Shown one piece after another: positions 1 through 45,845 of a stretch of DNA of 45,845 nt. The notes under the pieces are model-generated. The model worked only from the letters and a program-made list of their open reading frames with translations. It did no database searches and was not told the origin of the DNA. Numbering within the stretch: position 1 is the first letter of the stretch; every line of letters begins with the position of its first letter. The position numbers and the translations under genes were made by a program. Source of the DNA: a gamma proteobacterium HTCC2207 (GTDB lineage Bacteria > Pseudomonadota > Gammaproteobacteria > Pseudomonadales > Porticoccaceae); NCBI GenBank assembly GCA_000153445.1, contig CH672400.1, positions 265,911-311,755 on the forward strand, in the 5' to 3' direction.

Positions 1-427
<427 letters not shown>

Positions 428-547
428 TATAATGCAAGCGAGATCCGGACCGATGTTTAAATACATTCCGGCTACGAAAAAACCACTATTTAACAGCCAT
501 CGACCTAATTTGACTCTGAAGCTTCAAGCTTCGAGGTCATACCAGTT

Positions 548-666
548 TGCCTGGTGACCATAGAGAACTAGAACCACCTGATCCCTTACCGAACTCAGTA
601 GTGAAATGGTTCATCGCCGATGGTAGTGTGGGGTTTCCCCATGTGAGAGTAGGTCATCGCCAGGCT
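548..666 (+). rRNA. rrf: 5S ribosomal RNA
   Basis: This is a 119-base sequence with the bacterial 5S pattern. It begins TGCCTGG and ends CCAGGC, which form the closing helix. It contains CCGAACTCAG and the GATGGTAGTGTGGGG / CCCCATG...GAGAGTAGG segments. It lies downstream of the 23S gene on the same strand and is followed at once by a strong terminator, so it is the last gene of this rrn operon. Ends are uncertain by one to three bases. Confidence 0.97.
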
Positions 667-674
667 TCTAAACT

Positions 675-712
675 AAAAACCCCGTACGTTAATCCGTGCG
701 GGGTTTTTTTTT
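675..712 (+). terminator. Rho-independent terminator of the rrn operon
   Basis: A hairpin with left arm CCCCGTACG (680-688) and right arm CGTGCGGGG (695-703) is preceded by five A and followed by nine T. One T-G wobble is needed. Its position directly after 5S marks the end of the rRNA operon. Confidence 0.93.
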
Positions 713-734
713 GCGTTGAATTTAGTGATAGCAG

Positions 735-768
735 GAGATCTCGCGTCGCTGCGCTTTGTCCGGGTAAC
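735..768 (+). repeat. Dispersed palindromic element, degenerate right arm
   Basis: The stretch starts GAGATCTCGCGTCGCTGCGC and ends GTCCGGGTAAC. It aligns with the intact right arm (GAGATCCCTCGTCGC ... GTCGGGATGAC) seen elsewhere in the window, with several substitutions. It is an older, decayed copy. Confidence 0.7.
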
Positions 769-840
769 TAGTTATGTGGGCTCGTCTAATCTTGCTATTA
801 AAATTATTTGGTCTAAAAAGCTCACACATCCACTTCAGCG

Positions 841-889
841 GTTATCTCGAACACTGAGATCCCTCGTCGCTTCGCTCTGTCGGGATGAC
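841..889 (+). repeat. Dispersed palindromic element
   Basis: A shortened left arm (GTTATCTCGAACAC) is joined directly to an intact right arm (GAGATCCCTCGTCGC ... GTCGGGATGAC). The ends are mutually complementary, so the unit can fold into a hairpin. Confidence 0.85.
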
Positions 890-1046
890 ATATGGGTTGA
901 AACGAGGTTTTTAAATAATTTACCCGCACTGGGTCTCGGACTAAATGCGTAGCATTTTGGGCGCATTCGCTTTGCGAAGGTGTAATGTAACCTTGAGCGC
1001 TTTAGCGCGAGTCCATCTAACCGTTCGATGATTCTCTTACAGACAC

Positions 1047-1075
1047 AAAAAAGCCCCAGCGCTAACTGAGGCTCT
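1047..1075 (-). terminator. Terminator of the asmA-mutY-yggX-tRNA-Phe strand
   Basis: Read on the minus strand, AGCCTCAG pairs with CTGGGGCT (one T-G wobble) around a six-base loop, and six T follow. It lies ten bases past the 3' end of the tRNA gene, so it would end the tRNA transcript. Confidence 0.88.
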
Positions 1076-1084
1076 TTAATATTA

Positions 1085-1160
1085 TGGTGCCCGGTCTCGG
1101 AATCGAACCAAGGACACGAGGATTTTCAATCCTCTGCTCTACCAACTGAGCTAACCGGGC
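1085..1160 (-). tRNA. tRNA-Phe (anticodon GAA)
   Basis: The minus strand reads as a 76-base tRNA with acceptor stem GCCCGGT / ACCGGGC and an encoded 3' CCA. The D-loop is AGCTCAGTTGGTAGAGC, the anticodon loop is TTGAAAA with GAA in the middle, and the T-loop is GGTTCGATTCC. It follows yggX on the same strand after about 70 bases, so it may be co-transcribed with it or have its own promoter. Confidence 0.98.
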
Positions 1161-1230
1161 GTCTCGAGTAATGATGCTCATGTCTCAAGAGGCGCGTATT
1201 AAAGCGTTTGAACTGCGCTTCGTCAAGGGA

Positions 1231-1503
1231 TTATTCTGTTGGTGGCACGTATCCGTCAGCCTTATCGAATTCTTCTCCTGCAAAGTACTTTGTGCGCTGT
1301 TCTGCGAGGTAAGTTCGAGCGGTTAAATCCATCATACTAAGGTGTTTTTCATTAATCAGTGTGGTTTGGTGAGTCATCCATTCCGCCCAAGCCTGCTTGG
1401 AAACATTATAAAAAATATCTTCTCCTGCCTTGCCGGGGAACGGTGGTAATTCTAAACCGGGGAGTTCTTGCTTCAGCTTGCGGCACAATACGGTGCGGGC
1501 CAT
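1231..1503 (-). CDS. yggX: Probable Fe(2+)-trafficking protein YggX
   Basis: A 90-residue protein with the whole YggX-family pattern: N-terminal MARTVLCRKLKQELPGLE with the conserved Cys7, then PPFPGK, the W-EWM-HQTTLINE-K region and a C-terminal GYVPP. Members are small cytoplasmic proteins linked to iron trafficking and protection of Fe-S clusters from oxidative damage. The family is about 90 residues long, so this copy is complete. It lies 51 bases downstream of mutY, a pairing conserved in gammaproteobacteria, where MutY is itself an Fe-S enzyme. Confidence 0.97.
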   Translation of the reverse strand: MARTVLCRKLKQELPGLELPPFPGKAGEDIFYNVSKQAWAEWMTHQTTLINEKHLSMMDLTARTYLAEQRTKYFAGEEFDKADGYVPPTE

Positions 1504-1554
1504 AACTAACCTCTATATAAATGTCTGGTGTGTAAAGTATGTCTTGTGATGATT

Positions 1555-2607
1555 CTAGGCGATATTAGCGAGCAGCGCTTTGATCGGTGCGGGCATACCC
1601 AATGATAGTGGATTCTGTGGGTTATACCAGACCTGATTCGGCGACTCGGCTACCTGAAGTGCAGATAGTCCTGCGCTGGAAATCTCTGATTGAACTGGCT
1701 GATAATCCAGATGGAAGTGACTAAAGGTGTGACGTTTTACCTCGAGTATTTGCTCAGAGTCTGGTTCAACTCCCAATCTTGCATAGAGTTCAGCAAGATC
1801 CTCCTTTGTTTCGCACTGCGGAAAAATCCACAGTCCTCCCCAAAGTCCCACCGGTGGATTTTGCTCAAGAAGCAGTTCGCCAAACTCATTGCGTAGCATT
1901 AAAAAATAAGACGTCTTAACCGGCAGTTTCTTCTTCGGTTTCTTGCCTGGATAATCTTTCGGGTTACCCTGCTTATAGGCTATGCAATTGCCCATTAGTG
2001 GGCACTCACTGCAATTAGGTGATGACCTTGTGCAAAGCGTAGCCCCTAGATCCATCATCGCCTGGGTATAGTCAGCAATGCGATCCAGTGGCGTAAACGT
2101 CTCAGCGATCAACCACAGCTGCTCTACGACCTCGCGCTTGCCTGGCCAGCCCTCTGTCGCGCTAAAACGTGCCAGAACTCTTTTGACGTTACCGTCGAGA
2201 ATGCTGGCTTGATTCTTAAAGGCAATCGAACTTATGGCTCCGGCCGTGGAGCGACCGATTCCCGGTAACTCAATAAGTTGGGTAACGTTGTCAGGAAACT
2301 GGCCGTCGAGTTCAGTGACAACATGCTGTGCAGTTTTATGAAGATTGCGCGCTCGAGCGTAGTAGCCCAAACCTGTCCAGTGATGCAATACATTATCCAA
2401 TGGTGCGGAGGCCAAATCATGCACAGTCGGAAAACTCTGCATAAAGCGCTCAAAGTAGGGGATCACTGTACTCACTTGAGTCTGCTGCAACATGATCTCT
2501 GAGACCCACACCGGATAGGCTCCGGTGTCTTGCTGCCAGGGCAAGTTGGTACGTCCGTATTGATCAAACCAATCGAGTACGGCTTTTTGGAATTGCGCTG
2601 GACGCAT
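1555..2607 (-). CDS. mutY: A/G-specific adenine glycosylase MutY
   Basis: A 350-residue base-excision repair enzyme that removes adenine mispaired with 8-oxoguanine. The N-terminal half has the helix-hairpin-helix motif ([12 protein letters not shown]) followed by the catalytic-Asp segment ([12 protein letters not shown]). The FCL motif [15 protein letters not shown] lies near residue 42. Four cysteines in C-x6-C-x2-C-x5-C spacing ([17 protein letters not shown], about 192-208) ligate a [4Fe-4S] cluster. The C-terminal NUDIX-like domain that senses 8-oxoG covers about 230-345. Length is typical. It lies between asmA and yggX on the minus strand. Confidence 0.98.
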
Positions 2608-2677
2608 ATCTTGGCTGCTCGTTATTGATGGTAATTTTTTTGTAGCACGTTATGGAAGGTTGTTTATCAGGGTTTGT

Positions 2678-4555
2678 TTATCGAAGGTTCTTTTCGATAA
2701 TGCCTTTAAATAAGCGCTTTAGTGGGTCGGTTTGCTTTTCACCACCATCAGTGGTCACTGGGGTCGCAAATAACTGTTCGCCAAGCTGCTCGTAGACACT
2801 GCCTTTAAGCAGATCTTTAATCAGTTTGTCATCGGGCTTGCAGCTGGTCTTGCCCCCTTGCTCAATACTGCCGCTACAAACAAACGGCAGGCTGCGGTTT
2901 TGAAGGCGCTTATTCACAGAGCAACCAGAGGCACTGGTTGTACTGCCATTAACTCTGGTGTCTGCAACAAGACTAAAACGCTGTTGTGCAAGCTTGACAC
3001 TGCCTCGCGCTGCAATGGCAAGATTGCCTGTTGAAGTCTTTAAATCGTTAAACGATAACTTGCCTTCGCCGAGCTGATAACTGCCAGTGAGGGTTTCAAA
3101 TTGAGTGCCTTGAGACCAGCTATCTCTGCTGTCGCCACTGCCAAAAAGTGCCGCTGCATTACAAAACATCTCTTCCGCATTAATAGCTGCATAGGCTGGG
3201 TCTACAATACTGATCTCGCCGCGTCCTCGCAGTTCTTGAATAATGTCATCGCTGTTATTGCCGGCGCTCTGAATACTCGCCTCAAGGCTGAGGAGCCCTG
3301 TAATATCGTCGCTGTCAGCCATAGCTTGAAGCGCTTCTTCAAGGTCTATATGGCTCAGTGAGGTCTGCAGATCAAAGCTCGGCGTGATTGAACGGATATC
3401 TAGACGTCCAGTGGCATTTACCTGACCGCCAAAGATATCGCTGTTAAATGAGCTGAGGCGCATAACCTTCTGATTGCCAAACAGGTTGACGTAGATATTG
3501 CTGGCCTCCGCGTCAGGAAGTTTTAACTTGGCCAGAGTGAGCTCCATCTGGCTACGTCCCAACCACAGAGCAAAGGGCACCGCTAAAGGCGCAAATAGTG
3601 CACCGTTTTTCTCGCGGCTATTACTTTCCGCGGCCAGATAGCCACTTATATCAAACTGCTCACCGGAGACACGCATATATAGGTTGTTGATGCTGTGATC
3701 AACTTTGCTGGCGATCGTGAGGACTTGACTGTCTATATCGAGCTGCGTGTTAAAGGTTGAAAAACCATTCATATCGGTGTTGAAGCTGGAGTTCCAGCTT
3801 ACCGCAGTCAGGGCTTCCTTGGATGCCATATTCGGCAATTTCACTAGCGGGAAACTCATTCCGATAGTTTTGACTAAATGCTTTAAATCAAAGCGATTGC
3901 TGCTAAGGCTGCCCTGAGCTGTGGCGAAATTATTGCCGGTAACAAACTGCCCTCTTAGCTCCATGCCGTCAACCGAGGCCTCCAAATCACTGACAGTAAG
4001 GTTTTCAATTACTCCGGTATTGGTATCTATCTGTAGCGCGAGAGCTGCATCTAGATCCAGGGTCAGTCCGGAGAATACCTGTGCAGATGCCTCTACTGAA
4101 AAGCGATCGCCACTCAGAGAAAAATTATTAACGTTGGCATTGAAGCGTTTAAGCTGAATAGGAAAGGTATTTGGTACCAGCTCGGCCAGTAAAATGGTCG
4201 CATTGCTAATGGCAATCGAGCCCGCTGGCACTTGGTCAGAGGAGAGTCCGGAGCTGAGGCCTATAATGAGCAGTTCAGTCCAACTAACCGACAGTCGTAG
4301 CTCCTCAATTTTACCTGAGGCAACAGTGCGGTGAGCGAACTCAACTTTTTCGACTACTACGCCGATCTGGGGTAAAAACTGCCAGCTCAAATTGCCCTTT
4401 AAAGACAATTCAAGGCCCTGACTAGCGGCGGCAGCTTTTATCTCAGGTTTGAGGTCATTGGGATCCATTGCTATCAGTAGATAACTCATTGCTATAAGAG
4501 CGATTACCAGCAGTGAGGCCACTGTTTTCAGCAGCCATTTAACAACTTTTCCCAA
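2678..4555 (-). CDS. asmA: AsmA family protein
   Basis: A 625-residue inner-membrane-anchored protein. Residues 8-29 form a hydrophobic helix, followed by an AsmA-type N-terminal segment (MDPNDLKPEIKAAAASQGLE ... LSWQFLPQIGV). The long periplasmic part is rich in short beta-strand repeats typical of the bridge-like AsmA/TamB family. The C-terminal AsmA_2-like region contains a Cys pair (SGCSVNKRLQNRSLPFVCSG). The family is implicated in outer-membrane lipid homeostasis; the exact role of this copy is unknown. It is first in the minus-strand run asmA-mutY-yggX, and the 70-base gap to mutY suggests one operon. Confidence 0.93.
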   Translation of the reverse strand: MGKVVKWLLKTVASLLVIALIAMSYLLIAMDPNDLKPEIKAAAASQGLELSLKGNLSWQFLPQIGVVVEKVEFAHRTVASGKIEELRLSVSWTELLIIGLSSGLSSDQVPAGSIAISNATILLAELVPNTFPIQLKRFNANVNNFSLSGDRFSVEASAQVFSGLTLDLDAALALQIDTNTGVIENLTVSDLEASVDGMELRGQFVTGNNFATAQGSLSSNRFDLKHLVKTIGMSFPLVKLPNMASKEALTAVSWNSSFNTDMNGFSTFNTQLDIDSQVLTIASKVDHSINNLYMRVSGEQFDISGYLAAESNSREKNGALFAPLAVPFALWLGRSQMELTLAKLKLPDAEASNIYVNLFGNQKVMRLSSFNSDIFGGQVNATGRLDIRSITPSFDLQTSLSHIDLEEALQAMADSDDITGLLSLEASIQSAGNNSDDIIQELRGRGEISIVDPAYAAINAEEMFCNAAALFGSGDSRDSWSQGTQFETLTGSYQLGEGKLSFNDLKTSTGNLAIAARGSVKLAQQRFSLVADTRVNGSTTSASGCSVNKRLQNRSLPFVCSGSIEQGGKTSCKPDDKLIKDLLKGSVYEQLGEQLFATPVTTDGGEKQTDPLKRLFKGIIEKNLR

Positions 4556-4607
4556 AATAACCTCTGCGTCTAAGACCCGAATCAGTTGGGCTATTTTGCC
4601 GTCCCGA

Positions 4608-5070
4608 TTAAAAGTCGTATCTTACCCCAACGGTCTGATTACGTCCTGCCTCTGGTGATATATCACGTCACAATGATGTGGAATTACGGATAGTTTGGTT
4701 GCTTAAGTTTTGGCTCTTGGGGAAAACCGACCAACTCTCTTGCTGGTAAAACAGCGATTCATCCCATCTATTGTAGCCATCAGTTGTTGTTTCATTAACC
4801 CTCGCACGGGTTTGTGACGCCGCGTGGGTTAGATTGATTGCAGCACGCCAGCTATAGTCCTGATAAATCTAGCTAGCGCGAATTTTCGCCGGTGGCATAG
4901 GAGTAATATCTCCGTTTTCACCCTGATCAAAGCTTCCGCGCACTGGGTCTCCCCTGAAGTTCAACTCGTTTGGTATCAGATAGAGACCTGCTAGTTTCTA
5001 ATTCAATACCCGTAAAGCTGGCATTACGCTGCTGACAAGTGAAGCATCCAGCCGGCCCAGCGAATTCTTC
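4608..5070 (-). pseudogene. Decayed C-terminal remnant of a TonB-dependent receptor
   Basis: Translating the minus strand by hand gives a broken but recognisable receptor C-terminus. The frame ending at 4608 reads VGVRYDF-stop, preceded by DISPEAGRNQ, RNSTS, DGYNRW and DPVRGSFDQGENGDI, which are landmarks of ZnuD-like zinc/haem receptors. That frame is interrupted by a TAG (after KIRAS) and a TGA (after RNSTSL). Further upstream, residues such as NASFTGIELE belong to another frame, so a frameshift lies near 4950. No intact start, plug or TonB box remains. The upstream limit near 5070 is approximate. Homology is judged by eye only. Confidence 0.8.
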
Positions 5071-5162
5071 ATCGCGAAAAACCACGAGTAATCTTTTTAA
5101 GGCGTTTTTAATGGGTAGCAGGTTACCCGCTAATTGTTTCGAAACTAGAGTTAAATTGCGGT

Positions 5163-5168
5163 TATAAT
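5163..5168 (+). promoter_or_regulatory. Possible -10 element upstream of hisB
   Basis: A consensus TATAAT lies 88 bases before the hisB start in an AT-richer stretch. I see no good -35 at 16-18 bases (only TTGTTT at a long 23-base spacing), so this is weak. Confidence 0.3.
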
Positions 5169-5255
5169 ACCGCTCAAGAATTTGCTCAAATCGTTCACTT
5201 AAATAACGTGCGGTTAGAGAGCTAGCTAACAAATAGACCGCTGCTGGAGAACACC

Positions 5256-5849
5256 ATGACTGATCGCACCGCGACAGTGACACGCAATACACTGGAATCA
5301 CAGATCACCGTAACCGTGAATCTGGATGGAACCGGTGTCGCAAACTTTAATACCCCAGTGCCATTCCTAAATCACATGCTCGATCAGATTGCGCGTCATG
5401 GTTTGGTGGATCTGGATATTCAAGCAGTGGGTGACACGCACATCGACGATCACCACACGGTTGAAGATATTGGTATCACCTTGGGTATGGCGATTGCTGA
5501 AGCCATTGGCGACAAGAAAGGTCTTACTCGTTATGGCCACGCCTATGTGCCCTTGGATGAAGCTATGTCTCGCGTAGTTTTGGACTTCTCCGGGCGTCCA
5601 GGTCTGATTATGAAAGCGGATTTTGTCCGCAGTCATGTCGGCACCTTTGATGTAGACCTGACCCGTGAGTTTTTCCAGGGCTTTGTTAATCACGCACTGG
5701 TTTCCATGCATATCGATAATCTGCGCGGTGCCAACGCTCACCATCAGGTGGAGACCATCTTTAAAGCCTTTGGTCGCGCCCTTAGAATCGCCGCCTCCGC
5801 TGATCCGCGCATGGCCGGTGTGATGCCCTCGACAAAGGGTACTCTTTAA
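5256..5849 (+). CDS. hisB: Imidazoleglycerol-phosphate dehydratase
   Basis: A 197-residue monofunctional HisB that dehydrates imidazole glycerol phosphate to imidazole acetol phosphate in histidine synthesis. Two metal-binding repeats are plain: [12 protein letters not shown] (about residues 65-76) and [12 protein letters not shown] (about 165-176). The N-terminal [13 protein letters not shown] motif is also present. Length matches the family. The ATG follows GGAGAACACC. hisH begins 62 bases downstream on the same strand, so the two are probably co-transcribed. asmA is divergent, separated by receptor debris. Confidence 0.98.
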
Positions 5850-5911
5850 TTAAAAAAGAGTACCTGTTCTAACACAGCCTTTGATTTTTTGGGCCTACAC
5901 GAAGTAATTCT

Positions 5912-6562
5912 ATGAGTGATTTTCGCAGCCATATTGCCGTTATCGACTACGGAATGGGTAACCTCCATTCCGTCGCCAAAGCCCTTGAGCACGTCTGCCC
6001 TGGAGCCAAAGTCTCGATTACCGCAGATCCCAATGTGGTCGAAGACGCCGATCGGGTAGTCTTCCCCGGTGTCGGTGCTATCCGCGACTGCATGGGTGAA
6101 ATTAATCGACTCAATGTGGGTGATGTGGTCAACCAGGCCATGAAAACCAAACCGGTATTGGCCATCTGTGTTGGCATGCAAGCGCTGCTTCAGCGAAGCG
6201 AAGAAAACGGCGGTGTAGATTGCCTTGGCCTATTGCCTGGCGAAGTGAAATACTTTGGTGACAATCTGATCGACCATCAGGGTGCTAGACTCAAAGTGCC
6301 TCATATGGGCTGGAACAATGTCGAGCAGAGCATTGATCATCCATTGTGGCAGGGTATTGAACAGAACAGCCGATTCTATTTTGTCCACAGCTACTATGTG
6401 GCACCAACTGACCCGAGCTACGTGGCCGGGCGCTGCAACTACGGAACCAACTTTGCCGCCGCCCTAAGTCATAAAAATTTGTTTGCCGTGCAATTCCATC
6501 CAGAAAAAAGTGCTGATGCCGGCCTGCAACTGCTGCGCAACTTTTGCAACTGGATGGGTTGA
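5912..6562 (+). CDS. hisH: Imidazole glycerol phosphate synthase, glutaminase subunit
   Basis: A 216-residue class I glutamine amidotransferase that supplies ammonia to HisF. The catalytic Cys lies in [10 protein letters not shown] (about residue 89). The His-Glu pair lies in FHPEKS near the C-terminus, and the N-terminal [10 protein letters not shown] is typical of HisH. It follows hisB and is followed after 3 bases by a DUF2288 gene, not by hisA and hisF, so the partner HisF is not in this window. Confidence 0.98.
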
Positions 6563-6565
6563 GCC

Positions 6566-6907
6566 ATGACCGATCAGCAGGTATCAAGGCAGCATAATGA
6601 AGGGCGGCAAAACGAAGAGCAGGAACTGATTGCCCGCCTAAATGGCGAGACAGCAAAAATTGATTGGCACGACCTGCAAACTCACTATGCCGCCGGCAAT
6701 GTCGTGGGCATTACCCCAGCCGCCGATCTGATCAAAGTGGCGATAGAATTTAACCGCGACAACGCCGCACAAATTCAGCAGTGGCTGGCAGATGGCAGTC
6801 TATTTGAGATCAGTGATCAGCAGGCGCAACAGTGGTTCAACGATAATCAACAACTTTGGGCGCTGGTTATTCCGCCCTTTGTGTTAGTCCAGCAAGTCGC
6901 TCAATAA
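6566..6907 (+). CDS. DUF2288 family protein
   Basis: A 113-residue protein. The core matches the DUF2288 pattern: LIARLNGETAKIDWHDLQ, then a basic-acidic central helix, then LWALVIPPFVLVQ at the C-terminus. Function is unknown. It has no signal peptide or membrane helix, so it is probably cytoplasmic. It starts three bases after hisH and is likely co-translated with it. The first 20 residues are Gln/Asn/Glu-rich and may be a variable tail. Confidence 0.85.
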   Translation: MTDQQVSRQHNEGRQNEEQELIARLNGETAKIDWHDLQTHYAAGNVVGITPAADLIKVAIEFNRDNAAQIQQWLADGSLFEISDQQAQQWFNDNQQLWALVIPPFVLVQQVAQ

Positions 6908-6977
6908 ATAATCAGTCAAGAGCAAGAATCTATCCTAAAATGACCTGAATATCAGGCGAATACTCTCGGGGTTAACA

Positions 6978-7751
6978 ATGAATCTAATAAACAAAGTTGC
7001 AGTAGTCACAGGCGCAGGATCCGGTTTAGGTCGCGCGGCGGCACAGGCACTGGTCGACGGCGGCGCCAAAGTCGTGGTCATCGATATGAATGCAGAAGCC
7101 GGCAACACCGCAGTCGCGGAGCTCGGTGAGAGCCAAGCACGCTTTATTCAGTTAGATGTCGCCAGTGGCTCCGATGTAGAAGCCGCCTTCGAAACCATTC
7201 TTGCTGACCTAGGTCGCGTCGATATCTGCGTCAATTGCGCTGGCATAGGCATAGCCGAAAAAACCATTAACCGCGATGGCGACCCACATAACCTAGATCA
7301 CTACCGCAAAGTGATTGAAGTAAACCTTATCGGCACCTTCAATATTTCACGCTGCGCAGCCGCTGCTATGGCGCGCAACGAACCTGACGAAAAAACTGAA
7401 AAAGGCATAATCATCAACACCGCCTCCATCGCTGCCTTTGATGGCCAGATGGGACAGGTTGCCTACTCAGCCACCAAAGGTGGCATAGTCGGCATGACCC
7501 TGCCTATGGCTCGGGATCTGGCGAGTCAGGGCATACGTGTAAACACCATCGCCCCCGGCGTTATGGCAACACCCTTAATGATGAGCATGCCCCAGCCAGT
7601 TCAAGATGGCATTATCTCCAATATCCCCTTTCCCAAGCGTCTTGGTGAACCTGCTGAGTTTGGTCAGTTAGTGGTGCATATGGTTGAGAATAGCTACCTG
7701 AACGGCGAAACCGTTCGTCTCGATGGCGGCGTACGTATGCAGCCGCGCTAA
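6978..7751 (+). CDS. HSD10-like short-chain 3-hydroxyacyl-CoA dehydrogenase
   Basis: A 257-residue classical SDR. The NAD-binding motif TGAGSGLG is at 11-18, CVNCAG at 85-89, and the catalytic residues are Ser150, Tyr163 and Lys167 (YSATK). The family-specific features [20 protein letters not shown], the [20 protein letters not shown] region and the C-terminal LDGGVRMQP closely resemble human HSD17B10, 3-hydroxy-2-methylacyl-CoA dehydrogenase. It probably oxidises 3-hydroxyacyl-CoA, perhaps in isoleucine or branched-chain fatty acid breakdown, which yields propionyl-CoA. It is complete and soluble, and follows the DUF2288 gene by 70 bases. Confidence 0.92.
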
Positions 7752-7774
7752 CCCAGAGTTGGAGCCAGACCCCA

Positions 7775-8392
7775 ATGACCTCACTGGATCAGCTACTTTA
7801 CGTCTTCTCGATAATCGGCACCGTAGTCTTTGCCGTGTCAGGGGCGTTATTTGCCGCTGAGAAGCGTATGGATATTCTCGGCTTTATCTTAGTTGGCACC
7901 GTCACCGGAGTGGGCGGCGGCACCCTGCGAGATCTATTGCTGGGCATCTCTCCAGTGAGTTGGGTACACAACCCAATGGCGGTTTATATCTGTATTGGTG
8001 CCTCGGCTCTCACCTACTTTACCGTTGCCCTATATCGCAAGCGCGATGCTCGGATACTATGGACTGATGCCATAGGCCTAGCAGTGTTTGCGGTTATGGG
8101 AGCACAGGCCGCCATAGCCCATGAAGTGCCGCCAATGATTGCGGTGGTGATGGGTGTGATGACGGCGACCTTTGGTGGGCTGATGCGCGATGTGCTCTGT
8201 GCTGAAGTGCTGACCCTAATGCGGCCGGAGATCTATATCAGCTGTGCATTGCTGGGTGCTTCGGTGTATGTGATTTTGAACCAGTTTGGGGTTGGAGATT
8301 CGGTTGCAGCCAGTGTAGCGTTTTTGATGGGGTTTGGGCTTAGGGCGGCGGCGATTTGGTTTAGGTTGACGTTGCCGCGGTTTGGGGCTTAG
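7775..8392 (+). CDS. TRIC-type cation channel family membrane protein (YicG/UPF0126-like)
   Basis: A 205-residue polytopic membrane protein with about seven hydrophobic helices. It is an internal duplication of a three-helix unit, each with a conserved glycine-rich signature: VTGVGGGTLRDLLLG (about 45-59) and ATFGGLMRDVLC (about 126-137). This is the TRIC family of trimeric cation channels. The physiological ion in this bacterium is unknown. It starts 23 bases after the HSD10-like gene, so they may share a transcript. The last 120 bases use noticeably more G and T than the rest. Confidence 0.93.
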   Translation: MTSLDQLLYVFSIIGTVVFAVSGALFAAEKRMDILGFILVGTVTGVGGGTLRDLLLGISPVSWVHNPMAVYICIGASALTYFTVALYRKRDARILWTDAIGLAVFAVMGAQAAIAHEVPPMIAVVMGVMTATFGGLMRDVLCAEVLTLMRPEIYISCALLGASVYVILNQFGVGDSVAASVAFLMGFGLRAAAIWFRLTLPRFGA

Positions 8393-8476
8393 TTAGTAGT
8401 TTAAAACTGGATTCTCTAACGGCCTGTTAATCTAGCAGGGCGCTCAAGAAAACATTGTCCCAGAATCCCCAAAGCT

Positions 8477-8538
8477 GTCATCCCGACAGGGCGCAGCGAC
8501 GAGGGGTCTCGAGATATCTCACATTCGTTCGAGATGAC
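8477..8538 (-). repeat. Dispersed palindromic element
   Basis: A compact copy in the opposite orientation. It starts GTCATCCCGACAGGG, passes through GCAGCGACGAGGGGTCTC, and ends TTCGAGATGAC. Both arms are present with almost no spacer, giving an imperfect hairpin. It lies between the TRIC gene and the end of mnmH, which converge. Confidence 0.88.
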
Positions 8539-8661
8539 ATATTGGTGAAAAGATATGGGTCCGAAACGGCGAGGTGTCGGATTTCGAATTAAGGGACTCA
8601 ATGGATTTAGCCATTTGGCACGCTCAGTATAAGCAAAGTTTCTGCGCTTAGACCCTTCAAC

Positions 8662-9783
8662 CTATGTCCGGTCGAGCCAGCCGATAACCTCAGCTCGATC
8701 TCCCCGAAATAGTACCCGCTCCTGCTTCTTACTCAACTGATAGCTATACATAGGATCATAATAATCCACCGTCAACGCAGTCAGCCACAGCCTATGGCTA
8801 GCAAAGTCATCCGCATGCTGAACAGCAATCGCCGACTCCATTAGCGCTAAAATCTCCTGAGTACGCTTCCCCCCAAGACGTTTCTTAACCCGCAATAAAC
8901 TGTCCACCAAATACTGCGCAAACTCCTCTTCACCCCGATCCCCATGATAGGCAATAGTATTGTGATAACGCTCAATCACATACTCTTGCCAGAGTCTGTC
9001 GATACGCTCTTTCAAGGGCAGTTCAATGACTACTATGGGGCTTTGGGCCATCAGATCGGCCAGATAGGGGGGCAGGTGACGGGCACCAATATTACGGCTC
9101 TCGTCTTCGAGGATAACGGTTTTGCCTGGAAATTGATTTTCGATTTTCAGCAGGTCAAGGGCAATTCTATTTTCAACATCGATCTGTGCTGGCTGGCCAT
9201 TTAGCGGACGGCCAAAGCTAGAACCTTTGTGATTGGCTGCGCCTTCTAGATCAATGCCGGTGGCGAGCTGGAGCATAATGTCGGTTTTGCCAGTGCCGGT
9301 CATTCCGGAGAGGATAATAAATTTTTCTGGAGCCCGGCCTTTATTAAATAATGAGTCCTGCTGACAGTAATCATTGAGATAATTAAATAGAAACCCACGC
9401 AGAGATTTGTAGCCGCCTTCAACCTTCGGGCATTGGATGCCAGCTTCGGCGAGCCATTCCTGACTGAGTTGGGAGCGCAGGCCGCCTCGGGCGCAATATA
9501 AAACGGCATTGGGGTTGGCTGTCATAAAGCTCTGCCAGGCTTCGATGCGCTGAGCTTTGATTTCACCCTGAACTAATTGATGGCCCAGTTTAATCGCAGC
9601 CTGTTGACCCAGCTGTTTATAGCAGATGCCCACTTGATGACGTTCTTCATCGCTCATCAGTGGCAGATTGATGGAATTGGGTAGGGAGCCGGTGGCGAAC
9701 TCTATGGGTGCGCGCACATCGATCATTGGCGTGCCATCGAGCAGCAATTGACGATAGTTGTTCACCAGAGGCAGATGGCTCAC
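8662..9783 (-). CDS. selU: tRNA 2-selenouridine synthase
   Basis: A 373-residue protein, also called MnmH or YbbB, that replaces sulfur by selenium at the wobble 2-thiouridine of certain tRNAs using selenophosphate. The N-terminal rhodanese domain carries the active Cys in [12 protein letters not shown] (about residue 97). A P-loop (GMTGTGKTD, about 160-168) opens the C-terminal domain. The start is GTG, and its GTGA overlaps the selD stop by four bases. That indicates coupling with selD, the enzyme that makes its substrate. Confidence 0.96.
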
Positions 9784-10838
9784 GAGAGCACCTTAATAGT
9801 AGCCCTGTCTGATGACGGTTCAGTCACTTGGCCAAGGGTCCCAATAGGCAGGTGATAGCAGCCTGCATCTTTTAAGAGTTCACTTACTGCATTAGCGTGA
9901 TCCGGCGCCACCGCCACCAATAAGCCGCCACTGGTCTGTGGATCACAGAGCAGGGTTTGACTCTGCTGGTCGGTGCCACTGATATGTTGGCTGATGCTCT
10001 GCCAGTTGCGGGTGCTGCCGCCGGGAACGCAACCCTGTTCAAGGTAGTCAATCACGGCTTCGTCCAGCAGTGGAACATTTTTCAGGTCTATCGTGGCTGA
10101 AAGGTTGCTGCCCTGACAGACCTCTAAAAGGTGTCCCAATAAACCAAAGCCGGTGACATCGGTCATGGCGTTGACGCCATCAATTTTGGCCAGCTCAGCG
10201 CCAATACTATTGGGTTTCATCATACTTTCGACTGCTAGTCGAGCATGCTCTGGCTGCAACTTAGACTGCTTTTCGGCGGTGGTGAGAATACCTACACCTA
10301 TGGGTTTGCTGAGGAATAAAATATCTCCTGCACGAGCTGTGCTGTTCCGCTTCAGTTTGGGAAGGTCTACGCGTCCGGTTACAGCGAGACCAAAGATCGG
10401 CTCTGGGGAATCAATCGAATGCCCACCCGCCAGATGAATGCCGGCTTCACCACAGGCATGGCGGCCGCCATCAATAACTTTTTGCGCGACCTCTGCAGGC
10501 AGCACATTGATTGGCCAGCCAAGAATCGCAATCGCCATTATCGGCGTGCCACCCATAGCGTAGATATCACTGATCGCATTGGTTGCCGCGACACGGCCAA
10601 ACTCAAAGGGGTCATCGACAATCGGCATAAAGAAGTCGGTGGTGCTGATGGCGCCGGTGCCATCTCCAAGATCATAGACTGCCGCATCATCTTTGGTGTT
10701 GTTACCTACCAGTAGGCGCGGATCCTCGGGGGCGACAAAGTCGGTCTTGAGAATACTCTCTAGGACACTAGGAGCGATTTTACAGCCGCAGCCGGCGCCG
10801 TGGCTGTATTGGGTGAGGCGAATTTTTTCGTTGGACAT
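9780..10838 (-). CDS. selD: Selenide, water dikinase
   Basis: A 352-residue selenophosphate synthetase that makes selenophosphate from selenide and ATP. The N-terminal glycine-rich loop [10 protein letters not shown] carries Cys17 and Lys20, so this is the Cys rather than the selenocysteine form. The [13 protein letters not shown] segment and the C-terminal [13 protein letters not shown] motif are typical. It overlaps selU by four bases. No selA, selB or tRNA-Sec is visible in the window, so tRNA selenation is the only use of selenophosphate I can support here. Confidence 0.97.
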
Positions 10839-10903
10839 GGGGTTCTTGTATCAGGCAGCTAGAATGGGCCCTAGGGTACTTGGTTTGGCGGGGAAGGTCA
10901 TGG

Positions 10904-10958
10904 ATTTGTTGTTGGGGAGCTATTTGTTGTTGGGGGACTATTTGTTGCTGAGGGGACT
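10904..10958 (+). repeat. Short direct repeat, about 18 bp x 3
   Basis: Three head-to-tail G/T-rich copies begin ATTTGTTGTTGGGGAGCT and vary slightly; the last is 19 bp. They lie in the gap between selD and the outer-membrane barrel gene. No function is apparent. Confidence 0.6.
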
Positions 10959-10967
10959 AGGGGGAAA

Positions 10968-10994
10968 GTAGCCAAGGCTGTTTACCTTGGCTAC
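10968..10994 (-). terminator. Probable terminator after the outer-membrane barrel gene
   Basis: A perfect 10-bp inverted repeat (GTAGCCAAGG / CCTTGGCTAC) has a seven-base loop. It lies about 30 bases past the barrel gene stop. Read on the minus strand it is followed by TTTCCCCC, so the T-run is short. Confidence 0.65.
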
Positions 10995-11021
10995 CTCTAT
11001 TGCTTATATTTTACTTAGGTA

Positions 11022-11612
11022 TTAAAGATCAAAACGAATATCAAATGTGATGGCATCGAAATCATCTGAAGAACCGTAGCCCAGACCCAGTGAAATATCA
11101 GGGGTGGTGAAGTATCTTGCAGCGAATGAATAGCCTGTTTCACTGCCATCTTCGATGTCTGCGTAATCAATAAAAGCAGACAATTCCAATACGTCTGAGG
11201 GCATTGCTCTAACGCCGGCGGCAATTATGTAGCCGTTGCCATCTTCTGATTCGTCAGCAAATTCAACTTCAACATCGGAATAAGAAAGTGTGCTGACAAA
11301 ATCAACAGTTGGATTAATTGGGGTATGGAATCCAATACCAATGTTAAAGCCAGTCGCTTCGATATCATCTGTTACAAAGCCATCGGTAAACTGATCGTCT
11401 GACTCAATGGAGAGGTAAGAGCCTACGAGGAAAAATGAATCATTGAGTGCTTTGCTGCCATAAATGCCAAAACCACTGGTATCAATGTCAGCTATATCGC
11501 CTGTTTCATAACCAACGCCAACATAGGTGTAGGATAGAGCGGCTTCTTCAGCCGTCAGTGAAAAAGACGCGATGGAGGAGATTGCACCGATGATTAATGC
11601 TTTTTTAAACAT
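11022..11612 (-). CDS. Small outer-membrane beta-barrel protein
   Basis: A 196-residue exported protein. Residues 1-20 (MFKKALIIGAISSIASFSLT) look like a signal peptide. The mature part alternates short amphipathic strands (YTYVGVGYE, FGIYGSKAL, FFLVGSYLSI, FNIGIGFH, and so on) and ends in an aromatic/hydrophobic strand (ITFDIRFDL). This is the layout of an eight-stranded OmpA/OprF-type porin-like barrel. It is rich in Asp and poor in basic residues, giving an acidic mature protein as in marine bacteria. No specific function can be assigned. Confidence 0.8.
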   Translation of the reverse strand: MFKKALIIGAISSIASFSLTAEEAALSYTYVGVGYETGDIADIDTSGFGIYGSKALNDSFFLVGSYLSIESDDQFTDGFVTDDIEATGFNIGIGFHTPINPTVDFVSTLSYSDVEVEFADESEDGNGYIIAAGVRAMPSDVLELSAFIDYADIEDGSETGYSFAARYFTTPDISLGLGYGSSDDFDAITFDIRFDL

Positions 11613-12041
11613 GAACTATTTCCTTATAAAAAATGAGTTGTGACAAAAAACGGGTTTTGCCAGACATCAATATAGATAAGGGATTTCACTATTGCCGAAT
11701 AATTATGACAAATGGGGGATGATTCATAGGATTTTTACTGAGGACTTTTGGCAGCGCTGCGTTTGAGCGGGGGATGATTGAAGTGATTGAAGCGGCTTGC
11801 TGATATTACGCGCTGTTTATGGGACTTTTGACTCTGCTCAGGGTTACAGGTTATTGCGCACACGGCCGTCATCTCGAACGGATGTGAGAGATCTCAGGAA
11901 TCTGGAAGGGGATCCCTCGTCGCTTCGCTCCGTCGGGATGACAAATTCTGGGCTCCGTCGGGATGACAATCTAGATAGCTACGATGGGGTGCCAAATTAG
12001 GGTACCTTGTTGCAATCACCTGAAGTGGGTTAACTCAGAGC
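11613..12041. other. Gene-free stretch between the barrel gene and the AraC-type gene
   Basis: About 430 bases with no credible gene. It holds the promoter side of the barrel gene (11613-11700, AT-rich) and one copy of the dispersed palindromic element with a partial duplication at 11868-11968. I see nothing else. Confidence 0.7.
11868..11968 (+). repeat. Dispersed palindromic element with partially duplicated right end
   Basis: The left arm starts GTCATCTCGAACGGATGTG and ends GAGAGATCTC. The right arm starts GATCCCTCGTCGC and ends GTCGGGATGAC at 11942. The last 19 bases of the right arm (GGCTCCGTCGGGATGACA) occur a second time, 25 bases further on. Confidence 0.88.
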
Positions 12042-13046
12042 CTAAGCCTCCCGCTTGCAATACTCCCGCGGCGTCAATCCAGTCCAATGCTTAAACGCCC
12101 GTGTAAATGAACGCGACTCGGTAAACCCGACAATTTCAGCAACTCGCTCAACTGAGAGCCGCTCGCTGACCAATTTCTGAATCGCCACTTCCCGGCGCAA
12201 ATTATCTTTAATCTTCTGATAGCTGGTAGCGCTTTCTTTAAGCCTGCGGTGCAATGTCTGGGAGCTGATACCCAGCTCCGCAGCCATCTGGTGTATGGGT
12301 ACAAAGATCAGTCGATCTGGGTGACGCTGACTAATAATCCTTTCTATCTGCGCTTCTAAGGTGCTGTCGGATCCGGGTATGGTCATCACATCGGCCGGCG
12401 CATTTTGAACAAAGGTTTGCAGTTCTTGGTCTGAGCGTACCAGTGGCTTATCGAGATACTGGGCATCAAAAATCAAGCGATTGGCGCTGCTATTAAATTG
12501 CAGATCGGCGGGAAACATAATCTGCAGTTCATCACGATGTTGCGGCGCGCCAAAGGTGAAGTGGGTCTCTTGCAGGCGGATCGGCTGGCCAATATACCAG
12601 CTCGGAAAGCGGTGCCAAATCACCAGCCAAAACTCCGCCATAAAATGCTCTGGATCCAGTTCCGGTTTGGCCATCTTAAAGCTGAGTACTGCATTACCCC
12701 GGGAGCGACTCAGACGCATGGGAATATCATCGCTCACCAGATTATAAAAATTCACCGCCTTTTCTAACAACTCACCCAATGTACTGCAGTGACTAACCAG
12801 CTCCGCCATTGTGGCAAACAGGCCTACTTTGCAGCTGTTCTGAGTGAAGCCCATAAACTCGTCGTTGAGAGTTTCCTGCACAGTTTTAAATAACCGCGCC
12901 ACCTGATCTGTGTGCACTCGCTGACTGCGGTTTTCCATAACGGCTGGATTGATGCCAGCGCGCTCAAGTGCCGGCTGTTGAGCAAGGCGGTTCTCTCTCA
13001 GCCCATGCATGCAGGAGAGAACATGGTGATTGCAAATTGTAGCCAT
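12042..13046 (-). CDS. AraC family transcriptional regulator
   Basis: A regulator with an N-terminal ligand/dimerisation domain of the Arabinose_bd type (about residues 1-210) and a C-terminal AraC HTH domain. The second helix-turn-helix ends VAEIVGFTESRSFTRAFKHWTGLTPREYCK, a very typical signature. I chose the ATG at 13046 (334 residues). A longer frame would need a TTG at 13133, and its extra 29 residues do not look like the family. It is divergent from methylmalonyl-CoA mutase, so it may control the propionyl-CoA genes; that is inference. Confidence 0.88.
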   Translation of the reverse strand: MATICNHHVLSCMHGLRENRLAQQPALERAGINPAVMENRSQRVHTDQVARLFKTVQETLNDEFMGFTQNSCKVGLFATMAELVSHCSTLGELLEKAVNFYNLVSDDIPMRLSRSRGNAVLSFKMAKPELDPEHFMAEFWLVIWHRFPSWYIGQPIRLQETHFTFGAPQHRDELQIMFPADLQFNSSANRLIFDAQYLDKPLVRSDQELQTFVQNAPADVMTIPGSDSTLEAQIERIISQRHPDRLIFVPIHQMAAELGISSQTLHRRLKESATSYQKIKDNLRREVAIQKLVSERLSVERVAEIVGFTESRSFTRAFKHWTGLTPREYCKREA

Positions 13047-13119
13047 TAAATAGCACTCGCTAGGAGGTGTTATTTGTGAGTTTAGTTCGCTTTTATACCA
13101 TTTAAAGGCAGGTTTACGC

Positions 13120-13140
13120 CAATAAAATGGCAATAAATGT
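13120..13140. promoter_or_regulatory. Possible direct-repeat operator between the AraC-type gene and mcm
   Basis: CAATAAAATGG is followed directly by CAATAAATGTG, an 11-bp direct repeat in the divergent intergenic region. Tandem half-sites at about this spacing suit AraC-type proteins, but nothing in the sequence proves binding. Confidence 0.25.
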
Positions 13141-13247
13141 GCTTTTTACTGTTGGATTTAGACCTTCTATTGATTAGCTCAGTCCTGCATAGTGCGTCTT
13201 ACTGGATGCCAGCCTGTGTTTGGCACAAAAACCATTTCGAGAAAATT

Positions 13248-15383
13248 ATGGCCGACGATAAAAAACCGACACTGAGTGACTGGGAGCAGCTTGCGGCAAA
13301 AGAGCTGCGCGGACGTTCAACTGATGATCTGGTTTGGCAGACCCCCGAAGGCATTGATGTCAAACCACTGTATACCGCCGAAGATACTGCGGGTCTCGAA
13401 CATATGGATAGCCTGCCGGGATTTGCACCCTATAAACGCGGCCCCAAGGCGACCATGTATGCCGGTCGTCCCTGGACGGTTCGACAATATGCCGGCTTCT
13501 CCACTGCCGAAAAATCCAATGCGTTTTATCGCCGCAATCTGGCTGCCGGTCAGCAGGGTTTATCGGTGGCTTTCGATCTGGCGACCCATCGTGGTTACGA
13601 CTCAGACCATCCCCGAGTAGAAGGCGATGTGGGCAAGGCTGGTGTGGCGATCGATTCTGTCGAAGATATGAAAATTCTCTTTGATAGTATTCCGCTGGAT
13701 AAGGTGTCTGTGTCCATGACCATGAATGGCGCAGTGCTGCCCATTATGGCCAGCTATATAGTGGCCGCGGAAGAGCAGGGCGTGGCGCCGGAGCAGCTTT
13801 CCGGAACCTTGCAGAACGATATTCTAAAAGAATTTATGGTGCGCAATACCTATATTTATCCGCCGGAACCTTCCATGCGCATAGTCGCCGATATTATTGG
13901 TTACACCGCCACCAAGATGCCGAAATTTAATTCTATTTCCATCAGTGGCTACCATATGCAGGAAGCCGGTGCGACCAATGTGCAGGAACTCGCCTTTACC
14001 ATTGCTGATGGTATTGAGTATGTGCGTACTGCTATTGATAGCGGTCTGGATGTGGATGCCTTTGCTCCGCGACTGTCATTCTTTTTTGCCATTGGTATGA
14101 ACTTTTTTATGGAGATCGCCAAGCTACGTGCGGCGCGGATTCTCTGGGCCACATTGATCGAAGAGAAATTTTCCCCAACAGATAAGCGTTCTCTGCTGCT
14201 GCGCACCCACTGTCAGACCTCCGGTGTCAGCCTCACCAGCAAAGACCCCTATAACAATATTATGCGCACTACCATTGAAGCTATGTCTGCGGTATTGGGC
14301 GGCACTCAGTCACTACATACCAATGCCTTTGATGAGGCACTGGGCTTGCCAACTGAATTTGCCGCACGTATTGCGCGCAATACCCAGCTGGTGATTCAGG
14401 AAGAGACTGGCGTCACCAATGTAGTGGACCCGCTGGCCGGCTCCTACTATATAGAGAGCCTGACCAATGAGTTGGTTGAAGCGGCAATGGTGCTGATTAA
14501 CGAGGTTGAAGACCTTGGGGGTATGACTAAAGCGGTTGAATCGGGTATGCCGAAACTGCGCATTGAAGAAGCAGCGGCGCTGCAGCAGGCGCGAGTTGAT
14601 CGCGGCGATCAGGTGATTGTCGGCGTTAATAAGTATCAGTTGGCTGAAGAGCCGGATGTGGATGTGCTGGATATTGATAACAGCGCGGTGCGCGACTCAC
14701 AGATTGCGCGTCTGCAAAAAGTCCGCGCCGAGCGTGATACCCAAGCCTGTGATCAGGCGCTGGATGCATTGAGTGAAGCGGCCAAAACAGGCCAGGGCAA
14801 CTTGCTTGAGCTGGCTGTCGATGCCGCTCGAGTGCGCGCTACGGTCGGTGAAATTAGCGATGCGCTGGAAAAAGAATGGGGTCGCCACCGCGCCCAAACC
14901 CGATCCATTAGCGGTGTCTATGGTTCCGCCTATGAAGGAGATGAGGGCTTTATGGATATTATGAAAAAAGTGACAGAGTTTGCCGAAACTCATGGTCGTC
15001 GCCCGCGCATGTTGGTGGTGAAGATGGGGCAGGATGGTCACGACCGCGGCGCGAAAGTGATTGCCACAGCATTTGCTGATTTAGGTTTCGATGTGGATGT
15101 GGGACCTATGTTCCAGACACCGGAAGAGGCGGCTCGTCAGGCGATTGAGAATGATGTGCATATTGTGGGCGTTTCTTCGCAGGCGGCGGGTCACAAGACA
15201 TTGGTGCCGAAGATGATTGAGTCTTTAAAGGCTCAGGGCGCTGGAGAGATTTTGGTGATCTGCGGGGGTGTTATTCCGCCGAAAGATTACGATGAATTGA
15301 CCGCGGCAGGTGTGGCGGCGATTTTTGGTCCCGGGACAAATATTCCCGAGGCGGCGGAGAAGGTGTTGGGGTTGATTAAGTAG
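13248..15383 (+). CDS. scpA: Methylmalonyl-CoA mutase (single-subunit type)
   Basis: A 711-residue adenosylcobalamin enzyme that converts (R)-methylmalonyl-CoA to succinyl-CoA. The N-terminal TIM barrel (about 1-560) shows the substrate-binding region [11 protein letters not shown] and the long barrel motifs. The C-terminal cobalamin domain has the base-off motif D596-G-H598-D-R-G601, followed by the GGVIPPKD segment. The ATG at 13248 was chosen over an upstream start because the 37 extra residues are hydrophobic and unlike the family. No separate small subunit is present, so it should be a homodimer. It is divergent from the AraC-type regulator. Confidence 0.97.
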
Positions 15384-15401
15384 AGCGTTGTAGCTCGCTA
15401 A

Positions 15402-15435
15402 GAGATCCCTCGTCGCTTCGCTCTGTCGGGATGAC
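15402..15435 (+). repeat. Dispersed palindromic element, right arm only
   Basis: GAGATCCCTCGTCGCTTCGC through GTCGGGATGAC, with no left arm next to it. It lies 18 bases after the mcm stop codon. Confidence 0.85.
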
Positions 15436-15482
15436 ATGAAATAGATAGGTTGGGAATTGTGCTACTGATGCGCGAACCAGCT

Positions 15483-15608
15483 AGCTGTTATCTCGAATTG
15501 CCCAGCTGTGATATCGAGGCACTCAGCTGTTTTCTCGAAGGACTCAGCTGCTATTTCGAAGCACTTAGCTGTTATCTCGAAGCACTCAGCTGTCATCTCG
15601 AACGAATG
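15483..15608 (+). repeat. Six-unit 21-bp tandem array grown from the element's left arm
   Basis: Six head-to-tail units are exactly 21 bp each, starting at 15483, 15504, 15525, 15546, 15567 and 15588. Each begins AGCTGTTATCTCGAA or a close variant. The sixth unit is the start of the intact left arm (GTCATCTCGAACG) of the element at 15592-15666. The array is therefore an outward extension of that arm. Confidence 0.9.
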
Positions 15609-15724
15609 TGAGAGATCTCAAAAATCAGCAGCGAGATCCCTCGTCCCTTCGCTCAGTCGGGATGACAGAGTTGGAACTTGGCATGACAGAATTAGTAAGC
15701 GGTATGACAGAACAAAAATTATGT
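15592..15724 (+). repeat. Dispersed palindromic element plus 21-bp steps on its right end
   Basis: A full element (15592-15666) runs from GTCATCTCGAACGAATGTG to GTCGGGATGAC. Its terminal ATGACAGA then recurs at 15683 and 15704, each exactly 21 bases after the one before (15662), with unrelated sequence between. Confidence 0.85.
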
Positions 15725-15772
15725 GCCCGAGACAAAACACTCGGGGACGAATAAACATTAAAGGAAAAAACC

Positions 15773-17305
15773 ATGCATGAAATTCTTGCAGAACTTGAAG
15801 CCAAGCGCGAACGTGCCCGTCTCGGCGGCGGACAAAAGCGTATCGATGCCCAGCATGCTAAAGGCAAATTATCCGCCAGAGAACGTATCGATCTGCTGCT
15901 GGATAACGACAGCTTCGAAGAGTGGGATATGTTTGTCGAACATCGCTGCACCGACTTCGATATGGACCAACAGCATGTCCCGGGCGACGGTGTCATTATC
16001 GGCTACGGTACTATTAACGGTCGCCTGGTTTTTGTATTCAGCCAAGACTTCACTGTCTTTGGCGGTTCCCTCTCCGAAGCTCACGCCGAGAAAATCTGCA
16101 AACTTATGGATCAGGCAATGAAAGTAGGGGCTCCGGTCATCGGCTTAAATGACTCCGGTGGTGCCCGTATCCAAGAGGGCGTTGCCTCCCTAGGTGGCTA
16201 TGCGGATGTCTTTCAGCGCAATGTAATGGCCAGCGGTGTAATTCCGCAAATCAGCATGGTAATGGGCCCCTGTGCTGGTGGTGCAGTTTACTCTCCAGCT
16301 ATTACAGACTTTATCTTTATGGTTCAGGACAGCTCTTATATGTTTGTCACTGGGCCCGATGTGGTTAAAACCGTGACCCATGAAACCGTTACTGCGGAAG
16401 AACTGGGGGGGGCACTCACTCACTCCAGCAAGTCTGGTGTTGCCGATCTGGCCTTTGCCAATGATGTGGAAGCCCTCAGCAAACTGCGACATTTCTTTAA
16501 TTATCTACCCGCCAATAACCGTGAGAAACCCCCGGTGTGGCCAACAGAGGATCCAGCCGATCGCATTGAAATGTCTCTGGATACGATTATCCCCAATGAC
16601 CCCAACAAGCCCTACGATATGAAAGAGGTGATTCTAAAAGTCGCCGACGAGGGTGAGTTTTTTGAAACCCAAGTAAGTTATGCAAAAAACATTATTACCG
16701 GCTTTATTCGTATCGAAGGTTCCTCTGTAGGCGTAGTGGCCAACCAGCCGATGGTGCTGGCCGGCTGTCTTGATATCGATGCCTCGAAGAAAGCCGCGCG
16801 CTTTATTCGCTTCTGCGACGCTTTCAATATCCCCGTTTTAACCTTTGTCGATGTGCCAGGGTTTATGCCCGGCACCAGTCAGGAGTACGGCGGCATTATC
16901 AAACATGGTGCCAAATTACTCTACGCCTATGCCGAGTGCACGGTGCCCAAGGTTACTGTGATCACCCGCAAAGCCTATGGCGGTGCCTACGATGTGATGG
17001 CCTCTAAGCACCTGCGTGGTGACGCCAACCTAGCTTGGCCCACGGCTGAGATTGCGGTAATGGGGCCAAAAGGTGCGGTGGAAATTATCTTTCGCAAGGA
17101 TATAGGTGACGAAGAAAAGATCGCTGCGCGCACTGAAGAATACCGCAAGAAGTTTGCTAATCCGTTTATTGCCGGCAAGCGCGGTTATATAGATGACGTG
17201 ATTATGCCTCACAGCACACGCAAGCGCGTGGCGCGTTCGTTGGCTATGTTGAAGAACAAAGATATTGAAAATCCTTGGCGCAAGCACGGCAATATTCCGC
17301 TCTAA
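15773..17305 (+). CDS. pccB: Propionyl-CoA carboxylase, carboxyltransferase (beta) subunit
   Basis: A 510-residue biotin-dependent carboxyltransferase. The N-terminal [13 protein letters not shown] region, the oxyanion loop [13 protein letters not shown] (about 124-136) and [12 protein letters not shown] (about 165-176) are diagnostic. The C-terminal half has the second crotonase-like fold with [28 protein letters not shown]. Propionyl-CoA is the likely substrate because of the mcm/meaB context. Length is standard. It is followed after 26 bases by the biotin carboxylase subunit. Confidence 0.96.
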
Positions 17306-17331
17306 AAAGTGATTAAGAGAAGATTAAAATT

Positions 17332-19314
17332 ATGTTAAAGAAAATTTTAGTGGCCAACAGAGGCGAAATCGCCTGCCGTGTTTTTGCCACCGCAAAAAAA
17401 ATGGGTATCGCGACCGTTGCGGTTTACTCCGACGCCGATCGCGATGCACTGCATGTGCATATGGCCGATGAGGCTGTCCATATAGGTCCGGCGGCTTCAT
17501 CGGAAAGCTATCTGGTAATCGAAAAAATTGTTCAGGCCTGTTTAGATACTGGCGCAGATGCAGTGCATCCCGGTTATGGTTTTCTCTCTGAGAACAGCAA
17601 ATTTCACGATGCATTGGATGCTGCTGGGATTGTATTTATCGGCCCAGGAAAAAAGGCAATTGAGTCTATGGGGGATAAGATTACCTCTAAACTAATTGCC
17701 CAAGAAGCTGGCGTGAACTGCATTCCCGGTTATACCGATGTGGTTCGAGATGCCGAGCATGCAGTCGAAATTAGTGCCGGTATTGGCTATCCGGTGATGC
17801 TTAAAGCCTCTGCCGGTGGCGGTGGCAAAGGCATGCGCGTGGCGATGAATGAAGCTGAGTGCCGCGATGGTTTTGAGCGTGCAACTAATGAAGCGCGCTC
17901 GAGTTTTGGCGATACGCGAATCTTTATTGAAAAATATATCCAAGAGCCAAGGCATATTGAAATTCAGGTGATGGCCGATGGCCATGGCAATGTGATTTAT
18001 CTGGGGGAGCGAGAATGCTCGATTCAACGTCGCCACCAAAAGGTCATTGAAGAGGCACCATCGCCGTTTTTGGATGAGGCAACACGACAGAAGATGGGCG
18101 AGCAGAGCTGCGCTCTGGCCCGTGCTGTCGACTATCAATCTGCCGGCACCGTAGAGTTTATTGCCGATGCAGATATGAACTTTTACTTTCTCGAAATGAA
18201 CACCCGACTACAGGTCGAACACCCGGTGACTGAATTGGTCACTGGTCAGGATCTGGTGGAGTTGATGATTCGTGTAGCTGCCGGAGAGAAGCTTCCCCTG
18301 ACTCAGAGCGATGTCACCCTGACTGGTTGGGCTATGGAATCTCGAGTTTATGCTGAAGATCCGTTCCGCAATTTTATGCCCTCTACTGGGCGATTGGTGC
18401 GTTATGCAGAACCTCAGGGTGACGGCGTGCGTGTCGATAGTGGTGTCTATGAAGGCGGCGAAGTATCGATGTTCTACGATCCGATGATTGCCAAGCTAAT
18501 CACCTATGGCGACAACCGCAATCAGGCGGTTGAGCGAATGGTTGAGGCGCTGGATAATTATTATATTCGCGGCGTAAACCACAATATTAGTTTTCTCAAT
18601 GCTTTGATGGTGCACCCACGATTTGTTGAGGGGCGTCTTACCACTAACTTTATTGCCGATGAATTTCCCGACGGTTTTAACGCTGATTTGGTGGTGCAGG
18701 ATGATCCTGCAATTGCATTGGTGGTTGCCGCAGCGGCTCATCAATTGCACCAAGAGCGCGGTAGTCTTTTATCCGGGCATCTGGCGGGGCATGAGCATGC
18801 TGCAGAGAATAGCTGGGTGGTGATGGTGGCGGATCAACAGAGTCCCGTGACTGTCGAGTTAACCGACAGCGGCTACTGGGTTGGGCTCAATGATCAGGAT
18901 TATGAAATTGAAACTGAGTGGAGTCTTGGTCAGCCTTTGTTCCAAGCATCGATAAATGGCAAGCGGGTTTCTGTTCAGATTGAGACTACCGCTGCGGGTT
19001 ACAAATTATTTTACCGCGGTGCTGAGATCAATGCCCGCGTGCTGTCGTCTCGGGCTGCGGAGTTGAGCAGCCATATGCTCTATAAGCCACCGGCGGATAT
19101 GTCGAAGTATTTGCTCTCGCCTATGCCCGGCTTGCTGGTTAAGTTGGCCGTTATGAAGGGGCAGGAGGTGAAAGAGGGCGAAGAGCTGGCTGTGGTGGAA
19201 GCCATGAAAATGGAGAATAGCCTGCGTGCCATTCAAGATGGTATTGTGGCTAAGGTAACCGCGGTTGAGGGTGATAGTTTGATGGTGGATGAGGTTATTC
19301 TGGAGTTTGAATAA
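17332..19314 (+). CDS. pccA: Propionyl-CoA carboxylase, biotin carboxylase/biotin carrier (alpha) subunit
   Basis: A 660-residue fused protein. The biotin carboxylase domain (1-450) begins KKILVANRGEIACRV, has the ATP-grasp loop ASAGGGGKGM (about 161-170) and the EMNTRLQVEHPVTE active-site segment. A beta-barrel linker (about 490-585) follows, then the C-terminal biotinyl domain with VEAMKMENS, the biotinylated residue being Lys626. It carboxylates biotin for PccB. The substrate (propionyl- rather than methylcrotonyl- or acetyl-CoA) is inferred from the neighbouring mutase and meaB. Confidence 0.96.
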   Translation: MLKKILVANRGEIACRVFATAKKMGIATVAVYSDADRDALHVHMADEAVHIGPAASSESYLVIEKIVQACLDTGADAVHPGYGFLSENSKFHDALDAAGIVFIGPGKKAIESMGDKITSKLIAQEAGVNCIPGYTDVVRDAEHAVEISAGIGYPVMLKASAGGGGKGMRVAMNEAECRDGFERATNEARSSFGDTRIFIEKYIQEPRHIEIQVMADGHGNVIYLGERECSIQRRHQKVIEEAPSPFLDEATRQKMGEQSCALARAVDYQSAGTVEFIADADMNFYFLEMNTRLQVEHPVTELVTGQDLVELMIRVAAGEKLPLTQSDVTLTGWAMESRVYAEDPFRNFMPSTGRLVRYAEPQGDGVRVDSGVYEGGEVSMFYDPMIAKLITYGDNRNQAVERMVEALDNYYIRGVNHNISFLNALMVHPRFVEGRLTTNFIADEFPDGFNADLVVQDDPAIALVVAAAAHQLHQERGSLLSGHLAGHEHAAENSWVVMVADQQSPVTVELTDSGYWVGLNDQDYEIETEWSLGQPLFQASINGKRVSVQIETTAAGYKLFYRGAEINARVLSSRAAELSSHMLYKPPADMSKYLLSPMPGLLVKLAVMKGQEVKEGEELAVVEAMKMENSLRAIQDGIVAKVTAVEGDSLMVDEVILEFE

Positions 19315-19334
19315 AAAGGATATCCTGAGAGTAT

Positions 19335-19409
19335 GAGATCCCTCGTCGCTGCGCTCAGTCGGGATGACAATTTAGTTATATGTCATCTCGAACGCATGTG
19401 AGAGATCTC
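19335..19409 (+). repeat. Dispersed palindromic element, arms in swapped order
   Basis: A right arm (19335-19368, GAGATCCCTCGTCGCTGCGC through GTCGGGATGAC) is followed 13 bases later by a left arm (19382-19409, GTCATCTCGAACGCATG through GAGAGATCTC). The usual order is left then right. It fills most of the pccA-meaB gap. Confidence 0.87.
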
Positions 19410-19457
19410 ATTGCAGCCGTTCCCACAGACATAAACAAGGACCCAAAAGGCCAATAA

Positions 19458-20423
19458 ATGTTAGCAGAGCAGATTAAAGCCGGTGACCGCCGCGCCTTAG
19501 CCAAGGCGATTACGCTGGTTGAATCCACCCGCGCCGATCACCGTCAGCAGGCCGCTGCTCTGTTGGAAACCCTGATGCCCGACACCGGCAAGTCTATTCG
19601 TTTGGGCATTTCCGGCGTCCCTGGCGTCGGTAAATCCACTTTTATTGAAGCGTTTGGCAACTACTTAATTAAGCAGGGTCACAAGGTTGCCGTGCTAGCA
19701 GTGGATCCCACTTCCGCAGTCACCGGAGGTTCTATTCTCGGGGATAAAACCCGAATGGAAACCCTGGCCTTTGCTGAAAATGCCTTTGTCCGACCATCCC
19801 CCGCAGGCAAAACTCTGGGTGGCGTAACACGCCGAACCCGTGAATCTTTATTGCTCTGCGAAGCCGCTGGCTTCGATGTGATTTTGGTAGAGACGGTGGG
19901 CGTGGGTCAGTCAGAAACCGCCGTGGCAGATATGACCGATATGTTTTTACTGTTGTTACTGCCCGCTGGTGGTGACGAGTTGCAGGGCATTAAGCGGGGT
20001 ATTATGGAATTGGCAGATCTGATTCTGGTGAATAAATCCGATGGCGATCAGACCAATACTGCCAAGCAAACCAAAGGCGATTATGCCGCGGCGCTGCATT
20101 TTATGAAGTCACGCTTTGCCAATTGGCAGCCTCAGGTTCTGGCCTGCTCGTCAACGCAAAACAAAGGTATAGAGGAAGTCTGGGAGCAGGTTGCTGCGTT
20201 TCGTAAGGCTTTGGATGCCGATGGTGAACTGCAACAACAGCGTGCTCAGCAGGCGCGCTCATGGATGTGGGCTGAAACCGCCGAAGCATTGGTGAGTGAT
20301 CTAAAAAGTGATGCCAGGGTCAAAGCACTGGTTCCCCAGTTGGAACAGGCAGTGCTCGATGGTCTGCTGCCGGCTACTGTTGCCGCACAGCGGTTAATTG
20401 ACACTTTTAAGACGAACAACTAA
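19458..20423 (+). CDS. meaB: Methylmalonyl-CoA mutase-associated GTPase MeaB
   Basis: A 321-residue G3E-family GTPase chaperone that loads and protects the cobalamin cofactor of the mutase. The Walker A motif GVPGVGKST is at 53-61. [21 protein letters not shown] and the [10 protein letters not shown] switch region follow, then the base-recognition motif NKSD. The C-terminal dimerisation arm is complete. It closes the propionyl-CoA module. Its last 17 bases overlap the convergent selO gene. Confidence 0.97.
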
Positions 20424-21915
20424 CCGATATTGTCTCTGCCCAATCCGGTGGCAGGCCAGCATAGTGCTGGGCCTCTGGATGCTCTTCGCGGGGGCTCTGC
20501 AACACTTTCAACAGCAGGTTTACTTCAGAGTAATCACCGGTCTGAGCCTTTTCAATTGCCCCCTGTGCCATGTAATTACGCAGCACATATTTCGGGTTTA
20601 TGGCACGCATATTATCCCGGCGCTGTGCATCACTCAGGCGCTGTTGCTCGAGCCGCGCAAGATACTTCACCGCCCACTGATCAAATCCCTCACGATCAAT
20701 AAACTGGTCTCTGACTGTGTGATTGGTCGCGGTAAAGTCACAGAGCGATCTAAATAAAATGGTGTAATCCACGTTATTGGTCTGCATCAAATCTAACAAT
20801 TCATTGGATAAGAGTTCGTCCTCAGCTTGGTATTGTTCCAATCCCAGCTTGCTCGCCATAATCCCACGAAACTGGTTTAAAAATTCTGGCTCATACTGTT
20901 TCAGTACATCGATTAGCTCGTCGCTGCTAAGCAGTGACGTTAGAGATGTGGCCAGTGCATTGAGGTTCCAGAGTCCCACGGAGGGCTGATTTTTAAACGC
21001 GTAACGGCCATTGGTATCTGAGTGATTGCAGATAAAATCTGGGTTGTAATTATCCAGAAATCCAAAGGGACCAAAATCAAGCGTGTCACCCAATATCGAC
21101 ATATTATCGGTATTCATCACGCCGTGATTAAAGCCAACCGACTGCCACTGAGCGATCATTTTGGCGGTTTTGAAAACCGTATTTTTGAATAATTTTATAA
21201 AGCGATCGGAGTCTTCTGTCCACTGTGGAAAGTGTCGCTGAACCACATAGTCGGCGAGCGCGCGCACAGATTCTGGTTGATTTCGATAATGGAAATGTTC
21301 AAAGGACCCAAAGCGAATATGACTGCGAGCCACACGACAGACCGTGGCGCCGGACTCCACCTCTTCACGATAGACCTGAGTTTTACTGTCTACCAGGCTC
21401 AGTGCTCTGGTAGTGGCAATGCCCAGTCCATGCATGGCTTCGGAACAGAGGTACTCACGGATACTCGATCTAAGTACCGCACGACCATCGGCAAATCGGG
21501 AGTAGGGTGTGGGTCCTGCGCCTTTAAGTTGAATATCCCAAAGTTCGCTGTGAGGGACTTCAGTTTCTCCGAGTTCGTCTTCACCTAGAGCTGACTTTGC
21601 TACTGGCAACTCACCCAATGTCATCGCTCGACCATCCCCAAGCTGGCCCGCCCAGACTCCAAACTGATGCCCGGAGTAAACCAGTGCAATAGGCTTGATA
21701 TTGGCGGTCATAAAGTTGCCGCTCATCAGTTCCAGCATTTCTGGACTATCTAAGTTGTCTGGATCTATACCCAGTTCTTCTGCCAACAGTTTATTGCTGC
21801 TGACCACAACTGGGTCGAGTAAACGGGAGGCCATCACTGGACTAAAGTGCGCGTCCTCCCGTTCTTTAAAGCTTTCAAAATAGGTGTGTTCTAAACGGTC
21901 AATAAATAAAGTCAT
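20407..21915 (-). CDS. selO: Protein adenylyltransferase SelO
   Basis: A 502-residue pseudokinase-fold enzyme (YdiU/UPF0061) that transfers AMP from ATP to protein side chains. Recognisable parts are [22 protein letters not shown] (about 75-96), [20 protein letters not shown] (131-150), HGVMNTDNM (264-272) and the metal-binding DFG at 280-282. The C-terminus ends Cys500-Ser-Ser, the Cys form of the tail that carries selenocysteine in animals. Its start shares one base with the upstream propeller gene's stop (TAATG), which implies coupling. It converges on meaB. Confidence 0.96.
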
Positions 21916-22997
21916 TAGATTCCGGCGTTTTCCCTGCTGATTCGGGCGAGATTGTCTGCGTGAAGGCTACTGATATAGAGCCAGTTATCGGTTTCCATCG
22001 CACCTGTGTTGGTGTGATGTTCACCGTCGGGGTCCTGCAGTGAAGTGATCACCTCGCCATCTTTATCCATGGCAAAAACATGGCTGTAAGACACTGCCTG
22101 GGGGCGCAGGCTAGCGGGCAAGCGCTGAACGATTTTACGTAAAAACGGTGAGGCTGACATGTCATCCAGCTGTTGGCTGCGGGGTGATATTAGACCCACC
22201 CAGAAGCGTCCATCGCGACCTCGGACAATATTGTCGGGAAAGCCTGGCAGATTGTCGATCAGTACTTCTGAGGTGCCAGCCCGATCGCCCTTCAGCCAGT
22301 ATTTATGCAGTCGGTAGGAGCCAGTTTCATTCACTAAGACAAAGCTGCTGTCTTCGGCAACGGCGACGCCATTAGAAAAATTGAGCCCGTCCATAAGCAT
22401 ACTGGTGGATTGGTCTGCTGGATCATAGACCATCAGACGACCGTGACCGCCATGCTCCATAGTGTCTAATAGGCTTGCTGCATAGGTGCCGCCATTCGAC
22501 TGAGCGCCAAACTTTGTGGAGGCATCACTGAAATAGATTTTACCCTCTGCGTCCACATCTAAATCATCAACATATTCCATAGACACGCCGTTATAGCTGT
22601 CAGTGAGAACCGTAATCTCACCTGCTGGGGAGACACTGAGCAGACCTTTGTAGGCATCGGCAATCAGTAAATTATCCTCGGCATCAAAAACCAAACCCAG
22701 TGGACTACCCTCGGTATTGACCCATTTGGTCATGGTGCCAGTGGCTTCGTTGTAGCGAATAATCCAGCCTTCACGAGTGGCGGTATAGATTTCACCATTG
22801 AGCTGCGCCAGCCCCTCAGGGCCATGGGTGTCCTCTAACTCCAAAATCTCAATTTTATCGAGGCGAGTATTCTGTTGGAAATCACCAGTAAAATGTTGGT
22901 TGATCGGTGCATTCCAGCTAACCGGATCAATGGGTACTGGCCACAATAGTAGATAGGCAAAAAGGGCGATAATTATTAGTAGGCTGGTTTTTAGCAT
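21915..22997 (-). CDS. SMP-30/strictosidine synthase-like beta-propeller protein
   Basis: A 360-residue protein with an N-terminal hydrophobic segment (about 3-18) that is a membrane anchor or uncleaved signal, so the rest lies in the periplasm. The body is a six-bladed propeller with repeated strands (GEIYTATREGWIIRY, LGLVFDAEDNLLIADAYKG, DDLDVDAEGKIYFSDAS). The FPDNIVRGRDGRFWVG motif is typical of strictosidine-synthase-like and APMAP hydrolases. It may be a lactonase or esterase; substrate unknown. It is directly coupled to selO downstream (1-base overlap) and divergent from prfB. Confidence 0.85.
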   Translation of the reverse strand: MLKTSLLIIIALFAYLLLWPVPIDPVSWNAPINQHFTGDFQQNTRLDKIEILELEDTHGPEGLAQLNGEIYTATREGWIIRYNEATGTMTKWVNTEGSPLGLVFDAEDNLLIADAYKGLLSVSPAGEITVLTDSYNGVSMEYVDDLDVDAEGKIYFSDASTKFGAQSNGGTYAASLLDTMEHGGHGRLMVYDPADQSTSMLMDGLNFSNGVAVAEDSSFVLVNETGSYRLHKYWLKGDRAGTSEVLIDNLPGFPDNIVRGRDGRFWVGLISPRSQQLDDMSASPFLRKIVQRLPASLRPQAVSYSHVFAMDKDGEVITSLQDPDGEHHTNTGAMETDNWLYISSLHADNLARISRENAGI

Positions 22998-23167
22998 GGT
23001 GGTTTGCTCCGGCTCTTTTAATAAAATTTGTTAGTCAGAATTGACTCGGTATGGTGCGCTAGTCCCACTGCTTAATCAACCTTGGGCTGTCTGCTGTTTT
23101 CCCTTGGTGTGGCATGGCCGGTCATGTAAAATGCGCGGCTTATTAGCCGTTGATAAAAGATTATTTC

Positions 23168-24263
23168 ATGGAAGTGAATCCGCTCTATAACGCCCTCGAT
23201 GACCTGCAGGCACGCACCGACGTGTTGAGGGGGTATCTTTGACTATGTTAACCGCAAAGATCGTCTCTCTGAAGTTGAACTAGAACTCGGCGAACCCGAT
23301 GTCTGGAACGAGCCTGAGCGCGCTCAAGAATTGGGCCGCGAGCGCTCCGCCCTCGAAGCTGTAGTAAAAACCATTGAAGACCTAGACACTGGTGTCGCGG
23401 ATTCTCGCGAGCTATTGGCTATGGCGGTTGAAGAGGATGATGCGGATACCGTTGCCGATGTGGAAACGGAGATCGCAGCGCTTGAAGCGCAGCTTGCTAA
23501 ATTAGAATTTCGCCGAATGTTCTCCGGCGAGATGGATCCCAACAATGCTTACCTGGATATTCAGTCGGGTTCCGGTGGCACCGAAGCTCAGGACTGGGCT
23601 GAGATGCTGCTGCGCATGTATCTGCGCTGGGCCGATGACAAGGGTTTTAAAGCAGAATTAGTCGAATGCTCCGCTGGTGATGTTGCCGGTATCAAAGGCG
23701 CTACGGTGCAGATCTCCGGTGAATATGCCTATGGCTGGTTGCGCACCGAGATTGGTGTGCATCGTCTGGTGCGCAAGTCACCATTTGATTCGGGCAATCG
23801 TCGTCACACCTCTTTTTCTGCGGTTTATGTGTCCCCTGAAATTGATGACAATATTGAAATTGATATTAATCCCTCGGATGTTCGCACCGATACCTACCGC
23901 GCCTCTGGTGCTGGTGGTCAGCATATTAACAAGACCGATTCCGCGGTGCGTTTGACCCACGGGCCCAGTGGTATAGTGGTGCAGTCCCAGAGTCAGCGGT
24001 CGCAGCATCAGAACCGGGATAAGTGCTGGCAGATGTTGCGTGCCAAACTCTATGAGCTTGAGGTGAGCATTCGGCAGAAAGCGGCTCAGGCTACTGAAGA
24101 TACCAAATCTGATATTGGTTGGGGCAGTCAGATTCGCTCTTATGTATTGGATGATGCGCGGATTAAAGATTTGCGGACTGGAGTAGAGACACGCAATACG
24201 GGTGCAGTGCTGGATGGTAAGTTGGATCAGTTTATTGTGGCGTCGTTGAAGGCGGGGCTTTAG
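23168..24263 (+). CDS. prfB: Peptide chain release factor 2 (programmed +1 frameshift)
   Basis: The gene starts at ATG 23168 with [16 protein letters not shown] and meets an in-frame TGA at 23240. Translation resumes in the +1 frame at 23241 (DYVNRKDRL) and runs to 24263, about 364 residues in all. The second part has the RF2 stop-codon recognition motif SPF ([14 protein letters not shown]) and the peptidyl-hydrolysis motif [18 protein letters not shown], with GGQ at about residues 249-251. RF2 reads TGA and TAA. A continuous frame begins only at 23331, so simple gene callers would truncate it. Confidence 0.98.
23229..23242 (+). promoter_or_regulatory. prfB programmed frameshift site
   Basis: AGGGGGTATCTTTGAC combines an internal Shine-Dalgarno (AGGGGG), a three-base spacer, the slippery codon CTT and the TGA stop. 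Low RF2 levels leave the TGA unread and favour the +1 shift, so RF2 regulates its own synthesis. Confidence 0.96.
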
Positions 24264-24271
24264 GTAAAGAT

Positions 24272-24392
24272 TGTCGGTTCGAACAGCCGGCACTGTCATC
24301 TCGAGCAGCCGACACTGTCATCTCGAACGAATGTGAGAGATCTCAGAATATGGCATGAGATCCTTCTGTTCGCTGCGCTCTCTCAGGATGAC
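24272..24392 (+). repeat. Dispersed palindromic element with a 22-bp stepped left end
   Basis: The left-arm start recurs at 24272 (TGTCGGTTCGAACAGCC), 24294 (TGTCATCTCGAGCAGCC) and 24316 (TGTCATCTCGAACGAATG), each 22 bases apart. The intact left arm ends GAGAGATCTC. The right arm follows (24357-24392) as GAGATCCTTCTG ... TCAGGATGAC. Confidence 0.87.
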
Positions 24393-24429
24393 AAAGTATT
24401 ATGAGTGTGTCGGGAATACCCACAAACTT

Positions 24430-24457
24430 GTCATCCTGAGCGAAGTCGAAGGATCTC
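24430..24457 (+). repeat. Variant palindromic repeat of the widespread GTCATCCTGAGCG type
   Basis: GTCATCCTGAGCG, then AAGTCGAAGGATCTC. It is related to the main element but of the CCTGAGCGAAG type that I know from intergenic DNA of many unrelated bacteria. It sits 100 bases before lysS. Confidence 0.8.
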
Positions 24458-24559
24458 CTGCCGACTGGCTGTGGTCCCTCTATTGTGTTGAGGATGAAGA
24501 AGAGACATTGAAAGACAAGACCAAAAATCCAAATTAATAACCAAGAAACCAAAAACGCT

Positions 24560-26053
24560 ATGACCGACCAACAAGACGAAAACAAACTAATCGCCGAGCG
24601 CCGCGCCAAACTCACTGCACTGCGTGAGCAGGGTGGCAGCCCGTTCCCCAATGACTTTCGCCCCCAGCACAGCGCTGCAGAATTGCAGACTGGCTTTGGC
24701 GAAGAGACTAAAGAGGCCCTCGAGCAGTTGGGTAAAGTCGTCAGTGTTGCAGGTCGTGTGATTCGCAACCGCGGTGCGTTTATCGTGGTACAAGACAGCT
24801 CAGGCACCATCCAGCTGTATGTCACCAAAGAAGCGCGACCCTTTGCCAAGTCATTGGATCTTGGCGATATAGTCGGCATCACCGGTGCCCTGCACCTTTC
24901 GGGCAAAGGTGATCTCTATGTGCAAATGGACAACTACCAGCTGCTGACCAAAGCCCTGCGTCCACTGCCCGATAAGTTTCACGGTCTCGCGGATCAAGAG
25001 ATGCGCTACCGTCAGCGCTATGTAGATCTAATTGTTAACCCCGATGTGCGCAATACCTTTCGGATACGCTCCAGGGTTGTCGACTTTATCCGTCGCTATT
25101 TAAATGCTGCAGACTATCTGGAAGTTGAAACACCTATGCTGCAAGTGATTCCCGGCGGCGCTGTGGCACGACCTTTTGTCACCCACCACAATGCTCTGGA
25201 TATCGATATGTATATGCGGATTGCTCCTGAGCTCTATTTAAAGCGTTTAGTGGTTGGCGGCTTTGAGCGGGTCTATGAAATTAATCGCAACTTCCGCAAT
25301 GAGGGTTTGTCCACAAGACACAATCCCGAGTTCACCATGCTGGAGTTTTATCAGGCTTATTCGGATTTTAATGATCTGATGGATCTGACCGAAGATATGC
25401 TGCGCAAGATGACCACCGAAGTATTGGGTTCCACCAAAGTGGTTAACACCACTAAGGATGCTGAAGGAGAAGTGGTCAGCGAAGTTCACTATGATTTTGC
25501 CGAGCCGTTTATTCGCCTGTCAGTATTCGATTCGATTTTGCAGTACAACCCTGAGATCAGTGCCGAGCAGCTTGCCGATGAAGCCGGTGCGCGGAAAATC
25601 GCCACAGACTTACATATCCCATTAAAAGATATCTGGGGTCTGGGTAAGGTGCAGATTGAGATCTTTGAAAAGACTGTTGAACATCTTTTAGAGCAGCCAA
25701 CCTTTATTACCATGTATCCCGCTGAAGTCTCTCCGCTGGCGCGACGCAATGATCAAGATCCCCATGTCACCGACCGGTTTGAGTTCTTTGTCGGCGGCCG
25801 CGAAATCGCCAATGGCTTCTCTGAGCTCAATGATTCCGAAGACCAAGAGTCACGCTTCAAGCAGCAGGTAGCAGAGAAAGATGCCGGTGATGATGAGGCC
25901 ATGCACTTCGATGCCGACTATATCCGCGCTCTAGAATACGGCATGCCGCCAACCGCCGGTGAGGGTATTGGTATCGATCGTCTGGTGATGCTGTTGACTG
26001 ATTCTCCGTCCATTAGAGATGTGCTGCTGTTCCCCCATATGCGCCCAGAATAG
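24560..26053 (+). CDS. lysS: Lysyl-tRNA synthetase (class II)
   Basis: A 497-residue class II enzyme that charges tRNA-Lys. The N-terminal OB-fold anticodon-binding domain (about 60-150) contains [20 protein letters not shown]. The catalytic domain shows motif 2 ([23 protein letters not shown], about 246-268) and motif 3 ([30 protein letters not shown]) at the C-terminus. Length is standard. It follows prfB on the same strand, the well-known prfB-lysS pair, here separated by about 300 bases of repeat-rich DNA. Confidence 0.98.
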
Positions 26054-26061
26054 TTTTTGAT

Positions 26062-26091
26062 CTCCCATTACCAATAATAGAGTAATGGGAG
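26062..26091 (+). terminator. Hairpin after lysS
   Basis: A perfect 10-bp stem (CTCCCATTAC / GTAATGGGAG) with a ten-base loop lies nine bases after the lysS stop. No T-run follows, so it may be a processing or stabilising hairpin instead of a classical terminator. Confidence 0.6.
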
Positions 26092-26113
26092 TCGAGGTGT
26101 TTGCTGTTGCATA

Positions 26114-26135
26114 ACAGTAAACACTTCGCTACTGT
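26114..26135. promoter_or_regulatory. Possible operator of the higBA locus
   Basis: ACAGTA and TACTGT form an inverted repeat separated by ten bases, just upstream of the higB start. HigA antitoxins repress their own promoter at such repeats. Arm length is short, so the call is weak. Confidence 0.3.
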
Positions 26136-26149
26136 CATGGCACGGAACT

Positions 26150-26428
26150 ATGATAAAAAGCTTCAAACACAAAGGGCTCGAGAAGTTCTTTACTACCGGG
26201 AATACAGCTGGCATCCAGTCCCAGCACAGAGCGCGGCTCGAAGAGCGACTTCAGGCATTGCATACCGCCTGATATGTGGACGATATGAATATTCCCGGTT
26301 GGCGTTTACATCCCCTTAAAGGCAGTAGAAACAAGCAGTGGGTGATCAATGTCAGTGGTAACTGGCGCGTTGTGTTTGAGTTTATCGATGGTCATGTCTA
26401 TGTCGTTAACTATGAGGATTATCACTAA
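26150..26428 (+). pseudogene. higB: HigB-type toxin gene interrupted by an in-frame TGA
   Basis: Translation from ATG 26150 gives MIKSFKHKGLEKFFTTGNTA and runs 40 codons, then TGA at 26270-26272. The same frame continues for 51 codons (YVDDMNIPGWRLHPLKG, VSGNWRVVFEF, VVNYEDYH) to TAA at 26426. Together these 92 codons match a full RelE/HigB mRNA-interferase pattern without any frameshift, so a single nonsense codon breaks it. The antitoxin follows with a 1-base overlap. An internal ATG at 26285 could yield a C-terminal fragment. Readthrough cannot be excluded. Confidence 0.85.
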
Positions 26429-26721
26429 TGGATATCCAACAGCATAAGCCCATGCACCCTGGCACATTTATTCGCCGGGTCTATTTAGAGCCTTTTAATG
26501 TGGGTTCTAATCAGCTCGCTCGGCAGTTAAAAGTCAGTCCTGGTCTGGTGAGTCGGTTACTCAATGAGAAGACCGATATCTCTCCTTTGATGGCGCTCAA
26601 ACTCTCCAAGGTAATAGGTCGCTCTCCAGAGAGTTGGCTGCAAATGCAAGATAACTATGACCTTTGGTTGGCCCGTCTCACGGTGGATCTGGATGATTAT
26701 CAGGCGTTAAAATTTGGTTGA
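26428..26721 (+). CDS. higA: HigA-family antitoxin (XRE-type repressor)
   Basis: A 97-residue helix-turn-helix protein. The N-terminus MDIQQHKPMHPGTFIRRVYL is the HigA signature, followed by an XRE HTH (NQLARQLKVSPGLVSRLLNEKTDIS, about 29-53) and SPESWLQMQDNYDLW. It should bind HigB and repress the operon. It is intact, and its ATG shares one base with the higB stop (TAATG). Since higB is interrupted, it may now be an orphan antitoxin. Confidence 0.93.
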   Translation: MDIQQHKPMHPGTFIRRVYLEPFNVGSNQLARQLKVSPGLVSRLLNEKTDISPLMALKLSKVIGRSPESWLQMQDNYDLWLARLTVDLDDYQALKFG

Positions 26722-26749
26722 TTGGATATCTTTATTTCAGGTCACTTTG

Positions 26750-26777
26750 AAAAGCTCGGCATTGCTGGGCTTTTTTG
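26750..26777 (+). terminator. Rho-independent terminator after higA
   Basis: AAAAGCTCGGC and GCTGGGCTTTT form an 11-bp stem (two wobble pairs) around ATT, followed by more T. It lies about 28 bases after the higA stop. Confidence 0.88.
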
Positions 26778-27224
26778 TTTGGGTGGTACCCATTCCGATG
26801 AGTGGGTATAAGCTGGTTTGAGATCCCTCGTCGCTGCGCTCTGTCGGGATGACAGTGGATGTTTTTATCTCGAGCCACTCAACTCCCACCCCGAACCGCT
26901 ACACTCCCGCCCCGAACCGCTACACTCCCACCCCGAACCACTAAACTCCCACCCCGAACCACCTAACTGTCATCTCGAACGCATGTGAGAGATCTCGGTG
27001 GTCCGACCAAAACCCCTCTCAGTTAAGCCCTGCCCAACGCATTCTTAACGGGTTCTTACCCTTTCAAAATAAAAGTTATGCTAGTTTGTTTTTTTTATGG
27101 ATGGTAGTATTAGCTCAGAAAATCGAAATCACCAAATACATTAGCGCAACGTTTGCTGCGCCTTCAAATACTCTCCAGGAAAGAGCTTATAAGCCATTCT
27201 GGCGAGAGAGCTTAAGGATAAAAC
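26778..27224. other. Gene-free stretch between higA and the crotonase gene
   Basis: About 450 bases with no credible gene. The first half is the repeat cluster at 26820-26996. The second half is the leader of the crotonase gene. It includes an imperfect inverted repeat (GCGCAACGTTTGCTGCGC, 27144-27161) that could be an operator, but I cannot assign it. Confidence 0.6.
26820..26996 (+). repeat. Dispersed palindromic element split by a six-unit 21-bp array
   Basis: A right arm (26820-26853) comes first. Six 21-bp units follow, starting at 26863, 26884, 26905, 26926, 26947 and 26968. The four inner units read TCCCACCCCGAACCGCTACAC with small changes, the first is TTTTATCTCGAGCCACTC, and the last is the start of an intact left arm (26969-26996, GTCATCTCGAACGCATG through GAGAGATCTC). 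Confidence 0.9.
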
Positions 27225-28109
27225 ATGAACTCCGATTACAAAGCTACCGATTACAAGACTATCGAGTACCAAGTCGATAACAAAATCCTAACTCTACTCT
27301 TAAATCGCCCAGAGGTGATGAACGCCTACACCATCGAAATGTGTAATGAGCTAGTGCACGCATTTAACCGGGCAAGCGATGATGCTGATGTCAGCGTAGT
27401 TGTTGTCACTGGCGCTGGCAGAGCCTTTTGTGCCGGTATGGATTTATCCGCCGAGGGCAATGTCTTTGGGTTGGATGAGAATCGAACTCCGACCCTTGAT
27501 GAGATGCAATCATTTGAAGAAATGGACGGCGTTCGCGATAGCGCAGGCAAGGTCACACTCGCTATTTATGATTGTAAAAAGCCGGTTATCGGTGCCATTA
27601 ACGGTGCTGCAGTGGGAGTGGGGGCAACCATGGCCTGTGCGATGGATATTCGTCTGGCTTCAGACAAAGCCCGTTTCGGCTTTGTCTTTACCAAGATCGG
27701 TATTGTCCCAGAGGGCTGCTCAACTTGGTTTTTGCCGCGTATTGTCGGCATGCAGCAATCCCTAAAGTGGATGTTAACCGGTGATATTTTTGATGCGGCA
27801 GAGGCCTATCAAGGCGGCTTAGTATTGGAGGTTTGTGCCCCGGATACTCTGCTCCCCAAGGCCTATGAGATGGCGCAAAAAATCGCTGACAATACCGCCC
27901 CCGTATCTGTCGCACTGACCCGCCAGATGCTCTATCGCAACTCAGCAGCAGAGCATCCGGATCAGGCGCACAAGGTGGAATCACTGGCGGTGTTTTACAC
28001 CAGTCAGCAAGATGGCAAGGAGGGCGTGGCATCTTTTTTGGAAAAGCGTCAGGCCAACTTCCCAGCCAAAATTGCTACAGGTATGCCACCCTTTTTCCCT
28101 TGGTGGTAA
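27225..28109 (+). CDS. Crotonase-family protein, probable delta3,delta2-enoyl-CoA isomerase
   Basis: A 294-residue crotonase fold. The oxyanion-hole regions AFCAGMDLS (about 68-75) and INGAAVGVGATM (125-136) are present. The two glutamates of a classical hydratase are absent (Thr in GVGATM, no Glu in FGFVFTKIG). A glutamate does occur in VPEGCST (Glu163), the position of the catalytic Glu in ECI2/Eci1-type isomerases. So I call an isomerase rather than a hydratase; this is inference from motifs. It is the first gene of a run followed by an ACAD11-like dehydrogenase (62 bases on) and a kinase, suggesting one operon. Confidence 0.87.
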   Translation: MNSDYKATDYKTIEYQVDNKILTLLLNRPEVMNAYTIEMCNELVHAFNRASDDADVSVVVVTGAGRAFCAGMDLSAEGNVFGLDENRTPTLDEMQSFEEMDGVRDSAGKVTLAIYDCKKPVIGAINGAAVGVGATMACAMDIRLASDKARFGFVFTKIGIVPEGCSTWFLPRIVGMQQSLKWMLTGDIFDAAEAYQGGLVLEVCAPDTLLPKAYEMAQKIADNTAPVSVALTRQMLYRNSAAEHPDQAHKVESLAVFYTSQQDGKEGVASFLEKRQANFPAKIATGMPPFFPWW

Positions 28110-28171
28110 GCATTGTATTACCCATTTTTTAATTTTATTTTTTAACACTGTCCTTTTAATGGAGCACCAAC

Positions 28172-29401
28172 ATGTACCAAAACAGTGAGCGATCTCAGCA
28201 GATGCTGGAAAAGCTAGAGCGTTTTTTTGATGAGAATATTTATCCCAATGAAGCTGCTTATGCTCAGCAATTACACAATGCCGAGAATCGTTTCGCCCCG
28301 CTGCCATTAATGGAAGAGTTAAAATTAAAAGCCAAGGCCGCCGGCCTATGGAATTTATTTGTACCCCCCTCTCACGCAGAATACTGTGATCACGGCGGAC
28401 TCAGTTTTGCTGAATATGCACCACTCTGCGAAGTTATGGGCCGGGTAATCTGGTCTCCGGAAGTGTTCAACTGCAATGCCCCGGATACTGGCAATATGGA
28501 AGTCTTTATGAACTACGCCACCAAAGAGCAGCAGAGCAAATGGCTGCAGCCTCTTTTAGCCGGTGAAATCCGTTCGTCCTACGCCATGACCGAGCCACAA
28601 GTGGCCTGCAGTGACGCCACCAATGTTGAGCTGAGCATTGTTAAAGACGGCGATGAATGGGTGCTCAATGGCCGCAAGTGGTTTATCACCGGCGCCATGA
28701 ATGTGCGTACGCGAATCTTTATTGTGATGGGCAAGTCGGACCCAGAAAACCCCAGCCGCCACCTGCAGCAGACTCAGGTACTGGTGCCCAAAGATACTCC
28801 GGGCCTGACTCTGGTTCGTCCCCTGACCACCTTTGGTTATGACGATGCACCTATAGGTCACGCCGAACTGCGTTTTGAAAACTGTCGTGTACCGCTGGAC
28901 AATGTTTTGCTCGGTGAAGGCCGCGGATTTGAAATTGCGCAGGGACGACTGGGTCCCGGCCGCATGCATCACTGCATGCGTCTAATCGGTGCCGGTCAGC
29001 GGGCCCTTGAGTTGGCCTGCAAACGCAGCGTTGCGCGTTCAACCTTTGGCCGCCAAATCAGCAAACATCAGTCGGTGCGAGAAAATATCTCGCGGATGTT
29101 TTCCGAGATCGAAATGGCCCGCTTACTGGTGCTAAAAACCTGTCACAAAATCGACCAGGAAGGGGTTCCGGCCTCGGTGGATATGATTGCCGCCACCAAG
29201 ACCACGATTCCATTACTGATCCAAAATGTCCTCGACAAAGCTATCCAAATGCACGGTGCTGGTGGACTCACTGAAGACTACTGCATGGCTGAAGCGTTTA
29301 ATTATGCTCGTTGGTGTCGTCAGGCAGATGGCCCAGATGAGGTTCATCAAATGGCCCTGGGCAAGCAAATTATTGAACGCTATTCCGGCGCTAAGGCTTA
29401 A
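28172..29401 (+). CDS. ACAD11-type acyl-CoA dehydrogenase
   Basis: A 409-residue flavoprotein. The FAD/substrate segments AMTEPQVACSDATN (about 138-151) and NGRKWFITGAMN are present, then GRGFEIAQGRLGPGRMHHCMRLIG, almost a fingerprint of the ACAD10/ACAD11 group. Where classical members have the catalytic Glu of YEGT, this one has ADGPDEVH (Asp386 aligns). Animal ACAD11 carries an N-terminal APH kinase domain; here that kinase is the next gene, two bases downstream. Known members help convert 4-hydroxyacyl-CoA to 3-hydroxyacyl-CoA after phosphorylation. Substrate chain length is unknown. Confidence 0.93.
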   Translation: MYQNSERSQQMLEKLERFFDENIYPNEAAYAQQLHNAENRFAPLPLMEELKLKAKAAGLWNLFVPPSHAEYCDHGGLSFAEYAPLCEVMGRVIWSPEVFNCNAPDTGNMEVFMNYATKEQQSKWLQPLLAGEIRSSYAMTEPQVACSDATNVELSIVKDGDEWVLNGRKWFITGAMNVRTRIFIVMGKSDPENPSRHLQQTQVLVPKDTPGLTLVRPLTTFGYDDAPIGHAELRFENCRVPLDNVLLGEGRGFEIAQGRLGPGRMHHCMRLIGAGQRALELACKRSVARSTFGRQISKHQSVRENISRMFSEIEMARLLVLKTCHKIDQEGVPASVDMIAATKTTIPLLIQNVLDKAIQMHGAGGLTEDYCMAEAFNYARWCRQADGPDEVHQMALGKQIIERYSGAKA

Positions 29402-29403
29402 TA

Positions 29404-30423
29404 ATGCAGTCACATTTTGACTTTGATGCCGAGAGGCTGGCGCAGTATCTGGAATCTCAGGTTGTCGGTTTTAAAGGGCCGCTAACAGCTGAGAAATTTC
29501 CCGGTGGCCAGTCGAACCCGACATTTAAAATTACCACGGCGAGCGCTGATTATGTGCTGCGCCGCAAGCCCCCGGGTGAGTTATTGAAATCGGCCCATGC
29601 GGTGGATCGGGAATTCAGGGTGCTGTCGGCCCTTGCCGACACCGATGTGCCCGTGGCCCAGGTTTACCATCTCTGTGACGATGATTCGATTATCGGCAGC
29701 ATGTTTTACCTAATGGAATACAAGCAGGGCAGGGTATTCTGGGATCCGGCACTGCCCGGCATAAGCAATCTTGATCGGGGTGATATTTTCGATCAAATGA
29801 ATCGTGTCTTGGTGGCACTGCACTCAGTGGATATAGATGCGGTTGGCCTGCAGGACTATGGCCGTCCGGGAAATTATTTTGCCCGCCAAATTGGCCGCTG
29901 GACAAAACAGTATCAGGCATCAGAAAGCGAAACTATTGCCGATATGGACCGACTGATTGAATGGCTGCCGGCGAATACCCCGGAGGACGATGGCAAATTA
30001 GTTCTCGCCCACGGTGATTTTCGTTTGGACAATATGATGTTTCACGGCACCGAGTCCGAGGCGATTGCACTTCTCGATTGGGAACTATCGACACTGGGTC
30101 ACCCCTACGCCGATCTTGCCTATCAGTGCATGCAGTTGCGCCTTGATAACAATTGCGTGCTGGCGGGACTGGGAGGTATCGATCGCCAGAGCTTGGGCAT
30201 TCCCAGCGAACAGGACTATGTGGCGCTGTACTGCCAGCGCATGGGTCTAGAGACTATTCCCAATTGGAATTTCTATGTGATTTTCAGCATGTTTCGGTTT
30301 GCCGCAATACTCGAGGGTGTGGGTCAGCGCGCCCTGGGTGGCAATGCTTCAAGTGATAAAGCGCTTGAAATGAGAGCGCTGGTCAAGCCGCTGGCACAAA
30401 TGGCGGTAGAAATGATCGGTTAA
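29404..30423 (+). CDS. APH-family kinase, probable 4-hydroxyacyl-CoA kinase
   Basis: A 339-residue aminoglycoside-phosphotransferase-fold kinase. The nucleotide-binding segment FPGGQSNPTFKI is at about 32-43, the catalytic loop HGDFRLDN at 203-210 and the metal-binding DWE at 225-227. The sequence around LSTLGHPYADLAYQC is typical of the ACAD10/11 kinase domain and of LvaA-like kinases rather than of resistance enzymes. It begins two bases after the acyl-CoA dehydrogenase stop, so the pair is co-translated. The likely role is phosphorylation of a 4-hydroxyacyl-CoA for the partner enzyme; this is family-based inference. Confidence 0.9.
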   Translation: MQSHFDFDAERLAQYLESQVVGFKGPLTAEKFPGGQSNPTFKITTASADYVLRRKPPGELLKSAHAVDREFRVLSALADTDVPVAQVYHLCDDDSIIGSMFYLMEYKQGRVFWDPALPGISNLDRGDIFDQMNRVLVALHSVDIDAVGLQDYGRPGNYFARQIGRWTKQYQASESETIADMDRLIEWLPANTPEDDGKLVLAHGDFRLDNMMFHGTESEAIALLDWELSTLGHPYADLAYQCMQLRLDNNCVLAGLGGIDRQSLGIPSEQDYVALYCQRMGLETIPNWNFYVIFSMFRFAAILEGVGQRALGGNASSDKALEMRALVKPLAQMAVEMIG

Positions 30424-30515
30424 AATAATGTATTAGTGATTATTCTAAACAATTACACCTGTTTTCTATTCAGAGTGGTGAAATAAGTAAGACTTTTCTA
30501 TACCATTCTGAAATT

Positions 30516-30536
30516 ACCGACAGCTGTCGGTTTTTT
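30516..30536. promoter_or_regulatory. Perfect 16-bp palindrome before the TetR gene (operator and/or terminator)
   Basis: ACCGACAGCTGTCGGT is fully self-complementary and followed by five more T. It lies 92 bases after the kinase stop and 54 bases before the TetR start. It could be a terminator (six-bp stem, four-base loop, T-run) or a TetR dimer site near the TetR promoter. The sequence alone does not decide. Confidence 0.7.
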
Positions 30537-30584
30537 ACTGTTATGAATGTTAATGCAAACGAAATATTTTAGAGGACAGATGGC

Positions 30585-31283
30585 ATGGTGGTGGCAAAAG
30601 GTAAAGAGGGCGCGGCGAAAACGACAGCGGCAGCCAGCAAAAAGCGGCCGCAGCGCAATGAAAAGGGATGGCAGGCCGAGAAGAGTGCAATGACGCGTTC
30701 CGCAATTCTCGAGGCAACCATTCAATGCCTTCTCGAGTTGGGTTATGCCAATACCACTACCGCTTTGATTGCCAATTATGCCGGCGTCTCACGGGGTGCA
30801 ATGATGCACCACTTCCCCTCGCGTATTTCGGTTATGCGTGCGGTGATCGACTATCTCCATGTCTTGCGTCTGCAAGAGTACCGCGACCTGATGGTCGATA
30901 TTGATGATCCTCAAAGCAGTTTGACCGATAAAGCGATTCGCGAATCAGTTGAGGCTGCATGGCGTTATGTGAACCTTCCATCGTTTCTTGCCTACCAAGA
31001 GATGCTTGCTGCATCGCGCACTGATGGAGAGTTGCGACAGATTATTGAGCCGGTAGAAAAAGACTTTGAAAAGCAGTTTCTCGATACTGTAAAAGCGGTG
31101 TTCCCACACTGGCAAAATCTGGCGCGACTGGAAGGCGCTCACGATATGGTGCAGTTCTTGATGAAGGGCATGGCCCTGAGTCATATGTCAGTGCGCAAAA
31201 ATGCTCGCGCCAAGCGCGTGATGACCTACCTGACCGCTATTCTCCATGATATCTACAAAGAAGCGGATTTGATGGAAAAGTAA
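30585..31283 (+). CDS. TetR/AcrR family transcriptional regulator
   Basis: A 232-residue one-component repressor. The first 30 residues are a Lys/Ala-rich tail (VAKGKEGAAKTTAAASKKRP) that is unusual for the family and may bind DNA non-specifically. The HTH follows: RSAILEATIQCLLELGYANT then TTALIANYAGVSRGAMMHHF (about 38-77). The ligand domain is all-helical and ends with the stop at 31283. It lies between the kinase/ACAD11 operon and the SDR-Rieske cluster, on the same strand, so it may control either or both. The ligand is probably an acyl-CoA or pathway intermediate (inference). Confidence 0.92.
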   Translation: MVVAKGKEGAAKTTAAASKKRPQRNEKGWQAEKSAMTRSAILEATIQCLLELGYANTTTALIANYAGVSRGAMMHHFPSRISVMRAVIDYLHVLRLQEYRDLMVDIDDPQSSLTDKAIRESVEAAWRYVNLPSFLAYQEMLAASRTDGELRQIIEPVEKDFEKQFLDTVKAVFPHWQNLARLEGAHDMVQFLMKGMALSHMSVRKNARAKRVMTYLTAILHDIYKEADLMEK

Positions 31284-31290
31284 CTATTCA

Positions 31291-31317
31291 GCGCGGGAAG
31301 TTTTTGGCTTCCCGCGC
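31291..31317 (+). terminator. Hairpin after the TetR gene
   Basis: A perfect 10-bp GC-rich stem (GCGCGGGAAG / CTTCCCGCGC) around a seven-base loop (TTTTTGG) lies seven bases after the stop. It is strong but not followed by a T-run. Confidence 0.7.
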
Positions 31318-31360
31318 CTGCTCTTTGCCAAAAGTCTCTCTAGTTGCTTGCCTAGAAATG

Positions 31361-31408
31361 TCTCTACATACCTCTCTACATATCTCTCTACAGGCCTCGT
31401 TACAGGTC
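31361..31408 (+). repeat. 12-bp tandem repeat, four units
   Basis: Units TCTCTACATACC, TCTCTACATATC, TCTCTACAGGCC and TCGTTACAGGTC follow head to tail. The region is non-coding and no function is apparent. Confidence 0.75.
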
Positions 31409-31601
31409 CCTATACCTCTCGCGCAACTTCTCCAACGTTCACTATTGCAGCTGATCTCCTTATTTAAACAATAGCCCTCTACCATCTATGGCAAAGCCCT
31501 TTAAGTCGTCTTAATTTAATGCGCCGGGCAGATTATCTGACAGCAGATTCAGGACAAACCAGTTGCAGCTTGGAGCCATTGATAATATAGTCTTAAAAAA
31601 G

Positions 31602-31619
31602 AAACATACATGTCTGTTT
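31602..31619. promoter_or_regulatory. Near-perfect 18-bp palindrome upstream of the catabolic cluster
   Basis: AAACATACATGTCTGTTT is self-complementary except for one base pair. It lies 110 bases before the first SDR start, and its size and position suit a TetR-type dimer site. Binding is not shown. Confidence 0.4.
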
Positions 31620-31728
31620 TGTAAAATGCAGTTGCGCTAATTTTCGAATTATCTGGCAGACTGACTAAGCAGCATAAAAACAATAATAATGAGAATAAAA
31701 CCAAAATAGCTGTAGCAAGGGGTTTCTG

Positions 31729-32529
31729 ATGGGGCGTTTTACTGGAAAAGTGGTCTCAATAGTCGGCGCTGCCGGTGAAGATAATATGGGGCAGGTTATG
31801 GCTCGCCGTTTCGCCGCTGAAGGGGCGAAAGTGGTTGTTTCCGGTCGTCATGAGGCTGCACTAAGCAAACTCGCCGAAGAGATTGATGGCGATTGGGTGC
31901 TCTGTGATTTCTCTAAAAAAGCCTCTATTAATACCATGATCGACTCGATTATCGATCGCCATGGCAAGCTCGATGTGGCGATTAATAGCACTGGCTGGGG
32001 TCTATTAGTGCCCTTAGAAGAAAACTCAGAGGAACAGCTTGATCAGATGCTTGATCTGCAGTTCAAAGGGCCGTTTGTGTGGCTGCAGAAACTGATTCAG
32101 GTTATGGCTGATACAGGCGGGTCGATTATTCAAATCTCCTCGGCCACTGCCAATATTATGCTCGATGACCATGCTGCCTATATGGGTACCAAGGCGGGCA
32201 CCGATCACCTGATCCGCTGTGTTGCCAATCAATACGGTCCAAAAGGCATTCGCGCCAATAGTATCTCCCCGGGTTTGACTCATACCCCGATGACTGCAGA
32301 ACCCCTAAAAAGCGCTGCACTGCTGGCAGAGTTTGAAAGCTGCTACCCCCTGGGTCGCATTGGCAGCAGTGACGATATTGCCGCTGCTGCACTATTTCTC
32401 GCCTCCGATGAATGCTTTATGACCGGCGAAAACTTGCAGGTCAACGGCGGTCTCTGTCTGCGCCGCAATCCACTGGGTACTGAGTTATTTGATGCCATGG
32501 TGGCGGCGGGTGAAATACCTGGGCAATAG
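31729..32529 (+). CDS. Atypical short-chain dehydrogenase/reductase
   Basis: A 266-residue SDR with the catalytic Tyr-x3-Lys in AAYMGTKAG. The cofactor loop is unusual: GAAGEDNMG (13-21) replaces the usual TGxxxGIG, and the NAG motif is INSTG. The C-terminus ends SDECFMTGENLQVNGGLCLRRN. These oddities are shared with the SDR at 41782, making the two close paralogues at either end of the cluster. It is probably an NAD(P)H-dependent oxidoreductase with unknown substrate. It is the first gene of the plus-strand cluster, preceded by AAGGGGTTTCTG as ribosome-binding site. Confidence 0.9.
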   Translation: MGRFTGKVVSIVGAAGEDNMGQVMARRFAAEGAKVVVSGRHEAALSKLAEEIDGDWVLCDFSKKASINTMIDSIIDRHGKLDVAINSTGWGLLVPLEENSEEQLDQMLDLQFKGPFVWLQKLIQVMADTGGSIIQISSATANIMLDDHAAYMGTKAGTDHLIRCVANQYGPKGIRANSISPGLTHTPMTAEPLKSAALLAEFESCYPLGRIGSSDDIAAAALFLASDECFMTGENLQVNGGLCLRRNPLGTELFDAMVAAGEIPGQ

Positions 32530-32622
32530 GCTGTGGCCAATAGCTTGTAACTAATAGCCTGTAACTAATAGCCTGTAACCAATAGCTTGTAATCAACAGC
32601 CTGAAACCAAAAGCAGCGAAAA
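32525..32622 (+). repeat. 14-bp tandem repeat starting in the SDR stop codon
   Basis: Seven steps of 14 bp start at 32525, 32539, 32553, 32567, 32581, 32595 and 32609. The best units are AATAGCCTGTAACT and AATAGCTTGTAACT; the outer ones are degenerate. The first unit contains the TAG stop of the preceding SDR gene (GGGCAATAG). The array fills nearly the whole gap to the next gene. Confidence 0.85.
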
Positions 32623-32641
32623 GAACAAGGATAGAAAGAAC

Positions 32642-33403
32642 ATGAAATTAGATCAAAAAGTGGTATTGATCACTGGTGCTGGCGGCGGTATTGGTCAGGC
32701 AGCGGTGCGCAAGTTTGTCAGTGAGGGCGCCAAAGTCATGCTCGCGGATATCAATACTGATATCACTCAGCCATTGGTCAATGAACTAGGTGCCTATCGC
32801 TGCGCCTGTGTCGCCGTTGACGTAGCTGAAGCGGATCAAGTTGAGAATATGGTGCGCACCACAGTCGACACCTTTGGCTCTATTGATGTCTTTGTGGCCA
32901 ACGCAGGCACCGAGGGCAAGATCGGTTCGATTATGGATACCGATGTCAGCAACCTAGATAAGGTATTGGCAGTCAATGTCAGAGGTGTATGGTTGGGGCT
33001 GCACTACGTCATGCCGGTGATGCGCGATGGCGGTGGTGGCAGCATTATTATCACGTCCTCTGGTGCAGGCGTGCAGGGCTCGCCCAATACCGCCGCCTAC
33101 AATACCAGCAAGCATGCGGTGATTGGTCTGATGCGCTGCGCGGCTCTGGAATCTGCGCAATTTGGTATCCGAGTCAATACGGTTAACCCAGGTGCTGTGG
33201 AAACCCGCATGATGGAATCCATTGAAGATGGCTTTGCTGAAGCGGGCGCCGGTGATTTTAGAGCTATGGTTGAGGCGGTGACACCTTTGGGTCGCTATGG
33301 CCAGCCGGAGGAAATCGCCAATATGATGGTTTTCTTAGGTAGTGATGACAGCAGTTACTGCACCGGCAGTGTGTATATGGTCGATGGTGGCAATGCCACC
33401 TAA
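32642..33403 (+). CDS. Classical short-chain dehydrogenase/reductase
   Basis: A 253-residue classical SDR. The cofactor motif TGAGGGIG is at about 11-18, ADI follows beta-strand 2 (Asp favours NAD over NADP), and VANAG is at about 87-91. The catalytic Ser is in ITSSG and Tyr-Lys in YNTSK. The C-terminus ends YCTGSVYMVDGGNAT. It probably oxidises a hydroxyl of the pathway intermediate; substrate unknown. It follows the atypical SDR on the same strand after the 14-bp array. Confidence 0.93.
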   Translation: MKLDQKVVLITGAGGGIGQAAVRKFVSEGAKVMLADINTDITQPLVNELGAYRCACVAVDVAEADQVENMVRTTVDTFGSIDVFVANAGTEGKIGSIMDTDVSNLDKVLAVNVRGVWLGLHYVMPVMRDGGGGSIIITSSGAGVQGSPNTAAYNTSKHAVIGLMRCAALESAQFGIRVNTVNPGAVETRMMESIEDGFAEAGAGDFRAMVEAVTPLGRYGQPEEIANMMVFLGSDDSSYCTGSVYMVDGGNAT

Positions 33404-33465
33404 GAGCAATTTTCAACGATTAATAATAAAAAAACAATAATCATAAAAATAATAAGAGCAGTGTT

Positions 33466-34215
33466 ATGACATTTAATTTTCACGATCAAGTCGTGTTAAT
33501 CACCGGCGCGGCCGGTGGTTTGGGTTATGCCTGCGCCCAAGCATTTGGAGCGGCTGGTGCTAAGTTGGTGATTACCGATATATCCAAGGAGCCATTGGAT
33601 AAGGCCGTTGAGGAGCTTGAACAGGCTGGCGCTGAGGTGCTGGGTCTGATTAATGACGTCAGCGATTCTGCGGATGTCAGTGCCATGATGAGTGCCATAG
33701 TGGCGCGTTTTGGTCGTCTCGATATTGCCGTCAACAATGCCGGTACAGCAACCCCATTACAGGAATTTCATGAAGTGGGTGAGGCGGAATTTGATCGGGT
33801 AATGGCGGTAAATTTAAAAGGTGTATGGCTGTGCATGCAGGCGGAGATCCGCCAAATGCTAGAGCAGGGCGGAGGGCGGATAGTCAATATGGCCTCGGCC
33901 ACCAGTCGCAACACCTACCCCAATGCCTCGCCCTATGTCACCAGCAAATTTGCGGTGGCCGGTCTGACCCGCACAGTAGCGGTGGAATATGCCGATCGCG
34001 ATATTCGGATTAACGCGATCTGCCCGGGAAATGTGGCGACTCCCCTAGTGGTGAGCCTGGTTGATGATCTATCGGTACTGGCAACAAAGCATGCGATCAA
34101 ACGTTTGGGTACGCCTGAAGAGGTGGCCAATGGGGTGATGTTTTTGGCCTCGGACCTTTCGTCTTTTAGTACCGGAAGTCTGCTCGAAGTGGATGGCGGT
34201 TGGAATGCGATTTAG
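33466..34215 (+). CDS. Classical short-chain dehydrogenase/reductase
   Basis: A 249-residue classical SDR with TGAAGGLG (about 13-20), ITDIS after strand 2, NNAGTA, a catalytic Ser in MASATS and YVTSK. The C-terminus reads FSTGSLLEVDGGWNAI. It is the third of four SDR genes in a row. The gap before it is A-rich and free of other signals except AAGAGCAGTG just before the ATG. Substrate unknown; an Asp after strand 2 suggests NAD. Confidence 0.93.
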   Translation: MTFNFHDQVVLITGAAGGLGYACAQAFGAAGAKLVITDISKEPLDKAVEELEQAGAEVLGLINDVSDSADVSAMMSAIVARFGRLDIAVNNAGTATPLQEFHEVGEAEFDRVMAVNLKGVWLCMQAEIRQMLEQGGGRIVNMASATSRNTYPNASPYVTSKFAVAGLTRTVAVEYADRDIRINAICPGNVATPLVVSLVDDLSVLATKHAIKRLGTPEEVANGVMFLASDLSSFSTGSLLEVDGGWNAI

Positions 34216-34310
34216 GGCCTGAAAAAAATAAACAGCAAAGAATAAAAAAATACAAAATTTAAAAAAACTAAATTTAAAGCACGTTAAAAAAATATTATAA
34301 GGAAAATTCC
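34216..34310. other. Very A-rich spacer between two SDR genes
   Basis: About 95 bases, over half adenine, with many A6-A7 runs. Only the last 12 bases (ATAAGGAAAATT) look like a ribosome-binding site. A similar A-rich spacer precedes the SDR at 33466. No hairpin is evident. Confidence 0.6.
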
Positions 34311-35072
34311 ATGTCTAGATTATTAAATAAAGTTGCGATTATTACCGGCGCTGCCTCTAACCCGGGCCTCGGCCATGCCACTGCTATGCGCTTTGCCCAA
34401 GAGGGTGCCAAACTGGTACTGACCGATATCGATATGGTTGGACTGGCTGCCGCCGAAAAAGAGATGGTCGCCCTAGGTGCTGAAGTACTGACTATGGAGC
34501 AAAATGTGGTCGATGAGCAGCGCTGGCAGGAAGTGATTGATGCCACCGTAGAGCGCTTTGGCGGTCTGGATATATTGGTTAACAATGCCGGTATTGCGGT
34601 TATGCGACCGATCAGTGAATACTCCACGGCAGACTACGATCTGCAGATGGATGTGAATATTCGCAGTGTCTTCCTCGGCTGTAAAAAAGCCCTGCCAGCA
34701 ATGATCGCCTCCGGTGGCGGCTCTATTGTCAATATGTCTTCTGTTGCTGCACTGCGCGGCATTCCCGGTGTCTCGGTATACGGTATTGCTAAAGCCGGTG
34801 TACAAATTTTCAGTAAGAGTATTGCCCTGGAACATGCTGCCGATGGTATTCGCTGTAACTCTCTGCACCCAGGCTTAATCGACACCAATATTCAAAATGA
34901 CTCCCGTCGCGATAATCCAGATGAGTTTGAAAAGCTTGGCGACACCGTGCCATTTGGTCGTATGGGCTATCCAGTGGAAGTGGCCAACTGTGTACTGTTT
35001 TTAGCCTCCGATGAATCCAGCTATGTCACTGGCGCTGAGCTGGTGGTTGATGGCGGTCTTATTTCAAAGTAA
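34311..35072 (+). CDS. Classical short-chain dehydrogenase/reductase
   Basis: A 253-residue SDR. The cofactor loop is slightly longer than usual (TGAASNPGLG, about 11-20). LTDID follows strand 2, then NNAGIAV, NMSSVAA with the catalytic Ser, and YGIAK with Tyr and Lys. It ends YVTGAELVVDGGLISK. It is the fourth SDR in the run, followed after 132 bases by the Rieske oxygenase. A cis-diol dehydrogenase or hydroxyacyl dehydrogenase role next to a ring-hydroxylating oxygenase is plausible but not shown. Confidence 0.93.
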   Translation: MSRLLNKVAIITGAASNPGLGHATAMRFAQEGAKLVLTDIDMVGLAAAEKEMVALGAEVLTMEQNVVDEQRWQEVIDATVERFGGLDILVNNAGIAVMRPISEYSTADYDLQMDVNIRSVFLGCKKALPAMIASGGGSIVNMSSVAALRGIPGVSVYGIAKAGVQIFSKSIALEHAADGIRCNSLHPGLIDTNIQNDSRRDNPDEFEKLGDTVPFGRMGYPVEVANCVLFLASDESSYVTGAELVVDGGLISK

Positions 35073-35204
35073 TCCCCGGGAATGCTGATTAGCTAATAGG
35101 TTTTGTTAAACAGCAAAACCTTTTAGCTGGTCAGCTTCTTTTTATTGCAGTCTATTCGACCTGTTTTTTATTAATCAGCACTGCCAATTATAGAGAGCCA
35201 TATT

Positions 35205-36560
35205 ATGGGCGCACCATCTGACACGTCCCGCTACGCCAAGGGTTTTGATATTCCTGTGCGCGGCGACACCATCACCGCGGACCGCTATATCTCCCAAGAG
35301 TTTATGGCGCTGGAGAACCAGCATCTGTGGCCAAAGGTTTGGCATCTGGGTGGCATGGTCGCTGAGTTAGAACAGGAAGGGGACTATGTGCGCCATAACC
35401 TGGGCACCGAATCGGTGATTATGATTCGTCAGGCCGACAGCAGCATCAAAGCTTTCTATAACTCCTGCCCCCACCGTGGAAATCGTCTAGTGCTGGGTGA
35501 TATTGGCGGCAGTGACCGCATTACCTGTGGCTACCATGGCTGGCAGTTTGCCCCCGACGGTGTGTTGGTCAATGTTCAAGACCCAGATGATTTTCCCGAT
35601 GGCAATCCCTGCGGCAAAGTGACGCTTAGCGAAGTGCGCTGTGAAACCTGGGGACCGTTTATCTTTTACTGCATGGACTCAGAGGTAAAACCCCTATTGG
35701 ACTGGCTGGCGCCATTGCCAGAACGGCTTAAAGATTACGGTCTCGATAACTGGATACGAGTGATGTATCTGTCGGCAGATGCCGATTTTAATTGGAAAAT
35801 TATCCGCGATAACTTTAATGAAAGTTATCACCTGCCCACTATTCACCCAGAACTGTCGACCTTTATTAATGATGGTCTGCCGGATACGTTATTTGAGATG
35901 TATGAAACCGGTCATAACGCTATGTGGATGAAAGGCCATCAGGCTACCACCCGCAATCCAGAGTTCCATACTGGCGACGTGCCCTCACCGCTAGATGACG
36001 TGGCTCGCGCTTGGGAGGTAGATCCAGCCGACTTTAACGGTCATACCGGTGATATCCGCGAGGCGATTATCGCCGCCAAACGCCGTCTTGGCCCGGAGCG
36101 CGGTTTTACCAACTATGAAAATATGAGCGATCAGCAGCTGGTGGATTATTTTCACTGCACATTGTTCCCCAATCTGACCATTACCATGTCACCGGAGCAG
36201 TGCCAGATACTGCGCACCGAACCCCATCCAACGGATCCGCAGAAATGTGTTTTCCATCACTGGGTGATAGCGCCGCCAGTTAAAGGTATGACCGAAGTGG
36301 AAACACCCATTGGGCCCATGCCATTGGAATGGGCGGAAAATCGTCACAGTGTTTATGGCGACGGTCAGTCGGTGGGCTATGTAGCGGATCAGGATTTAAG
36401 TATTGGCACCAGTCAGCAGCAGGGGCTTAATTCCCGCGGATTTAGTGGCTGCATACTGACTCATCAGGAGAAGCGCGTGCAGCGTTTCCACGAGTTGCTC
36501 AATGACTATGTGCACCCGGATGTGAGCACTGACATTATTAACTCTGATCAGCTGAGGTAA
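35205..36560 (+). CDS. Rieske non-haem iron oxygenase, alpha subunit
   Basis: A 451-residue oxygenase component. The Rieske [2Fe-2S] ligands are Cys88-x-His90 (SCPHRGNRL) and Cys108-x2-His111 (CGYHGWQF). The mononuclear iron site shows DNFNESYHLPTIHPEL, with His209 and His214 and the bridging Asp202/Asn205. Members hydroxylate or dihydroxylate unactivated carbons using O2 and reductase-supplied electrons. No ferredoxin, reductase or beta subunit is nearby, so it must use partners encoded elsewhere. It starts the second half of the cluster, and the VOC gene begins five bases after its stop. Confidence 0.94.
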   Translation: MGAPSDTSRYAKGFDIPVRGDTITADRYISQEFMALENQHLWPKVWHLGGMVAELEQEGDYVRHNLGTESVIMIRQADSSIKAFYNSCPHRGNRLVLGDIGGSDRITCGYHGWQFAPDGVLVNVQDPDDFPDGNPCGKVTLSEVRCETWGPFIFYCMDSEVKPLLDWLAPLPERLKDYGLDNWIRVMYLSADADFNWKIIRDNFNESYHLPTIHPELSTFINDGLPDTLFEMYETGHNAMWMKGHQATTRNPEFHTGDVPSPLDDVARAWEVDPADFNGHTGDIREAIIAAKRRLGPERGFTNYENMSDQQLVDYFHCTLFPNLTITMSPEQCQILRTEPHPTDPQKCVFHHWVIAPPVKGMTEVETPIGPMPLEWAENRHSVYGDGQSVGYVADQDLSIGTSQQQGLNSRGFSGCILTHQEKRVQRFHELLNDYVHPDVSTDIINSDQLR

Positions 36561-36565
36561 TCAAA

Positions 36566-37096
36566 ATGTTTAAAGCAATTGTTGTTGCCATGATCATGTC
36601 TGCTATTACCGCCGGTGCGTTTGCTGAAGACCTTTCACAAAAAGACAGTTCCCGGATACCGAATCCACTGGCTCTTATGCGTGCCGATCATATTATGATT
36701 TCCACCGCAGACTATCAGGGCACCGTTGACTGGTATCACAATATTCTCGGTTTTGAAGTGGTTCGCGAGTGGGACATCGAGGGCTACGCCGAGGTGGATG
36801 TGGGCTATATAGCCGCCAATGGTTTTATGATCGAAGTAGTAGGTACCCCGGAGGCATTTCAGGCTGAGGAAGTTGCCCCAGATGTATTCACTGCCATGTC
36901 CGACCGCGGCTATGTGCACATTGCCTTTCGCAGTGCCGATGTAGACGCCGTGGCGGCAGAGTTAGTCAGTCGTGGGGTCGAGCTTGAACTGCCGCCAACC
37001 GATTTTGATGCGGCAGGGGTTCGCCTGCTGTTTATCCGCGATAACAATGGCAACCTAATTGAGATAGTGACGCCGCTCTCCAGCAAAGAGGATTAA
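36566..37096 (+). CDS. Secreted VOC (glyoxalase/dioxygenase-fold) protein
   Basis: A 176-residue protein. Residues 1-20 (MFKAIVVAMIMSAITAGAFA) are a clear signal peptide. A single VOC domain follows from about residue 38: RADHIMISTADY with a probable metal-ligand His42, a second His in YVHIAFRS, and a C-terminal NLIEIVTP with the ligand Glu. This pattern suits a lyase, isomerase or dioxygenase that needs a metal. Export is unusual for the family. It lies between the Rieske gene (5 bases) and the propeller lipoprotein (2 bases). Confidence 0.88.
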   Translation: MFKAIVVAMIMSAITAGAFAEDLSQKDSSRIPNPLALMRADHIMISTADYQGTVDWYHNILGFEVVREWDIEGYAEVDVGYIAANGFMIEVVGTPEAFQAEEVAPDVFTAMSDRGYVHIAFRSADVDAVAAELVSRGVELELPPTDFDAAGVRLLFIRDNNGNLIEIVTPLSSKED

Positions 37097-37098
37097 GT

Positions 37099-38847
37099 AT
37101 GCAACCAAGGTCTAGTTTGAGTATGTTTATTCGAATAAGTTTATTGGTATTGCTAGCGGCTGCGGGTTGCACTGAGCGTGATAACCGATCACCTGATATT
37201 GCTCTCACGGGGGTAGTGTCTTCACCCCAAGAACAGCTTATGGAAGGGGTTGTGGTGATTCTTCGGGGAGTCGATAAATCCCTGTTGACCGCAGTGACCT
37301 CTGATGCCACCGGTCAGTTTAGTCTTAGGCGCGAGCGTCTTAATGCCGGCACCTATGAGGTCACAGTGCGAGCCGCTGGCTATGAATTATCCAGCGCACA
37401 GCAGGTGGTGATTACTCAAGATCGTCCATCATCAATCGAGCTGTCTCTGCAGGCGGTTACCGACCCACTGCGTCTAGCCTCTCATTTGACCTCACTGGAC
37501 TGGGTGAAAAGTTTCCCCGGAAGCAAGGCAGAAAAAGATCTGCTGGTGCGCAATATGGTCAACTGTGGTTTTTGCCACAGCCTCGAGCGCATTGCTCGCT
37601 CCGGCTATAACGCAGAGCAATTTACTCAGGTGATTCAGCGCATGCACACCTATGAGACGGACCATGCCTCCGCCGATCGTATCCAGATAGTGCGCCACCC
37701 GCTGCCCCTAAAAGATTTTATTTGGTACGGACGCAAAGCAACTGATATAGCAGAGTATTTAGCCACAGTTAATCTCAGTCAGGGGCAGTCGACCTGGGAT
37801 TACCCGTTAAAAACCTTGCCGCGCCCTTCAGGTGAAGGCACCAATGCCACAGTCACGGTGTACCCGATTCCCCGGCAGCCCAGCGTGATCCATGATCTGG
37901 ATGTAGATTCAAAAGGCAATGTTTGGTACGGCAATACCGGGTGGGATTTTATTGGCAAACTCGATCCCCGCAGTGGCGAATTTTCCGAATGGCCGGCACC
38001 GAACTTTTTACCCGAGCCGGAAGAGGGCCTCAGCCGTATTGTCGGTGTTCAGGATATACAGGTGGATGGCACCGATACCGTCTGGGTAGGTATAGGCGGC
38101 AATAAGCATGCGGCGTTCTCTCCTGAGACTGAAACCTGGCAGACATTTGATTTGCCGGTGATCTGGAAAAACCCCTTTTTAGGGCCAGTGAGAGCCGGTG
38201 AAAAGGGACTCTGGGCAACAGGTATCACCTCCATACCCGAGGGAGGTATTCGCCATGAGCACGCCTTCCGCTTGGATATCGAAAGCGGTGAAGTGGGTGA
38301 GGGCATAATGCTCTTTGATGACAAACCATTCCCCACAGATCCCGATCGAGTCGGCCAATTAAATTACTGCTACATGATGGATCAGGATGCCGCGGGGAAT
38401 TTCCTCTGCACCGCACCTGAAGCGTCCTCTATTGCCCGCTCTGATGGAGAAGGCAATGTTCGCCTAGTGCCGACACCGACGCCCAATGCTTATCCGCGCC
38501 GAGGTTATAGAGATAACAATAATGGTTTTTGGTTTACCGAATTCTTTGCTGACAATGTGGCGGTGATCAATCTCGATAATGATGAGATTACCGAGTATCC
38601 GCTGCAGCCGCGACATATCTCTCCCTACTACGCACGCCCAGATCGCAATGGCAAAATCTGGATATCCAGCACCGGTTCCGACCGCCTGTTGCGGCTGGAT
38701 CCAGAGACTGGAAAGGTCGTCAAATATCTTATGCCGGTGGAATACGATGCACGCAAAGTCGTGGTCGATAATTCCGCCGATCGTATTACCGTCTGGCTGC
38801 CGAATAAAAATCAGGGGCAGTTGATTCGGATTGAAGTAGCCGAGTAA
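37099..38847 (+). CDS. Lipoprotein with carboxypeptidase-regulatory domain, CxxCH haem motif and Vgb-like propeller
   Basis: A 582-residue lipoprotein. The lipobox LAAAGC places the lipidated Cys at 24. A carboxypeptidase-regulatory-like Ig fold covers about 35-120 (GVVSSPQEQLMEGVVVILRG). A single haem c attachment site, CGFCH, is at 156-160 in a short helical region. The rest (about 230-580) is a seven-bladed-type propeller similar to virginiamycin B lyase/SMP-30 proteins (VDSKGNVWYGNTGWDFIGKL, NNGFWFTEFFADNVAVINL). It should sit in the periplasm or on the outer membrane. Substrate and electron partner are unknown. Confidence 0.87.
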   Translation: MQPRSSLSMFIRISLLVLLAAAGCTERDNRSPDIALTGVVSSPQEQLMEGVVVILRGVDKSLLTAVTSDATGQFSLRRERLNAGTYEVTVRAAGYELSSAQQVVITQDRPSSIELSLQAVTDPLRLASHLTSLDWVKSFPGSKAEKDLLVRNMVNCGFCHSLERIARSGYNAEQFTQVIQRMHTYETDHASADRIQIVRHPLPLKDFIWYGRKATDIAEYLATVNLSQGQSTWDYPLKTLPRPSGEGTNATVTVYPIPRQPSVIHDLDVDSKGNVWYGNTGWDFIGKLDPRSGEFSEWPAPNFLPEPEEGLSRIVGVQDIQVDGTDTVWVGIGGNKHAAFSPETETWQTFDLPVIWKNPFLGPVRAGEKGLWATGITSIPEGGIRHEHAFRLDIESGEVGEGIMLFDDKPFPTDPDRVGQLNYCYMMDQDAAGNFLCTAPEASSIARSDGEGNVRLVPTPTPNAYPRRGYRDNNNGFWFTEFFADNVAVINLDNDEITEYPLQPRHISPYYARPDRNGKIWISSTGSDRLLRLDPETGKVVKYLMPVEYDARKVVVDNSADRITVWLPNKNQGQLIRIEVAE

Positions 38848-38872
38848 ATTTTTATAAATAGGAAAAACAATA

Positions 38873-40723
38873 ATGCATAAACTTATTTATGTTTCGTTAC
38901 TGGCTGCGTTGGCGTTGCCAGCAAACGCGGCAGAGCCCTCGCTCTCGGATCAAAAGTTGCTCTACTCAGCACCGGTGCGAGACAGTATGACAAACCTCTA
39001 TTGGGGTGATTTGCACCTGCACTCTCAACTCTCAGCCGATGCCTATATTTTACAGACGCGACTGACCAAAGATCAGGCGTTTAAGTTTGCCCGTGGTGAA
39101 ACGGTTCAGGCGGATAATGGCATGCCGGCCAAATTACGTCGCCCATTAGATTTTTTAGCGGTGACAGATCATGCGGAATATCTGGGTATTTATGCTCAGA
39201 TGGCCCTCGATGATCCCCGTTTAGATGAATGGAAAATGGGTGCAGAATGGAAGGAGTTATTGCGTCAGGGGGATATGATGAGCTTAGCTCTGGCATTCTC
39301 AGACGCGATTCAGACCAGTGAACCAGAGTATCTGACGCCCGACAGCCTGCGCAGCTCTATTTGGCAGGAGGCGTCTGCCGTTGCTGATAAATACAATGAG
39401 CCAGGGTTATTTACTGCCTTTGTGGGTTACGAATGGACCTCCATGATTACCGGCGACAACCTTCACCGGGTGGTGATCTATAAAGACGGTGCCGAGACCG
39501 CATCTCAGATGACGCCTTTCTCGGCACAGCACAGCAATGACCCGGAAGATTTATGGGACGCCTTAGCGGACTATGAAAAGCAAACCGGGGGTGAAGTACT
39601 TGCCATTGCCCACAATGGTAATGTCAGTAATGGCCGCATGTTTTCGCCGAACCGGGAAAACGGACTGCCCCTAGATGCGTCCTATGCCCGCAAACGTGCA
39701 CGTTGGGAACCGGTCTATGAGACCACTCAGGTAAAAGGCGATGGTGAGGCACATCCTTACCTGTCTCCAGATGACGAGTTTGCCGATTTTGAAACCTGGG
39801 ATCAGGGCAATATCACTTTAGGCACGGACAAAGAACCAGAAATGTTGCAGTACGAATATACCCGCTCGGCCCTCCGCGAAGGTCTCCGCCACGAGGCTAA
39901 CTTGGGTACCAACCCCTTTAAGTTTGGCATTATCGGTAGCACCGATTCTCACACGGGCATGGCCACCACCAATGAGGATAACTTCTTTGGTAAGTTTGCC
40001 CATGATGAGCCCTCAGTGGACCGCACCGAAAAACGTATGGCGGATCAGCTACAGAAAATCTGGCGGCTAGTATCCTCCGGTCTGGCAGCGGTCTGGTCTG
40101 AGGAAAATACTCGCGAGTCGATCTTTGATGCGATTAAGCGTCGCGAAGTCTATGCCACCTCGGGCACCCGCATTAAGCTGCGCTTTTTTGGTGGCTGGGA
40201 ATATGCACAGGCAGATGTTCTGAGCGCTGATTACGCCAGTATCGGCTATGCAAAGGGCGTTCCTATGGGGGGCGATTTAACCCGCGGTCCCGACGCTAAA
40301 GCCCCACGCTTTATGGTCGCCGCCACCAGAGATCCAGATGGTGCCAACTTGGATCGTGTACAGATTATTAAAGGCTGGCTCAATGCCAGTGGCGAAACGG
40401 CGGAGCAGATATTTGATGTGGCCCTCTCCGATGGCCGCAAGAGGAGCTGGTTAACCGGCGAGATTCCCGCGGTGGGCAATACTGTTGACAGTGAAAATGT
40501 CACCTACAGCAACAGCATAGGTGCCGCCGAATTAACCGCAGTTTGGACTGATCCCGAGTTCGATCCAGACCAGCGTGCATTCTACTATGCCAGAGTGATT
40601 CAGATTCCAACCCCGCGCTGGACTGCCTATGACGAAAAATATTTTGGTGCAGTTATAGATCCCCGAGCACCCAAAACCATTCAAGATCGCGCCTACTCAT
40701 CACCTATTTGGTACACCCCATGA
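38873..40723 (+). CDS. Secreted DUF3604 protein, PHP-like metal site
   Basis: A 616-residue exported protein. Residues 1-20 (MHKLIYVSLLAALALPANAA) form a signal peptide. The DUF3604 hallmark YWGDLHLHSQLSADAY gives His48 and His50, followed by FLAVTDHAEYLG (Asp99, His100) and GIIGSTDSHTG further on, a PHP-type metal-binding set. It ends at the outer part of the domain (FYYARVIQIPTPRW). The family has no settled function; a metal-dependent hydrolase is likely. Its stop overlaps the next start (ATGA). Confidence 0.9.
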   Translation: MHKLIYVSLLAALALPANAAEPSLSDQKLLYSAPVRDSMTNLYWGDLHLHSQLSADAYILQTRLTKDQAFKFARGETVQADNGMPAKLRRPLDFLAVTDHAEYLGIYAQMALDDPRLDEWKMGAEWKELLRQGDMMSLALAFSDAIQTSEPEYLTPDSLRSSIWQEASAVADKYNEPGLFTAFVGYEWTSMITGDNLHRVVIYKDGAETASQMTPFSAQHSNDPEDLWDALADYEKQTGGEVLAIAHNGNVSNGRMFSPNRENGLPLDASYARKRARWEPVYETTQVKGDGEAHPYLSPDDEFADFETWDQGNITLGTDKEPEMLQYEYTRSALREGLRHEANLGTNPFKFGIIGSTDSHTGMATTNEDNFFGKFAHDEPSVDRTEKRMADQLQKIWRLVSSGLAAVWSEENTRESIFDAIKRREVYATSGTRIKLRFFGGWEYAQADVLSADYASIGYAKGVPMGGDLTRGPDAKAPRFMVAATRDPDGANLDRVQIIKGWLNASGETAEQIFDVALSDGRKRSWLTGEIPAVGNTVDSENVTYSNSIGAAELTAVWTDPEFDPDQRAFYYARVIQIPTPRWTAYDEKYFGAVIDPRAPKTIQDRAYSSPIWYTP

Positions 40724-41736
40724 CAGCACCAGTAATCAATAAAAAGTGGACGCTAAAATCCCGTCCTGAAACCACCGTTAGCGCAGAGCATTTTAACTTT
40801 GAGAATGAGACCATCCGCGACCTAGTGGCTGGCGAGTTTCTGGTAAAGAATCATTATCTCTCTTTTGAACCGGCTCAGCGTGGCTGGTTAAACGATGTGC
40901 GCAGCTATGTGCCACCGGTAGCCATTGGCGAAGTGATGCGCTCTATGGCAGTGGGCGAAGTTATTGCCAGCAACCATAGCGACTATCAGATTGGCGATAG
41001 AGTGCAGGGCGGTTTTGGCTGGCAAGAATATGCTATCAGCGATGGTACCGGACTCTTTCCAGTATCAAAAATTCCTGAGGGTATGCCCATCGCTTACCCA
41101 CTGCATATCTATGGTCTCACCGGCTTAACGGCTTACTTTGGCTTGCTCGATATAGGCAAACCCAAAGCCGGCGATACAGTGGTGATCTCAGGGGCGGCTG
41201 GGGCTACCGGCTCCACCGTGGGTCAGATTGCCAAGTTAATGGGTTGTCGAGTTATCGGTATTGCCGGTGGTCCAGCCAAGTGCCAGTGGCTAATCGATGA
41301 GCTGGGCTATGACGCCGTGATTGACTACAAATCAGAATCCGTCGATGCGCGCATGAAAGAGCTGTGTAAAAACAGCATCAATATCTACTTCGATAATGTC
41401 GGTGGCGAAATTCTCGACTCGGCGCTGGTCAATCTAGCCAACCATGCGCGAGTGGTTCTCTGTGGCGGTATTTCCAGTGGCTACCAAACTAAAGCGCTAC
41501 CGCCGGGGCCGAAAAATTATATGCAGTTAGTGATTCGCCGCTCTCATATGGAAGGCTTTATTGTGCTCGATCATGTGGAGCGTTATCCCGCTGCGATAGA
41601 GCAGTTAAGTCAGTGGGTTGATGAGGGCAAGATCCTCGTCAAGGAACATATTCTAGAGGGTATAGAAGAATGTCCTGCTGGTCTGGCGGGTCTTTTCGCC
41701 GGTCACAATTTTGGCAAGCAGCTGGTTAAAATTTAA
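40720..41736 (+). CDS. MDR-family NADP-dependent oxidoreductase (CurA/PTGR-like)
   Basis: A 338-residue medium-chain reductase without catalytic zinc ligands. The N-terminal barrel has RPETTVSAEHFNFENETI and the LSFEPAQRGWL segment of the CurA/leukotriene B4 dehydrogenase group. The Rossmann domain has SGAAGATGSTVGQIAKLMG and GIAGGPAKCQWL. Members reduce the double bond of 2-enones or 2-alkenals with NADPH. The ATG at 40720 overlaps the DUF3604 stop by four bases (ATGA) and is preferred to an upstream TTG at 40708. Confidence 0.93.
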   Translation: MTAPVINKKWTLKSRPETTVSAEHFNFENETIRDLVAGEFLVKNHYLSFEPAQRGWLNDVRSYVPPVAIGEVMRSMAVGEVIASNHSDYQIGDRVQGGFGWQEYAISDGTGLFPVSKIPEGMPIAYPLHIYGLTGLTAYFGLLDIGKPKAGDTVVISGAAGATGSTVGQIAKLMGCRVIGIAGGPAKCQWLIDELGYDAVIDYKSESVDARMKELCKNSINIYFDNVGGEILDSALVNLANHARVVLCGGISSGYQTKALPPGPKNYMQLVIRRSHMEGFIVLDHVERYPAAIEQLSQWVDEGKILVKEHILEGIEECPAGLAGLFAGHNFGKQLVKI

Positions 41737-41781
41737 TAAAAAATAAGAAAACTATTTATTACGGACTTAGAGGGCACAATC

Positions 41782-42549
41782 ATGGCCGGTAGATTAGAAG
41801 GGAAAGTCATTGTTATTTTGGGCGCATCTGACGAGCGCAGTATGGGTGCGGCCACCGCACATCGCTGCGCTGCCGAGGGCGCAAAACTTGTATTGGCGGC
41901 CCGCAGACTGGATAAGGTCCAGGCCATCGCCGACAGTATTGGCGCTGTAGCCGTGGGTTGCGATATTACCGACGAAGCACAGCTTGCAGCTTTGGCAGAC
42001 ACCGCTGTCGCCCATTACGGCAAACTCGATGGTGCGATTAATTTTGCCGGTATTGAAACTTCATCGTCGATTGCCGATATCAGCCGCGAAGTATTACAGC
42101 AGAACTGCGATGTTCACTTAATCGGAACCACGCTGTTTATCAAGCATATGACTGCACGCATGACTGATGGTGGCTCAGTGGTAACCACCTCCTCACAGAC
42201 TGCTCTGTTAGCGCCTCCGGGACTGGCAGCTTATGCTGGCACCAAGAGTGGGGCAGATCATATAGTGCGCATAGCCGCAGTTGAGTACGGTGGACAGAAT
42301 ATCCGTGTTAACTCTCTGTCGCCCGGTTTTACGCCCAGTGCTATGACCGAGGGTTTCCTGGCTATGCCTGCCATCGAGCAAGCGTTTATCAATGAGATTC
42401 CACTGGGTAAGTTACCGAGCACCGATGATATGGCGAATGCGGCCCTGTGGCTGTTATCCGATGAGTGTTTTATGACCGGTAGGCTGTTGGATATTTCTGG
42501 AGGCCAAACTCTGCGCCGTATTCCTACGGCTACAGAGATGGGTTTTTGA
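41782..42549 (+). CDS. Atypical short-chain dehydrogenase/reductase, paralogue of the first SDR
   Basis: A 255-residue SDR with YAGTK as the Tyr-x3-Lys motif. The cofactor loop is GASDERSMG (14-22), again lacking the TGxxxGIG pattern, and NFAG replaces NNAG. The C-terminal SDECFMTG ... GGQTLRRIP matches the SDR at 31729 almost word for word. The two paralogues bracket the plus-strand cluster and may act on related intermediates. It is the last gene on the plus strand. It is preceded by GAGGGCACAATC as ribosome-binding region. Confidence 0.9.
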   Translation: MAGRLEGKVIVILGASDERSMGAATAHRCAAEGAKLVLAARRLDKVQAIADSIGAVAVGCDITDEAQLAALADTAVAHYGKLDGAINFAGIETSSSIADISREVLQQNCDVHLIGTTLFIKHMTARMTDGGSVVTTSSQTALLAPPGLAAYAGTKSGADHIVRIAAVEYGGQNIRVNSLSPGFTPSAMTEGFLAMPAIEQAFINEIPLGKLPSTDDMANAALWLLSDECFMTGRLLDISGGQTLRRIPTATEMGF

Positions 42550-42607
42550 TTTAGGCTTTTTAGTAAAAAAGAAAAGCTAACTTATTTAAGTAAAGTTAAG
42601 CCCTCAG

Positions 42608-42633
42608 AAAGCCGCTGCCATCAGCGGCTTTTC
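42608..42633 (+). terminator. Terminator of the plus-strand cluster, overlapping the convergent crotonase stop
   Basis: AAAGCCGCTG and CAGCGGCTTT form a perfect 10-bp stem around CCAT, followed by TCTTT. It ends the cluster about 60 bases after the last SDR. The right arm lies inside the last codons and stop of the crotonase on the other strand (Lys-Ser-Arg-stop). Confidence 0.85.
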
Positions 42634-43451
42634 TTTGCCACGGCTTTTCCCGCGCTGTAGTCATAAACCTCGCCATTACTCAGCGCGCCCAAGCCTTTAA
42701 GAAAGTCACCGCTGTCCATAGCTTCAGTTTCCGCTTCCAACTCTTTGGCTAGTCCCAGATCGAGAGAGCCTTCCCAAGCAGCTCCTAAGCACTCCTTAGT
42801 CCATTGCACCGAAGCAGGCGAGCAGTGACGCAAACGAGTTAGTACGTTGCTTAGATGTCCATCTAAGAGCTCAGGAGTGGCAAATGAGCCTGTCACCAGT
42901 CCAAACTCCGCAGCCTGAATGCCACTGATCGATTCTCCCAGCAAAAGCATCTCCTGAGCCCGTCTAAAGGGCATTAGTCGAGCCGCTAACTGAGTGCCAC
43001 CCCAGGCGGCAACAAAGCCCAGAGTCACTTCAGGAAAGCTAAAGCGTGCGCCATCAAGACAGTAGAGAAAATCGCTGCGCAGTAGCAGCTCAAGGCCGCC
43101 ACCCAAGGCTCCGCCGCGGGCTATACCAATTACCGGCATAGGCAATGCGGCAATCTGCCTGCCCAGTTGATGGCCCATTTTAACCAGCCGCTGAAAGTCT
43201 TCTCTTCCCAGGTCTTCGAGTCGAGGCTGCAGCTCCGTGACAGCCGCTGCACCGGCGTGAAAGCCACGCCCGCCAGCGTCTATGACTACTGCGCGTATCT
43301 CAGTTTGATCGTTAATGCTTTGGAGCGCTTCGCCCATGGCCTTGAGCATGGCCACAGACATACCAAAATTATCTTGAGGATTGTTTTTTGTTAGCCACAG
43401 AATGCCGTCCTCGATATGACGATTAAGTACTGTAGTCTCAGTCTGTTGCAT
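42621..43451 (-). CDS. Enoyl-CoA hydratase (crotonase family)
   Basis: A 276-residue crotonase with both catalytic glutamates of a hydratase: Glu121 in GGALGGGLELLL and Glu141 in FSFPEVTLG. The oxyanion-hole segment is FHAGAAAV (64-71), a variation on the usual hydrophobic motif. It should hydrate 2-enoyl-CoA, giving 3-hydroxyacyl-CoA. It is on the minus strand, converging with the catabolic cluster. The gene begins after the TonB receptor terminator, so it probably has its own promoter in 43452-43514. Confidence 0.9.
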   Translation of the reverse strand: MQQTETTVLNRHIEDGILWLTKNNPQDNFGMSVAMLKAMGEALQSINDQTEIRAVVIDAGGRGFHAGAAAVTELQPRLEDLGREDFQRLVKMGHQLGRQIAALPMPVIGIARGGALGGGLELLLRSDFLYCLDGARFSFPEVTLGFVAAWGGTQLAARLMPFRRAQEMLLLGESISGIQAAEFGLVTGSFATPELLDGHLSNVLTRLRHCSPASVQWTKECLGAAWEGSLDLGLAKELEAETEAMDSGDFLKGLGALSNGEVYDYSAGKAVAKKSR

Positions 43452-43514
43452 GGTTGCTTACCTATTTTTTGTAAAGGTTTTTTTTACTAATATTGCTAGA
43501 AAGACGAATATTAA

Positions 43515-43547
43515 AAAAGGCGGCTGAACTGAGTTCAACCGCCTTTT
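43515..43547 (-). terminator. Rho-independent terminator after the TonB-dependent receptor
   Basis: AAAAGGCGGCTGAAC and GTTCAACCGCCTTTT form a 15-base stem with one mismatch around TGA. Read on the minus strand it ends in six T. It lies about 30 bases past the receptor stop and separates the receptor from the crotonase transcript. Confidence 0.92.
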
Positions 43548-43575
43548 AGTTACTGCTTCTTAAGAGTTCAGATAC

Positions 43576-45798
43576 TTAGAACTCATATCCTAACGTGACA
43601 CCAAATTGACGACCTGGAGCAAGCTCTGCCCAAGAGAAGCTACCTGCGTCATAGCGACGGTTGATACGGTTATCAGCTTCAAAGATATCTGTGCCGTAGA
43701 CCATTAACTTCAATGTTCCATTGCCCATGTCCTTGAGGTAAGTCGCTGAAAGATCAACAGTCTCGAAGCTTTCAATAACAACTTCTGGACCTGTTACTGG
43801 GTCATAAGTGGCCCAAGCAGCCTGAGTGTAAACTTCATCTTTGTGGCTAAAGCTACCAGTAACTGTCAGTGAGCCGCCAGAGATTTCAGTGGTGTACTCA
43901 GCAACCAAACTAGCGGTCAACTCAGGTGCATACATCAGGTACGCTTTGTCTGAGATATCGACACCGTCGTAGTCATACTTGTCGTAGCCGCCGTCAAGGG
44001 TACCTATAGCAGCACGCAGAGTCAGGTTTTCAGTTGGCATCAATGCAGCTTCAATCTCAATACCGTCCATGCTTACTTGACCAGCATTTCGAGTGAATGA
44101 ACAGGTTACGCCATTTTCTGCTGTACCTTTACCACAGACTGGGTCATCACCAGGAACAATAACTTGAACCTGCTTGTCAGTGTAATCAGTGCTGAAGTAA
44201 GTAACGTTCAACTGAGAGTTTTCAGTTGGGTTGCTACGCATACCGATTTCAAAGCTTTCAACCTCCTCTGACTGGTATGGCAACAGCTCTGCTTCATTTG
44301 AACCACGGTTAAAGAATCCACCGCTGCGGAAGCCCGTTGCAAAAGAGGTATACAGCATGCCCTTTTCGAACTCTCTCTGCAGAACTACACGGTAGCTTGT
44401 GTTGTCGTCTGAGAAAGTTGGATTACCAACGTTGATCGCTGCATCAAGATTTTCTGCAATTCGATTTGCGAAATCCAGAATCGCCCAAGAGCGAGAGTAG
44501 AGCTCTTTATCTTCTTCTGTGTATCGTGCGCCTGCAGTAATCGACCAATCATCGTTTAGGTCATAGGTCATTTCACCAAAGAACGCTGATGCTTCTAGGC
44601 TGTGGTTTGCGGTAAAGTTCTGAATAGGACCTGAAGTAATGTAAGAGTCAGCTTCCATATAGTAGGCACCAAGAACAAAGTTCAGGGGACCGTCTAGATC
44701 GGAAATATACTGTATCTCATGTGACTCTTGCTCAAAGGTCTGCTCTCTAACAACCGGGAACATAACGCCATTGGTTCCCCAAGAGCCCAGTGTTGCAAGC
44801 TCGTCATACTCCATGGTGCCCATGATGTATTTGATCTGGTAGCCATCGCCTTCGTGCGTCAGTTTAAAGGTAACATTCTCACCTTCCAACGTCGCAGTAA
44901 GAGGGTTTAGCTGAACGGAGTTCTTGTAACCACTGGCTTTTGAAATATCTGAGGAAACCGTAGCGCAATTCTGTGCAGGAGTGCCCGCACAAAGAGCACC
45001 GGCTGCTGTGGTTGTGTTGATGATGTCTACCGCAGTTGTATCGTGATCATAATCATCGTAGGTCAAAAGAGCTGAGGTATTTTCTGTGAAGTTGTACTTT
45101 ACGGAGATCGAGGCAGTCTGGCTGTCGCGATTGTCAGGTCTGTTGTCATTGGTAACGTTGTAAAGAAAAGACTTCGACTGAATATCTTTAACAGCAATCT
45201 TAATGCCGCCATTTTCGCCCAAAGGCATATTCATAATACCCTTAAGGTCGGTCATGCTCTCATCGCCGAAAGTCGCTTCTACCTTACCGCCCCACTCGCC
45301 GGTTGGTTCAGTTCTTTGAACGTTAATCACACCACCAATGGTGTTACGTCCAAAAAGCGTACCCTGTGGGCCACGAAGTACTTCAACTGACTCGACATCA
45401 AAGAAGTCAAAGATTGCGCCAGAGTTGCTCGCCATAAAGACGCCGTCAATTGCGACACCGATAGTTGATTCAATCGACTTTTCGATATCGTCGTAGCTCA
45501 GGCCTCGAATAGAGGGGCTAAGAGAGTGCGAACCCTGCGAAGTCTGGTGCAATTCAACGTTAGGAACTAATTTGGCAACGTCTACAACACTTCTAATCGA
45601 GCCTCTTTCAAGCTGGCCTGGTGTAATAGCAGTAACGGCTACAGGAACATCCTGAATAGATTCTTGACGCTTTCGAGCAGTAACAATCACTTCCTCAAGA
45701 ACGGTCGCGCCAACGGCTACGTTAGCGTACAGCGGTACCATACATACAGAAATCAGGGCTGGAAGCACCTGCTTCTTAAAGTTTTTCTGATAATTCAT
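43576..45798 (-). CDS. TonB-dependent outer-membrane receptor
   Basis: A 740-residue receptor. Residues 1-30 look like a long signal peptide (VLPALISVCMVPLYANVAVGA). The TonB-box region LEEVIVTARKR follows at about 34-44. The plug domain has VPNVELHQTSQGS, IRGLSYDD and EVLRGPQGTLFGRNTIGGVIN. The remainder is a 22-strand barrel ending GRQFGVTLGYEF with a terminal Phe. This is the long-receptor class that imports large or lipophilic nutrients; the ligand is unknown. It faces the catabolic cluster and is a candidate transporter for its substrate. Confidence 0.95.
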   Translation of the reverse strand: MNYQKNFKKQVLPALISVCMVPLYANVAVGATVLEEVIVTARKRQESIQDVPVAVTAITPGQLERGSIRSVVDVAKLVPNVELHQTSQGSHSLSPSIRGLSYDDIEKSIESTIGVAIDGVFMASNSGAIFDFFDVESVEVLRGPQGTLFGRNTIGGVINVQRTEPTGEWGGKVEATFGDESMTDLKGIMNMPLGENGGIKIAVKDIQSKSFLYNVTNDNRPDNRDSQTASISVKYNFTENTSALLTYDDYDHDTTAVDIINTTTAAGALCAGTPAQNCATVSSDISKASGYKNSVQLNPLTATLEGENVTFKLTHEGDGYQIKYIMGTMEYDELATLGSWGTNGVMFPVVREQTFEQESHEIQYISDLDGPLNFVLGAYYMEADSYITSGPIQNFTANHSLEASAFFGEMTYDLNDDWSITAGARYTEEDKELYSRSWAILDFANRIAENLDAAINVGNPTFSDDNTSYRVVLQREFEKGMLYTSFATGFRSGGFFNRGSNEAELLPYQSEEVESFEIGMRSNPTENSQLNVTYFSTDYTDKQVQVIVPGDDPVCGKGTAENGVTCSFTRNAGQVSMDGIEIEAALMPTENLTLRAAIGTLDGGYDKYDYDGVDISDKAYLMYAPELTASLVAEYTTEISGGSLTVTGSFSHKDEVYTQAAWATYDPVTGPEVVIESFETVDLSATYLKDMGNGTLKLMVYGTDIFEADNRINRRYDAGSFSWAELAPGRQFGVTLGYEF

Positions 45799-45845
45799 CG
45801 ATTTATCCCCTCAGGACATTATTATAATTTTGTTCAAAGCAGATG
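45799..45845 (-). promoter_or_regulatory. Leader of the TonB-dependent receptor
   Basis: Read on the minus strand, the last 47 bases hold TATAAT and a ribosome-binding site GAGGGGAT just before the ATG at 45798. The promoter itself is probably partly outside the window. Confidence 0.4.

Follow-up and report, generated by a model that had tools for sequence, protein, structure and literature searches.

Results

Gene content of the left part of the island

The window, by which we mean the whole 45,845-nt stretch analysed, carries an ORF for a HigA-like HTH antitoxin (26428..26721, plus strand; PF01381, 28.7 bits) between lysS and crot1, at the left edge of the insertion described below; its partner toxin frame looks interrupted in the window. 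The first metabolic gene of the island, crot1 (27225..28109, plus strand), codes for an enoyl-CoA hydratase of the PRK08260 group (NF006109, 434 bits, above the cut-off of 320). It is followed on the same strand by genes for an acyl-CoA dehydrogenase (ACAD; 28172..29401; Pfam Acyl-CoA_dh_1/M/N), 86-97% identical in the named relatives whose loci reach it, an APH/ACAD10-11-like phosphotransferase (29404..30423; PF01636, 177 bits), present in only part of the islands and missing from several loci, and a TetR-family regulator (30585..31283; PF00440) that is conserved in the island. About 110 bp upstream of sdr1 lies an imperfect palindrome, AAACATACATGTCTGTTTT (31602..31620, plus strand), a candidate operator that is recognisable in five of five aligned genomes and is the sole window site at up to three mismatches (mean expectation 0.18); being present once in the window, it does not demonstrate co-regulation.

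Four plus-strand short-chain dehydrogenase (SDR) genes matching PF13561 come next: sdr1 (31729..32529, 197 bits), sdr2 (32642..33403, 217 bits), sdr3 (33466..34215, 223 bits) and sdr4 (34311..35072, 234 bits). They are followed, still on the plus strand, by rieske1 (35205..36560; Ring_hydroxyl_A, 141 bits), encoding a single-subunit Rieske oxygenase, and by genes for an exported VOC protein (36566..37096; PF00903; signal peptide read by eye), a Vgb-like haem-propeller lipoprotein (37099..38847; PF24684, PF13620; CxxCH and lipobox read by eye) and an exported DUF3604 protein (38873..40723; PF12228, 838 bits; signal peptide read by eye). The plus-strand series ends with mdr1 (40708..41736) and sdr5 (41782..42549; PF13561, 190 bits); on the minus strand lie the crotonase gene crot2 (42621..43451; PF00378), present in three of the ten relatives' loci that reach the TonB receptor and missing from the other seven, and the gene for this TonB-dependent receptor (43576..45798; PF00593, PF07715), the final gene before the contig end. 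All genes named in the original prediction are thus present, including the five SDRs (31729-35072 and 41782-42549), but the plus-strand genes number ten, not nine.

In rieske1, Cys88/His90/Cys108/His111, Glu206, His209, His214 and Asp397 are invariant in 19 aligned sequences. Its matches by sequence and fold include CntA, stachydrine demethylase and aromatic dioxygenases, and it stays below the NCBIfam cut-off for the glycine betaine monooxygenase GbcA (110.8 bits against 670). Its predicted structure (AlphaFold, pLDDT 75) comes nearest in fold to CntA and further alpha subunits of Rieske enzymes, with identities of 15-22% among the 50 matches listed; so many matches at this level give no pointer to the substrate. 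The product of mdr1 is an NADPH-dependent double-bond (enone) reductase whose best PDB match is 4b7c, with further kin including reductases of the pulegone and zingerone-synthase type; at 361.5 bits against NF058644 (cut-off 440), it is predicted by the NCBIfam rule to belong to the CurA group but not to be the curcumin reductase CurA itself.

As for the exported proteins, VOC residues His42/Glu90/His118/Glu166 are invariant in 12 aligned sequences. The propeller lipoprotein carries a single CxxCH haem motif besides its CarboxypepD_reg domain and Vgb-like propeller; it is found in only four of the 14 loci spanning its position and is dispensable. The DUF3604 protein, 74-95% identical in relatives, does not reach the NCBIfam cut-off for the CehA/McbA metallohydrolase (24.6 bits against 80); its AlphaFold model is of too low confidence (mean pLDDT 37) to be used.

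Extent, insertion site and distribution

The interval 31729-45798 does not stand alone; it is the middle part of a larger island. The same insertion also takes in the genes at 27225-31283 (crotonase, ACAD, APH-kinase-like, TetR), and the whole island is more than three times larger than described in the original prediction, with some 45 genes that include, over its whole length, eight SDRs and four enone reductases. In close relatives it measures about 48 kb, from just 3' of lysS to a cytochrome c/COX15 block. The window covers the left two fifths: contig C1 ends at window base 45845, inside the island and 47 bp past the TonB receptor gene, and the remaining ~29 kb lie on contig C3 of the same genome.

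Seven island-less congeners have a lysS match. In three of them (G290, G312 and G304) lysS is joined directly to the cytochrome c/COX15 block, and because this site is empty the gene set looks like one insertion; the other four carry a different ACAD pair at the lysS junction. Given a clean junction and its absence from close relatives, the block is almost certainly a genomic island, and comparison of the loci makes it look as if it was gained in one piece, between lysS and the cytochrome c/COX15 locus, by some members of the SAR92 clade. Inspection by eye of the island ORFs of at least 90 aa (part of which were scanned against Pfam) brought up no integrase or transposase, nor were direct repeats evident by eye at the ends of the G309 island, at the right end in the window genome or at the three empty sites. 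Gene order is mostly conserved across four islands, as far as read.

Markers for the Rieske oxygenase, the P450 and the thiolase occur in 16 genomes each, 15 of which have all three, for a union of 17 of the 112 family genomes (identity cuts chosen after viewing the tables); the two carriers that lack the full trio are genomes of 80-82% completeness. Co-inheritance of these markers, one insertion and empty sites in congeners bear out the idea of a catabolic island. The check proposed with it, namely six or more genes in one locus, shows the set to be more than chance would give: at least six of twelve genes share one stretch in 13 of the 15 named SAR92/Porticoccaceae loci (those labelled Porticoccaceae, SAR92, Pseudomonadales or MOLA455), from 13 different assemblies, and the two loci below six (L041, L103) are interrupted by contig ends. 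The relatives compared were the best 80 of 106; among these 80, 13 (L104-L116) are distant (26-41%) and come from other groups.

The right-hand part and its P450

The part on contig C3 encodes two ACADs, a CYP101 P450 and two further Rieske oxygenases along with ferredoxins and a reductase. It also holds the genes for a 2-oxoacid dehydrogenase complex and for a thiolase accompanied by an OB protein of the ChsH2 type; a GFA protein is likewise encoded on the island. Several right-hand genes were scanned via the copy from a relative, G285, instead of the window genome. The ACAD pair is of the PimC/PimD type. The thiolase (G285 copy) is nearest to benzoylsuccinyl-CoA (Bbs) thiolase (151 bits), ahead of the lipid-transfer enzyme 6ok1 (99 bits), and its OB partner matches the ChsH2 Pfam models, which are broad.

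The P450 (G285 copy) scores 377 bits against CYP101J2, the cineole enzyme, 359 against P450cam and 262 against CYP101C1, with the next family, P450cin, at 162, placing it in the CYP101 family. The window genome's own enzyme is 84% identical to this copy and only 45% identical to the enzyme encoded on pNL2 of Novosphingobium aromaticivorans, so that the substrates of the two may differ. At the position of P450cam Tyr96, all 13 SAR92 genomes examined, out of 16 carriers, have His, as do all 15 sphingomonad copies above 40% identity, and CYP101D1, D2, D5 and J2 have Tyr; the positions of CYP101D1 Trp89 and Met100 hold Ile and Leu in the window genome and Val and Leu in pNL2. The pNL2 P450 is not CYP101C1, D1 or D2, and it is identified as CYP101B1 by elimination only. 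To our knowledge, CYP101B1 is known only as a laboratory catalyst. Passages of PMC9655578 describe it as being without a structure, and these passages and Table 6 of PMC8197338 give ionones as substrates of CYP101B1 and C1; phenylcyclohexane and p-cymene are also accepted by CYP101B1 (excerpts of PMC8197338). The histidine mark is not strict, since CYP101D5, in the same passages of PMC9655578, retains the tyrosine yet uses ionone, and also hydroxylates flavonoids.

Related clusters in Sphingomonadales

The set is not peculiar to this genome: related clusters exist in sphingomonads from soil and sea, in some cases on plasmids, including pNL2 of N. aromaticivorans DSM 12444 (L117) and regions of N. 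capsulatum (L118), Sphingobium TomTYG65 (L119) and N. humi (L180). Like the island, these clusters contain rieske1, rieske2, rieske3, ThuA (median 62%), the thiolase (59%) with its OB protein, a CoA ligase, ACADs, SDRs, CurA-type MDRs, NTF2 proteins, a TonB receptor and a TetR regulator, and some of them also share CYP101; unlike it, they have a different gene order. Genes that the TomTYG65 plasmid region has in common with the island are sdr1 (62%), sdr5 (59%), the thiolase (61%) and those for the OB protein, the ACADs and, from the 2-oxoacid complex, E1/E2. We examined 51 sphingomonad regions (47 of 52 loci, five shorter than 12 kb having been dropped, and four plasmid regions). Among them, sdr1 is matched in 22 (median 58%) and CYP101 in 16 at E <= 1e-10, 14 of these above 40% identity; many regions end at 10 kb, so a missing CYP101 is not a clean absence.

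No match to the VOC, DUF3604 or propeller proteins is listed at E <= 1e-10 in these 51 regions. What the original prediction took for periplasmic steps linked to cytoplasmic ones is, on this comparison, an accessory module of VOC, DUF3604 and propeller, the two first-named exported proteins being SAR92 additions. The pNL2 VOC gene adjoining rieske1 was considered as a homologue of the window VOC and found unconvincing (best E 0.014). The crot1-ACAD-APH operon is also nearly absent from the sphingomonad clusters; together with the exported proteins, this suggests that SAR92 may use a different compound.

The identity of rieske1 in Sphingomonadales is 63-82% among the best 80 of 106 relatives, and 50% in the TomTYG65 region. 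SAR92 Rieske genes cluster with those of Sphingomonadales in a quick LG+G4 tree (117 rows, long branches flagged; L001, L002, L008-L022, L034 and L122-L133 omitted as duplicates, and matches below 38% identity or 350 query positions left out too), which suggests a transfer between classes. In N. humi, a set of valine/isobutyrate genes (mmsA-type, mmsB, ACAD, hydratases) lies next to the cluster on the plasmid, a neighbourhood that fits a gem-dimethyl substrate.

Synteny with a characterised degradation cluster, which would have spoken against a new pathway, was not found; biochemical characterisation does exist for a single gene of a related cluster, CYP101B1 (as identified by elimination). 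Among the titles and abstract openings listed, the open-licence literature yielded no functional account of the Sphingomonadales clusters as pathways and no paper on the SAR92 cluster, which is weak evidence of novelty; neither DUF3604, TonB-dependent receptor and Rieske nor SAR92, Rieske and short-chain dehydrogenase were found together there. For DUF3604, only a Chlamydia paper was found.

Discussion

The best explanation, with a probability of about 0.45, is that the ~48-kb island enables the cell to take up and degrade a hydrophobic cyclic compound, for which a monocyclic gem-dimethyl (nor)isoprenoid is the likeliest candidate. Catabolism of some hydrophobic cyclic compound is very probable; there is perhaps an even chance that the substrate is of the (nor)isoprenoid class, and an ionone type, for example carotenoid fragments, is a plausible, more tentative suggestion. 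The original prediction of a hydrophobic cyclic or terpenoid-like substrate is supported in part, the linked CYP101 P450 making terpenoid-like the best-supported class; we also count the kinship of mdr1 with pulegone and zingerone-type enone reductases for the isoprenoid reading.

The comparison shows the gene content, the insertion at a single junction, the co-inheritance and the gene kit in common with sphingomonads; from there on we infer each reaction step, the substrate and the direction of transfer. The TonB receptor would import the compound, and the exported VOC and DUF3604 proteins may serve to liberate or prepare it. Hydroxylation of ring and side chain would fall to the P450 and the three Rieske oxygenases, together with ferredoxins and a reductase encoded on the island; SDRs would then turn alcohols into ketones and the CurA-type reductases saturate enones. 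Ring opening would follow; the acyl-CoA ligase would activate the resulting acid, the two-subunit ACAD, the crotonases and the thiolase/ChsH2-type OB pair would shorten it, and through the 2-oxoacid dehydrogenase complex a branched product could enter central metabolism. Neither a Baeyer-Villiger enzyme nor a ring-cleaving hydrolase could be recognised among the island's genes (FMO-like matches lie elsewhere). The window genome was also found to have no carotenoid cleavage oxygenase and would thus depend on others for its ionones. A near precedent is that of the norisoprenoid hydroxylases CYP101B1 and CYP101C1: the SAR92 enzyme is of the same family and has the His at the Tyr96 position in common with the pNL2 enzyme, but at 45% identity to the latter its activity is a prediction.

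For SAR92 bacteria, a common group around algal blooms in the sunlit ocean, a single insertion adding ~45 catabolic genes would mean a large niche change, and it would offer a marker for counting in metagenomes. Should the ionone reading hold, a sink would be named for carotenoid breakdown products and a physiological role assigned to CYP101B1. We hold it doubtful, though conceivable, that the island is a complete undescribed pathway for ionone-type norisoprenoids, moved as a unit between Alpha- and Gammaproteobacteria, giving CYP101B1 its natural role, with an exported VOC/DUF3604 front end gained in SAR92 for marine algal apocarotenoid conjugates.

Degradation of a steroid, sterol or triterpenoid is improbable. 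The CoA ligase, two-subunit ACAD and thiolase with ChsH2-like OB protein would here cleave a side chain by retro-aldol reaction, the Rieske enzymes acting on the rings in the manner of KshA. Steroid side-chain degradation uses ChsE1-E2 and ChsH2-Ltp2, and the island resembles it in its paired ACADs of PimC/PimD type and in a thiolase adjoining an OB protein that matches the ChsH2 models; related clusters also occur in strain ES2-1, an estradiol degrader, and in TomTYG65, with the shared genes given above. Parts of PMC8540908 and PMC10653915 report that some sphingomonads degrade bile salts and steroidal glycoalkaloids, respectively, and the strain name TomTYG65 suggests a tomato-root isolate like those of the latter paper. 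However, the thiolase is nearer to the Bbs type than to 6ok1, the CYP101 enzymes covered by the passages of PMC9655578 and PMC8197338 take camphor, ionones or flavonoids, and for an HsaC/TesB-type dioxygenase the genome gives 83 bits at best, short of the cut-off of 450 (reached by 0 of 14 control genomes in a comparison with no positive control). Catabolism of tomatine or steroidal alkaloids was rejected as the main reading and is kept within the steroid one: TomTYG65 and the island have some dozen families in common, but the closest Rieske in the former reaches 50% identity, and the words monooxygenase, dioxygenase, acyl-CoA and TonB occur 0 times in the main text of PMC10653915.

An aromatic or O-/N-methylated compound, lignin- or flavonoid-like, is just as improbable. 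The matches of rieske1 to CntA, stachydrine demethylase and aromatic dioxygenases would suit demethylases or ring hydroxylases, the GFA protein could handle formaldehyde, and flavonoids are hydroxylated by CYP101D5 (in the passages of PMC9655578 cited above). Yet the island has no recognisable dioxygenase for the cleavage of aromatic rings, the catechol 2,3-dioxygenase of this genome lies on contig C5 next to a phenol-hydroxylase-type reductase, and eight SDRs with four enone reductases point to alicyclic ketone chemistry.

A bicyclic monoterpenoid of camphor or cineole type, processed by P450cam-type hydroxylation, SDR oxidation and crotonase-type diketone cleavage, is quite unlikely. CYP101J2 and P450cam are the top P450 matches, the window's island has two crotonases, and the camphor (P450cam) and cineole (CYP101J2) pathways resemble it in P450 family, ferredoxin and reductase components and SDR steps. 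Unlike them, the island has many Rieske enzymes and SDRs, and no lactone monooxygenase of the camphor type was recognised on it; the camphor-contacting Tyr96 is replaced by His in the 13 SAR92 genomes and 15 sphingomonad copies, a loss that led us to reject camphor itself as substrate, the Trp89/Met100 positions of CYP101D1 are replaced as well, and crot2 is missing from seven of ten islands reaching the receptor.

Least probable, and very unlikely, is a patchwork of unrelated small catabolic operons that have an insertion hot spot in common but no substrate. In its favour, the lysS junction varies, with a different ACAD pair in four other congeners, and propeller, crot2 and APH are dispensable; against it, 15 of 17 carriers have inherited the three distant markers together (the exceptions being the 80-82% complete genomes), order is mostly kept in the four islands as far as read, and the same families recur together, in another order, in sphingomonads. 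In view of the co-inheritance, a chance assembly of common SDR genes was likewise rejected.

Results

ORF calls and Pfam/NCBIfam scans bear out the gene list of the original prediction, which had placed a catabolic island for a hydrophobic cyclic substrate at window positions 31729..45798: five SDRs, a Rieske oxygenase (rieske1), a VOC protein, a Vgb-like propeller lipoprotein, a DUF3604 protein, a CurA-group MDR reductase, a crotonase and a TonB-dependent receptor are all encoded, although we count ten plus-strand genes rather than nine. Judged by eye, the VOC and DUF3604 proteins carry export signals and the propeller lipoprotein has one CxxCH haem motif. Likely catalytic residues are kept in the alignments. 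In rieske1 (n=19), Cys88, His90, Cys108, His111, Glu206, His209, His214 and Asp397 are invariant, the likely catalytic positions in this family; in the VOC protein (n=12), His42, Glu90, His118 and Glu166 are invariant, the usual metal-site pattern of VOC proteins.

The catabolic island is real and large, the prediction having covered about 14 of its 48 kb. Only 47 bp follow the receptor gene before contig C1 stops, at window base 45845. Gene set and order are largely common to four relatives (G309, G285, G310 and G330), among which APH, crot2 and the propeller vary in presence. Past the receptor, these relatives carry, as far as each was read (G330 up to the second of two extra MDRs), a CoA ligase, two ACADs, two SDRs, a P450, ThuA and a second Rieske oxygenase, followed by small ABM, SRPBCC and NTF2/SnoaL proteins and two more MDRs, then an alpha/beta hydrolase, another SDR and GFA; the SRPBCC ORF is uncalled in G310, and the place of one NTF2 gene holds a different ORF in G310 and G330. 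Further right, G309 and G285 have a fourth MDR, a Rieske ferredoxin, a third Rieske oxygenase and a thiolase with a ChsH2-type OB protein, and finally 2-oxoacid dehydrogenase E3/E2/E1, a 2Fe-2S ferredoxin and a ferredoxin reductase. These right-hand genes were scanned for domains in part as G285 copies and in part as copies taken mostly from the window genome. In the window genome, the right part is contig C3 bases 3-28637, except for one masked stretch; the CoA ligase was not found there, and its place coincides with the C1/C3 break. Between lysS and the cytochrome c gene, G309 has 47.8 kb with 45 named genes, several of them named by eye.

A 19-bp imperfect palindrome (window 31602-31620) lies ~110 bp before sdr1 and occurs nowhere else in the window. 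In all five genomes aligned it can still be recognised amid flanking sequence that has changed. We regard it as a candidate operator of the sdr1 operon for the TetR protein and not as proof of island-wide control. In G309, a loosely similar AAACA..TGTTT element was noted by eye upstream of the ferredoxin reductase gene at the island's right end.

Three marker genes travel together across the 112 genomes of the family. Matches to rieske1 at E <= 1e-60 occur in 27 genomes (16 at at least 82% identity, 11 at 38-45%), to the P450 at E <= 1e-60 in 20 (16 at at least 78%, the next at 51%) and to the thiolase at E <= 1e-80 in 24 (16 at at least 89%, the next at 81%). With identity cuts chosen after these tables had been seen, 15 genomes carry all three and the union is 17 (hypergeometric value 1.6e-16, without correction for relatedness); the two exceptions, G324 and G313, are 80-82% complete. 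All three also occur, as more distant copies, in G277 and G278, which belong to other genera. Clustering of the degree that the prediction had proposed looking for, with six or more of the twelve genes in a single locus, is seen in 13 of 15 named loci. The named records SAR92 H921 and MOLA455 both have the island. Across the class rieske1 is rare, with matches at E <= 1e-40 in 3 of 274 genomes, the window genome included, the other two at 28-37% identity. Three genomes of the same genus hold, besides the main island, a distantly related second version of the cluster, with 38% identity in the Rieske protein and 60-61% in the thiolase (G310 contig C8, G317 contig C40, G303 contig C1).

The island looks like it was gained as one insertion. 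We sought lysS in eight congeners without the markers and matched it in seven. In three of them (G290, G312 and G304), no more than ~120 bp separate lysS from the cytochrome c/COX15 block with which the island ends in other genomes. The lysS junction is a variable spot, because G298, G291, G297 and G299 have a different ACAD pair there, with no cytochrome c ORF called. Downstream of lysS the genus presents three states: empty (L171, L172, L176), the 48-kb island, or a small two-ACAD block (L173, L174, L175, L177). At the left edge (window 26101-26721) lies a HigA-like antitoxin ORF whose partner toxin frame, named by eye, is apparently interrupted; G309 has a longer partner frame. By eye, no integrase was seen among island ORFs of at least 90 aa, and no repeat was evident at the printed ends (G309, the right end in the window genome, three empty sites).

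Outside the class, a species-genome scan (best 80 of 106, 13 of them distant) found relatives of rieske1 with 63-82% identity; these belong to Sphingomonadales, apart from one unplaced alphaproteobacterial MAG. We compared the island with 51 sphingomonad-side regions (47 loci of at least 12 kb, of 52, and four plasmid regions), all of which contain rieske1 by selection. Best-place matches occurred for NTF2b (45 of 51), rieske3 (43), rieske2 (36), ThuA (33; median 62% identity), CoA ligase (28), mdr3 (24), sdr1 (22; 58%), sdr6 (19) and CYP101 (16), then OB protein (14), thiolase (13; 59%) and acadL (9), down to one each for crot1, the first ACAD and E1; VOC, DUF3604, propeller and APH had no match listed in any of the 51. 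Of a selection of nine families that included rieske1, three or more were strongly matched (at least 45%) in 36 regions, and annotated plasmid copies hold part of the same gene kit. In a quick Rieske tree of 117 rows, the copies of SAR92, the group of which part bears the island, form one clade (14 rows, support 99) that groups with Sphingomonadales UBA6174 (support 91, not starred) within a set otherwise alphaproteobacterial.

Discussion

The island is a variant of a cluster kind already seen in sphingomonads, and it has probably spread horizontally. Its simple reading is a transfer between classes, of which the direction is inferred.

The strongest lead to the substrate is the P450, which belongs to the CYP101 family: its G285 copy scores 377 bits with CYP101J2 and 359 with P450cam, against 162 with the next family. 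On pNL2, a plasmid of Novosphingobium aromaticivorans DSM 12444, the CYP101-like P450 SARO_RS18540 (L117 16746-17942) lies two genes upstream of the NTF2 neighbour of the rieske1 homologue (SARO_RS18555); the thiolase of this strain is SARO_RS18655. Comparison rules it out as CYP101C1 (269 bits) and as CYP101D1 or D2, the latter presumably also from N. aromaticivorans; its residue 85 is His, which we take to be the known active-site histidine of CYP101B1. According to PMC9655578, the CYP101 family comes mostly from N. aromaticivorans and Sphingobium yanoikuyae, B1, C1 and D1 are tied to the former by text and reference titles, and B1 is without structure. Being neither C1, D1 nor D2, the pNL2 enzyme is by elimination CYP101B1, provided the strain has no fifth CYP101. 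The same source and PMC8197338 (Table 6) list ionones, damascone, phenylcyclohexane and p-cymene for CYP101B1 and ionones for CYP101C1. The place of the camphor-contacting Tyr96 is His in all 13 SAR92 genomes examined and in 15 of 15 sphingomonad copies above 40% identity (L058, at 36%, lacks it), and Tyr in D1, D2, D5 and J2. The tyrosine-bearing loop is proposed to separate ionone from camphor users (PMC9655578), but the mark is not strict, since CYP101D5 accepts ionone although its Tyr is retained, turned outward (same source). There are two further leads: (i), double-bond reductases of the pulegone and zingerone type are among the kin of the island's enone reductases, which would suit an alpha,beta-unsaturated side-chain ketone; (ii), a related cluster on an N. 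humi plasmid (L180, 1-4820) adjoins mmsB, methylmalonate-semialdehyde dehydrogenase, two enoyl-CoA hydratase-type genes and an ACAD, a valine/isobutyrate set that hints at a gem-dimethyl skeleton, which might also need the SAR92 2-oxoacid dehydrogenase complex, whose E1 and E2 fall below pyruvate dehydrogenase cut-offs.

An ionone-type substrate class is the boldest reading this evidence carries, at a probability of about 0.4. Counting against it, CYP101 is present in a minority of the sphingomonad regions (16/51), the SAR92 and pNL2 P450s are 45% identical, and the sphingomonad clusters have little or nothing of the crot1-ACAD-APH operon and of the exported proteins. The island has no recognised Baeyer-Villiger enzyme, FMO-like matches lying elsewhere, and the genome yielded no carotenoid cleavage oxygenase, so that norisoprenoids would need to enter the cell ready-made. 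A steroid substrate is a weakened rival: about a dozen families are common to the island and a region of Sphingobium TomTYG65, which may be a tomato-root strain, but the genome has no HsaC-level enzyme (best 83 bits against a cut-off of 450, in a search without positive control) and the thiolase is nearer to the Bbs thiolase than to 6ok1. We consider it less likely than not that the ionone-type reading extends to a complete norisoprenoid pathway, moved as a unit between classes, that would be the natural role of CYP101B1 and have a VOC/DUF3604 front end in SAR92. In the literature searched we found no description of a natural pathway for the pNL2 P450 cluster, with its several single-subunit Rieske oxygenases and NTF2 proteins.

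Elsewhere in the genome (L179 and L178, contig C5), a catechol 2,3-dioxygenase lies, by eye, beside a phenol-hydroxylase-type reductase; another extradiol enzyme, a diverged one, has a hydrolase and a GST-like protein as neighbours. Upstream of the island (window 13137-20423), genes recognised by eye for methylmalonyl-CoA mutase, propionyl-CoA carboxylase subunits and a MeaB-like GTPase look like a ready route for propionyl-CoA.
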